NCBI RefSeq assembly: GCF_000003815.2
Contig: NC_049987.1
Location: 22,121,218-22,185,217, forward strand
Source: Branchiostoma floridae
Lineage: Eukaryota > Chordata > Leptocardii > Amphioxiformes > Branchiostomatidae
DNA: 64,000 nucleotides
Reading direction: 5' to 3'
Shown here: one piece after another, positions 1-64,000 of the stretch
How positions within the stretch are numbered: the first letter of the stretch is position 1
How the letters are laid out: each line of letters starts with the position of its first letter
Position numbers and translations under genes: made by a program
Notes under the pieces: model-generated
Database searches by the model: none
Told to the model about the DNA's origin: nothing
The model's input: the letters and a program-made list of their open reading frames with translations, nothing else

Positions 1-354
1 AGGGTGTCGGGTCAAAATTACAGAATTACTTATTAAAAGCACACTCATAATGTCTATATCTGAATTAAGTCAAGTCAAGTATTCAGTAGGTCTTATGTGG
101 CACAAGGCACCACAATGTGAAGCATAACAATGTAATACGTGTAAGATATCTTACGTGTAAGATATCTTTCTCAATTACAGTGGAGAGCCCGATATGAATT
201 ATAATTAAGATTATTCACGGAATTTTATCTAGTGTCTTGCTGTTTGTTTTCAATTTATCACCAGTATCTTGTAACGTTAGCTTGAGAACGGTAATGCTTG
301 TCTACACTATTATTGGAATAGCCATGTAATAATAACATATCTTGCTACACAACT
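1..354. other. AT-rich intergenic DNA, nothing recognised
   Basis: No coding exon, RNA gene or clear repeat was seen. A short direct repeat (ACGTGTAAGATATCTT twice, near 137-168) is the only local structure. Confidence 0.5.
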
Positions 355-745
355 ATGGGTCCTCGCTCACACTTATGCGTGTATTCAAGTCCGTATGAGT
401 TCCATACTGACAAGGTTTGCCTTAAGCTGAGTTCATCCGTGGGTATTTATTCAAGTCCGTATGAGGTCCGTATGGAAGTTTTAGTCTCTTACAGGCCCCA
501 CAGGTCACTGTAAAAATAGTAGAAGTTGCACATATAGATGCATAACATGCCATAGGAGTAGGCTGGTCGACGAGTATGGTTTGAGACCTAGCTAATTCGT
601 CTGGCATATTATTTGTCTATATTTGTCCAATTTCTATTATTTTTCTAGTGACCAGTGGAGCCTGGTAGAGGCTAAGACGCCCATACGGACCTCATACGGA
701 CTTGAATATGTACACAAGTGACGGTGTGAACCCACCTTTAGGTAA
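355..745. mobile_element. MITE-like element with 'AAGTCCGTATG' inverted ends
   Basis: The left part reads TCACACTTATGCGTGTATTC then AAGTCCGTATGAG. The right part carries the inverse (CTCATACGGACTTGAATATG, then a GTGTGAACCCACCTT end). The interior has TTGTCCAATTTCTATTATTTTT and GAGCCTGGTAGAGGCTA, also seen in the elements at 16213-16523 and 20968-21480. No coding capacity, so a non-autonomous DNA element is the best reading; ends are approximate. Confidence 0.6.
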
Positions 746-879
746 AGTTTGTGGTCGTAAATGTCACCCTGCTGCAGAGTAAAAGTCAAAGTAAAATACA
801 AGCTCTTCTCCGCAAACGTTACCTAGAGTAAGCTGCTATGGGGCCCAAACACACACCACTTTAGAAGCTCTTACATCAC

Positions 880-1241
880 GTCACCCCAAAAAATCAAGAA
901 CATAGCCTGTCCAAGTTGAAATAGAAAAAAACGGAAGTTATGCTGCAGTACCAAGGTCACATACCAGGGGGCCCAAAATCGACATTGACCTTTGCCTTCC
1001 AAGAAAAACATACCCACAAACCAAATATCATTGTAATCCATCAATCAGTTCTTGAGTTGTGCTGACAACAAAAAAACAAACAAAAAACCCTCAAACACAC
1101 AGACATACGCACACACAGACAAACGCACACAAACACAAACACAAACAGATAGGGAGAGACAAATTTCAATACGGAACTCATACAAAAAATTCAATACGGA
1201 AGTCATACGCCAGAACTATATCCGTACAAGTGTGAACCCCG
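880..1241. repeat. dispersed repeat, CA-rich tail and MITE fragment
   Basis: Positions about 930-1070 match 12050-12180: both contain a 'CCAAGGTC...GGGCCC / GTGCCC' block, 'ACCAAATATCAT.GTAATCCATCAA' and 'GTTCTTGAGTT', followed by a (ACA)-rich tract. This looks like the 3' part of a retroposon. Bases 1168-1241 are a fragment of the 'AAGTCCGTATG' MITE family. Confidence 0.5.
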
Positions 1242-1826
1242 GCCTCCGTACGCGGTGGCCCAACACGAACACCTGGTGGCGAGGTTATGTCTATAGTTAC
1301 GGGGCATGACGACTAGATGTTTATCTAGTGAGCCCGTAGAGCACAAAGGACTCGCGTGTACTGATGCGTAAACCATGGGTCGTTGTGTAAACATAGTTTC
1401 TATCTGATTTCTCTCTGGGAAAATAGATAGTAAAGATTGTCCCAAGTGAACTTGATAAAAGTAGATGAAACACTCACACACAGGTCTGTAATGAATGGTT
1501 GATGACCCGCATAGATGTGCATATGTTGTTATAAGGCCTGGTCATTTGCTATAACTACCGAATAAAATCCATGCGTAAGCATCTTTAAAAAAATCCCTAT
1601 AAGTGTGGTTGTTAGTAGTAGTGTTACTACTGTCATAATCTTACTGACAATTGTAGTAGTAGTACTTTCGACTGTAGTCCCACTAGAGTAAGCTTATACA
1701 GTAGATGCCAGTTACTTACACAAGGGATTACTGCAGACTTCTATCAATTGAACGGAATCCCCAAAACCCGAACCGGTGCGGTCCAGTTGGATAACTTCGC
1801 ATTGTTGCCCTACTCGGATAATTGGG

Positions 1827-2110
1827 GGCCGCGTAGCACAGTGGTAGTGTATTCGGCCCGTGACCGAGAGGTCGCCGGTTTGAATCCGCCTGCCGTGTTG
1901 CCGGTCTTGTGCCCTTGGGAAAGGCACTTTACACGACTTTCCTCACTTTACTCAAGTGAAAATGAGTCGTCCCTCGGATAGGACGTTAAATGGAGGTCCC
2001 GTGTCTGGGGAGAGCCACACCCCGGGCACGTTAAAGAACCCGCCACATGTGCGATGGTGCGGTGTGAGTGGTTCAAAACCTACAGTTCCTTGGCCGCACC
2101 TGGGGCAATT
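1827..2110 (+). mobile_element. tRNA-derived SINE
   Basis: The 5' end resembles a tRNA: an A-box-like stretch (TAGCACAGTGGTAGTG) and a B-box-like stretch (GGTTTGAATCC) are spaced as in polymerase III promoters. The body continues with 'GGGAAAGGCACTTTACACGA', 'ACTCAAGTGAAAATGAGT' and 'GGACGTTAAATGGAGGTCCC', all of which recur in partial copies at 15355-15575 and 45690-45780. The lack of a complete cloverleaf and the long non-tRNA body argue against a working tRNA gene. Confidence 0.75.
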
Positions 2111-2746
2111 ACTGTCGTATTGAGGTCACCTGAGTGGCGCCGAATGGCAGCTCGCTCCAGACCCTTGCGATTTAGCCCCGCCTATTGTAAGCTCCTCGCA
2201 ATTCAGCCCCTGGCTGCAAAGAGTGAGTAGTCGGCCAACCCAATAACCAATAACCAATAATTGCATGAAATTCGCTGGTGTGTCAGTAGTTTCAGATAGT
2301 CTGATGTGTTCGTAATTAACATACTTCCAAGTGCAGGTATCGTGATAGGTAGACACACACACACGCACATCATCAACATCAGTTTAATACATTCTATTTA
2401 ATGGCAGAAAACTACAAAAGCATGTTTCTTAAGTTTAAACATCACTGAGAGGACAACTGTGTTTCAACAGTTTTTTTACGTACATAATTTGATCTGCCTG
2501 ATTGCAACATACCCATATCACTATCTTATCGGTAAAATTCATATTAAATCCTTTTTTTCAATATTGCCAGCCGATTTTGGGCATTATAGTAGCTATATCC
2601 CCATCTTGAAGGTGGTGAGGTACAACCTAAAAACTATCGTTTGCCTGATGTTTTCCTGTGCTATTGAAGCTATCAAACACCTTAGCCTACAGTACAAACC
2701 CCATTATAACTTCATGAAGGTTTGTGTTCTAATTGTAACTCTTGTT

Positions 2747-4620
2747 CTAATCTGTCCCTGAGTAGATATTTTCCTTATCCCAGAAGTCACATTTTTCCTT
2801 GTTATAGGCGTTAACCATGACGTTATGTGGAGTGGTGAAGTTCATGTTGGGGTACTGGTTCCCTTCGCTGTACCTGGGCCAGTTCAGGGCTGACTTCAGG
2901 ACACTGTTTGGGATGTAGACGTGCGGACCAGGTTTGTTCGGGTCCCCCGTGTGTGCGAAGTTACCGTAGTGGTACGCCATGGTGTCGGCCAGGATCTGTT
3001 CGTCAGGAGTGAAGCTTATGTTCACCAGATGGTTTGTTTGAAACACAAAAGGAATGTCTTCACCGTGACAGACGTGGCCATTACAGTACTTAAAGTCGTG
3101 CCAAAAGTTCTTGAAGGACCAGACATGATCAAAAACGTAAAGCCAAACATCCTGTTCGCCACTTGCGACTGCGTTTCGGATAGCATTTCGAGTTGGACAT
3201 GCGAAAACCCAGTCTGTCACGGCCTGAGACAAAAACGGACGGTAGTCTGACGTTTGAGGCGGGTTATACTCACGAAGCGCTACCGGGCCTTTTCCATGGA
3301 GAAAGGCCAAAACAGCAGCGTCCAACTCAAGTTTAGACACGGACTTGCCAAACGCTATATAAACGTACAGAACAGCTTCTTCCCCTACATTGCCTATGAT
3401 GAACGGTTTCTTCTGAAACTGTCCCTTTGCAAAACTATCTACAGTTTGTCTGGGCAAAACGTCACCATCTACTGTAGGGCCCCACTGAAGAAATATTTCT
3501 AGCAGTCGGAAAGGGTCAGCTACGTATGTAATAGCTCCTTCTTGGGCGTCAAGAATAACATCAGATGACTTGGAGCGAAGACACTTCATATCCCCGGCAG
3601 AACAGTTCGCGAGCTTGGCAACGTCATTCCCGAGACGAATCGCCTCAAACTGAGTCTTGTGAGTGATGGAGAACGGCACACTCAGCATGATGGCCTGGTG
3701 GAACAGGTCTGCGGCCCTGGCGGATGTCAGAAGAACTGCAACCGAATCTGACCCGGCGCTCTGTCCGATAACGGTCACTTTGTCCTTGTCCCCGCCAAAG
3801 TCAGCGATGTTCTGCTGGACCCACTTGAGTGCCTCAATCTGATCTAGTGTCCCATAGTTTCCCCTGGCGTCGTCTTCCCCCTCACCGGTCACAAGATAGC
3901 CGAAAGCCCCAAGTCTGTAGTTGGTCGTCACGACTACGGTGTTGGTCTTGTTGGCCAAAATCCGCCCGTCATACACCATAGCACCGGCCGTGCCGTACCT
4001 ATTGTAAATTTATGAAAACTTGCTTGATTTTCTGTTTACAAATTGTGTAAGTTTTCGTTATAGATCTACACATTTCATTCAATTGCATAAATGACTCCTG
4101 GCAAAATACTGTGAACGTGATAGTGTGTGATCGAAATAAAAGAAACAACTAAACAAACAAATAAACAAACAAACCTATACTCTCCGCCATGAAGCCAACA
4201 CATTACAGGCAGCCTGACAGTAGAGTTCGCTAGAACGGATCTGGGTACGAAAACGTTAAGGTACAGGCAGTCTTCGCTCTGTGTCCTGTTCTTGTCGCGG
4301 TTACAGGTGTGCTGGTAGTCGGTGTCGCCCGGGTGACACCCTCCCTGTCGACACGCTGGGCCCGGTACGGTGCCGTCGCGGACGTCCGGCGCCCAGGACT
4401 TGTTGTACGCCTGAGGAGACCTCCAGCGAAGCTCTCCAACCGGAGGAACCCCGAACGGGAGCCCGAGAAAGATGGCCCCTTCCTCCGCGTACATGCCCCG
4501 CACGTCTCCATACCGAGTGTGGACGATCGGACCGTCCGGTTTCGGGGGTAGGGCACAGACGGGCCCGACGGAAACAAGGGCTGCGATGGACAAAAGCTGA
4601 GAGATCGTTGTCGTCGCCAT
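2747..4620 (-). CDS. carboxylesterase type B (cholinesterase-like), copy A
   Basis: A two-exon secreted esterase of 565 residues. Exon 1 is 4620-4175, exon 2 is 3998-2747, with a phase-2 GT-AG intron. The N-terminus is a likely signal peptide (MATTTISQLLSIAALVSVG). The alpha/beta-hydrolase core shows the type-B signature EDCLYLNVFVP, an HGG oxyanion-hole motif, the nucleophile in GQSAG (Ser229), a Glu in GNVGEEAV and the catalytic His in VCHGEDIPFVF, so the triad looks intact. The C-terminus (KCDFWD) recalls the 'crystal protein / cAMP-regulated D2' branch of the family. Substrate cannot be told. It lies head-to-head with copy B; the start was chosen by matching the two copies. Confidence 0.88.
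3999..4174 (-). other. intron unique to esterase copy A
   Basis: A 176-bp intron interrupts copy A after 'HGGEY', with donor GTTTGT and acceptor ACAATAG. Copy B is continuous at the same place (HGGQYIGGTG). The 5' half is a (GTTT)n-like run. Removing it restores one open frame through exon 2. Confidence 0.8.
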
Positions 4621-5775
4621 ACTTAGATAGATAGCCTGGATGCCAGACTCCGATCAAGGCGATACCGATCCCTACAGGTATACCCTTCGGCCGGGAAAAA
4701 CATCGCTCCCGCTCCCAGAGTTGGTGCCTTAGCCTGAGTTTTCTCTTTGTCTAACAGAGGGGCCTGTAATAAAGTTTCTTCGGGGCCCTGTAGTCGAGTA
4801 GCCGTCCTTTGTTGGCCCTGGAGACAGTCTGGCACCCAGGCTATACTAAGATAACGTTTAACTGGTGTCAGCAGGTTGATTTCGACCCTTTGAACTCGTG
4901 ACCCAATTACGAAATGTTGATTAGACGCTTTCTTATCATTGTTGAATGTTGATTCGTTAGAACGGTCAGTTCGGCCCGTAGCCATTCGGGACGTAACGCC
5001 ACCATGCCAAGGAGTAGGACTGTTTCTAGACTTCCTGGATAATGTTATGCATCATATGAACTACATATACATGATGCCTGTATGTGGGTCCCGTATTTCT
5101 ATAGGTTTGGGGTATTTCTCCCCTAAATGTGGGAGCAACCAAAGTAACGCGCACCGAATGTGGAAGTAAATCTGCAGCGGCACAGAAGAGGTTGAGTTTT
5201 ACTGATCTGATGACGTAATCAGCTCAGGGAGGTAAAATAGGCAAAAAAAATACCAGTAGGATAAGGGCTTACCAAAAAGTCACCCTAACCCACACCTTAA
5301 CTTTGACCTTAACCATAACCATAACCATGGCCATAACCAAGCCCGAGTCATCCTTGACTTGGTGCCGAATCGTCCTGATCGGTTCGGGGTATGACTGTCC
5401 AGGTGCCGAAGCGTCCGACATTCCAAGGAGTCAACAATGATAAGAGCGCTAAATTTAACATTTCTTAATTAGGTCACGGGTTTAAAGGGTACACGACTGA
5501 AGAAAACAACCTGATTACACCTGGGGTCATCCTCCAGTTAAACGTTATCTTGAGTATAGCCTGGGTGCCAGACTGTTTCCAGGGCCAACAAAGGCCGGCT
5601 ACTCGAATCCAGGACCAACAGGGCCACAAGGAAATTTTACACAGCCCCTTTGTTAGACTCAGACTAAGGCACCAACTCAGAGAGCGGGAGCGATGCTTTC
5701 CCCAGCCGAAGGGTACACTTGTAGGGATCGGTATCGCCTTGCGCGGTGTCTGGCATCAAGGCTATCTATCTAAGT
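4621..5775. promoter_or_regulatory. divergent promoter region between the esterases
   Basis: This 1.15-kb stretch separates the two start codons. Its outer parts (about 4621-4870 and 5530-5775) are mirror images, sharing AGGCTATCTATCTAAGTATG just before each start and GTTAAACGTTATCTT further out, so both genes probably use the same duplicated promoter. The centre (4990-5525) is not duplicated and holds a CCATAACCATAACC-type run near 5310-5335. No convincing TATA box was seen. Confidence 0.55.
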
Positions 5776-7841
5776 ATGGCGATGACAACGATCTCCCAGC
5801 TTTTGGCCATCGCAGCCCTTGTTTCCATCAGGCCCGCCGGTGCCCTACCTCCGAAACCGGAAGGTCCGATCGTCCACACTCGGTATGGAGACGTGCGGGG
5901 CATGTACGCGGAGGAAGGGGCCATCTTTCTCGGGCTCCCGTTCGGGGTTCCTCCGGTTGGAGAGCTACGCTGGAAGCCTCCGCAGGTAGGACTGTGTACC
6001 AAAACCCCGGACCTGTACCGTATCTGTACAACTGTTCAGGTACAGGTCCGGACCTGAACACTTGGTGTACCTGTACCTGTACCTAAACAAGCTAAATCAC
6101 TAGTGGACTCTCTTCATAAGATTCAAGACTCTTGTCTCAAAGATAACATCTTTATAACCTGGAAGTTGAGGATTGAGACAACTGAAATATAAATTGTTTT
6201 GAGACTAAAATATGTAAATACTAGTACTCAGAGATGACAATTTACCACTAAAATAGACAGTTCGGTACATTTTTCACTAACCGATACTAACCATAACTGT
6301 TTAGTGCAGGTACAGATCCGGACCTGTACCTAACCCCATGTATCTAAAATTTGCCCTATCCTTAGGCGTACAACAAGTCCTGGGCGCCCGACGTCCGCGA
6401 CGGCACCGTACCGGGCCCGGCCTGCCGACAAAAAGGGTGTAGACTAGTCGATATAGACTATCAGCACACTTGTAACCGCGACAAGAACAGGACACAGAGC
6501 GAAGACTGCCTGTACCTGAACGTTTTCGTGCCCAGATCCGTTCTAGCGAACTCTACTGTCAGGCTGCCTGTGATGTGTTGGTTTCATGGCGGACAGTATA
6601 TTGGCGGCACGGGATCTGCTATAGTGTATGACGGGCGGATTTTGGCCAACAAGACCAACACTGTAGTTGTCACCACCAACTACAGACTCGGGGCGTTCGG
6701 CTATCTTGTGACCGGTGAGGGAGAAGACGACGCCAGGGGAAACTATGGGACACTAGATCAGATTGAGGCACTGAAGTGGGTCCAACAGAACATCGCCGAC
6801 TTCGGCGGGGACAAGGACAAAGTGACCGTATTCGGACAGAGCGCCGGGTCGGATTCGATTGCAGTTCTGCTGACATCCGCCAGGGCCGCAGACCTGTTCC
6901 ACCAGGGCATCATGCTGAGCGTGCCGTTCTCCATCACTCACAAGACTCAGTTGGAGGCCATTCGTCTCGGGAACGATTTCACCAAGCTCGCGAACTGTTC
7001 TACAGGGGACATGAAGTGTCTTCGCTCTAAGACAGCCGACGACATTCTTCACGCTCAAGAAGAAGTGGGCACATACATAGCTGACCCCTTTCGGCTGCTA
7101 GAAATATTTCTTCAGTGGGGCCCTACAGTAGATGGGGACGTTTTGCCCAGACAAACTGTAGATAGTTTTGCAAAGGGACAGTTTCAGAAGAAACCGTTCA
7201 TCATAGGCAATGTAGGGGAAGAAGCTGTTCTGTACGTTTATATAGCGTTTGGCAAGCCCATGTCTAAACTTGAGTTGGACGCTGCTCTTTTGGCCTTTCT
7301 CCGAGAAAAAGCCCTGGCAACTCTTCATGAGTATAACCCGCCTCAAACATCAGACTACCGTCCGTTTTTATCTCAATTCGTGACAGACTGGGTTTTCGTA
7401 TGTCCAACTCGAAATGTCATCCGAAACGCAGTCGCAAGTGGCGAACAGGACGTCTGGCTTTACGTCTTTGATCATGTCTTTTCCTTCAAGGACTTTTGGG
7501 GACGCTATAGCTTCTGCAATGGCCACGTCTGTCACGGTGAAGACGTTCCGTTTGTGTTCCAAACCAACCAACTGGTGAACGTAAGCGCCACCCCTGACGA
7601 ACAAGTCCTGGCCGACACCATGGCGTACCACTACGGTAACTTTGCACACACGGGGGACCCGAACAAACCTGGTCCGCACGTCTACATCCCAAACAGTGTC
7701 CTGAAGTCACCTCTTAACTGGCCCAGGTACAGCGAAGGGAACCAGTACCCCAACATGAATTTCACCACTCCACATAACGTTATAGTTAACGCCTATAACA
7801 AGGAAAAGTGTGATTTCTGGGATAAGGAAAAAGTCTACTAA
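5776..7841 (+). CDS. carboxylesterase type B (cholinesterase-like), copy B
   Basis: The inverted partner of copy A: exon 1 is 5776-5985, exon 2 is 6366-7841, phase-0 intron, 561 residues. It has the same features: signal peptide (MAMTTISQLLAIAALVSI), EDCLYLNVFVP, HGG, the nucleophile in GQSAG (Ser229), Glu356 in GNVGEEAV, His460 in VCHGEDVPFVF and a KCDFWD C-terminus. An intact triad and full length suggest an active secreted or cell-surface hydrolase. Exon 2 is open throughout; between the first Cys-rich segment and copy A the differences are scattered substitutions (for example GCRLVDIDYQ against GCHPGDTDYQ). Confidence 0.88.
5986..6365 (+). other. intron unique to esterase copy B, repeat-derived
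   Basis: A 380-bp phase-0 intron (donor CAG|GTAGGA, acceptor ATCCTTAG) sits between codons that are adjacent in copy A (PPQ|AYNK). It holds inverted blocks of the type AGGTCCGGACCTG near both ends (6037-6057 and 6310-6330), a motif shared with the elements at 28280-28662 and 29642-30040. This suggests that the intron is, or contains, a mobile element. Confidence 0.75.
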
Positions 7842-8344
7842 GGCACAAATTAGAGCAAGAGTCCTTAGAGCACAAACCTCCGTGAAGTAATTATGGCGAT
7901 TGTCACGTGGGCTAAAGTGTTCGATACATCACCCTCCCCCGCCCACACACACTCAGAGGTACCACAAGAAGTATGATCAACGAAACCTATTTTGACAGCG
8001 CTGTAGTCGACAGCCTCCGTTTTCTTTTACTTCGAAATCTTTCCAAAACGCAGAAAATGCCATTTCAGAGGGTTGAATTAAAAAAAAATGACAGCTTTAA
8101 CAGTACGGCAGCATTAGTGTCGATCTATAATTCTTGAAAATCCAAAACTTTAAAATACACCGCGATGATCAAAATCGCCTTGCAATATCGGGACCTTGAT
8201 ATCTACAGACATGCAGCAACATGCGAACAAATCTCCAATCTACCAAAACTGGATGTTGAGTTATAGCTGCGAGCACACAAACACACAGACACTCACGGAG
8301 TAACCAGCAAATCAGCAAGAAATTTGTCATTAATCTATGTTACC
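7842..8344. other. 3' flank of esterase B
   Basis: The first 60 or so bases match the reverse complement of the flank after copy A's stop (2680-2746). The rest is AT-rich with no gene recognised. ACACACAAACACACAGACAC near 8270 is a short simple repeat. Confidence 0.5.
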
Positions 8345-8348
8345 ATTG

Positions 8349-8804
8349 TTAGTATCTGTATCTGTATCTGTATCTATATAGCCGGTATAACCGCCCTTCG
8401 GCGTATACGTAACACACCAGCTTCGTAGGCACGCGGTGCGGCACTGAACGATCCGTCACACCTAACTTTTGCACATCTATCTGCAAGCGTTCTTTAAAAC
8501 TATCCAGAGAAGATGCCCCTAGTGTGCTTGGTGATAACAAATTACACTCTACGATAGTTCTGGGAAAATACGAATTTTTGAACACATCAATCCTAGGTTG
8601 GTAACTCTTGTATTTGAAGTCATGGCTGTTTCTTGTTCTTTTTTGAGCTGGTATTAGATACTTATCAGTCGGTACGTCCGCCAGTTTATTGGTCATTTTG
8701 TACATCATGCAATAGTAATCATAGTAATTTATAACACATAGAATTTTTTTATTTGATACTACAAAAGCACAACAACTTTCGTCAGGTCTTCTACAATTAT
8801 ACAT
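8349..8804 (-). pseudogene. LINE reverse transcriptase, C-terminal fragment (CR1/jockey-like)
   Basis: A 151-codon frame has the typical end of a non-LTR retrotransposon polyprotein: TRNSHDFKYKSY, then YFPRTIVECNLL and SLDSFKERLQ. The 3' end on this strand runs into a (GATACA)n-type tail at about 8351-8375, as in retroposed LINEs with short-repeat tails. The upstream part is missing, so this is a dead, 5'-truncated copy. It interrupts only the right arm of the inverted duplication and is therefore probably younger than it. Confidence 0.75.
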
Positions 8805-9186
8805 ACATGTATGAGGTAATGGAAGTTGTTAGTTTGATAACAATGAAAACTTTGAATGTAAATGTAGTTGAATGTAATTGAGGTAACTTTTCCTTATTAA
8901 AGTTTGTAACTTGCAGATGAAATGTTTAATTTTATTCAGAACTCAAATTAACATTGAAGCAATCTTAAAAATAGTTTTTTTTTTTTGAAAGATCAATTTT
9001 AATACCGATATGAAGGTGATCTCTGTGTTTGGGGAATGTTGTTATCAGGCAAATCAAATGATGTACGTGTCTCAAAATGTTGAAACACAGTTGTCCTTCC
9101 TGTGATGTACAATAAACATACTTAAGAACCATACTCTTGTAGGCTTCTGCCATTGAATAGTATTACGCTGCTGCCGAGCCAGTTTT

Positions 9187-9434
9187 GTGTGTGTGTTAAC
9201 CTATTTAGTAGCATGGCGCTTGGACGTATGCTATAAGTTGTATGCTAATAGTAGCACTGTTCGTGTGTGTGTGTGTGTGTTTGTGTGTCTGTGTATTTGT
9301 GCGTGTATGATGCGTATGTGTGTGTCTGTTTGTCTGTGCGTGCGTGCGTATGTGTCTGTGCGTGTGTGCGTGTGTGTGTGTATGCGTCTCTCTGTGTGTG
9401 TGTGTGTGTGTGTCTGTGTGTGCGCACATTTGTC

Positions 9435-9465
<31 letters not shown>

Positions 9466-9540
9466 ATGCGTCTCTCTCTCTCTCTGCGTGTTTGTGTGTG
9501 TGTGTTTGTACGCACATGCGTCTGTGTGTGTGTGCCCAAA
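9187..9540. repeat. (TG)n-rich microsatellite
   Basis: About 350 bp of imperfect TG repeats with TGCG, TCTC and TGTC interruptions. Long open frames on both strands here are by-products of the repeat. Confidence 0.95.
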
Positions 9541-9654
9541 GATTTAACGGTAGATCTACTCACGACTCCCTGCTCAAAAAGACCGTGTGCCTTCTGTTCC
9601 GTAGCTGATCGGCCGTCGGAAGCACGGAACCGGTCGGCCCGCTATACCGCCTCA

Positions 9655-9945
9655 TGCCGCCAGAAATCCTTTCTTCTGGATCACAAGGTTCAAGGTTCCA
9701 ATCCCGCTCTGACTGTTGGAGTTCTAAACTACGACGTACACGCTGCAGGTGGATGTTTGTGAGCCGCCTGTTTCTTGTTTTAGCAGGGTCACAAGAGACT
9801 AGAATGCCCTTCCCGACTTCTCGTCGCCAGCACAGAAATCCCTTCTTTCGGATCACAAGGTTCAGGGTTCGGATCTCGACCTGACTGTTGGCGTCCTAAA
9901 CCACAATATTCACGCTGCAGTTGGATGTTGCAGTCTTTCGATATG
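9655..9945. repeat. two-copy repeat, about 185 bp apart
   Basis: Bases about 9660-9760 and 9835-9935 share 'AGAAATCC.TTCTT..GGATC', 'ACAAGGTTCA.GGTTC' and 'CACGCTGCAG.TGGATGTT'. This is a diverged tandem duplication of unknown origin. Confidence 0.6.
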
Positions 9946-11457
9946 AGGTTGTAAACCGTCTGTCTCGTGAATCAGATAGAAGATGACCACGAGAGACAAA
10001 GAGAACCCACCACGCTTCTCAAAGAAGGATAAGAGTACGCCCTTAAGTGTGCTATGGCTCAAGCCCTTCAGTTTCTAATGCAGCTTGTACTTTATACCGA
10101 CTCCAACTTTACCAACCTTGTGCTGCGCTTTAGTGTGGTGTACTGATTATGTAGGCTGTAGCCTGGGTGCAGACTGCAGATATAGTCACTAAAAGCCAGA
10201 GATGTACGCTGATATCAGTAAGCCTACCCTTGGGGGGAAAGATCAGCACTACTAACAACCATTAGGGTGGGGTTAACTAAACAAAGGGAGAGAAAAAATG
10301 AAATAAAAAGGCTTCAGGCTCCCAAAAAGTACACTTGACCAACATGGTTCCATTTCCCTAAGATATCCTCAATTCCTTCACTTCCTACTTTTTTCTTTCC
10401 TTTGGTCTTGTCTTGTGATGGTATCGCACTCTCACGACACTGCGTCCTTGTTTAAAATCACAGTACTTAGACGTAGAGCAGATAAGTTAATACTAAAATC
10501 ATACTCTCCGCATAATTAGTCACCTGAGGAGTTTACGTTACCAAGACAAATAATTCCCTCCTAGAGCTACCAGTAGACAGGAAAGAACTAAATATATAAT
10601 ACTGACAATCATTCTAATGTTGGAATGTGGCGGATTTCCTTTCGTCGATAACATTCATCAGAACTTTAGATTGCTTTTAGAGTGCTCAAAGTATTTCATT
10701 GTTCTCCCAACTACGAGAAGAAAAGACGCTGTGTACAAGTTGAATGTAGCGTGTACATTCCGCAGCTATACTCGTAGCAACCTTTTGGAGACTTGGTATC
10801 TCTAATCACTTGTGACTTCGTGGTTAGGTCACCATTGCCGGTTGAGTCGGTTGAGCAGTTTTGGAGAACGAAAAGTACGATGTAAAAGACAACAAAAACA
10901 CAAAACGGACAAAAAATAATTGAACAGAATGCCTTGTACATAGTTATTGGCACAAACTTTACGTTTTCGTTTCCGCAAACAGCGCGACCGGGCCCGGGGT
11001 AGGAAATGTGACGTAGGCCTTAGTAGGATATTCTTAAATAAACGACGCCTTTGAAAGGCATAATCACAAACACATACCTCCATATCTTTTACATCTTAAA
11101 AACGGATTTATCTTACTAACTGAATTCATTCGTGACTGATGAACCTCTCCAACGACACTGGACCTAATCTCTAACTAGATATACTGGAGACAGAGAAGTT
11201 GGGATGAAAGATTGTAACCTGGCCCCTTTTTCCTGTTATTAGACTCCACAAGATAATAATGGGGCAATGAAGAATGTTAAGATCATCCCTCCCAATATCT
11301 GCTTAGAGCTAACACCAGACCTAAACAGTGGTTATGTACATGTAGTTGATATGATACTATATGTCTGCTATGTTTTCCATTGCCCTCCACATATCTGCTT
11401 GGAGATTTAACCAACCCAAAGTCCCCAACTGCACCTGGGATACCTGACACTACTGCT
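9946..11457. other. intergenic DNA with one dispersed repeat
   Basis: No gene was recognised. About 10845-10990 is a dispersed repeat also found at about 19090-19225: both have GAGCAGTTT..G, AAAGACAACAAAAACACAA and CGTTTTCG.TT..GCAAACAG. Confidence 0.5.
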
Positions 11458-11697
11458 ACTCTCCAAGCAGAGGTTGGGTTATACTCCAAAACGAGGTTAC
11501 TATTGGGGTGGGTGGGGCGCGCAAGTAGTGGCCGCGAGTGGAAAGACTTGTTTTGGTACCTTTTTATGCGTTCTTGTCACGGGTTTTCTATGATGTCAGT
11601 TTTTTTTTTTTGGCTGGCGAAGAAAAACCTGACAAAATAGATAGCCCGACAAAAACGCCTATAGAAGAGGACGGAGCCTAACCTCTGCTTGAAGAGT
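11458..11697. mobile_element. MITE, CTCTCCAAGCAGAGGTT ends
   Basis: The left end is CTCTCCAAGCAGAGGTT and the right end AACCTCTGCTTGAAGAG, an inverted pair. No coding capacity. It belongs to the foldback family also present at 14069, 36462 and 47058. Confidence 0.75.
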
Positions 11698-12029
11698 TTG
11701 TTTGTTTGTTTGAAACTGTACCGGGGACACCGTTGCCATGTTGTGCCCGTGTGCACTGGACTAGAACTGTTCCCGACAGAACGGTCCGTCTGGAATCTTT
11801 TGGTGATGTGTAAACAGTATATACGGAGCGAGGTTCTCAGTCACGGAACGCCTGAAGGGGACAAGGCGGGAGATGTCCCGTGTCCCCTCAGCTGAAGCGG
11901 TGGGAACCGGCGCCGAACCCTCCTGCACGCAGCGACGGTAGTCTGCACAGCAGGCCTAATTGCAGCCGTTCTATACTACTAGCACAAGAGTTCGAAGACC
12001 TCATATCTCCGTGAATTATTCTGATTACA

Positions 12030-12240
12030 CAAATGGAGGTTCTGTTGAAGTGCCAAGGTCCCCAATAGGGTGCCCAAGATTGACCTTGACCTTCATCTTC
12101 CCAACACCTACCTACATACCAAATATCATCGTAATCCATCAAGAGGTTCTTGAGTTATCCTGACGACAGAAACACAGACAGACAGACACACATACACATC
12201 CAAAACTATGTATCCATTTCCATGGAGATATCTAAGAATC
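12030..12240. repeat. dispersed repeat, second copy of the 930-1070 element
   Basis: It shares CCAAGGTC, TGACCTTGACCTT-like, ACCAAATATCATCGTAATCC and GTTCTTGAGTTAT with the element at 930-1070, and is also followed by a (CAGA)/(ACAC) tract. Probably the 3' portion of a retroposon. The stretch 12241-12719 shows nothing recognisable. Confidence 0.55.
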
Positions 12241-12719
12241 TGACAATTTTGTACCTTCGACCAAGGAGGTTATATTCTTGCTCCGACACAGTAGAAGATA
12301 AAATGCACTTCGTCGTAGATTGTTTGTTAATGATAGAAATATCATATCTATTTATATAGAAAGTTGATTCCCTCACTTTAGTTAAAACATATGGGTAGCC
12401 CTGAAAAATTTATGTTCCTCATGCGTCTTGACAAACCGACTACAGGTACTATTAAACCCACACAATCCTACATTTTTACAATTACCAACAATACCTCATG
12501 GAGGTAATAAGCCAAAACCTTTATGCTAGACCAGATCTATGATACTTTTACATGTGTGTTTTGTCTTTGTTGTGAACTATACTTAGCTCAATTGGGCAAA
12601 ATGCACAATAAAGGTCTTCATTGATTTACAAAAACGCCCGTGAGAGATCCTGCAGCCGAGGCTACCGTGAGTGGAGGTAAATAGAGCCGAACCGTCAAGC
12701 CTGGCCGCCAGAACACTGG

Positions 12720-13225
12720 TGAGACGGTACACAGGAGCGATGTGTACAGTACACAAACCGTGCAGTACATGTTCAGCTTAGTTTTCTACTGTACCAATCG
12801 GCAAATCTATTCTCTCAAAATGGAAATAGCCTCTCAATACAAATCCCCAAAAGTGTAAGGACACAGACCCATCAAACCGTCTAATTCCATTCCATGCAGA
12901 CTGAGTCAGGACACAGGAGCGATGTGCACAGTACACAAACTGTGCAGGACATGTTAAGCTGAGCTTTCTATTGTACCAATAATCAAATCGTTTGTCGTAG
13001 AAATGGAAATATCCTCTCAATGCAAATCCCCAAAAGTGTAAGGACACAGACCCATCTAACCATTCCACGCAGAAGTCAGGACATAGGAGCGATGGGTACA
13101 GTACACAAACCAGGCAGTACATGTTAATCTTAGCTTTCTACTGTACGAATCATCAAAGCTATTCTCTCAGAAATGGAAATAACCTCTCGGTGCAAAGCTC
13201 CCAAAATATACATGTTAAGACACAG
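12720..13225. repeat. three-copy tandem repeat, 170-185 bp unit
   Basis: Landmarks recur at regular spacing: GGAGCGATG near 12735, 12918 and 13087; 'TGTAC.AAT' then TCAAA near 12793, 12975 and 13143; CCCCAAAAGTGTAAGGACAC near 12845 and 13030. The units differ by many substitutions, so the array is old. Confidence 0.8.
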
Positions 13226-14068
13226 AAAGCCTTTTTGCAAAGACCCGTCTGACAGTGGAATCCCCTTCCACCCAAAAGTCACAGGTAGAGCTCTTTCGTT
13301 GTCTTCTTCAAGACCAAGGCCTGGGCCTCCTTTGTGGACCCCTTTAATGAAAAACGCTAATAGATACAGTACTCATGCCAGGGAGCACTAACCATAATAC
13401 TGAAGTGTTAGACTGATAGCAAACTACTAGCGGCTTTTGTGTAACCATCTTGTATTTCTTGGCCAAGGTTGGCCCTTAGATACGTAGCTACCGGCTAGTT
13501 CGGCAATGTATGTACAGCTAAACGAATGAACAAATAAACAAATCACCAGGGAAAGGTTTAAGCCCTTTACAACAATGGGAAAGGCTACCAGAGAGTGCAA
13601 ACACACTCTGGGGGTACATAATAGTTCTCTCTGCACGATTTACACAACGAAGCCTGTAGCTGCAGTTTGAAGAGAAACTGCTAGGAGATTGATATTTGAA
13701 GACTGATAATTCTCTGTTAAACCCAGACAGATGAAAATCAACACAATCGTCAAGACAAAAACAGATAAGGTCTATGCCACAAGATCTAGGATGAATTGCG
13801 ATCCAACCAACCAACCAAGGCAGATGGAAATCTGAGTGAGAACATTACCTCCTGCGCGCTCCGCACCATTTTGGCATGCCGACGTCCTTGGACATGATCT
13901 AAAAAGCCATTGTCGCCCCGTTTGAAGGAGGATGAGCCTTTGTTATCATGAAAACCTGAATACTTCCCTTTCTGGGCCTCCTCTGAGAGGCAAAATAAGC
14001 TGTCGTTTCACCTTAGTTTGTTGTGGTACCAGAAGTAATTTGTGTTGCGTGAGTGGCTTAACAATTTC
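13226..14068. other. no confirmed gene; one possible small exon
   Basis: On the minus strand 13898-13849 is a 50-bp stretch with a good acceptor (GGCTTTTTAG) and donor (GAG|GTAATG). One frame reads HVQGRRHAKMVRSAQE. Its phase does not join cleanly to the last known exon of the gene at 14269-18781, so it is left unassigned. Otherwise nothing was seen. Confidence 0.25.
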
Positions 14069-14227
14069 TACTCTCCAAGCAGAGGTCATGCGCTTTTATC
14101 GGGCTTTCTATTTTGTCAGGTTTGCCTGGCGGTCAGAAAGACAACCTGACAACAATAAAAGTCCGATAAAACACTCCAAAGTAGTAAAAACAACAACAAC
14201 CAGAGCCTAACCTCTGCTTGGAGAGTA
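14069..14227. mobile_element. MITE, ACTCTCCAAGCAGAGGT ends
   Basis: The two ends (ACTCTCCAAGCAGAGGT and AACCTCTGCTTGGAGAGT) are inverted copies about 160 bp apart. It lies in the intron about 40 bp after the donor of the exon at 14269. Confidence 0.8.
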
Positions 14228-14268
14228 AAAATCCCTAATAGAAAACTTTGCTGCCGCTTCCGACTCAC

Positions 14269-14530
14269 CGTTTGGGTGTCCGTTTGCCGTCCTTCCGCCC
14301 CCCTCCTATAGACGACCGTCTGGAGCGGGTGGAGTCTACGGAGCCCCTGCGGCTGGAGGCCCGAGGCTGGGACGACCCGGCCCCGCTCCCCAGGCTACGG
14401 GCTATGTTGGTCATGGTGTGGACCTGCATCACCCCTCGCGCTACTGCCGCTAGCTTTCCCCTCATGAGACCGACGGAGGACAGTCTTCTCCTCGGGCTGG
14501 GTGGGTCTGGGCTGGGCGAGGGCATGGTGG
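14269..14530 (-). CDS. unknown gene, exon D
   Basis: Codes PRRRLSSVGLMRGKLAAVAR, then GVMQVHTMTNIARSLGSG and an RRGSV/RRSSI-rich end, with a strong donor CG|GTGAGT at 14269/14268. The 5' end is uncertain: several AGs (about 14538, 14511, 14499) keep the required phase. It is strongly GC-rich. Confidence 0.5.
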
Positions 14531-17500
14531 CGGCTCCGCTCACACCCCGTAAACTTGACTAACGATGGCTACAAGTTAACCCAGGCGGCAGAGAACTCCT
14601 AGTGCCCGCCAAATCCGTGTTGGATGGTTCAAACCCCGTAAACTTGACTACCGATGGCTGCAAATAACCCAGGCGGCAGAGAACTCTTAGTGTCCCGAAG
14701 GGAGCCCTCCAAATCCGCAATGGACTGGACACCAGGTGACAGTATATAGACTGTTCATATCACTCAATTCCGTATCATGTACCGTAGACCAACGGAACAG
14801 ACCTAAGAAGCCTAAGCTAGTAGCAGTATGCATCCTTCCATCTCTCCAGATGATGGTAACACTGGTGATAAAGGACTCGGTTGGCAGCGTCTTGTGTGGT
14901 GACTTTGGAGTACAAAATCCTAGCTTTGCAGTCCCGGTCACAGTTTGCAGATACAAAAGTAGAGGTGTTCTGTTCCTACACTAGTACATTTCATATGTGA
15001 CATGTAACCTTAACACAAAACTCTCAGATGTACCTCCTTCAATCCCTCAGGTGGCACCACCAAAGCCCGGATAGACGATAGATATAGACAGCACGGCCAA
15101 AACGTCTGAGTCTTATATGAAAGGTTCGTGACCAACAGTCGTGCGGTCTCCCTTGGTTCCCATATCGCGCGAGCTCGCTTGGTAATGACGCAGAAATTTT
15201 GGCATATCTCTTTTCACCTGCACCTTTCAACACGTGTGACACAGGACGGTGATATTTGGTGTAACGAACCCGGGACGATACAGCACCGCCCTTAGGTATG
15301 CTGCATGACGGTCATAACGGTGGCATCGGTGGCGTATTGGAAGGTATATATATGTATGTGTTTGACCCAGAGCCCAGAGGCCATGGGTTCGAATCCCCTA
15401 ATATGCTCCGACGTTGTGATCTTTGGAAAGGCACTTAAAACCAGTTTGATCACTTCACTCAGGTGAAAATGAGTACCAAACTGCGGTTATGGACGTATCT
15501 CGGATAGTACGTTCAATGACAATGAAGTTCCCGCGGTTGAAGAGAGCCACAACTCTAGTACACCAAAGAACACTTATCAATAAAAAGATAAAGAATAGGG
15601 GTCCATTCCAATGTGAGAGGACCATATAGATCTGTCCGGATGTATCCATGCAACTTTTGTCCCTCAGTACAAACCTGGTGTGTTACGCCATGAGGCGGTT
15701 CACCGGGTATGCAATACAAACAAACAAAAAACATAACACTGTAAAGGATTGGGCAGGATACATGTGAACTGGTGGGAACGTACAAAGAAAGTGTTTTCTT
15801 TGTTTGTTTATGTACTGTTCATGTCTTACCTGCAGTGTCTTGTCATTATGGAATGTGATTTTACTCAATTCTGCAAGATCAACGGTATTCAGAGGTACTA
15901 CTACTCAGGGGTAACTCTGCAATGTTGATTTGACAAATAAAGATTTGCAATAAAGATTTGAGATTTGAGAAAGGAGCTAGTGTGTCGTTAGCCTGATTAA
16001 ATATCGCTTATAGCTGCCCGCCCAACATCCGCGGGGAGGGGCTGGTTACAGCCCTGGACAGCGGAGTTTGTGTTACACAGACTAGTATGTCGTCAATGCG
16101 AGCATATACGAGTCTATATCAGATCACCTCACAAGGTTATTCGGTGCTAGTAGCCCTACTAGCTGATATTTTCCGGTGTTTCCGAAAACCACAAAAGCGA
16201 AAGAAGACTTTAAAGGTGGGGTCACACCTGCGTATATATTTAAGTCCGTATAAGGCGCGCATGGGAGTATTTGCCTCCACCAGGCTCCACAGGTCGTTGT
16301 AAAAATGATAGAAATTGGACAAACGTAAACAGGTAACATGTCAGACGAGCTAGCTGGGTCGCTAACCATACTTCTCGGTCAGCTAACTCATCTCGCATGT
16401 TATGTATCTATATTTGTCCAATTTGTACTTTTTTCCCGCGACCCGTGGAGCCTGGTAGAGACTAAGAGCGTCATACGCACCTCAAACGGACTTGAATATA
16501 TACGCACGTGTGACCCCACCTTAAGCAAGGAGGTTGAAAAGGGCTTTGCTTTAAGTGTATATTGTTCGGTTTGAGCTGGATGTACAGAAAGGGGCAGAGA
16601 AAGGCACGCGCATTTTTATAAAACTGTAAATATGACATTACATACCCGCTGACATCAATATTTCAGAACCTTTCGTGCAGTCATTTCCAGATATGGAATA
16701 AAACGATATCTAAATTCAGCTGTCATACGAAGAAATGGCGCATAAGAACACTTTCTCTCTCTTCTCTCTCTTTCTCTCTCTCCCTCCATTCTTTCTTTTC
16801 TTAGCATTCTTCTTTCTTTCATTGTCACGTGTCTGGAGGCAATAGTGTAGTCTCTGCAAGACCGACTAGGCTTGTGATTATAGGGAAAACGATTTTCCAG
16901 GGGAGTTTTGCTAACAGAGGAGTTGGTCGGCCGCGCAGTGGGAAACAATGGACCTAAGCTAGCGTGGCCAATTTCCCGATTTTTCAGTGCCGAATTCTAC
17001 GATCCCTGTTTAAAGCCGTAGGAAGGCCTGGTGGAGTCTAGCAATAATGAAGTTTAAAAACAGACGAGACTTACTCTGATGACGAATGGTGGTGCCGCTT
17101 GCCCCTCCTGTGGTGCCCGTGGTGTCCATGGTGCCGATGTGTTGTCGGGTGATGCGCAGTTTTGGAACTACTCGCGACAGAAGACTTTGCGGAGTCCACT
17201 GACGTGACGGAGTCTCTCCTTTTTAGAAGTAGATTTGAATACATCTTTAGATCCGACAGCTACCACAATGCCAAGATAATATAATCTTATTATCCTATGT
17301 TATTTAATTAGTAGAATTTTAAGATCTATTCTTTATTCTTTTGTTTTTAGTTTATAGTTGACCATACAAAAGTCATTGTGTTTTTGGCGTGTCAAAAAAG
17401 CTTGCATTGTACAAAGCTAAGGGCACAACCTGCCGTACGTGCAAATACGTGCTGTCTGCGTGCCAAAACGTGGGCAATCTTTTGGGATCCGTAAGTGGTA

Positions 17501-18781
17501 AGTACCGCCTCCGTACAAACTCGTAGGTAATACGACGGATTTTGAATCACACAGACACGCCGTAGAACTTTACGTGCAGGCAAAACTTTGTGTGCCATCG
17601 GGCTGTGGATTCGCCACCCGCACGTGCCAGTACGGGCGACGCGCCTGCCCTGTACAGCCTAAACGTTTTCAGAAATACCTGGCGGTTGTGGCTTTCCAAA
17701 AAAAAAAAAAACACGTACGGACAAATTGCACGTACGGCTAATCTCCAAGCAGATTCACGGTGGCGTTATATAGTATCAAACCCACCTCCGGTGGCCGTTT
17801 GACTCCCTTTGGCCGGCTATACTCCTTGGCCAGCTTTGATACTATCTTATGGCACCGTAGGATCTGCTTGGAGATTAGCCCTGTACAGCCTGAACGTTTT
17901 CAAAAATACGTGGCGGACGTGGCCTCCCCAAAAACGTACGGACAAATTGCACGTACGGCGGATTGTGCCCATTAGCTTTAGAGATAGTATCAAAGCTAGC
18001 AAAGGAGTATAGCCGGCACCGGTGCCCGTCTGACTATCTTTGGCCGGTTTGACTCCCTTTGGCCGGCTATACTCCTTTGCCAGCGTTCATACTATCTCTA
18101 AGGCACCATAGGGTCTGCTTGGAGACTAAATAAAGCTTGCATTATACAAAGCAACCACCTTTTGAGCCGCAGCGCCGCCGTGCCGGACGCCAGGGACTGC
18201 ATCTTCATGATCCCCCTGGCCAGCGCGCGGAACCCCCCTCCGGAGCGCAGCCGGCTGGCAGGGGGGGTCGAGTTGCTCCTGAAAGACGAAACACATACCA
18301 TTGAATAAATCGAATGAAGAGCCTTTTGCTTCAAAGGCTTAAATAATAGTGGAAAAGAGTGTGCTTTTAGGGCTCACTGGTCGTATCATTCCTACTGTAA
18401 ACTCTACGTATTTGTCACATAGTTTGAGCAACATGTTTAAGTACAGGTGACAACAAAATGTTTTACTATTAACCTCAATTTCTCAATTGTTACAGTTCTT
18501 TAATTCATATTATATTTTCTGCACTTGTATTTTGATTAGCATTAGCTTAGTTCAGTAGAGCAGGCTTCTCCCCTCCTCCTATACTTGTTATCACATTATA
18601 CTCTACTTCAATTTATTGTTATTTCTTACTGCGAAATAAACAAGCAAACAAACAAAACAGACCTGTCTGGGGTTTGCTCTTTGGGTGTGGGTGTGGAGGC
18701 GGCTGATGAGGCGTGCGGCTTGGGAGATGTGAAGATGCTCCGCTTGTGGCCTGAGACGGACTCACTTGGTGACGTCGCCAT
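14269..18781 (-). CDS. unrecognised Ser/Arg/His-rich protein gene, 5' part
   Basis: Four exons join in one frame, all with phase-2 introns: 18781-18663, 18278-18159, 17218-17075 and about 14530-14269. They begin MATSPSESVSGHKRSIFTSP. The joined protein has a His-rich tract (HRHHGHHGHH), several RRxS sites typical of basophilic kinases (RRDSV, RRRLSSV, RRGSV, RRSSI), and two similar short helices, FRALARGIMKM and LAAVARGVMQV. No enzyme domain, signal peptide or membrane span is visible. It resembles the low-complexity N-terminal region of a larger protein whose other exons lie further left and were not found. The start is supported by an upstream in-frame TGA and the context CAATGG. Confidence 0.55.
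14544..14715. repeat. two-copy tandem repeat beside exon D
   Basis: Blocks at about 14544-14625 and 14633-14715 share ACCCCGTAAACTTGACTA, CGATGGCT and AACCCAGGCGGCAGAGAACT. They lie directly at the 5' side of exon D. Confidence 0.75.
15355..15575 (+). mobile_element. tRNA-derived SINE, diverged
   Basis: A B-box-like GGGTTCGAATCCCC is followed by TTTGGAAAGGCACTT, ACTCAGGTGAAAATGAGTAC and AGAGAGCCACA, the same body as the SINE at 1827. The A-box is degraded. It lies in the intron between exons C and D of the unknown gene. Confidence 0.7.
15780..15970 (+). mobile_element. possible LINE 3' end
   Basis: AT-rich DNA ending in CAAATAAAGATTTG, AATAAAGATTTG and AGATTTGAG repeats, typical of a retroposon tail. 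No coding part is left. Confidence 0.35.
16213..16523. mobile_element. MITE with long inverted ends
   Basis: The left end AAGGTGGGGTCACACCTGCG continues into ATATATTTAAGTCCGTATAAG. The right end is its inverse (ACTTGAATATATACGCACGT then GTGACCCCACCTT). It is the best preserved copy of the family at 355-745. A TTCTC-rich pyrimidine tract follows at about 16755-16805. Confidence 0.85.
17075..17218 (-). CDS. unknown gene, exon C, His-rich
   Basis: 144 bp starting RDSVTSVDSAKSS and ending in HRHHGHHGHHRRGKRHHHSS. The donor is GTAAGT; the acceptor (TTCTAAAAAG) is weak. The phase fits both neighbouring exons. Confidence 0.5.
17640..18128. mobile_element. composite of direct repeats and two foldback MITEs
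   Basis: A block of about 90 bp (CTGTACAGCCT.AACGTTTTCA to CAAATTGCACGTACGGC) occurs at about 17650-17738 and again at 17879-17967. Between the copies is a MITE (17739-17877) with TAATCTCCAAGCAGAT / GATCTGCTTGGAGATTA ends. A second, related foldback follows at about 17980-18127. All this lies in the intron between exons B and C of the unknown gene. Confidence 0.7.
18159..18278 (-). CDS. unknown gene, exon B
   Basis: Acceptor TCTTTCAG and donor AAAAG|GTGGTT bound 120 bp coding SNSTPPASRLRSGGGFRALA and then RGIMKMQSLASGTAALRLK. The exon is clearly more GC-rich than the DNA around it. Confidence 0.55.
18663..18781 (-). CDS. unknown gene, exon A (start)
   Basis: It runs from ATG to donor CAG|GTCTGT and codes MATSPSESVSGHKRSIFTSP followed by a Ala/Ser/Thr/Pro-rich segment. 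Length 119 bp, phase 2. An acceptor-like AACTTCAG lies 29 bp upstream of the ATG, so the exon may begin there with a short 5' UTR. Confidence 0.5.
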
Positions 18782-18844
18782 TGTAGGGGTCTGTCAGTGT
18801 GTCTTCTGAAGTTGACGCTGTGGAAACGGTACGATTATATGTAG

Positions 18845-19023
18845 TAATCTCCAAGCAGATCCTACGGTGCCATAAGATATAATATCAAAGCTGGCTAAGG
18901 AGTATAGCTGGCCAAAGGGAGTCAAACGGGCACAGGAGCGTAGCACACTCCTAGGCCGGCTTCACTCCTCCGCGGCCAGCTTATGATACCATCTTATGCT
19001 ACCGTGGGATCTGCTTGAAGATT
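18845..19023. mobile_element. MITE, TAATCTCCAAGCAGATCC ends
   Basis: The ends TAATCTCCAAGCAGATCCTA and GGGATCTGCTTGAAGATTA are inverted. The interior contains the family motifs GGCTAAGGAGTATAG and 'GGCCAAAGGGAGTCAAACGG'. No coding capacity. Confidence 0.85.
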
Positions 19024-19397
19024 ATATATGTAGTCGGTTTGTAATACTACGGCCATTTGAAGCCTAATGTCACATTTCCACAAAAGGCCCAGCCGAGCAG
19101 TTTCGGGGGAAAGAAAAGTGCGATACAAAAGACAACAAAAACACAATAAAGAGCAAAAAAATTCAACAGCATGCCCTGTGGAATAAACTTTATCTTATTC
19201 GTTTTCGCAAACAGCCCAGTCTCTAAAGAGCTAATGCATTTGCACAGCACTTACGTTGCTACGGCAACATTAGTTTGCACTACTGCAAGTCATATAATGC
19301 CACTTTGAAAGCTTCATCTTTGTGTGACATCACAAGAGGCACATAGAAGTCCAGGTAAAACCTTAAACAGAAATGGAAAGGAATTCAGCATGCCCCA

Positions 19398-19497
19398 NNN
19401 NNNNNNNNNNNNNNNNNNNNNNNNNNNNNNNNNNNNNNNNNNNNNNNNNNNNNNNNNNNNNNNNNNNNNNNNNNNNNNNNNNNNNNNNNNNNNNNNN
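19398..19497. other. assembly gap (100 N)
   Basis: Exactly 100 Ns, a placeholder size, so the true length is unknown. Confidence 0.99.
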
Positions 19498-19659
19498 CAC
19501 TTAGATATTCCAGATGACTTGTAGATATCTGTCCGTCAAATGTTCTGCTCGTCTGCCCGATCTACTAGTATTCACACACAATGCGGATGGAATCTTCACC
19601 ACCGTTGAAAATACTCAGATGTGGCAGGTTGAATCTAGAAGCTTATAATCCAGGCACAG

Positions 19660-20285
19660 CTTTGAGATGGTTGGCTGCGGTGCAAACATACGTGTGAACG
19701 ATGGCGGGGACTAATCGACCTAAACTGTCGAACCTGCAGCAAAGTTGACTGAGGAAATGCTAGATCAGAAGGCACGGATCCACCTATATAGGATGACTTC
19801 AATGAAACGGTGAGATATTTCTTACACTCCAGATGACTTGTAAAATCTCCAGACAGTCCTGACGTATCCTTTGTCCTGTTGTAGTATAGAAATCTCACCA
19901 CGGCAATGTTGACGGAGGAAATATCAGACCAGGAGGCATCGAGATGAGAGTCGTTCTTCAGAGATGAGTTCACTAAGACGTTGTCTTACTCCTTACACCT
20001 TGGCCTTGATGACTGGTAAAATCTCCGGATAGTCCTGGTGTTCCCTTTGTCCTGTTGTTAGTGTATGTAGAACTTGCACCAAGGCGGTGTTAGCTGACGA
20101 AATATCAGACAAGAAGGCATCGAGATGAGAGACCGTCTTCACAGATGGGTTCACTAGGAAGCTGGATTATTCCTCACACTTATGATGGCTGGTAAAATCT
20201 CCGATTTAGTCTTGCAGTTCCCTGTTTTCTCCTGTTGTGATATGGACCACGCACCGCGGCCCGGTAAGGTTGACTGGGAAGGTCC
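19660..20285. repeat. tandem repeat, about 160-185 bp unit, four copies
   Basis: Recurring landmarks: GGAAATATCAGACCAGGAGG near 19917 with variants near 19755 and 20098; CATCGAGATGAGAG near 19938 and 20119; ACTGGTAAAATCTCCGGATA near 20015 with variants near 19840 and 20190. Diverged tandem array with no coding sense. Confidence 0.8.
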
Positions 20286-20407
20286 CAACCTGCTACAGCT
20301 CTGCATGTGTCCGGTGTTTACACGGTTTTACACGTTACGGTATGCGCGCCAATGGGCGGGTCGGGTTCGGGAGATATGGGCGCATTCTCCTACTCAAAAC
20401 ACTACTT

Positions 20408-20829
20408 TAGGCCACACCAATTTCATTTGTTGCTTCTCGGATTTTTTTTTACATAAAATCATAAAGAAATTGGACCGGCAGGTCGAAGAAAGAGATAAAA
20501 ATAAGTTTTTTTGTGCAAAAACGTCTGGGGTGGCGAGATCGAGGGGCTTACTGAAGTTACATAATTAACAAGATATTCAACAAATAAGAAATTTTAGGAT
20601 TTCCCAGGCACTCTTTGTGCAATGAATCAATATTTATGGTGGTCCCTGGTTAGCAAAGCCCAATCTTGAAAAAAATATATATACAGTCCAAAACAACCAC
20701 GAATTGGAGTCAGGACAGGCAGTGAAAATTTGTCAACGCGAGATGTGGCCAATTTTTTTTTTTTCAAATTAAAAAAAAAAGTAGGACAGCAGAATCCGAG
20801 AAGCAACAAATAGAATTGGTGTGGCCTAA
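20408..20829. mobile_element. MITE with about 35-bp terminal inverted repeats
   Basis: The left end TTAGGCCACACCAATTTCAT continues as TTGTTGCTTCTCGGA; the right end is the near-perfect inverse (TCCGAGAAGCAACAAATAGA, ATTGGTGTGGCCTAA). The interior is AT-rich with poly-T and poly-A runs. No open frame of note. Confidence 0.85.
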
Positions 20830-20832
20830 CGT

Positions 20833-21520
20833 CAACGGTGAAAGAAAACCCGAGGCGTGTCTGTCTCTAATGTGTCCACGTCTCCACGGAGCGACCATGC
20901 TTCCATGGCCATGAATACGCCTGGAGCAGGCAACTATCAGTATCTGCCGCCCACTGCTGGTGGGTGATACCTAGCCTCTACCAGGATCCACAGGGCGCTA
21001 GAAAAATAGTAGGAATTGGCCAAGTAAGACAGAAAACACGCCAGGGGAGTTAGATGGCTGAGGAGTACAGTTTTCCGCCAGGCCGGCAATTAGCTCCTAC
21101 TAGGCTTTTATTCCTAACCTGGCCAAAGTCCCCTTATTCGGCCAGGCGGGAGTTTGGTAGAGACTAGAATTCTCTCCCCCACCACTCTACTTTAACGGTG
21201 AACGAAAACTCTCTCTAATGTGTCCACGTCTCCACGGAGCGACCATGCTCTCCTGGCCATGAATACGCACGGAGAAGGCAACAAACTAGTCTCTACCTAG
21301 ACCCCCGCATGGACGAATAGGGGACTTTGGCAAGTTAGGAGTAAAAGCCTAGGAGTGTTGGACCTGGCTTACGTCGCAAACTGTACTCCGCGGCCATCTA
21401 TTACTTCTCTGGCGTTTTTTCTGTCTTATTTGGCCAATTTCTATCATTTTTCCGTGACCTGTGGAGCCTGGTAGAGGCTAGCAACTACCTGCCGCCCACT
21501 GCTGGTGATACCCACAGTTA
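20833..21520. repeat. tandem duplication carrying two inverted MITEs
   Basis: The block 'AACGGTGAA.GAAAA', GTGTCCACGTCTCCACGGAG, CGACCATGCT and CTGCCGCCCACTGCTGGTG occurs at 20833-20960 and again at about 21193-21510. Inside are two copies, in opposite orientation, of a MITE (about 20972-21166 and 21279-21480) with TAGTCTCTACC / GGTAGAGGCTA ends and a shared TTTGGC.AAGTTAGGA core. The element also occurs at 38337. Confidence 0.7.
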
Positions 21521-22189
21521 AACCTGGAGACACGCCATGCTCGGGTGAACGTAAATACGCCAGGTACTTTCTGATGAATGGCGAGGCCATCGCACCATTT
21601 GTAAGGGGTAAACGGATTAACTAAATTACATGGCTAGACGTGCGAAGGGGTTAAGTCCCGAAATCATAAGGTTCTTTTTCCACCGCTAGATGCCAACCGT
21701 ACAACGACCAAAATTGAATGTGTGTTATCCTTGCTGTCATAATTGGAATATGAAGCAAAATGTAGGATTTAAAAGACAACTGTAAACAAAACCCGCGTTC
21801 CTTATAAACATCAAGAGCGAGCCCCGGTTGGAAATGTGAACCTTAGCATCAGCGGTCACACCCACTAGTAACGCTACAACATTGTAAAAGCTTCTATAGC
21901 ACATGGGGAGTGTGTAGATATGGTTGACTGGACAGGTGTCTTAATTAAGGCACAGATCGCCCGCTAATTGAAAGTGTCATTTTAGAATACTGATCAAAAG
22001 AAACAAAGCAAAGCAAAAGAAACAATTAAACATCAAACTCGTAGGAACGATTCTGAATATTAGGTCCACACAGTTGGACGATTTGCACAAGATAACACTT
22101 ACTGAAGCAACTGGATAGATTTTCTTAACATTCAGGCGTTTCAGGTAGCATCCACTACCTTTCGTCAATGACGAAAGAAATTTTCTTCT
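21521..22189. other. intergenic; part of a dispersed repeat at the end
   Basis: Nothing was recognised up to 22080. About 22081-22180 is half of a dispersed repeat (GAAGCAACTGGATAGAT, CAGGCGTTTCAGGTAG), whose other half is at about 22535-22585. The LINE fragment lies between the halves. Confidence 0.45.
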
Positions 22190-22513
22190 TCTTCTTTATT
22201 CATTAAAATCAACCTTACAGAGATTAATTCTTAGCAGAAGCACCTCTGAATGCCGTTGATCTTACAATGTGACTCAGAGTAAATACTTACAACGACTAGA
22301 CAACATGTACAGTACGCATGACATACACGGTACATAGACAAATAAAAACAAGTAGGCACCAGTCATTGATTTGTTGTACAGTCTGATTGTATAATGTAGG
22401 AATGAGTTGCGCAGTCTGGAGGTCCTTGCTTTTGGGACCGAGATACTACATGAGCTTCGAAGTGACCTCCCAGTGACCTCTGACCTGACCGGAGGGACCA
22501 TGAAATTTCTCAT
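22190..22513 (-). pseudogene. LINE reverse transcriptase, extreme C-terminal fragment
   Basis: A short frame includes ARTSRLRNSFLHYTIRLYNK, the pattern that ends many jockey/CR1-type reverse transcriptases. The 3' end on this strand finishes with AATAAAGAAGAAGAAGAA. It is inserted in the dispersed repeat noted just before, splitting it. Confidence 0.6.
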
Positions 22514-22585
22514 CGTTTACAAAATCCATCCAGTTGCTTCAGTGTCACCTTACGTGTCTTATTACCTGGATGTCTAAGAATTATC

Positions 22586-23188
22586 CTTCCCGACGCATTG
22601 AGCCAATTTTCTTGGATTGGGATGAAGGGCGACCAGGGACATCTAGCGGGCGAGTTTGTAACTGCACGAAGCTAAGTTAAACCAACTTTTGCTGACAAAA
22701 ACATTTTTGGCAAGGCCACAGAGGGAAGTACTAATTTTCATAGCTGGACCCTAAATTGTATCTGACTGGCACATGTCCTATGGCATATCAGCAATAAGGA
22801 TATTCCCTTTCGAGTTCATTAATGCAGTTGAATAGAGAATTATTCTTATAAATTGTCCAATAAGTGTGTTAAACAACAAATGTGGCCTAAAGGACAGATC
22901 AGGTAACAATTTGAAGGGATCTGATCTATTTTTGAGGATAAAATTTTCAGTCGTTGAAAATGTGTAGACATTACATTATTTCTAACACTTGACAAAATGT
23001 CAAATCTCTTTCAGAGTCAAACCATGCAATAGATTTAGAATCTTATCATTGACTTCATTGTCAGTTTCACTTGTTTTCATTCAGCTTATACTTACTCACA
23101 CTATAATTAATTGTTGTTCACTTGAAATTAGCCTACAGGCATGAATTTGCAGTTAACTTGTTACTTTTACATTCCCTACAGGTCTGCT
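22586..23188. other. intergenic, nothing recognised
   Basis: AT-rich, without coding exons or clear repeats. Confidence 0.5.
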
Positions 23189-23403
23189 ATGGTTGGACAA
23201 GTCCACTAGCCCCATTGTCCAGGGCAAGTAAAAGTAAGATTTGCAAAAGAATTCCATTGCTGTCAGTGAAAATGCACATAAAAGTTACATTTGAAGTTTG
23301 GACAAGTAAAAAAAAAATGGTTCATGCAAGTAAATTTTCCATGTGCTTGCTTTTTAAGTTGCCCAATAGGTTAAGTGAATTTCAGAGAACTTGTCCAACC
23401 CTG
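23189..23403. mobile_element. hAT-like non-autonomous element (GTTGGACAAGTCC ends)
   Basis: The left end TATGGTTGGACAAGTCCACT and the right end AACTTGTCCAACCCTG are inverted. Related copies are at 28149-28824 and 29318-29641. The CAGGG-type terminus suits hAT, but no clear target duplication was found here. Confidence 0.65.
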
Positions 23404-25939
23404 TCTGTTCCCCAAAACCACACAGAAGTAAGACAAAGAAGAGAATATTGGCAGGACAGCGGTCAGTATTGGTCAGTCACCTTTATTTCAGAAATCCATT
23501 CCCTGGCTTGACAGAAGTCTGTATGTAAGGCACAGATATGTAGACACCATGCAGAGCAGATTCAGGTCATCCACAGCTCAAGCATTTCATAACAACTGCT
23601 CAGTGTAAGATGCCATCATCAGGCAGTTGGTAAAAATAAAAAAAATTATTATTATTATCAGCGATACATCTAGTCGTAGATATTGGTTAAACTATGTGGT
23701 AAAGTCACATTAAATTTGCTTGCATTTTTTTTAATCGATCGACAATGATTTTTTTTGCCTAATTCTGGTGAGTGATCAATATTTTGTGATCTCTTGGCTG
23801 ATTTCATAGAAACAGCACAATGCTCCCTATCATCTCATATACTACTGATGACTACAAATGCCATGTTATTTTTCAGGTCATGTCTTCTCCTTTTTTCTCC
23901 AGCAAACTCTTGCTACAGACTACAAAATGAGCAGAAGAGAAAACTTCTTTAGAATCTATGCAAGATCACAGCAAAACGATAGAAAAATCGGCCAAATTTG
24001 GAAGCTCATTATCCGCTTTTCTGTCCAAGAAATGTGCCATGTTGCCAGAGACTCGTGTGAAGGCCAGAGGACATATCAAGGATAGTTGTTAAAAGTTTTT
24101 TTTGCAGATGCACATTACCAGGAGAAGAACAATCGAAACAACTGCCTTGTTGGATTGAGTTTACTTTCAGTTTTCAAGATGGGAATGCAAACCATGAACA
24201 GGTCTTACATCAGAACAAGTTATGCAGCATGTCTTATATGCATCCGTCAACATCAATCTAAGAAGTTTTTTTTTGAGGTGGGGGGGGGGGGGTCCAATGG
24301 CCTCCTCAAGGTGCAACACAAGATATCGTAAGAATTACCAGATTGACTAAAGAAATCCACAAGAAAAGTCGCTTGGAGATGTGCAAGATATAATAATAAT
24401 AGCAGATTCCGTGCAAAAGCAACAATTTGGTCCGTGATTAGGCTTGCCTGATTAAGTTTCCTGTTTAAGGCTGTAGTGGTGCTAATACATAGATACATAC
24501 CTACATAATCAAGTTCACTAGGTTATGTCAAACAGTTACATGGTAGGTAGAGGGCTAGTTACCAGCCCACAAACAGTGTTCACTAGACAGAAGAGTAAGA
24601 TGGACAAATGCTTAAAGAGAAGAAATGAAATCTCATGAAAGTTACAACATGTTTAGCACACTCCTGTAGAGATGTTACAAGCCTTGAGATGGAATTACCT
24701 GAAGTACATGTGACACACTTTGTAACGCACAATTAAACAGCTGTATAATTGGAATCATGCAGTAATGCCTCATTAATAACTGCGTGTTACACAATGAGTG
24801 GCAGCTAACCAGCATTGTAGTGGAATGTACCAAGGAATGTGGATGTTATCTTCACAAAAGTGGAATGCGCTAATCAATACACTTAACAGGAATGTAAGAG
24901 GCAATGATATTCTATAAGATGACATGGAATGAAACATTACAAGGGCTTGTATGATATTTGAGGTTTTGGCATTGTCTAGCTACAAGCTAACCAACCACCA
25001 AATAACCAATTGTGACCAGTAATAGTTTTCAGAATGCAAAGTTTCAGCGCACATATGATCTCCCCTGTCTATTGTTGGTGTTAGTTTCAAGGTCACTGCT
25101 ACATTTCAAGGTCATTAAGGTCCAAGTTTATTGTGTTACAAAGTATGATCATACAAGAGACATGCGACAGCTTATCTTTTTCCCAGCACACAAAAGATCT
25201 TTATTGCCAGCCAAATGGCCCCAAATCATAACCCCTAACCTATGACCTCAGTAGCAGGTCAATCTCTCGGGAAAATATAAAAGTTCAAAGTTCAACAAAA
25301 ACATATATGGCTGAAAGAAAATTGTTGGAATGAAATTTATAAATCTAACATTGTGTTTCATGTGTATAGCACCCCCCAATTCTGAAGTATTATGTTTTCT
25401 CAAGAGAAAAGATCACACCTTGAACTTGGAGCAGAAAAGCTGTGAGGGAAGTGAGAAACTTCAATAGCAAAAGGTGAAAAAGTAACTGTCACTTCATTGT
25501 TGGTGTGTAGATAGGGTCAAGTCCAGAGAACGAACAAACAGAACAGAAAGTCAACAAGCAACCAGGCAGAAACAAGCAAACTGCGAAACGAAGAAAACAA
25601 AAGAAGCCAAAGCACTGCCCAAAATAAATTCTTTCATATCTATATCGCTATTGCCGTCAACTAATTTTTCTGCATACCCCCTATAATGACACGAAGTCCA
25701 TTTCAACTTGCATAATATATGGACAATCACCCTTCTCTCACCTCTATGGGGAAATCTTACAAAACTATGGGTCGAAGTACATTGCCTAAATCGGTCTACT
25801 GGGATATTGGAGGGCTATTCCTGGTAACATATGCCGCAAGCAATACATGCCTGGGTATTACTATGCTTTCTCCTTCTGAATTTTATCAAAACAGTACACT
25901 AAGATTCTTGTACCAATAAGGGTCATTTGAGGCTGACTA
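23404..25939. other. intergenic, nothing recognised
   Basis: AT-rich DNA. A 13-base G run lies near 24280-24292. Short open frames (for example 23858-24085) show no conserved motif, good codon pattern or splice context. Confidence 0.45.
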
Positions 25940-26345
25940 TAGACAGTCTAGCTTGGCAATGGACAATCTAGCCCATCTGTGCAGTCTAGCATAGTCCAGG
26001 TCAACCTAGCATGACCATAGTAAATCTAGCCTGTCCATGGACAATCTAGCTTGGCCATGGGCAATCTAGTTTGGCTATTAACTATCTAGCTTCACCATGG
26101 GCAATCTAGCTCATTCATGGCCAATCTAGCTTAGTAATAGACAACCTAGCTAGGCCATGACCTAGCTAGCTCATTCACAACCTAGCTTGGCCATGGACAA
26201 TGTAGCCTGTCCACAAACATACTAGCATGATCATGTACAGCCTAGCTTGACCATGAAAAATCTAGCATGACCAGATAATAGTCAGTGATCTAGCATTACC
26301 ATGGGCAATCTAGCTTGACCATGAGCAGTTTAGCAATCTTGACAT
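25940..26345. repeat. minisatellite, about 21-24 bp unit (CTAGC core)
   Basis: About 18 imperfect units of the type 'CAATCTAGCTTGGCCATGGA'. They are too diverged to suggest recent expansion. Confidence 0.85.
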
Positions 26346-26949
26346 TGTCTTGATATACTAACTAACCTTATTTGGCAAATTGTAGCTGGTTTGTTTACAT
26401 GAGATCCATTTGCAGTAAGACTTTTTTTAGCACACAAAAACAAAAACTAACAGGAACTGCTGCAAAACGTTGTTTTGCATGGAGTTTAAGTGAAAGCGGC
26501 TTGAACGCATCAAGTATTGCTAAAGAAGTATGATGTTGGATTACAAATATAGGTTTGAACAACACTTTATCATTGTGAAGTCATGGATGTGGCAGGTACA
26601 TGCACAGCACTGGCACTATGATCTAACAAAGGCCACTGATGAGACAGACGTCTTACGTCCACCAGAATCGAAGCAGGACTCAGAAACAGGACAAAACTTG
26701 CTTGCCTTTGAAGACACCTTTTTTTTTAGTTCATCCTGACTTCAGAAATCCTCCCCAACATTGAACAGGAACGGGATATTTCTACACGTCCTTTTAACCA
26801 TCCACGACGTCATAATGTTTAAGCGTTATTCTTCGTTGGAGCGGGAACTTCAATGATAATCCTAGGTGTCACCCTGGAGTGACAGGTAATGGTGCTGCTG
26901 GGTTCTGCGCCCGGGCGGAGTTGTTCAGCGTCCTCGGGCCAACGCTGCC
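26346..26949 (-). other. 3' flank of the profilin-like exon
   Basis: Just past the stop codon is a GC-rich stretch (26880-26949), which may be 3' UTR. No clear AATAAA signal was found. The rest is AT-rich and shows nothing. Confidence 0.4.
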
Positions 26950-27047
26950 TCAGTAGCCAGCGTTCTTCAGGTAATCTGCTAGCTTTTCAACAACATCGTT
27001 GCATGCTCCGGGTTGCATGGTGGTATCATACATGCCAATGAGGATAC
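26950..27047 (-). CDS. profilin, last coding exon
   Basis: After the acceptor TTCCACCCTGCAG the exon reads, in phase 1, ILIGMYDTTMQPGACNDVVE then KLADYLKNAGY and a stop. This fits the profilin C-terminus: a beta strand ending in 'IGMYD', then 'M.PG.CN.VVE.L.DYL' for the last helix, as in plant and many invertebrate profilins. Profilin binds G-actin and poly-proline ligands; this end forms part of both faces. The upstream exons (about 95 residues) were not found between here and 39 kb on either strand, so the gene is incomplete as read. It could be an orphan exon, or the intron may be very long. The promoter-like exon at 35830-36000 is one possible 5' end. Confidence 0.78.
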
Positions 27048-27571
27048 CTGCAGGGTGGAACACATCCGTAAATAGTCTCAAAATAAGGTTGGTTGATCAA
27101 TTTAACAGTTTTCTTATGTCAGGGTTCTCACCAGCACAGTTGAGCAAAGGGGGACCCCTAATCTTATTTATCTTTTTGTTAATTTTCTGTCATTTTTATC
27201 TATGGTTGCACGGCTCGGTGACTGACACTGCTTTGTTTCAACCAGCATAGGATGCTAACCTGTTCTGCAACAAATTTTCAGAAAGTTGGCCTTATTTCAT
27301 AAAAATTTGGCCCTCAAAATGCAGCAAATGATAAAGACGATGCAGGAAAGAGTGTTTAAGGGGGTGACTGCTACCTCATATGACATACCTGCACTACCTG
27401 TCACCTGAGAAGCCCCTACGCTGTGAGAACGCTGTACATACACAACCTAATTATTCTGCTATATAAATGCTCTGACTGTCTTCTTTGCTGTCTTCTTCAG
27501 TGCAGTTAACATTTGTAGAGAAGTGATAGTTAGGTTAACATTCAAGAACACATTCCTTTCAGATAGTTGTG
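27048..27571. other. intron or intergenic, nothing certain
   Basis: AT-rich. About 27120-27330 shares phrases (CACCAGCACAGTTGAGC.A, GGCCCTCA) with 30205-30345, so it may be a diverged hAT-like element. Confidence 0.4.
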
Positions 27572-27899
27572 CAGGGCTCTACCCAGCTCGAAATTTCCGT
27601 CAGCCAATTCCCATTGCCGCGAAAACACTATTCCAGGAGTCAAAGAGAGACTGAACTGAGACCTTGAAAAACGGGTTTTAATGAGATTATCGTATGCGAA
27701 AGGGCGCCGACACACATTGTCAACAATCATAACAATAGCAAAACAAACAGTATGTGGCTTTTACGGCCGTGGATGGCAACCCCAAGCGGCCTGTTGCTTC
27801 CACCAAGGAGTTTTTATCAGATTTTTGTCCGTCAAGGTTGACGGATTGGTTTTAAATTTCTGTCAATTGACGGAAAAACGGACGCTGGCTAGAGCCCTG
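27572..27899. mobile_element. hAT-like non-autonomous element with 8-bp target duplication
   Basis: The ends are CAGGGCTCTACCCAGC and GCTGGCTAGAGCCCTG, inverted. They are flanked by TAGTTGTG on both sides (27564-27571 and 27900-27907), an exact 8-bp target site duplication as expected for hAT transposition. No transposase. Confidence 0.92.
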
Positions 27900-28148
27900 T
27901 AGTTGTGATTTTATTAGTATAAAATTTTAGGGTTTTCAATTGTAAGTTTTACTCGGATTGTTCCCTTTAACATTGAAACCTGAAAAAAAAAAGATTGAAC
28001 TCTGACTCTGACGCAAAGATACATAATGAAAGAAACCACAGTGCTGAAGATGACCAATGCTTCAAACCAATTGTTAGTTTTGCACTGACTGAGTAAAGAT
28101 AATGTAAAATGCCTATTAATTCCCTGCAAACTAATGTGACTTTACAGT

Positions 28149-28824
28149 CAGGGTTGGACAAATCCATTTTCCTGTTTGCAAGTGAAAGTAGTGGTCCGGC
28201 AAGCAAATGTCCTGCTGTACTTCCCCGAATGGGCCAGTGAGATTTTTCCATGTGTGCATTTTTTTTAGGAGTTGGTAGTAGGGGTGGGTACCAGTACAGA
28301 AAATTCAGGTCCAGGTCCGGTTCAGGTCCAGAGGATCAGGTCCAGGTCCGGACCTGAACCTGATTCAGTATGACTCATACCAATGGTCCATTTTTCTACA
28401 CAGAAATCTGTTTGGTGGAGTATTAGACTTACACTGGCGTTTAAAATCCTACAACGCTAACTGCACATGTACGATTGGCTGTAAAACTTGTTAGAAATTA
28501 CTATAAACTCTACTCTACTTCAATCTTGTTATTTTCGTCCACCTGCAAGCGCCAAAACATGTGAATGCCGGATAAAATAATCCGTTAATTTTCTAATCAA
28601 TCCAACATCCGGTTCACCTAATTTTTTCAGGTCTGGTTTTTCTGGACCGGTCCAAATAAGAAAATAATATTTTGTAAAATGGCTTCGAGGAGCTTTTTTC
28701 CACAGAATAATGAAAGGATTAACTTGCTGCAAATATGATTAAAATTTTTGACTGTTGAAAAGTTGGTTTGAGCCAGTACATTTTCTGTAACAACCTGAAG
28801 TTTTTTTAAACATATCAAACCCTG
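28149..28824. mobile_element. hAT-like element split by a nested element
   Basis: It begins CAGGGTTGGACAAATCCA (compare 23403 and 29641) and resumes after 28662 with AGTTGGTTTGAGCCAGTACA to end at TCAAACCCTG. The 28280-28662 element lies in the middle. The two outer parts together match the element at 29318-29641. Confidence 0.65.
28280..28662. mobile_element. MITE-like element, AGGGGTGGGTACCAGTACAG end
   Basis: It starts AGGGGTGGGTACCAGTACAG, continues with CAGGTCCGGACCTGAACCTG and ends near TGGACCGGTCCAAATAAGAA. It is an inverted, slightly shortened copy of 29642-30040. Confidence 0.75.
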
Positions 28825-29317
28825 ACTGCATCTTCATATATTACCGGTAACACCCAAAGGGGACTAGAATGAAATGTTCAACACAACATGTTGAACAAGT
28901 TCAAACAGAACTAACAAAATATTCAGGTTTGAGTGAGCAGGAGGGAAACCTGCAACAGGAGTAGTCGGAAAACTTCAAGTTCAAACTGTCAAAACTGGAC
29001 AACTTCAAGTTCAAACTGTCAAAACTGCTTGAGAAATTCTTAAACATGATCTAGACACAGTTTTTCCCGATATCTGCGAGCAGACAGCTTGTTGCCGATA
29101 GCTTTTTTCAGTGTCTGCATGGAAATTTTGTTGCATCCCGACAATGGGTGGATCATAGATGGCCAGTCTCGTCATTCCTGATATTCTCATGTTTAAAAAC
29201 ATGCTAGTGAGATACGAAGAGAACATCATCTGATCAGTCCTGAGCAGAAAAGCTGATGGTTCTGCCGCCATTTTGAAAATTGCTTGATGTGTTATGGCTG
29301 CAATCCATGCGCCATGG

Positions 29318-29641
29318 CAGGGATAAACAAGTCCACTAGCCCTATTGTCCAGGGCAAGTGAATGTGCTGTTCGGGCAAGTGCATGTCCTACCCCACTTGT
29401 CCGATCGGGCAAGTAAAATTTTTCCATTGATTTTAGTGCAATTTTGGTATACTTGTTACTTTTTACAGTCATGACATCAAGCAATTGTCTACAGAGAATT
29501 CCATTGCTGGAAGTGAAAATGCATATACTAGTAACAGTGACATTTGAATTTTGGGCAAGTGAAAAATTGGTTCGGGCAAGTACATTTTTTATGTGCTTGC
29601 CCGATAGGACAAGTGGATTTTAGAAAACTTGTTCAACCCTG
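29318..29641. mobile_element. hAT-like element (CAGGG...AACAAGTCC ends)
   Basis: The left end CAGGGATAAACAAGTCCACT and the right end AACTTGTTCAACCCTG are inverted. The interior repeats 'GGGCAAGT' several times. It abuts the next element at 29641/29642. The open frame of 157 codons at 29011-29484 overlaps it and has no recognisable domain. Confidence 0.7.
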
Positions 29642-30040
29642 AGGGGTGGGTACCAGTACAAAACCGTTTTTTTCTTATTGGACCGGTCCAGAAAAAATTT
29701 GGTGGACTGGATGTTGGACCTATCAAAAAATGAACAGATTATATGATCGGGAATTCATACGCTTTGGGGCTTACCGGTCGAGGAAAATAGCAAGAGCGAA
29801 GTAGAGTCGAGTCTATAGTCATTTCTACCAAGTTTTACAGTCAATCGTACAGAGGCAGTCCGCCTTGTAGGATTTTAAAAGGCCAATGGGAGTCGAATTT
29901 TTTGGTCGCGAAATGGACCATTGTTTTGAGTATCATACGTTCACAAGTTCTCACATACTGAATCAGGCCCAGCTTCAGGTCCGGACCTGATCCTCTGGGC
30001 CTGAACCAGACCTGAATGTTCTGTACCGGTACCCTCCCCT
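29642..30040. mobile_element. MITE-like element, complete copy
   Basis: The ends AGGGGTGGGTACCAGTACA and TGTACCGGTACCCTCCCCT are inverted. It contains TTGGACCGGTCCAGAAAAA and CAGGTCCGGACCTGATCC and is the reverse of 28280-28662. Confidence 0.8.
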
Positions 30041-30421
30041 ACTGTAATTTGTGTAAATGCGCTGGGATTTAATTTTGCGGAAGCGGAAAAAGGACTGTTC
30101 GTGGTGGTTTTAATTTTGAGGTAGCACTATGCACTGTAGGCTCTTAATGACATGGAAAAAATAAAACCACCGCGAACATTTCTGCATTTACGGTATCAAC
30201 TATATGTACCAGGAGGCTCTTGCCAGTGCAGCCGAGCATAGGGGGCCCTACGCTGTGATTTGGGCCCTGTGACAAAAAATGTTGGTCTTACTTTGTTAAA
30301 TTTGGCCCTCACATAGCACAAAATACACTTGCACTGGTGATATTCATGACATTTCGAACATGGCCACCACCCCTCAGCCAATCAGAGCCCTGTAAATTAT
30401 TACTATGTCTATAACCACATA

Positions 30422-30752
30422 CAGGGCTCGAAATTCATTTTTGGGATTAGGTGCACTGGTGCACCCAGCTTAAAAAATTGGGCGTACCAAAAAATATTTG
30501 GGTGCACCACTTAAATTTAAGTAATAACCTAATAATAAAACTTAGATATACGCTATCAAATTCTTAAACAAGTAGCATGACAGAATTTTATTATCTTTCT
30601 AACACTTGAATGTCCAGAATATGATGTATACTAGTATACTTTGATATCTTTACATACATAAACATAAGAAAATATTTGGGTGCACCCACAGAAAATAATT
30701 GGGTGCACAGCTACAATTTTGGGTGCACCTGCACCCAGTATTTTGAGCCCTG
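30422..30752. mobile_element. hAT-like element with GTGCACC repeats
   Basis: The ends are CAGGGCTCGAAATTCATTTT and GTATTTTGAGCCCTG. Many GGTGCACC motifs occur inside. ACATA flanks both sides. 31356-31701 is the same element in opposite orientation. Confidence 0.8.
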
Positions 30753-30917
30753 ACATAGTGCAGAAAGGTGTGGCACTATTACAAAGATAAAAGTGTGGCA
30801 ATATGAAATCATTTGCATAAAATAGGGCCACACTAGTGGACTTGTCCAACCCTGCCTTGTGGGCGGAGCAACCCTATTTCCCCATGGTTAGCCTCATCCT
30901 ATGTTCTTAACATTACT

Positions 30918-31266
30918 CAGGGTTTGAAATACTTTTTTCTGCATACCTGCGCTGCACTGGTGCAGGTAACATTGAAAATTACCTGCATCAGACAAACTTT
31001 ACCTGCACCACTCCAAATTAGTAAAATGGATCATACTAAAATTGCTATGAAACCATTGCTATTTTTTTCTTTTATACTTTGTAGGTGTTAACAGTCAATA
31101 CAGCTAATAACAATCCATATACACCTACACCATAGGACATTTATGTATAAAACCCAGTACATGGACCAGTGCAGGTTAGGTGCAGGTAGACATCAGGAAT
31201 ACCTGCAAAGCTCCAATTTTACCTGCACTAACCTGCATAATTATGCAGGTGGTATTTTGAGCCCTG
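30918..31266. mobile_element. hAT-like element with ACCTGCA repeats
   Basis: The ends are CAGGGTTTGAAATACTTTTT and GGTATTTTGAGCCCTG. The interior repeats TTACCTGCAC and TGCAGGT. A second copy is at 32888-33228. Confidence 0.8.
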
Positions 31267-31355
31267 TACTTAACTCTTGTGTGATTTTGCCTACCAAGAA
31301 ACCTGCCTGAGAAAAGCATTTTGAGCCCTGCATGTACACCAAGACTTTTCCATAT

Positions 31356-31701
31356 CAGGGCTCGAAATACTGGGTGCACCCAAAATTGGAGCTATGCACC
31401 CAATTATTTTCTGTGGGTGAACAGGGTGCACCCAAATATTTTCTTGGGTTTATGTATGTTAAGATATCAAAGTATACTATCATACATCATATTCTTGATA
31501 TCTAAGTATTAGAAAGATAATAAAAAATTCTGTCACGGTACTTGTTTAAGAATTTGATAGCATGTAACTAAGTCTTGTTATTAGGTTTTTCTGACAGTCT
31601 ATTTAGATTTAAGTGGTGCACCCAACAATTTTTTGGTGCACCCAATTTTTTAAGCTGGGTGCACCAGTCCACCTAATCCCAAAAATGAATTTCGAGCCCT
31701 G
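31356..31701. mobile_element. hAT-like element, inverted copy of 30422-30752
   Basis: The ends are CAGGGCTCGAAATACTGGGT and GAATTTCGAGCCCTG, flanked by CATAT on both sides. The body matches the reverse complement of 30422-30752. Confidence 0.82.
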
Positions 31702-32212
31702 CATATTGAAAACTTCTAACGTGCTTATCACCTTTCAATAGATAACTCACTCCCACTCATCATCCGGTTTATTGTTTCTTATACACACATTGAGTTTATG
31801 ACTGGATTGTTTCTCATCGGAAATCAAAGCGTTTCAAACATTGTCACTCTCGCGTGGGCCATTAGCCAAGTCTTTTCAAACGGCCCAGGCATAAAAGAAC
31901 AGTTGTTGTTAAACTAAAAGATTTGGTGGGCCAGTCTTTTGATTTATAGTTATACACCTCAAGAATGTGGCCCCGTAGAAAGCAGCCTCTGTAAAACAAT
32001 TTGTCCGAAGTAAAGAAACTGCCCTTAGTGTCAATATTTGAACAGTTTATGTAGAAAAGATTGAAACAAATGCACAGGTGTTGCTTCAATTTTCCCTATC
32101 AATTTCTTTCCAGTGAAAAAAATACCTGTGTAAATCTACAGTTGTTTGTTCGTTCCGCATAACAGGTAAATCGCCTTAGGGCATAACACACCAGTTCTGT
32201 AGAGTACTGTAG

Positions 32213-32513
32213 GCAGCGTGCAAAATACCCACTTGCACATTGCAACCACTTTTTGCTTGGTGCAACTTACTTCTAAACTCAGGTTGCACAGCGTGCAACT
32301 TAGATTTTGAGCCTCATAACTTGATTTTGTTGTAAGAAAAAAATGGGCCAAGGCAGCTCTGTTCCATATCAGCCAAACATGTATGTATTGTACCTTTTTT
32401 TTTCCAGAAATTAGTGAATTGTAGGTGGTGCAACTTGAAATTCAGTTGTGCAACCTAGTTTTTGCCCCAGGTTGCACACTGTGCAACATGGCTCAGAAAA
32501 GTATTTTGTACAC
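32213..32513. mobile_element. hAT-like element, CAG.GT.CAAAATAC ends
   Basis: The left end reads GGCAGCGTGCAAAATACC and the right end GTATTTTGTACACTGCTGTA, an imperfect inverted pair. TTGCAC/GTGCAA motifs fill the interior. Confidence 0.6.
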
Positions 32514-32887
32514 TGCTGTAGGTACAAGCTCTGGAAGACCAGATTGATACCTTTCATTCCCTTACACTGGGAATGACCCCTACTCTTTTCCATAAGTGTG
32601 GTGGGTTCTTTAATATGCTCAATGACCCTCAAATGCTAAGAACTCATTTTCACCTGAGTCGAATGCCCGGCTGTCTCCGGCTTTAAATTTTTGTCCGTCC
32701 AATCATTGTTTGGGATCTCATTTTAGTTTTTAAATCTGCCATCTTATGAAAACTCATTTTCATCTCATGTAATGATGTTCAGATTTTAGGGACGGAATGT
32801 GTAAAAAAAATTTGTCTGTCCCAACAGGCAAATTTTCATCCCAGGACGAAGGGACGGGTCCTGGAGACAGCTATGGTTGAATAAGGA

Positions 32888-33228
32888 ACCGCTCGAAATA
32901 CTGTCTGCACACCTGCACTGGTGCAGGTAACATTGAATATTACCTGCACCAGAGAAATTTTACCTGCACCACTCTGAATTTAGGAAGTATGGATCATACT
33001 AAAATTGTTCAGGAACCATTGCTATTTCTTTTCTTTTACACTGAATAGGTGGTAACAGTCAATGCAGCTAATAACAATCCCTATAAAATCTAAATCAAAG
33101 GAAATTTATGTATAAAACCCAGAACATGGACCAGTGCAGGTTAGGTGCAGGTAGACACCAGAAGTACCTGCACAGCTCCAATTTTACCTGCACTAACCTG
33201 CATCATGCAGGTGGTATTTCGAGCCCTG
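32888..33228. mobile_element. hAT-like element, copy of 30918-31266
   Basis: It has the same ACCTGCAC / TGCAGGT interior and ends GGTATTTCGAGCCCTG. The left CAGGG has decayed (GGAACCGCTCGAAATAC). Confidence 0.75.
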
Positions 33229-33229
33229 A

Positions 33230-33345
33230 GCATTCATTGTTAAGTGCCCTTCCCAAGGCCAAGGGCAAACAGTGGGTACTGATTGGGATTCAAACTCAGA
33301 ACTATAGGTTTTAAGTCAACAATCCTACACACAAGACCAACTTTA
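33230..33345 (-). mobile_element. SINE fragment, reverse orientation
   Basis: AAGTGCCCTTCCCAAGG is the reverse of the SINE body motif, followed by GGGATTCAAACTCAGAACTA, an inverse B-box-like stretch. Partial and diverged. Confidence 0.5.
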
Positions 33346-33976
33346 AAGGGGGGTGTCTATTCTGGGTTCTCTGGTTTCAGTGGACACACCACACCTGGAT
33401 GAATGGAGGCCTTGTTTCCTGACTGCATTCATGTCCTGTGACATCATTCAAGACAGAAACTACTGATTTTCAGGCAAAAAATTATTTTCCCTCTATAGAA
33501 TCAAATAGAGTTTCATGAACATTTTGATCATACAAAAATGTTGTAATTTAGTTATAGAAAATGTCCACGAAAAAACTTGGCACAGTGGTGATGTGTTATG
33601 ATTATGGTTGGTCGACTCTTGAGATGTTAACATGGCTCCCTAAGGAAAAGACAAACGCACGGCAAACACTCCAACAGCTTTAGGTCCATTTGAAGGACCT
33701 CAAATCCTTCCAGCTACAATAAATTATGATTAGTTTTTTATAAAGGAATAACAGTGAGAGTGAGAGAGGGAATTGAACTCATGACCTTCTGATTCAGAGG
33801 TTGGTTTGACAGCCGTGAGACCACTTTATCCATGTTAAGTACATAAAATTTCAGTAAAAATGACAGCACAAGGACTTGAGTCCGGGACCCGGGCTAGGTA
33901 AACATGCAGGTGAGAAACAACAGTACCTTTGCATTCACGGCCAAAGATACATGCAATTACATTTGTAACATAAGAC
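33346..33976. other. intergenic with a tRNA-like fragment
   Basis: About 33768-33838 reads GGGAATTGAACTCATGACCT and so on, an inverse B-box with tRNA-like flanks, probably another SINE head. The rest shows nothing. Confidence 0.4.
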
Positions 33977-34073
33977 AGGGCTCGAAATACATTTTGGGGT
34001 CAACTTGCACTGGTGCACACTAATCTTACATGCACAAACTTGCATATGCGTTTGCACGTATTTCCAGCCTTGT
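33977..34073. mobile_element. short hAT-like element
   Basis: It starts CAGGGCTCGAAATACATTTT and ends GTATTTCCAGCCTTG, an inverted pair about 97 bp apart, with GCACTGGTGCAC inside: a deletion derivative of the neighbouring family. Confidence 0.65.
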
Positions 34074-34506
34074 AAGATAATATACATGCATTTTGTTCAT
34101 ATGCACACATATAAAATTATAAGTAACTTCATTTTTGTGCACTACATAAATGTATATTGGAGAAAATTTTTCACCATTACCCAAAAAACGATTGAACAGA
34201 TACAAAAATGTGTTCCCTGAAGGGACATACTGCATAGACAATTCTGTATGCAAATATCTCAACACAAATTTGATTTTTGTTCCAGATAATAGATGACATA
34301 TCCCTTAGAGATGCCAAATCTGATACCGAAAAATACCCAACCCATTCCTTGTAGGGATTTTCTAGCATTTCGAATACTTTTTGAGTAGTAAAACACATTT
34401 TGTCAGTTTTTAATGGCTTTGAAAAAGACTCAGGTCTAAAAGAGCAACATGTTTTCCGTTTGAAAGGGGTTAAAATCAATATTTGTGATGATGTCATCCA
34501 GAAAAA

Positions 34507-34915
34507 AAGGACGTGTTCCTAGGTGGACTGGGACAGCGTTCGCAATCCTAATATTGCAAATGCTACGTGCAGTGAGGACCGTAAAACAGTGTTCAAACAC
34601 AGCACAGCTGAGGTACAGTTGAGGTTTAAAAAAATCACTGCAAATTTGTCACAATTAGTAAATTCGCACCATTTCCTGTTCAATGTTCAGGCAGATTGGC
34701 CTATTAAAAAAAAGGACGTGTTCCTATGAGGACTGGGTTCGCAACGGTAATATTGCAAATGCTACGTGCAGTGAGTACCGTTAAACAGTGTTCAAACAAA
34801 GCACAGCTGAGGTACAGTTGAGGTTAAAAATCACAGCATATTTGTCACAAATTACTGACAAATTCGCACCATTTCCTGTTCAATGTTCAGGCAGACTGGC
34901 CTATTAAAAAAAAGG
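34507..34915. repeat. two-copy tandem repeat, about 200-bp unit
   Basis: The block GGACGTGTTCCTA to GCCTATTAAAAAAAAGGA occurs at 34507-34715 and again at about 34711-34915, with small deletions in the second. AATATTGCAAATGCTACGTG and CACAGCTGAGGTACAGTTGA are present in both. Confidence 0.9.
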
Positions 34916-35469
34916 AATAGTTTAAGAAACATTCTTTTAGGAACATCCCTGATTTCTGTTGTTCCTCTTCTGCCTTTCCTCTTTTACAGCCTACAGGTTT
35001 GCAACGTAACTCAATAAAAATTGATAAAATATTTACGAGCAAGATTTTAGCCACTTCCTGCTCAAATCACTCAAATTGTGCAGGCAAAAAAAATCAAGTA
35101 AGCTATCTTCCACGAAACTATGGGCTTATCAGTCTAAAAATCGTCTTTGCACATAGTTTGTGTCTCCTTTTCCTGGGAAATTTTCAGAATTTTACTCGTT
35201 TCCGGTGACAGACCTGTCTCACCACTTCTGCATAATCACTGCTTGTTCTTCCTGTCGGTACATAGCAGCGCCCCCCTCCCCACCTTTCAACCCAAAACCC
35301 TCCCCAAAACGCCCGAGCGAAGCAAAAACGGATCAAAATGACGTTCGTACAGCCATGTGAACGTGTTTTACAGTAAAATAAAACTGTTCAATGGGTTAAA
35401 AATGGGAATAGAGAGGTGAAACGGGGCACATTTGGAGTTGAAGTACCTGTTTTCTGGTACGTTCCAGTG

Positions 35470-36010
35470 ATATCTGACCTGGAAGCGCGCGTGCTTTAGG
35501 GTGGGGTCACGGCGTGCGCTGAAAAAACGACTAAAACGATCACAAAAACGCCAAAAATCTACCCCAAACCGTCAAAATGTCACCCCTCGCCGACAATCTC
35601 GGCTTTAAAACCGGTTTTACCGGATTCTGGGCGGCGTGTGGAGAAATAGCGCCCTCCAGGCGGCACGCCGAACTTTGGCAGGGGGAGGGGTGGTGGCGCC
35701 CCGCCAGAAACATTCAACCAGACAGAAACTTTTACCCACTTTCTAACGAGAAATTACGCCTCAAAATCAACCGTAGACCCTCTTGGCCCAATACTGGATA
35801 AATTTGGGCGCTCTAAGTGGCATACTTACGGGAAAAAGTGAGGAAAATTGGACGATCGCTTGCACGAGATTCACGCACCAACCAGAGTTCTGCTGGGTCC
35901 CGGGAGGAAGTGGCCGCGGAGTAACCAGACTTTCTGCACACGCAACTTCCGGTCCGCTCAGGTGTGCGCACAGGTAAGGGGGTGACGTCATCGTCGGGTG
36001 ACGCAACTTC
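35470..36010. promoter_or_regulatory. GC-rich promoter-like region with donors on both strands
   Basis: CG-rich compared with its surroundings. It contains ETS-like ACTTCCGG (35945-35952), a second CAACTTCCG near 36004 and a CRE-like TGACGTCA (near 35983). A strong plus-strand donor, CAG|GTAAGG, lies at 35973/35974 and a minus-strand donor, CCC|GTAAGTAT, at 35830/35829. Either could end a non-coding first exon. No start codon with a convincing frame was found. The nearest minus-strand coding exon is the profilin end at 26950. Confidence 0.45.
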
Positions 36011-36461
36011 CGCTCTGCTCAGGTGTGAAGGACAGTTAGGGACGTGATGAAAACGATTTTAGATTTGATGCATTTTATATGTAATTTATGTCTACATTTT
36101 ATATGTATTGCTACCTGGGCTTCCCAAAAAGCATTACTTAACGTTATAGGCAATGCTAATTTTATGGAAAAAAAAGAAAAAGAATGATGAAATAAACAAA
36201 GGAGGAACAAAAAAAAATCTTATGATGACCGATGTTTAAGAGTTTCCAAAATAAATCATACTAGTGCGAAGTGTTATTGGGCAAATCTAATGACATATCT
36301 TCAACTTGAATTTCTCCGTAGGATTTCTAGAATTCCATCTTGTTGCATGACTGTTGCCTCTGACTAACATCACAACATCCGTTTTGGTTCTTATCTAGTC
36401 TAGTCTCCAACACGCTAAGTACTGCTTCTTTTGGCTGAATAACACACTTTAATTAGTATTG
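36011..36461. other. intergenic, nothing recognised
   Basis: AT-rich without coding or clear repeat structure. Confidence 0.5.
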
Positions 36462-36630
36462 TACTCTCCAAGCAGAGGTTGGTGGGGAAAATCGTGACCT
36501 TTTCCTTTCATAATCTTTTTTTCGACCGGCCTTCCTTGGAGGGAATACAGAGGAGGGAATGCCAGTCGAAAAGAAATTATGAAAGGAAAAGGTCACGATT
36601 TTTCCCACCAACCTCTGCTTGGAGAGTACT
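36462..36630. mobile_element. foldback MITE, nearly perfect hairpin
   Basis: Arms of about 65 bp start TACTCTCCAAGCAGAGGTTG and continue through TCGTGACCTTTTCCTTTCAT, mirrored on the right. The loop is short and purine-rich. It is the most intact foldback in the window, suggesting recent insertion. Confidence 0.92.
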
Positions 36631-38336
36631 AGTATTGGATTTTTGCCCAAATACGGTGACTAATTTGTCCAGAGGAGAGATTAGTCAGTACGTCCCATGG
36701 CAAATCATTTCCCCCTAATACGGAACGGTTTCTACCGTGTTGTTTCTGGCCCTACAGGGGGCAAGCGTTTGTGGGGAGTGAGGAATTCCGTTCCTTCCCT
36801 TAAGGCTACAGCAAGTAAATTTTAGGGATGACATCAGCGCGCTCATTAATTTTCGCATGATTTCAGAAAAAAGAAGAAGAATTTTTTTCTCATTTGGAGA
36901 TGGTCAACCTGACGAGAAACTACCAAAATGAGCGAATATGTTGTGTTTCAGCCCAATGATGGTAGTTGTAGGAGTGACATTAGCGAGGTAACCATATCAT
37001 ATGCATGACTGTAGTTACGGTAGAACTTGGATAGCGGTTAAGGTGGAAGTCATGAGACTCAGAGTAGTTGCTAACTTGGTAAGAGAAACCAGTCTACCAC
37101 ACTCGTGTCACTTTTACTATACAAGTGAACGTTTTGAATACACTTATACAGTTAATAATGACTTTCATCTGTGCTACCATGTTTTGTCGCTTGTAAAAGT
37201 TGGATACTTGTAAAAGTGCCAACAATATGGAAACCACGAATGTGGTTGCCAGCTTGGCAAGTGATACCAGTGTACCACACTACTAGTATCATTTTTACTA
37301 CTCTAATTCACTTCTTTGATACAGGAATAAAAGCCTTATTAGTTCAGTCATCGAACTGTTGCATGTCATCTATAGGTTTGTTAATTGTAAATGCCACGTT
37401 TTGTCACTTCAATTCTTCTTACAATGTTTATGGTGTCTATTTTGAAAATTTAGCCATCTCGTTATTTTTCACCCATCTTGTTTTTTTTCGCCTTATCTCA
37501 CTATTTTTGCATTCTGTAGAGGATGTCATCCATAAAATTTACTTGCTGTGGCTTTACGTACACACACAGCTTCTGGGGCGAGATAATTGGCTGTTTGGAT
37601 TAGCCACTCAGAAGTTTGTTATTTGCCCCCATCGGGACAAAAAAGGACAAAGCCAAGATAACAGTACTTGAGCCTTTGCCTCTGGAAGTAAGAACCACGT
37701 CTGGTCATCACCACACATAGCCTCCACGGCGGGCTTTTTGAGTTGGTTATGCTTTTGCAAGTTTTTTTTTAGATCTTATTTCTTGATAAGTGTTTGTACA
37801 TGATGGAGTTCGTGGCCTATGCCCAAGAATGGGCAGTAGGCTTAAGTAAGTAAGTAACATGTTTGTATGCATGTTTGTGTGTTTGTTTGTGGTCAACTCA
37901 ATTAGCTATGGAGGAAACTTGGTACACATGTAGTCAGATTATGTCATATCAAAGAAATGGTTGGATTGTGCGGATTTCTTTGGTACTGCAACAGAACTAC
38001 CGGTGTAGATATCTCGTTTTCTAATAAATATTCTGAAGTGTGTATTAGATAGCTCTTACACTCGGGAAGAAGTGACATAAGTTTGAGCGTTCTTGCATGC
38101 TACATTTGGAACTACAGGGGCGCTTAATGATTTAATTTTTTTTGCCGTTTTCATAATCATATTGCCATGGTTGGTTTCTACACCATTTCTCCCATCCTAA
38201 TGAAGGAAATATTGGGATTCTCGAAGTTTAGTTTTCTGATCGACTTGCTTTTCTGATAACAATTTTGTGCACCAACATCTGTTTAGAGATTAAAGATAAA
38301 AGTTAAGTAGGTACCATGATACGAAGCGGTAGGGGT
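36631..38336. other. intergenic; LINE tail at 37740-37860
   Basis: No gene was found. A diverged duplication links about 37040-37110 with 37210-37290 (GTTGC.A.CTTGG.AAG, 'CAGT.TACCACACT'). At 37800-37858 the sequence ends TGGGCAGTAGGCTTAAGTAA then GTAAGTAA, a short-repeat tail typical of a retroposed LINE 3' end. Confidence 0.45.
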
Positions 38337-38640
38337 CTGGTGGAGGCTACATATGTCTAGTCTCTACCAGACTACCGCCTGGCCGAATGTAGCTAGCCGA
38401 ATACTAGTAGTAATAGTAGACTTTGGCCAAGTTAGGAATAAAAGCCAAGTAAGGAGTTAATTGGTCTAGGAGTGAACTGACTGAGATCCCATGGCAACTT
38501 ATTTTTGCCTATTTTGGCCAATTTCTTCTCTTTTTTTGATCCAGCTGACACGTCTGCTTGGAGACTAATATATGTCTCCCTTTGTACAGTGACATGGCGA
38601 TGACGTCATTCACGCAGGTTATCTCCAAGCAGACGTAAGG
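38337..38640. mobile_element. MITE cluster (TAGTCTCTACC and CTCCAAGCAGACG families)
   Basis: About 38358-38500 matches the 20972-21480 MITE (TAGTCTCTACCAGACTACCG, CTTTGGCCAAGTTAGGAATA). ACGTCTGCTTGGAGACTAAT and TTATCTCCAAGCAGACGT at about 38556-38637 form another inverted pair. Confidence 0.65.
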
Positions 38641-39207
38641 AAGGGACCTAATATCATAACCTATTTCTTAATGCTTGCTATGAATGGATGAACTTATGTG
38701 ATACACAATAACCAATAGCAACAACATACGTACCTAAATTGACTGCATTCAGATGAAATTTAATAATGAATCATTGACAATAAATAGAGAAATTCAGCGA
38801 ACAATAAACAATAATTATGAGGATCAGTACAGAATTTCAAGAGGCACTCCGTAAAAGTCTAGACAGAAATATTTCTTCTTGAGTCTTTACAATAAGTTAC
38901 TACATCGTACAAGGCACTTTGATGATGAAATCACTTCGCTCTATCGTTCCACAATAAGGCTTGTTGCATAAATGCTTATAACGTTTTAAAAGTACATTGT
39001 ATATACCAGGCCAGAGATTGCGCCTTCGGCTGTTTTTTTTACGTGTTTTAGGCCGTTTTTAGGGCCGTTTTTGGACCGTTTTCTTCATATCCACGGGAAA
39101 AATCATAAAGAAACGGTACAAAGTAGAAAGGTCTTAAAACATGTCAAAACCGTCAAAGCCGAACCTCTGCTTGAAACATAGTCTCTACCCTGCCATGTAT
39201 GATTGCA
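38641..39207 (-). other. POU1F1 3' flank
   Basis: It follows the stop codon of POU1F1. An ATTAAA hexamer on the minus strand at 38764-38759 could be a polyadenylation signal. Nothing else was recognised. Confidence 0.3.
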
Positions 39208-39354
39208 CTAGTCCTTCAGTTCTTCCCCATGCAGATAGAGGGAGCTGCTGTGCAGGGATGTCTTGACGCGCTTTTCCCGCTGCCGCCGGTTGCAGAACCA
39301 GACCCGGACCACCTCCTTGTCCAGCCGCAGAGACTCCGCCACCCGCACGATGTC
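39208..39354 (-). CDS. POU1F1: POU1F1 exon 5 (end)
   Basis: Acceptor CCCCCGTCCAG. Homeodomain helices 2 and 3 ([32 protein letters not shown]), then a short tail [16 protein letters not shown] and stop. Strongly GC-rich. Confidence 0.93.
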
Positions 39355-42300
39355 CTGGACGGGGGAGGACAAGGAAAATTTCAGATCAATGCTTCAAGAA
39401 GGAAGGAGAAAAAGAAAACTCGACTAGCCCATGTACTAGTCGGTGTAACACCGGGGCTGTAACTGGCCCCTCCGAGGAGGGCGGCGGATGTTGGGCGGGC
39501 TGCTATTAGCGAGATTAAATCAGGCTAGCCCAGGTACCACCCTCCTACTTATGCCAGTTATTGATGGATCTTCATCTCCAAGTAGCCGTGGCAGGCAGTT
39601 AGTCATCATCCGAAACAGTCTCCTGTTTTGGCAAATGCAGGTTGTTACAGCATTTGTCTATCCGCCTACCACAGGTAGATCTTCTAATAGATTAGATATC
39701 TCCTGCTTGATACCATGGACGATGGTGAGCAGGCGAAAAGGAGAACCATCGATAACTTCGAACAACTCAAGACGGGATTGCGCCTAGGCGCAAACACCGG
39801 CCTACACTCTTAGTTAGTACAAGTCTAATATCTGCTCTGTGTGGATTTGTGGTCACTTTGTTTGTTTGTTTGTTTGTTTGTTTAAACCTTTATTTGAAAC
39901 TTTGATTCTAATGCTTAAGGGCTAAAACAGATTATGGGACCGTTGTATTGAACATTGCCATGAACAGTTGAAGACAAAAATCACCTGAAAGGAGGGTTTG
40001 TTCTGCTTAAGGAAGTGTCTCACCTGAGAGGAGGGTTTGTTCTGTTTAAGGAAGTGCCTCACCTGAGAAGACGGTTTGCTCTGCTTGAGGAAGTGTCTCA
40101 CCTGAGAAGAAGAAGTGTCTCACCTGAGAAGACGGTTTGTTCTGTTTAAGGAAGTGTCTCACCTGAGGAGACGGTTTGTTCTGTTTGAGGAAGTGTCTCA
40201 CCTGAGAAGACGGTTTGTTCTGCTTGAGGAAGTGTCTCACCTGGGAAGACGGTTTGTTCTGTTTAAGGAAGTGTCTCACCTGAGAGGACGGTTTGTTCTG
40301 CTTGAGGAAGTGTCTCACCTGAGAAGAAGAAGTGTCTCACCTGAGAAGACGGTTTGTTCTGCTTGAGGAAGTGTCTCATCTGAGAGGAGGGTTTGTTCTG
40401 CTTGAGAAAGTGTCTCACCCGAGAGGAGGGTTTGTTCTGCTTAAGGAAGTGTCTCACCTGAGAAGACGGTTTGTTCTGCTTGAGAAAGTGTCTCACCTGA
40501 GATGAGGAAGTGTCTCACCCAAGAGGAAAAAGTGTCTCATCCGAGAAGACGGTTTGTTCTGTTTAAGGAAGTGTCTCACCTGAGAAGACGGTTTGTTCTG
40601 TTTAAGGAAGTGTCTCACCTGAGAGGAGGGTTTGTTCTGCTTAAGGAAGTGTCTCACCTGAGAAGACGGTTTGTTCTGCTAAGAGGAAAAAGTGTCTCAC
40701 CCGAGAAGACGGTTTGTTATGCTTGAGGAAGTGTCTCACCTGGGAAGACGGTTTGTTCTGTTTAAGGAAGTGTCTCACCTGAGATGAGGAAGTGTCTCAC
40801 CTAAGAGGAAAAAGTGTCTCACCCGAGAAGACGGTTTGTTCTGCTTGAGGAAGTGTCTCACCTGAGAGGAGGGTTTGTTCTGCTTAAGGAAGTGCCGTTC
40901 CAGCGCCTCCTTGGCTGACAGCCCGATCGTCGTTCTGCGCTTGCGCTTTCTCTCGTTCCCAGGGAGCTTGTCGCCGCCCGGCCCGCCGCTGTTCTCCGCC
41001 TCTTCTATCCACTTCTGTAGGATCGGCTTCAACTTACAGGCGTTCTTGTAGCTAGAAATGGAAGAAAGACATTGTGAATCATTGGTTTCTGGTTTCTGCT
41101 TCTTCTATTAGCTTCTATCCACGTCGTTTTTCACTTGCTTTGTTTCCTGATTCTATTACCCACTTTCTCAGGATCAGCTTCAACTTACAGGCGTTTTTAT
41201 AACTGGAAATTGAACAAAATCCGTTTGTTTTCTGCTTTTTCTCTTCATTTCTGTTGGATTGGCTTCAACTTACAGCAATTTTTATGACTGAAAATAGAAA
41301 AAGGCCGATGCAATAATCCATTTGGTGAGTTTAGTGTGCGTTCGCGTGGTATAATAGTAGGGAGTTTAAACCAGACCTTAGAGGTGAAACAAACAAACAG
41401 ACAAACAAACACACACAAACAAACAGTAAATAGGGCTGACCTGAGTTGTAGGTTCTCGAAGCGGCAGATGGTTGTCTGGGAGAAGTCGGTACCGTGCACC
41501 GACGCCAGCGCAGACCCCACGTTCGTCTGCGTGTAACCCAGCTGGGGGTGAGGAAATAAAGTTATCAATTGATTATATCGTTATTCATTATCATATAGGA
41601 ACTTTGAACGGTGGTTAGATCTAGCTGGTCCCGAAAATAAGTCAATAAAAACAGCACGCCAGGGCAAAACCCCCACTTTAGTCTGCATGTGACCCAGCTC
41701 GGGGACGGACACAACGTTAACTTTATACATGTATATATATCGTTAATCGTTGTTAATTATAAGTACAGTAAAGTTATAGGGGTAAGTCTTATTGCATGGA
41801 TTAAGACACTCAACACCATAGCTTGTGACAACAAGAGGCTATTTCAAACATTTCTTTTTGGCTCCGTTCTTTCTTCTGCTTCTTTCTTTTCTCTACTTAA
41901 CACTTGGAAAGCATATATTACACGACATACCTTAATCCTGCGCAGTTTGAAGTCGTTGGCGAACTCCTCCAGCTCGCGGAGCTCCGGGGTGTTAGGCTCG
42001 GCCTGGGCGGCGGGGGGTTTACAGGTCAGGGAGAGGGGGTGTCCCATGGAGAGGGGGTTCCCGTCTCCGTCCGGAGGGGGCTTGTGCACCAGGGAGAGGG
42101 ACAGGGGGGACACGTCCGAGCCGGGGTACAGGTGGGAACCTGAAACATGAAACACGAAGTTAACTCACGAGTTTATAGTTTATACATAACTTAATTGCAC
42201 AACAATTGTACGAGGTACAAAGTATGGCATCTATATAACTACAGTGCTATAACTTAACTTAAGGCCTATCTAACTAATACAGGAGTTGTAGTATGGGATA

Positions 42301-45122
42301 AGTTTCTTACAATCATTGGAGGCTTTTACAATCATATGGGGAATTTCTAATGTCAAAACCTTCTTTGATATATTTTCCTATATCTGCCATGCAGGGATTG
42401 TCACATGTCATTATGTATCTGAATTTGCACTTCAGGTCCATTTGGATAAATCCTTGTGTACAAAATGACAGCCTTCTGTATAGAGAATTGCGTATGTCGG
42501 AATATTTGGGACATACAACCATAAAGTGATATTCGTCTTCGATTAGCTCTGGACAGAATGGACAAACCCTCTGGTCGATAGGGATTTTTTGGAATCTTCC
42601 GGTTTCTATATTTAATTTGTGACAGCCAATTCTGAGTTGTGTGATTGCCCTACGAACGTCAAGGCTCTTTATGGTTGAAACGTAATTTTCTTGCTTGTAA
42701 TGCTTGTTCAATGTAGAAAGAGAGGAGAGTTTGGAATTGTTTCGAATAGAGGAATGCCAATTTTGCACGTATATATCTTGTAAACGTTGTCGTAACTGAG
42801 TGGTGATTGTGTATGACGGTGAGTAAAAACGTAATGGAAGTTGTATCATGGCGGGTTCATTTTCGTAGTTAATAAATTCCATAATGAGAAAACTAACACG
42901 TGAATTTTTCGTCCGTTTAACGTCAGTACTGAGCCAAAGTACGTCGGAAGTCGTCGCCGATTCCAGATGAGAGATACGGTCGAAAATTCCTGTAGTGAAA
43001 ATTTTCCAGCTGGACAACAGTTTATTTTCTCATTGATGATAAGTCCATTGTTTAATGAAATGAGTTGAAACTTGGCAGAAATTAAAGGTTAAGTCATATA
43101 TCTTGCTGAGACTGAAATATCTCAATTCGTAGCTCAGATTTGCGACAGATCAGTTTATTTCAAGATGACTACCCATTGGAAGTCCGTCAGAAGCAAAGAA
43201 TTTCTTGACGACTTTGTTGCATTTTTTCTTTGAAAGACCTCTGGTGGCCTTGATCAGTGCCTCACCGCTTCTGTGATACTGTTCGGTGTAATGATTATCG
43301 TGCTATACTAGGTGTCGCTGCTCTAACATATTTCACGGCCGGCTCAAAATGAATCTGTTGCCGGCATGCCGGAAAACTGAAGACGTAATAAGGCGGTTTC
43401 CATGACAACTACATAACATGTATATGAAAAATGTATTTTTACAACCACACCCAGTTTTCTGCTTGATGCTTTTAATCATATAGCGGTGTACATTTCACTG
43501 AAAAACTCAATTCATTTTATCAAATGAAAAATGTATATCTGTTCGATCAGCCTCCGTTTCATCGCTCCATTGGAGTATAAGATATTCACCATGGACTGTG
43601 TGTACGTACATGCAGTTTAACTGTATGATACATACGAAAATAGATAAAATACCTAGAACGCACTGGGCTTGTACGTACTGTAAGCAAAGATATTCTTTCA
43701 AAACTTGATATCATATCAAGTTGGAAGCAAGCCATACGTCCTTAAGTGCAAGGGACACCTATACCGTTTACCGTTTATAACTTCATAAAAACCAACAAGT
43801 AACCTACTGTTGTATATCAGTCTTAAGACCAAGGACATGAACAACAGGGGCAGACATTTTTGATAACATATACATGTACGTGGTATATCCATAGGAGTTG
43901 TATTTCGAAATAAGCCAGATGAGTGTGTTTGTACCTACAGTATAATAATTTTGTCTCCGAAGTTGACATGGACTCGTACAAACAATAGAGGTCTTTGTTC
44001 TGACTAATGTTTCCAGCTTCTTTCCTCTGTATCTATACCACTAAAGGGAAGATCTTAAGCCTACAAATGGATATCGTCATGAGCTTCTGCTGCGTCGTTA
44101 TTGTTCCAAATATACAATAATTCCGTGTTTCATCAATATCTACGCAAATTTTTCTATATATAGAATATTTTAAGATATATTTTGAGAAATCAAGATTCGA
44201 CATGGTATCAGTTTTTTTATAAATGGTCTAAAATGGTACATTTCTTCACAAAATTCATGTAGTTCAAGTAGACAGAAATGTAATGGATTTAAAATCATCG
44301 TTTGTGACTCTATTTTGCTTTTGAAAACATAATGATACATTTTGACAAGGATGCACCAAAATATTCTATATTTCTGATAATACCGTCGGCTATTCTAACT
44401 GCGTAGCGCGGCCACGATGACAATAGAAATTTGTCTGTGGTAGAGAGTTCAGTTTCCACCCGCAAGAAACTAACGAAAATTGGGCTGATAAGAAAGAAAG
44501 CCCAACCGACCTACACCCCTTCACACACCGTTACACAGAAATTGTAAACACGGCAAAGTTTAAATCTTTATGTATTACGGCCCCGGTAAGACTGACATGG
44601 TTAGGGAAAGGTTCTGTTATGTATAGTAATGGTTTGGAACCAAAAATAAGTCGTCGTCCTGCAAAACCAATGTATAGTAATCGCCAGGTCTCACTTACCG
44701 GCGTCGTGGCGGTCCGGCTCGGATGTGATGACGGGAGCGGAGAAGAAGGACGCCGTGGAGTCGACCCCGTAGGTAGTGCTGTGGTTGAGAGGCTTCTTCA
44801 GGACCAGATCCAGACCGAGGGAGATCGGTGGTAAGGGGGTCGGGGTAGGCGCGAAGGAAGGGTATCCTGCGTTGCTGAGGTTCACGATGGACGACACAGG
44901 TGAGAAGGCTGTAGGGGAGAGGCACGTGCGGACCCCCTCGGCGGAGAAGGAGACTAGGGTAGGGGGTACGTAGGTGTTCTCCATACCCCCTACACTGGAT
45001 AACATCCCCGTGGATGTGGAGGGGGGTAGCAGAGGGAGGGGGACGGAGTCGGCGCTGCAGTTGCCGATGGCTTTCAGTGCGACCAAAGCGTCGTTTGAGT
45101 ACTGGGTGGTCGGGCAAGACAT
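39208..45122 (-). CDS. POU1F1: POU class 1 homeobox transcription factor (Pit-1)
   Basis: A complete five-exon gene of 356 residues: 45122-44699, 42139-41931, 41541-41441, 41051-40862 and 39354-39208; intron phases 1, 0, 2, 0. Residues 1-190 form a Ser/Pro-rich activation region. The POU-specific domain is about 192-264 ([57 protein letters not shown]). A linker ends in [10 protein letters not shown], and the POU homeodomain is about 279-340 with recognition helix [11 protein letters not shown] (327-337). The NERKRKRR linker and KNACKLK place it in class 1 rather than classes 2-6, and the intron positions inside the domains are those I know for vertebrate Pit-1. In vertebrates it drives pituitary hormone genes. 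Odd feature: exon edges are copied into introns 2, 3 and 4 (see those entries). Confidence 0.93.
39355..39980 (-). other. POU1F1: POU1F1 intron 4, non-array part
   Basis: Unique DNA plus a (TTTG)6-like run at about 39858-39882. No exon was seen. Confidence 0.6.
39981..40898. repeat. 39-bp minisatellite made of POU1F1 exon 4 end plus 5' splice site
   Basis: Read on the minus strand, exon 4 ends ...CTTAAGCAGAACAAACCCTC, CTCTCAG and GTGAGA follows. About 19 further units repeat this: GTGAGACACTTCCTCAAGCA, GAACAAACCGTCTTCTCAG (39 bp, 13 codons, [13 protein letters not shown]). About seven short units of roughly 22 bp (GTGAGACACTTC..CTCAG) interrupt the series and shift the frame. Every unit keeps an AG|GTGAGA-type donor. 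The exon itself forms one end of the array. Confidence 0.95.
40862..41051 (-). CDS. POU1F1: POU1F1 exon 4
   Basis: Acceptor CATTTCTAG, donor CAG|GTGAGA. It codes [19 protein letters not shown], the linker with [10 protein letters not shown], and homeodomain helix 1 up to [12 protein letters not shown]. Its last 39 bp are the source of the intron 4 array; its first 50 or so bp are copied twice in intron 3. Confidence 0.93.
41155..41310 (-). repeat. two extra copies of the start of POU1F1 exon 4
   Basis: On the minus strand, 41210-41155 reads TTTCCAG then TTATAAAAACGCCTGTAAGT and TGAAG, a recognisable SYKNACKLK with an intact acceptor. 41300-41238 is a more decayed copy that reaches an in-frame TGA. 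Both lie upstream of the real exon (41051) in intron 3. Confidence 0.85.
41441..41541 (-). CDS. POU1F1: POU1F1 exon 3
   Basis: Acceptor TCACCCCCAG, donor [29 protein letters not shown] then [13 protein letters not shown]. It holds helices 2 and 3 of the POU-specific domain. The acceptor region has a diverged copy at 41660-41730. Confidence 0.93.
41660..41730 (-). repeat. diverged copy of the start of POU1F1 exon 3
   Basis: On the minus strand it reads CTGGGTCACATGCAGACTAA after TCCCCGAG, matching the real exon's CTGGGTTACACGCAGACGAA after CACCCCCAG. It lies in intron 2, about 150 bp upstream of the real acceptor. Confidence 0.75.
41931..42139 (-). CDS. POU1F1: POU1F1 exon 2
   Basis: Acceptor TGTTTCAG, donor AAG|GTATGT. 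Residues 142-211: a Pro-rich linker, then [20 protein letters not shown], helix 1 of the POU-specific domain. Confidence 0.92.
42313..43017 (-). pseudogene. LINE reverse transcriptase C-terminal fragment in POU1F1 intron 1
   Basis: A 234-codon open frame. The part [15 protein letters not shown] then [19 protein letters not shown] is the zinc-finger-like region that ends many non-LTR retrotransposon ORF2 proteins. The polymerase domain is missing, so it is 5'-truncated. It has the same orientation as the host gene. The frame is intact, suggesting a fairly young copy. Confidence 0.75.
43021..44698 (-). other. POU1F1: POU1F1 intron 1, rest
   Basis: AT-rich, no exon, RNA or clear repeat recognised. 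Confidence 0.55.
44699..45122 (-). CDS. POU1F1: POU1F1 exon 1
   Basis: Starts [20 protein letters not shown] and codes a Pro/Ser/Thr-rich stretch without a known domain, probably the activation region. Donor CG|GTAAGTGAG, phase 1. The start was chosen because this frame runs into the splice. Confidence 0.88.
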
Positions 45123-45145
45123 GTTTCACTAAGGTCGCGATGGAT

Positions 45146-45162
45146 ACTTTAAATATATACTC
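45146..45162 (-). promoter_or_regulatory. TATA-like box upstream of POU1F1
   Basis: The minus strand reads GAGTATATATTTAAAG about 25-40 bp before the start codon. If it is used, the 5' UTR would be very short, so it may be coincidence or an upstream exon may exist. Confidence 0.3.
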
Positions 45163-47057
45163 GAATCTAGTATCGCACAGTTCGGACCCAGCGTTCTTCT
45201 TCGTTCCACTGCAGAAAAAGATGGTGATTCTCAGTTGTACAATAGCAGAAGTTGTGCAGTGGGGGTTCCTTCTGTGTGGTGGGGACTATATTTCAATCAT
45301 CAGGGGAACGGCCTGGCTATTTGATATTCAATCTGGAGTCTGATTGCCTTTTCGTACAGGGATCGTCCATTCCGTAATCTCTGGAGGGGTGGTCCAAAAC
45401 AAGACTTAATCCCGTCGCCTTTGACGTTTAATTACCGTTCACATGTGTATTAAGCCATTACCTACTCTCAATCTTGATTTTGAAGCGGTTTTCCGATCCG
45501 CACCCCTCGAGGTTTTAGAATGGAACATCCCGAACGAAATTGCAGTTTCGGAAAAAAATGTTTAATTATGTCTGGGATTGCGGTGACGTGCCGGAAAACA
45601 TGGAAGGTAAAAACAATGGTGAAAATCAAGGATTGAAAATGAAATAAAAGTAAGTTGTTCTGGGTTTGGCATCCCCTAGCATGCCACTAATGTTGTGCTC
45701 TTGGGAAAGGCACTTCACACGGCTTTCCTCACTCCACCCAGGTGTAAGAATGGGTACCTGACTTCGGTTGGGGAGTAGAAAAGAGATGAACTCTGCCGTC
45801 CAATACCATGCGTTACACACAGTGGATAACAACTCACTACAACCTCAAAAGGGCTATGAGGCTATATTTACCTGCCTTTACTTTTACCTATGAGGTCGCT
45901 CTGGTAGCCTGCTTAAACTTACTTACTTACTACTTACTTCATTATCTCAATCTTTTACAATTATCATGTATATCAAACACGTGTTTTCCGTATTCACAAT
46001 GATCCTTTTGGCATGAATTTGCAGTAAAATTCCAACAAGGGCCACAGCACAACTTGTTAATGTCAATATAAAAGCAATGAATAACTCATCTCACTAATGT
46101 TATGATTCTTGATTTTTCTGCGTGAATCAATCCAGTATCGCCATCATGTTATATGCTTACATGTTATTTAAAAAAGAAATAAAAATCCAGCATGCAACGT
46201 ACCGAGACCCCAGTTCAAGCCTGGCTAGGGCATCTTGGTTGGGGCTACACCTGTCGCTGTAAATACACCCTACACTTTAAGCTTATGGTGTGATCCTCCC
46301 TAAACATTGATCCACGCTAGTCTCCGTAGAAGCTTAAGCCTCCATGGGGCCTTCATCGGCTCATAATACACTTTTGCTGGCCATTTCTTTTGTACTGGGT
46401 CGCTGATTGCCGACCGTCGCTGATTCATTGGCTCCAGAGCCTGCTACGGAGGCTAGAACCACGCGGACTATATCATTGTAAATGTCAGTTTTACACCAAT
46501 GTTACACATGTATTTGCAATCAGCCCTCGGGCGTACATTAGCAATAAACGTATATTCATTAATCTCCGAGTAAGTGTGATATAGAAGAAAGTCAGTGTTC
46601 GGTAAGTCCTCGACGCAAATACCCTGTACGATTTTCCACCCCTCTATCTGCTTGGAGATTGGTGTATATCGGTGGTTAGACCTCCAATGGGATTGGAACC
46701 CCGGCCTTGTGATACAGGAGCGGGATTGAGGTAATGATTAACTCCGCACTAATCCACTTACATGTACTATATGTGCGATAATGCCGGGCAGGGTGGCGCA
46801 CAGAACACCCAGGGTTTGTGGGCAGTAATCTCCGAGCAGATGTAAGGATCCTGCTCAGTTTCAGTGTTTTTGATGTGGTTTTGTAACGTTTAATACGTCT
46901 TCGCAGTTAGCACAAGTTCTAAACTCTTCACAAGCTGAAAGGAAGTTCGGGTTCACTATTAGAAAGACGCACTCACACAAAGATTGTCCTCCAAATACCC
47001 TCAGACCACACCGGATGCTCATGTGTGATCATCAGCGTGCTTGGAGATCAGTGGTCC
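45163..47057. other. intergenic with SINE and LINE-tail fragments
   Basis: 45690-45780 is a SINE piece (CTTGGGAAAGGCACTTCACA, CACTCCACCCAGGTGTAAGA). 45908-45940 (AAACTTACTTACTTACTACT) looks like a reverse LINE tail. GATTGGAACCCCGG near 46694 is B-box-like. GCTTGGAGATT near 46650 and TAATCTCCGAGCAGAT near 46827 are MITE ends. No gene was seen. Confidence 0.5.
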
Positions 47058-47325
47058 AGCCTAATCTCCGAGTAGATGAGTCGATCGGGATTGTTTTTCG
47101 GGCCTTTTTGTGGCCTTTTATGCGTTTCTCTCTCTTAGTTGCCCATTTTTCTGATCGCCTTGCTGTGTACCTGTCGACAATACAGTGGATTCGCGTAGTA
47201 AGATATTGACGAGGTTTGATGCGAAGTTTGGCTGGCGGACGGAACGAAAAGCCGACAAAATAGTATGCACCACAAAAACGTAAAAAAAAGACATAAAAAG
47301 TCGGAGTCTAACCTCTGCTTAGAGA
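47058..47325. mobile_element. MITE, TAATCTCCGAGTAGA / CTCTGCTTAGAGAG ends
   Basis: Diverged ends of the CTCCAAGCAGA family enclose a 'TTTTTCGGGCCTTTTTGTGG' interior. Weak inverted symmetry. Confidence 0.45.
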
Positions 47326-49629
47326 GTAGTTTTAAATCACTATGCATGTACTTGAAATAATTTTGCTCTGCCCAGTGCGACTGAGGCAAAGGGCAAAGCA
47401 TGAACCACAAGGAAGAGAAGTAGATGTGTATAAAAGACTACAAAGACCCCACAAGACAAGTGTTTCCGACACATTAATGCCTGTATCGCCCTTTGTACGC
47501 CCTACCAGTTCCACAGGCAAGCGGCGCGGCAGAGCTGAATTTTATGGACTGATAGAACATATGTTTCCCTAATTCATAAACACCATATAAGTGATTCAGA
47601 ATAAATTATATTTCTAATCAATTTTAAAAAAATCTCCGATTCTAAAACAGACCCGTTCCTTCATTTTCACCATCACAAAGAAGCGAGGAATCGAATTTAG
47701 AGTAGATTACAATTCTTGTGTTGATATTTTTTTATATGATATTCCTATGTAAACTCCGTTTTTTTGCGACGTGTAGTTAACCCAGTGGGTAGATACATAC
47801 AATGCAGGTCATTACTAGTATTCATATATTACACCGTGCGACCTGTCAGACCTACTTTTTGCACATCTGACTGTACGTGTCCTAGCTATCTATGCTGTAT
47901 ACTGTATCGATGTATATACCGTATCGTAACTATATGTTCTAATGTGTAAGCATCAGCATTTTGCGCCTCACTGAAAAAGAAGGACTCGTGCGCTAATGTT
48001 TCAGTGAGGCTTGTCTTGTGGAGCCTTTGTAGGAGCTCCGATCTACTTTTTAGGAGTTCCGATAATCCTAGGGTAAAATGAATGGTTGAACACGCATTAC
48101 GTCTGCTTGGATCTCAGGTTGTGAGTTCGGTAACGCGATCCGTGCCCAGCTGGCCCGTTGTAATATGTCAGCCGCAGACCTATTAACCTGTTGTAATCAT
48201 CGGGGGTGGGAGGGGGCGAGCCGAGCATGGCAAAGGTGGGCATGGGGGGTTTACAAACATACCTTGTGCGGATGGATGAAGAAAACGGGATCATAGTAAT
48301 TACTAGTAGTACCCTCCTTCCCTGACTTTCAGAGCGGCGTTTCATCTTTTCATACCCCCGTCACATTAGGCGAAAATCGTTCGGACGACAATTCTGCGAG
48401 CTCTAAATGGCATTTTCGTGAGTAAGACGTCCGATGTTCTCACGATCATCCCGCGATTTTTCGGGATCGCCGGCGATTTTCAAGGCTCGTACGATGGTCG
48501 CTTGGCCTGGAGGAGTCATGCCGTCGCAGGTAGTAGAAAGCAATAAACATACTTTGCAGTGGGATCAGGATGTGCAAAATACATAAGTTAGTCGAGCAAC
48601 TGGAAACGTTTCGAAAACGATAAGCAGACGTGTCAGATAGAATCCATTGACGAAAGAAAGCGGATGCAATCTGGCGGTTTTCAATACTAGTCTAGTTGCT
48701 CGAGTAAGTTTATATCTTGTTACCTGGATGGCTAACTTTCATTGATGATACACGATATGGAAGTGCTTCGGTTGTTAAAAACCCATAAAAAAACCCATGA
48801 AAACCCAAGAAATAAAAGACTAGGAGTTGAAACCTTTACGTCTCAAATCCTCTCAATGTCGACCATGAAAATTACTTGCTAAACAGAGCATTTCTAACAC
48901 TGCCGTTTTTCTGTGTCAATCCAAGAAGGTTATATGGTCAATCAAAGTTGATGGTGAAAATTTTACAGCTACTGTAAACCGGATAAAGTTTTTTACCTGA
49001 AAATGTAGACAATTGAAAATTCTGACATTGTACATATATAGTGAAAATTACATGGTAACTCACTACATTGTGTTTTTTTAAAAGCTAGTGCAAAACCCCC
49101 AACAGAGCCCCAATCTCCACAGGCACAGTCATCACCACACACGAGCCCCGGTAAAATCCAATTATTACGTTCTGGTCTTTAATCATAGAGCCGAGCATTC
49201 TTAATCTTTTCCTAGGCAGCAAATCTGCTTATGAGTTCCTTGTGTAAACAGTTTGCATAAACAAGATCCGCACGTGGCTCGTTCACACTGGGTTCACACA
49301 GACCATGAATGTGCAAAGGGTAACAATATAGGCAAGGCAAATGTAGTCCCATAGCATGTTGATTAAGGTAGGAGGAACCTCTTGTATCCTTGACCAGAAG
49401 TCCTACTAGGAGACGAAAACTCCGAACAAGAAACCTGCATCTACTGGGGCCGTCTTACACGTTGCATATAATTCTGTCCCTGTAGACGAGAGGGTGCAGA
49501 AGGAATTGCACACCCCTCCTTCACCATAAAAAGTCATGTGCAGGTCAGGCAAACAGGTTGCCGAACCCACGGGCAAGTGCCTGTTTGCCTGCTCATCTGT
49601 TGAAAAATCGAAAGGAGAAACCAAAGGTT
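47326..49629. other. intergenic, nothing recognised
   Basis: AT-rich with a short GC-rich patch at 48190-48530. Open frames here are short and lack motifs. Confidence 0.45.
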
Positions 49630-49750
49630 AGACATCCAGGTTACAAGACACACCAAAAAGCAGTTACTCAAGCAACTGGATGTGATGTTGGAAACGGTCA
49701 GACGTTTCAGATCAGACAACCATCCGGTGTCTTTCGTCAGGGACACTGGA
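49630..49750. repeat. dispersed repeat (AGACATCCAGG...CAGTTACTCAAGCAACT)
   Basis: Shares TTAGACATCCAGGT, AAAAAGCAGTTACTCAAGCA and GTCAGACGTTTCAGAT with the copies at 51925-52022 and 63498-63614, which are in the opposite orientation, and with the split copy at 22081-22585. Confidence 0.8.
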
Positions 49751-49956
49751 GAAATCTTGTTGGAGGGAGTTGTTATATCCTACCTGTGAATTGGTATGCA
49801 AGAGAGATCTAGTTGGAGAACAGGTTCATCCTTACTGTGAATTAATGTGCTATGTAGTCGACTAGTCCCAAAGCCTTTGTGAGGCTGTAAGAGTAGTGGT
49901 TTGTTATCCACTGTATCTACTGCGTACTTGTGTATATTGAAAGGCGTAGCCCATCC

Positions 49957-50112
49957 TAATCTCCAAGCAGATCCTAAAATGGCATAAGAGAGTACCAAAC
50001 TGGCCAAGGAGTGTAGTCGGCCAAAAGGTGTCCATTTGCCTAGGCCGGCTTCACTCCTTTGCCAGCTTTTGATACTACCTTATGCTACCGAAGGATCTGC
50101 TTGAAAGATTAG
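49957..50112. mobile_element. MITE, TAATCTCCAAGCAGATCCTA ends
   Basis: The right end is GGATCTGCTTGAAAGATTAG. The interior has GGCCAAGGAGTGTAG and the mirrored CACTCCTTTGCCAGCTTTTG. A partial relative (CAAAGCTGGCCAAGGAGTAT / GCTTTGATACTATCTTATGC) follows at about 50158-50275. Confidence 0.85.
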
Positions 50113-50275
50113 CCCATCCCTCTCCTCCCACCGCCTTTTACCTCCCCTATTAAAGTCGGTACCCAGTGGCATAACATGTATCAAAGCTGGCCAAGGAGTA
50201 TATCCGGCCAAAGGGAGTCAGCCGACCAGCTTTGATACTATCTTATGCCACTGGTAAATCTGCCTGGAGACCCAT

Positions 50276-50984
50276 TTTCCAACCTGGGTGTAGACTATAG
50301 TGAGGAAAATCATGCACAGCGACTTTCCCAAGGTCACAACATTGGTGGCATGTTAGGGGATCCAAACCAAGGACCCTAGGGATCTGGGCCAAACAACCTA
50401 ACTGGAAACAAAGGAAAGGAAAATGAAGAAATTACAAGTAATACCCCTTTCCACCAAGGTGGTGATATTTGAGCATTCAAAACTCCCATGTGTCTTTCAA
50501 AGGAAATTCTTAATTAAATAAAGAAGTGCATTTTATAAGTTTCATTGTCAAATCATACTTTTATATCATAGATCATATCCCAATTATAAAGTCATAAATT
50601 ATACAGTTAATCAGTTTTGATAAAGAGGACATAAAAAAGGACAAAAGGTGACCAGTTTAGGAGTTTTATTCTTATCTTCATTGTTTCTGCATAAAACTAA
50701 CGTTATATCTCTGGTACCCCATAGCAGTTTACTCTATATACATAGGAGCTGCATACAACCAAGGCTATTACCAGCAATTTCTTTTTTATAATATCTTCCT
50801 GTACCAATGTTCAGGCATTATGATTACATGTACCACAATATTTAATGACATCTCTATGCAACATTCTTGAATGTAGTACAGAGTCTACAGAACTGAAGCT
50901 TCCTTTGTCTTAAATTCATGGCAGCCTCCCGATATTGCACCATCTTATTTACATCAGAAAGGAAAAATGAAGAAATAATTTATA
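50276..50984. other. intergenic downstream of TRAPPC10
   Basis: 50310-50395 has a reverse SINE-like piece (CGACTTTCCCAAGG). The rest is AT-rich and may include the TRAPPC10 3' UTR. No clear polyadenylation signal was chosen. Confidence 0.4.
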
Positions 50985-51262
50985 TCAGTAAGTTGATTGG
51001 ACGGTAATGACCAACAGGTTAAAGTTCGGTAATAACCTTTCACTTTAAGTTCATTAGAGGGTAATGACCTGTAGGCTCAAGTTCATTGGAAGGTAATGAC
51101 CTTCAAGTTAAATTTATTGAAAGGTAACTGAACTGACTGAAAGGTAATGACCAAATTATTTGAAAATAATGACCTTTAGGTTAAAGTTCACTAGAGGGTA
51201 ATAAGGTTAAAGTTCACTGAAGGGTCAAATGAGGTCAAAGTTCATTGGAAGGTGATGACCAG
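50985..51262 (-). repeat. short array copying the TRAPPC10 stop-codon region
   Basis: On the minus strand the last codons and stop lie in GGTCATCACCTTCCAATGAA followed by CTTTGACC. The pattern GGTCATTACC...CCAATGAACTT.A recurs about seven or eight times in the 3' UTR with a unit of about 30-35 bp. The copies are diverged. Confidence 0.8.
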
Positions 51263-51600
51263 GTTGCCCCCGTTGTTGGCAGGTAAGACGTGCACCTGCT
51301 GCGCCTGGCTACAGCTGTACACCTGTCCATGTCCGAAGTACACCTGTCCTGGATGACTGTCATCAGGGGACCGTTCAACACTGTCAGGGGAGGGTCTAAC
51401 GGTGCCAGGGGAGAGTTCATTGTTGTCTGGAGAGGGTAGCTCCTGGTACTGGGACAATTGGACGACAGGAACCGGCAGGTATCCACCAATCAGAGGCATG
51501 ACCTCCAGCAGAACCTCCTTGGTTGTCATGGTAGCGGTCGGCATGGAGACGACCCCTGAACTCTTGCCGCACACAGCCCACATGGTGTTGTCTGCCAGCA
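51242..51600 (-). CDS. TRAPPC10: TRAPPC10 last exon
   Basis: Acceptor CCTTTTCCAG, phase 1. LADNTMWAVCGKSSGVVSMP, EVMPLIGGYLPVPVVQLSQY, a Ser/Pro-rich loop, then QVYSCSQAQQVHVLPANN and stop. It is the most diagnostic exon for TRAPPC10. Confidence 0.9.
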
Positions 51601-54600
51601 CTGGAAAAGGTTTGACATAACCCTGGTTACTTTAGATTATATAAGGGAGAAACTAAATACATGTCAATGTTTGACACATCTTTGAAGTCTAATAATAGTG
51701 TCTTTCTGTTTATGACTCTCTTTCTTCTCCATCCCCATTTTCAAAGAGTTAAGAGATGCTACATATGGTATATTATGCCAGGTGATTATACCAGATATAT
51801 TGATACAGATACATGTAATGGATATGGCTAACAGGCTTAGTAACAGCAGCTTTTTCATCAGCAACAATTTTTTGGGGGGGCAGATATGATTGTTATGAAA
51901 TGCGTGAATCACTTTAACCTCTACTAAAGGATAGTGGATAATATCTGAAACGTCTGACCGTATCCAAAGTTGCTTGAGTAACTGTTTTTTGGTTTATCTT
52001 ATTACCTGGATGTCTAACCTTCAAAGAAGTACTCACCCTCGTACATGAGCGGTACCGAATCTGTGTCCTGTCTGTCCACAGGTTGGGATGTGGAGGTGAT
52101 GAGCAGTCTCAGGGGACATAAAACTCCTGCCTGGCACTTCTCACTACCTGTGGGGGTCTCTACTGTCGTCTCTACCTGGTACAGGGTCTGGAATCAACAA
52201 ACAAATAAATAGATAAACAAATAAATACAAACAACATAATGATGACACAAAACTGTAGCCAGGCACTTCTCACTGCCTTTTGGTGTCTCCACTGTCGTCT
52301 CTACTTGGTACAGGGTCTGGAGTTAACAACAAAAAAACAAACAAACAAGTGAATAAACAACATAGATGACACAGGACTCCAGCCTGGCACTTCTCACTAC
52401 CTGTTGGGGTCTCCACTGTCGTCTCTACCTGGTACAGGGTCTGGAGTCAACAAACAAACAAATAAACAAACAAGTAAATATAAGCAACACCGATGACACA
52501 GAACTCCAGCCTGGCACTTCTCACTGCCTGTGGGGGTCTCAACTGTCGTCTCTACTTGGTACAGGGTCTGGAGTCAACAAACAAACAAACAAACAAGTAA
52601 ATATAAGCAACACCGATGACATAGGACTCCCGCCTGGCACTTCTCACTACCTGTGGGGGTCTCCACTGTTGTCTCTACCTGGTACAGGGTCTGGAGTCAA
52701 CAAACAAACAAACAAATAAACAAACAAGTAAATATAAGCAACACCGATGACACAGAACTCCAGCCTGGCACTTCTCACTGCCTGTGGGGGTCTCAACTGT
52801 CGTCTCTACTTGGTACAGGGTCTGGAGTCAACAAACAAACAAACAAACAAGTAAATATAAGCAACACCGATGACATAGGACTCCCGCCTGGCACTTCTCA
52901 CTACCTGTGGGGGTCTCCACTGTTGTCTCTACCTGGTACAGGGTCTGGAGTCAACAAACAAACAAACAAAGAAGTAAATATAAGCAACACCGATGACACA
53001 GGACTCCCGCCTGGCACTTCTCACTGCCTGTGGGGGTCTCCACTGTCGTCTCTACCTGGTACAGGGTCTGGAGTCAGCAAACAAACAAATAAACAAACAA
53101 ATAAGTAAATAGACAAACACATAGAAACAATGTAACGGACACAGAACTCCAGCCTGGCACTTCTCACTACCTGTGGGGGTCTCCACTGTTGTCTCCACCT
53201 GGTACAGGGTCTGGAGTCAACAAACAAACAAATAAACAAACAAATAAGTAAATAGACAAACACATAGAAACAATGTAACGGACACAGAACTCCAGCCTGG
53301 CACTTCTCACTACCTGTGGGGGTCTCCACTGTTGTCTCCACCTGGTACAGGGTCTGGAGTCAACAAACAAACAAACAAGTAAATATAAGCAACACCGATG
53401 ACACAGGACTCCCGCCTGGCACTTTTCACTACCTGTTGGGGTCTCCACTGATGTCTCGACCTGGTACAGGGTCTGGAGTCAACAAACAAACAAACAAACA
53501 AGTAAATATAAGAAACACCGATGACACAGGACTCCCGCCTGGCACTTCTTACTGCCTGTTGGGGTCTCAACTGTCGTCTCTACCTGGTACAGGGTCTGGA
53601 GTCAACAAACAAACAAACAAGTAAATATAAGCAACACCGATGACACAGGACTCCCGCCTGGCACTTCTCACTACCTGTGGGGGTCTCCATTGTCGTCTCT
53701 ACCTGGTACAGGGTCTGGAGTCAACAAACAAACAAACAAACAAGTAAATATAAGCAACACCGATGACATAGGACTCCCGCCTGGCACTTCTCACTACCTG
53801 TGGGGGTCTCCACTGTTGTCTCTACCTGGTACAGGGTCTGGAGTCAACAAACAAACAAACAAAGAAGTAAATATAAGCAACACCGATGACACAGGACTCC
53901 CGCCTGGCACTTCTCACTGCCTGTGGGGGTCTCCACTGTCGTCTCTACCTGGTACAGGGTCTGGAGTCAGCAAACAAACAAATAAACAAACAAATAAGTA
54001 AATAGACAAACACATAGAAACAATGTAACGGACACAGAACTCCAGCCTGGCACTTCTCACTACCTGTGGGGGTCTCCACTGTTGTCTCCACCTGGTACAG
54101 GGTCTGGAGTCAACAAACAAACAAATAAACAAACAAATAAGTAAATAGACAAACACATAGAAACAATGTAACGGACACAGAACTCCAGCCTGGCACTTCT
54201 CACTACCTGTGGGGGTCTCCACTGTTGTCTCCACCTGGTACAGGGTCTGGAGTCAACAAACAAACAAACAAGTAAATATAAGCAACACCGATGACATAAA
54301 ACTCCAGCCTGGCACTTCTCACTACCTGTTGGGGTCTCCACTGATGTCTCTACTTGGTACAGGGTCTGGAGTCAACAAACAAACAAACAAGTAAATATAA
54401 GCAACACCGATGACATAAAACTCCAGCCTGGCACTTCTCACTACCTGTTGGGGTCTCCACTGATGTCTCGACCTGGTACAGGGTCTGGAGTCAACAAACA
54501 AACAAACAAACAAGTAAATATAAGAAACACCGATGACACAGGACTCCCGCCTGGCACTTCTTACTGCCTGTTGGGGTCTCAACTGTCGTCTCTACCTGGT

Positions 54601-57600
54601 ACAGGGTCTGGAGTCAACAAACAAACAAACAAACAAGTAAATATAAGCAACACCGATGACACAGGACTCCTGCCTGGCACTTCTCACAGCCTGTGGGGGT
54701 CTCCACTGTTGTCTCTACCTGGTACAGGGTCTGGAGTCAACAAACAAACAAACAAAGATAACAAGTGAATAGACAAACAAATAAATAGAAACAATGTAAA
54801 GGACACAGGTCTCCTGCCTGGCACTTCTCACTGCCTGTTGGTGTCTCTACTGAGGTCTCTACCTGGTACAGGGTCTGGAGTCAACAAACAAACAAACAAA
54901 CAAACAAATAAATACAAACAATGCTTGTGGGGGGTCTCCACTGTTGTCTCGACCTGGTACAGGGTCTGGGGTCAACAAACAAACAAACGAACAAGTAAAT
55001 ACAAACAACATTGATGACAGAGAGCTCAAGCTTGGTTCTTCCCACTGATGTCTCTGTGATAAAGAAAATGCACAGTACATATAGCTTTAAACTCTGCAAT
55101 GGTAATGTGTAAGTAAAATTTGGTCTTTTCTATATGCATAAAGTCATCACTACAAATTTCAGTGCTATCAACCAAAAATAAAGGAGACCTTTGCATACAA
55201 CACTGCAAACTTTTGCGGGGTAGGTTGATTGTTGTTGATACTGTTGTTCCATACCTTAAAGCTGTTCATTGTAAAGCTGTAGTTGTAGGGAGTCTGCTGC
55301 TGTGATCCCTGCAGACAGTACTGCAGAGAAAACCTGCAGCTGAGCTGCGGCAGTCCCTGCAGTTCTTCTGGGTGCAGCTGCCACAGGTACGACACGGTCT
55401 GGTCCTTGTATACAATCTAGGTGGGGGGGAGAGGGCCTGTAAGAGTTAACATCTGCCACAGGTACGACGCGGTCTGGTCTCTGTACACAACATGGGGGGA
55501 GGGGGGCACATACGAGTTAAAATCTACCAAAGGTATGACACCATCTGGTCTCTGTACACAACCTGGGAGGGAAAAATGTTACAAAAGACTTCAATTGAAA
55601 GACCTCACACCAGTTTAGCTCACAGAAGAGCTAATCTTCCCTAGGTTGTGACAGAGAAGACCGACGCCACGTACAGTGTTTACAGGTTTATTGTACCAAT
55701 GAATTTCCCCAAGCTCTTTTCGACATGTACCACATCCTCCTGTCCTAAGGACTGCAACCCTTTCCAGTTAAGTGTGCAAGTTTGAGGAGCAACAAAAGCT
55801 GGAATTCAAACTACCAACCTCTTACTGTCACATGTAAATGGTAGAAATGTAGAATATTAGACAATTGAATTTCTGTTCCTACACAAGGTTGATATGGTGT
55901 CCTTGTGGTTGGGGCTGTTTGTTTGTATTGCAAAAGTTTATTTTACAGGAGGGGGTGCTAGTCCTTTCTCCATAGCGCGCTCAAGGCACCTCCTCAAACA
56001 CAGGACCCCAACTTTACATCCCTTCCAAAAGACAGGTGCAGAGATGCCCTGTTCCACAGGGAACTGGGGTCTCCCAGTTACCAACGAAATCAGAACCAGG
56101 AGCTCAACTGTGAGGCCGCAACCAGTTGAGCTACAGGAACATCCTAACAGTTAAGTAAGACATACACCTAAATAAGTAATCTCCAAGCAGATCCTACGGT
56201 AGCATAAGATACTATCAAAAGCTGGCAGAGGAGTGAAGCCATCTTAGGAGAGTGTTTCGCTACAAGGCAAATGGACACCTTTTGGCTGACTACACTCCTT
56301 AGCCAGTTTGGTACTATCTGATGCCATTGTAGGATCTGCTTGGAGATTACTAAATAAGCACAGATAAAACTGACCATGGGGCTGTCTTGATGGAGCGGTG
56401 TCAATCTCACAGCCGTGTCACTGTCCTGCAGGTCACTGATGGAGAGGTCAGGGTTCTGTAGGTCAAACTTGGCACTGCTCAGGCCAACCACCTCCACATG
56501 CACAAACTTACTACAGAGGGAACACATGGGAAGAAGTAAAAGGTTATGATTATTGAAATCATAAATAAGTCAAGTAAGATGTCTTTCTCAACAGGCATAT
56601 CATAAGACAAATAATGAGTAGGTCATGGTGTTGCACAGAAACCTGTTTTACTTAGCTCTAATTCTGCCTTTTTGGGGATCAAATTTGCACTCATGCCTGT
56701 ACTAGTCCATTACACCATATTTTTCATTGACTCTCATTCTTCTGACTGAATTAATTACTTGTCTTATTTCCTCACATCCACCAAGTAGTCATTACAGAGA
56801 GGTTTGACTGTGCTAATCTGTATGTTTAATGTGTAATAACAAAATTTACATGCATCCAGGTGCCATTTATATGTACATGTATGTTGGACATAGCCAAAAT
56901 TCTATGAAACACAAATTCAAACTGGTCATCATAGGCGAAGAGCACACTTGGAGGTTCAAATCAAATATTGTATCATGAACCATGCAAATATTTCTTGGAG
57001 ATTAATGAAATAGATGAAAAAAATCAATATAAAGCTACCTGTCCCCTGCAGTGTGTAGCTGGTTCTTGGCCAGGAATGGATAGTGGAAAATGAAGGTCGT
57101 CTCAGGTTCATCTTTTACTAGTGGACTCTTAAAGGAGACCTGCAGAAACAAACAAAGTAAATCACAAGGAATGGTTGTTATTGGGATAGATAAAATATTT
57201 CTCATATACACTTGTTTTGTTCATTTTCTTAGAATATAAAAAATAACTGCCTGAGTCCCTGACTGAAGCTGTCGACTGTCTCCTGAGACGACAAGAGCCG
57301 AAGAAACAAGTTCCAGCACCGTCACTGCAGTAACTATCACAGATAAAGGAGCAGTGAGTTGTCTAGATTTATCATTGAATGCTTCCTAAAAAGAAGGTAA
57401 GCTAAAACTAGTAAAAGTAATGTGAGAACAATGGACAATCAACAGAAACTGAACTGGATAACCTGGCAGCATGCTTTGTTGTTTACAGAAAGAGTCAATT
57501 ACATAACTGGAAAAAAGATAGACCCTAGCTCATCCAAACATTTTTATCATCATCTTGCCGTGGTCTACAGTCAGTGCTTCATGTACCTTGTTTTCCAAAT

Positions 57601-60600
57601 TGGTCTACCATGATAAAGAGTCCACACGACTGAACAACAAACATTTTCAATTATCCATGGTCTGCAGTCAGTGCTTTGTATAACGTTAGTTCTCCTTTAT
57701 CCGTTGGGTAACCTATTTCCGTTGATTTTAAAACAGGTTATGTACAGATATCAAGTAAACGGAATTTCGTTTAAAACTGCAGTATTTTCAGGATATTGCA
57801 GCTTGAAACCAACACACGTTGACAAAATATCCGTACATACCCTGTTTTAAAAACAATGGATAAAGGTTACCCCACGGATAAAAGTGAACTAGCGTTACCT
57901 TGTGTTCCACATTGGTGGCATCTCCCTCCTGTCCAGCCAACCCCAGGTCAGGGATCTCCGCTGTGGCCCAGACGGTCAGCTGGAGACGATGGTACGCCTC
58001 TACAGTGGGCAGCTTCAGGACCAGGCAGCCTCCATCCTCCTCTGACTGGTACTCTACATCATCTGGGGATTCATCTTCAGCTGTGGAGGAGAAGAAGTTA
58101 ACACTGGTCAGATGTAGCATAAACATTTAGCTGGAGTCAAAGGTACGCCTCCACAGTCGGCAGCTTCAGCACCAGACAGCCTTCCTCCTCCTCTTACTGG
58201 TACTCTACATCATCTGGGGACTCATCTTCAGCTATGGAGAGGAGAAATTAACACTTGTCAACTGTTACAAAAACAGTCAGCTGGAGCTGATGGTTGGCTT
58301 CCACAGTGCTCTTATATTGTATTAGTGTACATATTTCTAATTCTGAATATAAACTTTTAAGTTATTGTGTCTTGTTTGGTTACCTTACAACTCTGGACTC
58401 AAACTTTGTAACCTGTATCCTGTTTAGTGATCTTTGAACTCTGCCCTCACCTGCATCCTGTTTGGTGACCTTCCCATGTCTGTCCTGTGGTGCCTGGAGG
58501 GTGAGTTGGGGGGTTGTGGAGAACCCTATCGTGGTGTCCTGTGGCAAAACGTGGTCACCTGTGCACACGGTCACCTGGATCTGCTGAGGGATTCCAGCCA
58601 GGAGGTCTGCAATGTACAATACAGGTGATCAATTAACAAGCATACTGCTATTAATAGGTGGTTCAACATCTCTTAATTGAACTATAACATGTTGATTCAA
58701 CAGACTGAATGTTAAAAGTTTAAGACACTGGTCACTTAAGAATTGGAAAGTGTCACAGATACATGTACTGTTAAAAGGTAAAGATATTCTAATAGTCACT
58801 TAGTCACTTTTCAAGGCCACAGGGGCAGTGGGCTGTTATCCAATGCATGTGTCTATAGCATGGTATTTGAAATCAGTCAAGTACCCATGTTACATCTGGG
58901 TGGAGTGAGGAAAGTGATGGAAGGTGAAGTGCCTTTCCCAAGTGAACAATGTCTAGTAAGGAATGCCAGGATTTGAACCCATGACCAATTGATCTTGAAA
59001 CTGTCCAATAACCAAGTCACTCAGCCAATTGACACAACAGATAATATCGAGAAAACGTATAAATTATAAAAAAAAAACCAGCACAGTATCTACCCTGTAG
59101 AGGTGTGAGCGTCACCGTCGGGTTCTGACTGGCGACTTCGTACGAGGATGGGGGCCAGATCCGGGAGGAGACAAACTCAGCACTGCTCAGTCTCAGGACT
59201 AGCTGTCGGACTGTGAACAGGCCTCGGCTCTCAACCTGAGGGAAGAGAAAAGTAGCTTAAACACTTTATCCAAAAGGTGTAAGGTACAAAAAAAGGATGG
59301 CAATGGTAAAACATGTCTACTGTAATAATATATAGTGACCACTCAAGGAACTTGAGAAAAATTGTCACAGTAGATGGGTGGTCACTATAGACAGGATTTT
59401 TTATGCTTGTGTCAGTGGTAAAATTTATCTAACCACCAAAAAGTGGCACTTACTAAAAATGCAGAGGTGGTGATAAATACAGACTTGACTGTACAGTATA
59501 AAGATAATGCATACTTCACAACATTCACTAATAATAACAGATTCAATGCAATCTACGCAAACTTTTGGCTAACTTGGCTAAAACAACACTTACAGTGGTG
59601 GAGAAGCAGATTTTATTGTCTCCAGGTTTCAGGGTAATGTTCCCGACCTCCAGGTTCAGGTCGCCCTCCTCCTTCACGACCTCCTGACCTTTGACCAGCG
59701 AGTGGGAGGAGTCCTGTCGCCGTAGAAACTGGCTGGCGCTGGGGCAGTTGATGCCCGACCAGTTCAGACTGCCGTCAGGTTTCACCTGGCACTCCGCCTG
59801 GACGTTCAAGTAGCTGGGGATCTGGGGACAGAGATGGAAAAAGATTCTCACATATGTCGATGAAGGTTTGATATCAAGGTAATAAGATACGTAAAACTCA
59901 AAACTCATATCACCATCTGGTCTTCCTTGTCATTGGATAATTTGCTTGGACTTTCAGGTAGCTGGGGATCTGGGGATAGGGATAGAAAAATTAATGTTCC
60001 TCCCATCATCTAGTCGATGAAGGTTAGACATTCAGGTAGCTGGAGGTCTGGGGAGAGAGATGGAAATGTCCTGTTAGTTTGAATCTAACACAGGATCTGG
60101 GGAGAGAGATGGAAATGTCCTGTTAGTTTGAATCTAACACAGGATCTGGGGAGAGAGATGGAAATGTCCTGTTAGTTTGAATCTAACACAGGATCTGGGG
60201 AGAGAGATGGAAATGTCCTGTTAGTTTGAATCTAACACAGGATCTGGGGAGAGAGATGGAAATGTCCTGTTAGTTTGAATCTAACACAGGATCTGGGGAG
60301 AGAGATGGAAATGTCCTGTTAGTTTGAATCTAACACAGGATCTGGGGAGAGAGATGGAAATGTCCTGTTAGTTTGAATCTAACACAGGATCTGGGGAGAG
60401 AGATGGAAATGTCCTGTTAGTTTGAATCTAACACAGGATCTGGGGAGAGAGATGGAAATGTCCTGTTAGTTTGAGTCTAACCCAGAAACTGGCTGGCGCT
60501 GGGGCAGTTGATGCCGGATACATTTAGGTAGCTGGGGATCTGGGAGTGAGATGAAAATTGCCTTCATATTTCGAAGTAAAACAGAATCACCTAATGTGGT

Positions 60601-63600
60601 GTTATTACAAACTTGATAAAGAAACTTTTTTTAACATCAAGTTTTGACATTCAGATAGCTGGAGATCTGGGGATGAAAATAGAAATGTCCTGTTATTTTG
60701 AATCTAACATAGAATCTTGTGATGTTGTGCCATTGTAAACTTGAACTGGGGCAGTTGATGCCGGACCAGTTCAGACTGCCATCAGGTTTCACCTGACACT
60801 CGGCCTGGACATTCAGGTAGCTGGGGATCTGGGGATGGAAATGTCCTGTTAGTTTAAGTCTAACACAGAATCCCCTTAAGTTATGTAATTGTAAACTTGA
60901 TACACAGAGTCTGACTTTCTTCTAACATCCAGTTTTAATATTCAGGTAGCTGGGGATCTGGGGACAGAGATGGAAAAAGATTCTCACATATGTCGATGAA
61001 GGTTTGATATCAAGGTAATAAGATACGTAAAACTCAATATAGATATCACCATCTGGTCTTCCTTGTCATTGGATAATTTGCTTGGACTTTCGGGTAGCTG
61101 GGGATCTGGGGAGAGAGATAGAAATGTCCTGTTAGTTTGAGTCTAACACAGGATCTGGGGAATGAGAATGGAAATGTCCTGTTAGTTTGAATCTAACACA
61201 GGATCTGGGGAATGAGAATGGAAATGTCCTGTTAGTTTGAATCTAACACAGGATCTGGGGAGAGGGATGGAAATGTCCTGTTAGTTTGAATCTAACACAG
61301 GACCTGGGGATAGGGATGGAAATGTCCTGTTAGTTTGAATCTAACACAGGATCTGGGGATAGGGATGGAAATGTCCTGTTAGTTTGAATCTAACACAGGA
61401 TCTGGGGATAGGGATGGAAATGTCCTGTTAGTTTGAATCTAACACAGGATCTGGGGATAGGGATGGAAATGTCCTGTTAGTTTGAATCTAACACAGGATC
61501 TGGGGATAGGGATGGAAATGTCCTGTTAGTTTGAATCTAACACAGGATCTGGGGAGAGAGATGGAAATGTCCTGTTAGTTTGAATCTAACTCAGGATCTG
61601 GGGAGAGAGATGGAAATGTCCTGTTAGTTTGAGTCTAACACAGGACCTGGGGAGAGGGAAGGAAATGTCCTGTTAGTTTGAGTCTAACACAGGACCTGGG
61701 GAGAGGGAAGGAAATGTCCTGTTAGTTTGAGTCTAACACAGGATCTGGGGAATGAGAATGGAAATGTCCTGTTAGTTTGAATCTAACACAGGATCTGGGG
61801 AATGAGAATGGAAATGTCCTGTTAGTTTGAGTCTAACTCAGGATCTGGGGATAGGGATGGAAATGTCCTGTTAGTTTGAGTCTAACACAGGATCTGGGGA
61901 GAGAGATGGAAATGTCCTGTTAGTTTGAGTCTAACACAGGATCTGGGGATAGGGATGGAAATGTCCTGTTAGTTTGAGTCTAACACAGGATCTGGGGATA
62001 GGGATGGAAATGTCCTGTTAGTTTGAGTCTAACACAGGATCTGGGGATAGAGATGGAAATGTCCTGTTAGTTTGAGTCTAACTCAGGATCTGGGGAGAGA
62101 GATAGAAATGTCCTGTTAGTTTGAATCTAACACAGGATCTGGGGATAGGGATGGAAATGTCCTGTTAGTTTGAATCTAACACAGGATCTGGGGATAGAGA
62201 TGGAAATGTCCTGTTAGTTTGAGTCTAACTCAGGATCTGGGGAGAGAGATAGAAATGTCCTGTTAGTTTGAATCTAACACAGGATCTGGGGATAGGGATG
62301 GAAATGTCCTGTTAGTTTGAGTCTAACACAGGATCTGGGGAGAGAGATGGAAATGTCCTGTTAGTTTGAATCTAACTCAGGATCTGGGGAGAGAGATAGA
62401 AATGTCCTGTTAGTTTGAATCTAACACAGGATCTGGGGATAGGGATGGAAATGTCCTGTTAGTTTGAATCTAACACAGGATCTGGGGATAGGGATGGAAA
62501 TGTCCTGTTAGTTTGAGTCTAACTCAGGATCTGGGGAGAGAGATAGAAATGTCCTGTTAGTTTGAATCTAACACAGGATCTGGGGATAGGGATGGAAATG
62601 TCCTGTTAGTTTGAGTCTAACACAGGATCTGGGGAGAGAGATGGAAATGTCCTGTTAGTTTGAATCTAACACAGGATCTGGGGATAGGGATGGAAATGTC
62701 CTGTTAGTTTGAATCTAACACAGGATCTGGGGAGAGAGATGGAAATGTCCTGTTAGTTTGAATCTAACACAGGATCTGGGGATAGGGATGGAAATGTCCT
62801 GTTAGTTTGAATCTAACACAGGATCTGGGGAGAGAGATGGAAATGTCCTGTTAGNNNNNNNNNNNNNNNNNNNNNNNNNNNNNNNNNNNNNNNNNNNNNN
62901 NNNNNNNNNNNNNNNNNNNNNNNNNNNNNNNNNNNNNNNNNNNNNNNNNNNNNNAGTTTGAGTCTAGAACAGAAACTGGCTGGCGCTGGGGCAGTTGATG
63001 CCTGACAAGTTCAGACTGCCGTCAGGTTTCACCTGGCACTCCGCCTGGACATTCAGGTAGCTGGGGATCTGGGGACAGAGATGGAATTTTAATGATTCTC
63101 ACATTGAAATGTTGGTTGTGTTAGAAACCTTTTCCCCGTTACTGATGAAACTATAAAAAGTTATTTTCATATCTTGTCCTACCATTGTAAAGCTACTGGA
63201 CAGGTACAACACAGATAAAGCATTGTGTCAATATTATTGATTATGTGTTACAGTAGTAAATTCTTGGTACAAAGGGCTACAGAATGATGAAATAAGAGAG
63301 CCTGTACAGAAACCTCTGGCCTGGATTAGTCAAGAAGCTAACTAAAAAGAGAAACCTGCAGCTGCATTAGATATGAGTAAACCTGCATATTAGATGAGTA
63401 AACACCTAGTAAATACAGTTGTACCTTGTTTCAGCTCTTGTCTTCAGCTCTTTTTCAGTCATAGTTAGGTATAAAAATCAGTTTCTTCCAGACCTCCAAG
63501 GTCAATGATGAAAGATAGTGGATGCTATCTAAAACATCTGACTGTTTCCAATATCATATCCAGTTGCTTGAGTAACTGCTTTTTGGCGTACCTTATTACC

Positions 63601-63862
63601 TGGATGTCTAACCTACATCGACATTTACATGACAACTAATTACAGTACCTGGTTAGAAGCCGCCTGCCCGTTCCAGCCCCTGAGACTGGACATACAGCCC
63701 ACGCTCACGCTCCTCTTGTGGAACCGCGGGGGGTCGGAGGTCGGCTTGTCCCCGCCGAGTTCCGCAGGTTTCTCCTCGCTCTGAGACGTGACGGACGGCT
63801 CTCTCAGCTCACGCTGGAGAACCAAGGTCACCTTGTCGAAGGACATGTCTTCTGAGAAGGAG
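51242..63862 (-). CDS. TRAPPC10: TRAPP complex subunit 10, C-terminal half (partial)
   Basis: Ten exons join in one frame for about 610 residues and a stop: 63862-63649, 59821-59594, 59235-59094, 58606-58451, 58080-57899, 57139-57039, 56510-56375, 55416-55255, 52187-52037, 51600-51242. All junctions have GT-AG ends and matching phases. The last exon (NTMWAVCGKSSGVVSMP, EVMPLIGGYLPVPVVQLSQY) matches the conserved TRAPPC10 C-terminus. Upstream, 'ITLKPGDNK', 'GLFTVRQLVLRLSSAEFVSS' and 'PQQIQVTVCTGDHVLPQDTT' fit its beta-rich middle region. TRAPPC10 is a large subunit of TRAPPII, a Rab exchange factor complex at the Golgi. The N-terminal half lies beyond the right edge. Four or five of its exon edges are tandemly copied in neighbouring introns or the 3' UTR. 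Confidence 0.88.
51925..52022. repeat. dispersed repeat next to a TRAPPC10 donor
   Basis: AATATCTGAAACGTCTGACC to TTATTACCTGGATGTCTAAC. It ends 15 bp from the end of the exon at 52037, in the following intron. Related copies are at 49630 and 63498. Confidence 0.8.
52037..52187 (-). CDS. TRAPPC10: TRAPPC10 exon TLYQVETTVETP
   Basis: Acceptor TTGATTCCAG, donor GAGG|GTGAGT. TLYQVETTVETPTGSEKCQA then GVLCPLRLLITSTSQPVD. The first 70 or so bp with the acceptor are repeated about 21 times in the upstream intron. Confidence 0.87.
52191..54985. repeat. tandem array of the start of the TRAPPC10 TLYQ exon with its 3' splice site
   Basis: About 21 full copies and one partial copy, unit about 118-145 bp. 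Each has on the minus strand an (AAAC/GTTT)n run, TTGACTCCAG, then ACCCTGTACCAGGTAGAGAC and the coding start TLYQVETTVETPTGSEKCQA, diverging after about 70 bp. The order within the array is itself duplicated: 53021-53341 and 53914-54234 translate identically, 893 bp apart. The exon at 52187 forms one end of the array. Confidence 0.96.
54986..55254 (-). other. TRAPPC10: TRAPPC10 intron, unique part
   Basis: Unique AT-rich DNA between the array and the exon at 55255. Nothing was recognised. Confidence 0.55.
55255..55416 (-). CDS. TRAPPC10: TRAPPC10 exon IVYKDQTVSYLW
   Basis: Acceptor CCCCCACCTAG, donor AAG|GTATGG, 54 codons, phase 0-0. IVYKDQTVSYLWQLHPEELQ, then CRFSLQYCLQGS. Two copies of its start lie just upstream. 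Confidence 0.87.
55440..55570 (-). repeat. two extra copies of the start of the IVYK exon
   Basis: On the minus strand, 55570-55515 reads CCCTCCCAGGTTGTGTACAG and AGACCAGA (VVYRDQ, with acceptor). 55500-55443 reads TTGTGTACAGAGACCAGACC with the AG lost. Together with the real exon this makes a three-copy array of about 65-70 bp. Confidence 0.88.
55571..56176 (-). other. TRAPPC10: TRAPPC10 intron, nothing certain
   Basis: About 55960-56150 has GCGCTCAAGGCACCTCCTC and later GAGGCCGCAACCAGTTGAGC, possibly a decayed SINE in reverse. No exon. Confidence 0.4.
56177..56349. mobile_element. MITE, TAATCTCCAAGCAGATCCTA ends
   Basis: The right end is TAGGATCTGCTTGGAGATTA, an almost perfect inverse. 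The interior has GGCAGAGGAGTGAAG and ACACTCCTTAGCCAGTTTGG. It lies in a TRAPPC10 intron, 26 bp from the exon at 56375. Confidence 0.9.
56375..56510 (-). CDS. TRAPPC10: TRAPPC10 exon KFVHVEVVGLSS
   Basis: Acceptor CCCTCTGTAG, donor ATG|GTCAGT. KFVHVEVVGLSSAKFDLQNP, then SDLQDSDTAVRLTPLHQDSP. Confidence 0.85.
56511..57038 (-). other. TRAPPC10: TRAPPC10 intron, nothing recognised
   Basis: AT-rich intron without exon or clear repeat. Confidence 0.55.
57039..57139 (-). CDS. TRAPPC10: TRAPPC10 exon VSFKSPLVKDEP
   Basis: Acceptor GTTTCTGCAG, donor ACAG|GTAGCT. VSFKSPLVKDEPETTFIFHY, phase 0 in and 2 out. Confidence 0.85.
57140..57898 (-). other. TRAPPC10: TRAPPC10 intron, nothing recognised
   Basis: The phrases GGTCTACAGTCAGTGCTT and GGTCTGCAGTCAGTGCTT (57562 and 57659) show a small duplication. 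No coding sequence. Confidence 0.5.
57899..58080 (-). CDS. TRAPPC10: TRAPPC10 exon AEDESPDDVEYQ
   Basis: Acceptor TCTCCTCCACAG, donor AAG|GTAACG. It has an acidic start and then LVLKLPTVEAYHRLQLTVWA. A decayed copy lies just upstream at 58231-58141. Confidence 0.87.
58135..58310 (-). repeat. decayed copies of the AEDESPDD exon
   Basis: 58231-58141 on the minus strand begins after CTCTCCATAG with CTGAAGATGAGTCCCCAGAT (AEDESPDDVEYQ) and then has an in-frame TAA. A shorter copy of the middle of the exon follows at about 58310-58275 (CACTGTGGAAGCCAACCATC). Confidence 0.85.
58451..58606 (-). CDS. TRAPPC10: TRAPPC10 exon DLLAGIPQQIQV
   Basis: Acceptor TACATTGCAG, donor GCAG|GTGAGG, phase 1-1. DLLAGIPQQIQVTVCTGDHV begins a predicted beta-sandwich segment. 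Confidence 0.87.
58890..59030 (-). mobile_element. SINE, reverse orientation
   Basis: GTGGAGTGAGGAAAG, GAAGTGCCTTTCCCAAG and AGGATTTGAACCCATGACC are the reverse of the SINE body and B-box. It lies in a TRAPPC10 intron. Confidence 0.65.
59094..59235 (-). CDS. TRAPPC10: TRAPPC10 exon VESRGLFTVRQL
   Basis: Acceptor CTTCCCTCAG, donor G|GTAGAT, phase 0 in and 1 out. VESRGLFTVRQLVLRLSSAE, then FVSSRIWPPSSYEV. Confidence 0.87.
59236..59593 (-). other. TRAPPC10: TRAPPC10 intron, nothing recognised
   Basis: AT-rich, no repeats of note. Confidence 0.55.
59594..59821 (-). CDS. TRAPPC10: TRAPPC10 exon IPSYLNVQAECQ
   Basis: Acceptor CATCTCTGTCCCCAG, donor ACT|GTAAGT, 76 codons, phase 0-0. IPSYLNVQAECQVKPDGSLN leads to EVGNITLKPGDNKICFSTT. 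Its acceptor region and first about 93 bp are the source of the 49-bp array and the exon fragments at 60.4-63.1 kb. Confidence 0.87.
59822..60048 (-). repeat. duplicated intron flank of the IPSY exon
   Basis: 59815-59975 (GATGGAAAAAGATTCTCACA, CCATCTGGTCTTCCTTGTCA, then a second AGCTGGGGATCTGGGGATAG) recurs almost unchanged at about 60946-61105. Small pieces of the exon start (AGCTGGGGATC) are found at 59959 and about 60039. Confidence 0.85.
60049..60485 (-). repeat. 49-bp 3'-splice-site array, first block
   Basis: Nine nearly identical units. On the minus strand each reads CTGTGTTAGATTCAAACTAA, CAGGACATTTCCATCTCTCT, CCCCAGATC. TTTCCATCTCTCTCCCCAGA matches the real acceptor of the IPSY exon, and CTAAC, 26 nt before the AG, is a good branch-point consensus. 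Confidence 0.95.
60486..60538 (-). pseudogene. internally deleted copy of the IPSY exon
   Basis: On the minus strand it reads ATCCCCAGCTACCTAAATGT then GGCATCAACTGCCCCAGCGC, joining the two ends of the 93-bp exon start and skipping the middle. The acceptor CTCACTCCCAG is kept. Confidence 0.85.
60745..60828 (-). pseudogene. truncated copy of the IPSY exon
   Basis: ATCCCCAGCTACCTGAATGT through GGCATCAACTGCCCC, with acceptor TTTCCATCCCCAG. It diverges after about 84 bp. Confidence 0.87.
61083..62854 (-). repeat. 49-bp 3'-splice-site array, main block
   Basis: About 36 units of 49 bp, broken by the N gap at the right end. Variants (GAGAGAGATGG, GATAGGGATGG, AATGAGAATGG, AATC/AGTC, ACAC/ACTC) are mixed in runs, as expected from unequal exchange of blocks. 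All keep CTAAC, the pyrimidine tract and CAG. Confidence 0.97.
62855..62954. other. assembly gap (100 N) inside the 49-bp array
   Basis: Placeholder gap; the array is probably longer than assembled. Confidence 0.99.
62974..63068 (-). pseudogene. truncated copy of the IPSY exon with intact acceptor
   Basis: After CATCTCTGTCCCCAG it reads IPSYLNVQAECQVKPDGSLN then LSGINCPSASQFL and an early TAG. Ninety-odd bases match the real exon at 59821. It is the first such acceptor met by the spliceosome when reading from the upstream exon. Confidence 0.9.
63069..63497 (-). other. TRAPPC10: TRAPPC10 intron, nothing recognised
   Basis: AT-rich with a small direct repeat (ACCTGCA/TATTAGATGAGTAAAC) near 63355-63405. 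Confidence 0.5.
63498..63614. repeat. dispersed repeat next to a TRAPPC10 donor
   Basis: ATGATGAAAGATAGTGGATG, CCAGTTGCTTGAGTAACTGC and TTATTACCTGGATGTCTAAC. It ends 35 bp from the exon at 63649, in the same orientation as the copy beside the exon at 52037. Confidence 0.8.
63649..63862 (-). CDS. TRAPPC10: TRAPPC10 exon (first in window)
   Basis: Acceptor TTTCTTCAG, donor CAG|GTACTG. It codes SFSEDMSFDKVTLVLQREL, a charged Ser-rich segment, and ends GCMSSLRGWNGQAASNQ. Phase 2 in, 0 out. Confidence 0.82.
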
Positions 63863-64000
63863 CTGAAGAAAAACAATTCAAGAAAAACATTAAAGATAAG
63901 AAAGTAATCAGTAATCTTTGAACCTTTGTTTATTATTGAAAGCTGAAATTGGCCCGCAAGCTGCTTTTCATTGAGGTCATGAAAGAAGAGGCAAGGCTCA
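63863..64000 (-). other. TRAPPC10: TRAPPC10 intron at window edge
   Basis: The polypyrimidine tract and acceptor of the exon at 63862 lie at the left. No further exon before the window ends. Confidence 0.6.

Follow-up and report, generated by a model that had tools for sequence, protein, structure and literature searches.

The introns of two adjacent genes of Branchiostoma floridae carry tandem repeats built from the edges of the neighbouring exons, which raises the question of whether such copies remain in evolutionary contact with the exon that they flank. The window (the whole stretch of 64,000 nucleotides analysed) contains two minus-strand genes, POU1F1 and TRAPPC10, that splice cleanly: their 15 placed exons (5 and 10, respectively) hold no internal stop, and AG or GT is present at 27/27 splice edges. 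The POU1F1 product has Pou and Homeodomain domains, with Pit-1 as its best solved relative (5wc9, E 9e-73), and its exon 4/5 joint agrees with Pit-1 if the exon-proximal donor is used. The TRAPPC10 product has the domains PF12584 and Ig_TRAPPC10, and all 33 matches of the TRAPPC10 protein in the genome fall at this locus.

Each exon edge was searched by blastn with 150 bp on either side, with copy-detection score cut-offs set by hand. Of the 27 splice edges in the window, 7 have edge-spanning copies, as does the stop-codon end of TRAPPC10. These are precisely the eight edges named in a preliminary description of this DNA, i.e., the start of POU1F1 exon 3, the start and the end of exon 4, the starts of the TRAPPC10 exons IPSY, AEDE, IVYK and TLYQ, and the stop-codon end; the other placed edges of the two genes in the window gave no edge-spanning copies in this search. 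The window was chosen for study owing to its pattern, and the half of TRAPPC10 outside it, used as an out-of-sample set, therefore carries more weight. Copies are present at 5 of its 20 further splice edges, which brings the two adjacent genes to 12 of 47. If the seven splice-edge seed units (including IVYK) are placed at random, the chance is 0.05–0.20 per seed, with a product of 3e-7; the product is 1.6e-5 with doubled detection odds, and 1.7e-5 and 5e-4 with arrays collapsed. This result and the out-of-sample edges bear out the excess over random positions that had been proposed: exon edges are enriched for tandem copies in these genes, in a genome sample that is small. All seven tandem clusters within the two gene bodies overlap an edge (six splice edges and one stop end), the IVYK copies being below the cut-off of the cluster scan. 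Tandem duplications also occur off edges: a systematic sample of 180 kb of unannotated DNA contains 29 clusters, and two non-edge clusters lie between placed exons of the TRAPPC10 5' half and the window. The cluster at 49980–50219, between POU1F1 and TRAPPC10, is likewise non-edge and consists, by eye, of foldback-type (MITE-like) elements. A supposed ninth edge array was dropped: it is a 68-bp copy pair, 89 bp apart (14540–14695), just 5' of the Kozak-like ATG of an exon of an unnamed gene, and the search established no exon edge spanned by its copies.

The arrays occur on either side of exons. Copies are found at 6/14 acceptors and 1/13 donors in the window (p 0.077), and at 8/24 and 4/23 after adding the out-of-sample TRAPPC10 exons; an acceptor bias was accordingly dropped. 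The preliminary description took the outward polarity of the arrays for a property of the expansion process, but geometry alone accounts for it, because, when a border-spanning unit is duplicated in tandem, only the terminal copy can be continuous with the remaining exon and all others lie in the intron. Nothing here favours RNA-DNA hybrids or splicing-linked breaks, which it had offered as causes; selective removal of duplications inside exons is possible.

Copy number runs from a first duplication to a long array, as had been described (all features below lie on the minus strand). POU1F1 exon 4 (40862–41051) is copied at both edges. Its donor-edge array (39981–40855) has a 39-bp unit, made of 33 exon and 6 intron bases, in 21 intronic copies including truncated ones, and its acceptor edge has two decayed copies (41141–41302; 74–76% identity) and a further 14-bp scrap of a third. 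The acceptor edge of exon 3 has one decayed copy (41656–41766; 70%). In TRAPPC10, degenerate copies (67–68%) of the stop-codon end, which is not a splice edge, lie at 50996–51153. The TLYQ exon (52037–52187) is the true terminal unit of its acceptor-edge array (52244–55006), which has 22 intronic copies in units of 123/143 bp. The IVYK acceptor edge has two decayed copies (55450–55571), one of which has lost its AG (by eye) while the other has an in-frame stop, and the AEDE acceptor edge has a single copy (58108–58307; 81% over 201 bp), also with an in-frame stop. The IPSY exon (59594–59821; from the spliced gene model) has acceptor copies of several sizes (59944–61107), including a 49-bp array at 60047–60492, a second 49-bp array (61102–62854) that is interrupted by an assembly gap of 100 N (62855–62954), and a distal partial-exon copy of the edge (62971–63104; 93% over 134 bp). 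The assembly shows 49 copies of the 49-bp unit, of which 46 cover 40 columns or more.

These arrays belong to the amphioxus mirages, boundary-spanning minisatellites of a kind already known. Mirages have been described at Adh3, the globin genes BflGb6 and BflGb9, troponin C and PGBD5 (PMC3087553, PMC3902484), and the class was named in 2002 Adh work cited in PMC3087553; the precedent of such minisatellites at Adh, named in the preliminary description, is thereby confirmed, and the novelty that it implied was overestimated. Border-spanning tandem repeats on either side of exons, with splice signals in many copies, are common to both sets. Published mirages, like the arrays here, have units of 10–160 bp in few to many copies and evolve in concert within a cluster (PMC3087553, PMC3902484). 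Homogenisation is seen here in long exact internal repeats and in a four-gamete test failed by 20 of 36 column pairs, which indicates that array units recombine. Many mirage copies, though not all, keep AG or GT, and the earlier claim that copies keep the splice site fares likewise: AG is retained in 22/22 TLYQ copies and 49/49 IPSY units, but GT in only 19/21 copies of the POU1F1 exon 4 donor array, and one IVYK copy lacks AG. Our arrays differ from the published ones in affecting other genes, in occupying that many splice edges of two adjacent genes, in reaching up to 49 copies, and in having their codon-sense constraint measured. Length polymorphism and somatic instability are further traits of the class, which is represented here by one assembly. 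Intronic copies of adjacent exons, partial or complete and some with canonical splice sites, resemble ours at amphioxus VCBP3, where they are reported as data not shown and with no tandem arrangement stated in the relevant text (PMC2632668). The available parts of the huntingtin and opsin gene literature contained nothing on mirages.

Errors of assembly, through long repeats or collapsed haplotypes, have in their favour the gap of 100 N that breaks the IPSY array, an exact repeat of 593 bp (offset 893) within the TLYQ array and a misassembled mirage on record for BflGb6 (PMC3087553). Against them, the array units differ from one another (collapsing near-identical TLYQ units leaves 16 of 21), globin loci whose mirages match the published anatomy are found again in this genome, and the PGBD5 mirage sequence was confirmed by re-examined and new reads (PMC3902484). 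An artefact, named in the preliminary description as what would overturn it, is thus very improbable.

Differences among the intronic copies of the better arrays, and between these copies and the exon, fall almost only at synonymous sites. The pN/pS ratio among copies in the right frame is 0.08 for TLYQ (bootstrap 0.02–0.20; 21 full-length of 22 units) and 0.14 for the POU1F1 exon 4 donor array (0.06–0.37; 20 of 21 units), and the wrong frames of both give 1.57–4.65. Ten of the 13 shared variable exon columns of the TLYQ array are at codon position 3; over TLYQ, POU1F1 and IPSY, shared variable columns number 18/49 at position 3 and 6/102 at positions 1 and 2 (Fisher p 4e-6, from column counts that are not independent, copies in one array being kin). 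The IPSY 49-bp unit is unusable for the codon test because it contains only 4 exon bases, and the IPSY partial-exon copy at 60746–60843 has six codon differences, 6/6 synonymous. Among seven control arrays, the five that were evaluable have lowest pN/pS values over all frames of 0.37–0.86 and lack the codon-sense pattern; the L037 globin array, of 3 units only, was left out of this scoring. With exon-only differences left out by hand, variants shared between copies number 26, of which 20 are synonymous (p 1e-6 when tested against 0.30, 1e-3 against 0.46); for random mutation of the same exon stretches, the expected synonymous fraction is 0.19–0.29, or no more than about 0.46 once changes on the exon branch are counted too (by arithmetic). 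Pooling shared and private variants gives 34/55 (p 1e-6 against 0.30, only 0.013 against 0.46). We did not find a codon-sense constraint on mirage copies described in the published literature, including the consulted parts of PMC3902484 and the main text of PMC3087553, from which the word 'synonymous' is absent. The preliminary description had overlooked this property.

The same comparison at other loci gives a graded picture. The LVIY array of TRAPPC10, outside the window, has 4 copies that depart from the exon by 37 synonymous and 3 non-synonymous differences, the latter being one change common to three copies; the copies differ at 0.47 of synonymous sites. IPEW has 11 synonymous and 5 non-synonymous differences and one stop, EELA has 1 and 1 at its donor and again at its acceptor, and the ESIP copy entered no synonymous count, as it gave no alignment at the score cut-off used. 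One globin locus has a single copy with 9 synonymous differences and 2 not; a second gives 13 and 6 (3:16 and 2:17 in the wrong frames) from three copies, of which two carry identical differences. An acceptor array was found in one of three chaperonin genes, which were selected blind to repeats. The chaperonin genes were chosen for compactness (one in part only) and the globin loci for known mirages, so that neither is a random sample; the several edges per gene and the occurrence in further genes that were suggested earlier are borne out, within a small genome sample.

Plain neutral minisatellites, in which one boundary-spanning duplication is followed by intronic expansion without further exon contact, would fit the IPSY 49-bp array and the low-copy duplicates (the POU1F1 exon 3 and exon 4 starts, IVYK and AEDE), which have stops or many amino-acid changes. 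Unequal or intra-strand crossing-over has been suggested for mirages (PMC3087553). The synonymous excess of shared variants and the TLYQ, POU1F1 and LVIY arrays conflict with such an origin, which we regard as improbable; simulated isolated arrays reach a synonymous share of only 0.23–0.30. Under direct selection, the copies would instead supply alternative splice sites or coding segments and so add repeats in frame, of 13 codons (39 bp) or 42 codons (126 bp). The POU1F1 and LVIY units are indeed multiples of three, and the LVIY exon and array form one open frame of 244 codons. Yet a stop in frame lies no more than 30 bases upstream of each of the 22 TLYQ copies, none of which includes the donor of the exon, and the POU1F1 frame is shifted by 22-bp units. 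The 158-bp globin units, which are not a multiple of three, show the synonymous bias anyway, private variants are unfiltered, and the Adh3 and globin mirages seem not to disturb regular splicing (PMC3087553). Direct selection on the copies is accordingly unlikely, if a little less so than neutrality.

We favour the reading that the exon edge is an active unit of its array, still exchanging with the others, and that selection on this one exon cleans the array, a reading to which we give a probability of about 0.57, the exchange being deduced from one assembly. An ordinary tandem duplication whose unit by chance spans an exon-intron border would be tolerated, because the exon remains whole and the extra copy lands in the intron. 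Some duplications decay at one or two copies, and others would grow into minisatellites by slippage and unequal exchange, a step that is visible in part. In the TLYQ, POU1F1 and LVIY arrays, and more weakly in the globins, the copies keep the splice signal and the amino-acid sense of the exon part while synonymous sites vary strongly, despite their intronic position. The exon edge, itself an array unit, would go on exchanging with intronic units, also between alleles, and any unit landing in the exon would have to give the correct protein and a working splice site. In this way, selection on one exon edge could purge non-synonymous changes from the array, in which synonymous variants would build up and recirculate; the exon-proximal splice site is assumed to be in use, and the copies would need no function. 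As such selection by proxy predicts, shared (old) variation is filtered and private (new) variation is not: shared variants are 22 synonymous to 6 not and private ones 12 to 15 (p 0.013; units with at most one difference collapsed, truncated POU1F1 units kept if they had at least 30 exon bases), or 19:4 and 5:12 with IPSY left out (p 0.001; counted by hand). Several private changes in the POU1F1 array stem from one truncated unit.

The array might also be re-seeded repeatedly from differing exon alleles, with nothing returned to the exon. Alleles differ mostly synonymously, and amphioxus is very heterozygous (PMC12862219). However, the copies differ at 0.27–0.37 of synonymous sites in the TLYQ and POU1F1 arrays, about 7–9 times the synonymous pi of 0.0397 in B. 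floridae (PMC12862219), and copying from present-day alleles therefore looks insufficient, the more divergent LVIY copies included. In population simulations, the highest synonymous shares, up to 1.00, came from two-way exchange, which also made the exon edge more diverse; weak two-way exchange gave only 0.45–0.49. One-way copying reached 0.51 (n=45) and 0.67 (n=9), and the simulation therefore leaves room for it, although three more one-way runs retained no shared variants; we judge one-way re-seeding unlikely, but the least so of the alternatives. A model with exchange confined to a single chromosome was rejected as too weak, with shares of 0.23–0.41 in every mode. The simulations were small (20–100 chromosomes; 4–77 shared variants in the two-way runs with any), had free parameters, used whole-unit conversion and were unfitted, and none reproduced the observed diversity and synonymous share jointly. 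That exon edge and intronic minisatellite evolve together as a single unit, in which two-way allelic exchange purifies dozens of copies by proxy and the array feeds synonymous variants back, is a proposal we hold tentatively, at somewhat less than even odds.

Head-to-tail units, unequal exchange and variable length link the arrays to ordinary minisatellites and tandem duplications, from which they differ in exon-edge anchoring and in the 3-base periodicity of their variation, absent from the five control arrays. In the concerted evolution and gene conversion of multigene families, too, a constrained member exchanges with others; the arrays are distinct in that their non-functional members are pieces of a single exon, located within its own intron. 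The Rogers model, in which introns arise when AG/GT sites are duplicated in tandem (PMC3087553), likewise involves duplicated splice sites within a gene, but no new intron is seen here and existing introns lengthen.

The arrays offer a natural setting in which to study how a selected unit exchanges with neighbours that are not under selection, with a bearing on the origin of new introns and alternative splice sites. If the copies are cleaned via the exon that they flank, non-coding repeats can hold coding sense for long, gene finders may annotate intronic copies as exons, and the synonymous diversity of mirage-bearing exons would be a poor guide to mutation rate or population size. If exon edge and array are indeed one unit, synonymous diversity at mirage-bearing exon edges would be several-fold above the genome average, within the repeated block only.

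The window (G000:C9:22121218-22185217), from a 513-Mb genome in chromosome-scale contigs whose gene content, repeat type and globin loci suggest Branchiostoma, carries on its minus strand the five exons of POU1F1 (45122 to 39209) and the ten exons of the 3' part of TRAPPC10 (63862 to 51242), all with clean splice joints and the expected domains; Pit-1 is the closest solved structure for the POU protein. The 5' part of TRAPPC10 was taken from the sequence neighbouring the window, where we placed ten exons whose concatenated translation matches TRAPPC10_1st (E 1e-115). A protein search for TRAPPC10 gave no other locus among the best candidates. One TRAPPC10 intron contains a 719-codon open frame, transposase-like by eye (L009, about G000:C9:22186238-22188394; extended coordinates 65021-67177).

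The preliminary description claimed tandem copies at eight exon edges of these two genes, and edge-wise blastn recovers all eight and no further ones, namely seven of the 27 splice edges and the stop-codon end; three large arrays in the window are visible to Tandem Repeats Finder. In a tandem-cluster census, every one of the seven clusters within the two gene bodies lies on an edge, one MITE-like pair lies between the genes, and the remaining 38.5 kb of the window hold 12 clusters, among which are a GT repeat and elements resembling MITEs by eye. Seven splice-edge hits are unlikely under random placement (3e-7, or 5e-4 in the least favourable setting). In TRAPPC10 outside the stretch first described, copies occur at five of 20 further splice edges (the LVIY donor, the EELA acceptor and donor, the IPEW donor and the ESIP acceptor), where a long merged cluster, which covers six edges via a single 50-bp T-rich hit, is counted for the LVIY donor only. 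Two clusters on no edge are located between the placed 5' exons and the window (64310-64635 and 69984-70273); three further clusters lie past the outermost placed exon, outside the stretch with exon positions (76621-76916, 79871-80669 and 82901-83230). Within the TLYQ array, a 593-bp exact repeat at offset 893 (52811-53403 and 53704-54296) is either a very recent block duplication or an assembly effect.

The exon-edge copies are thus real and striking, and they belong to a known class. The precedent of boundary-spanning minisatellites at amphioxus Adh proves correct, because such repeats, termed mirages, are already described in PMC3087553, which names other loci as well, and in PMC3902484, which adds PGBD5 and troponin C. 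According to the former, mirage units measure 10-160 bp, AG/GT is kept by many copies though not by all, Adh3 data and globin RT-PCR suggest that splicing is undisturbed, somatic instability is observed at the Adh3 mirage, and a model of intron gain has been proposed (PMC3087553). POU1F1 and TRAPPC10 are absent from the carriers named in the literature examined; in the openly licensed literature, judged by title and abstract, we found neither gene as a mirage carrier, no genome-wide mirage study, and no codon analysis of mirages, with searches on the class, on both genes and on patterns of synonymous change or concerted evolution.

Elsewhere in the genome, 18 systematic 10-kb samples yield 29 tandem clusters in 180 kb, in sequence that carries no exon annotation and with a smaller search space than in the window census. 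Three chaperonin genes chosen irrespective of repeats (15.6 kb, 21 family-matched exons) contain two clusters, one intronic (L043) and one, L044 (3000-3418, G000:C4; units 78-112 bp apart), that reaches the acceptor of a TCP-1 family exon with only a few exon bases by eye and is another mirage-type array. Among nine globin loci there are five clusters: L033, on the donor side, and L037, on the acceptor side with 158-bp units, span an exon edge and resemble in anatomy the published BflGb6 and BflGb9 mirages; L036, by eye, overlaps a donor edge with some seven exon bases, and the other two are not placed. No repeated segment is visible by eye among 60 chaperonin matches at the family-search level. 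The suggested genome-wide habit therefore extends beyond two genes, yet is not universal.

The window also holds the last exon of a profilin-like gene (26950-27096, minus strand; Pfam Profilin E 7e-10), with a 20-bp minisatellite (25921-26334) about 600 bp downstream. Two inverted, closely similar genes with long exons in the ORF list (2747-4653, minus; 5725-7841, plus) are presumably carboxylesterase-like. Another minus-strand gene has serine-rich exons by eye (14265-14540, 17080-17250, 18160-18280 and 18690-18790); its exon near 14525 has a Kozak-like ATG start, and a pair of 68-bp copies spaced 89 bp lies immediately 5' of it. Foldback-type repeats (17647-19028, 46630-46850, 49980-50360 and 56170-56350), in which by eye one motif recurs in both orientations, look like a MITE family.

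That the true exon forms one end of each array holds as described; this position follows from geometry, and special outward growth is not needed to account for it. Several causes could lie behind the excess at edges: tolerance of duplications that leave the exon intact, slower decay of pairs in which one member is constrained, array repair via the exon, or a genuine duplication bias.

When the exon parts of the copies are read in the frame of their exon, synonymous differences predominate. Shared variants in the TLYQ array occupy 13 exon columns, of which 10 are third codon positions; the acceptor side is nearly invariant (1 of 22 columns variable), and the intronic tail varies in 12 of 26 columns, partly through one block difference. 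Across three window arrays, 18 of 49 third-position columns are variable vs 6 of 102 at first and second positions (Fisher p 4e-6). When intronic copies are compared in pairs, pN/pS is 0.08 in TLYQ (pS 0.27, pN 0.02; 21 of 22 units) and 0.14 in POU1F1 (pS 0.37, pN 0.05; 20 of 21 units); collapsing near-identical units changes these values to 0.10 and 0.18, and reading in the two wrong frames yields 1.57 to 4.65. The LVIY donor array, which lay outside the first reading, has four intronic copies that differ from the exon by 37 synonymous and 3 non-synonymous changes, with a pS between copies of 0.47; the 3 represent a single change at the border of the unit that three copies share. The globin arrays give 9 synonymous to 2 non-synonymous from one copy (L033) and 13 to 6 from three copies, two with identical differences (L037), the latter falling to 3:16 and 2:17 in the wrong frames. 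Among seven control arrays from random samples (at least 3.8 copies, units of at least 30 bp), the lowest pN/pS across frames and strands is 0.37 to 0.86 in five, and the other two have no evaluable block; the same search returns 0.09 for TLYQ, 0.12 for POU1F1, 0.00 for LVIY, and 8.6 for the IPSY 49-bp array, whose unit holds only four exon bases. Other edges speak against the pattern: IPEW shows 11 synonymous to 5 non-synonymous differences with one stop, both EELA edges show 1 to 1, and stops or amino-acid changes are present in the low-copy duplicates (POU1F1 exons 3 and 4, AEDE, IVYK). The larger arrays show codon constraint; old single copies do not.

A simple coding role for the copies is unlikely, because each of the 22 TLYQ copies is preceded by an in-frame stop no more than 30 bases before its acceptor, the TLYQ exon's own donor has no copies, the POU1F1 array includes frame-shifting 22-bp units, and the globin mirage units measure 158 bp; the sole long open frame is that of the LVIY exon plus array (244 codons). 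Private variants comprise 12 synonymous and 15 non-synonymous changes vs 22 and 6 for shared variants (p 0.013); by hand count without the sparse IPSY copies, the ratios are 5:12 and 19:4 (p 0.001). Private variants are young and not filtered, whereas shared variants are filtered, the signature expected if selection hit ancestors in the exon rather than the copies at their present sites.

A unit once resident in the exon would have had its earlier non-synonymous changes purged. Had one duplication then grown in isolation, the calculated synonymous share would be 0.2-0.3, rising to at most about 0.46 with exon changes, and population simulations of isolated arrays, which like all the simulations here are crude and unfitted, give 0.25 and 0.30. 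Synonymous difference among copies (0.27-0.47) is far above that between B. floridae alleles, about 0.04 per synonymous site in PMC12862219. A single-chromosome exchange model failed (share 0.23-0.41). One-way copying from the exon, with no return, is compatible with the simulations, in which shares reached 0.51 (n=45) and 0.67 (n=9), although three runs kept no shared variant. In a simple population simulation of two-way exchange between alleles in which the exon edge often takes part, the synonymous share of shared variants is 1.00 in eight runs (4-43 shared variants each) and 0.45 and 0.49 in two, with none shared in one; exon-edge diversity per site is 0.014-0.044 in the larger runs vs 0.000-0.004 without two-way exchange. 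Given the low share from isolated growth, the allele difference and the two-way simulations, the explanation of copy constraint that we infer and favour is exchange in which the exon edge takes part. The codon sense retained in intronic copies is a new property of mirages, and it merits genome-wide and population testing.
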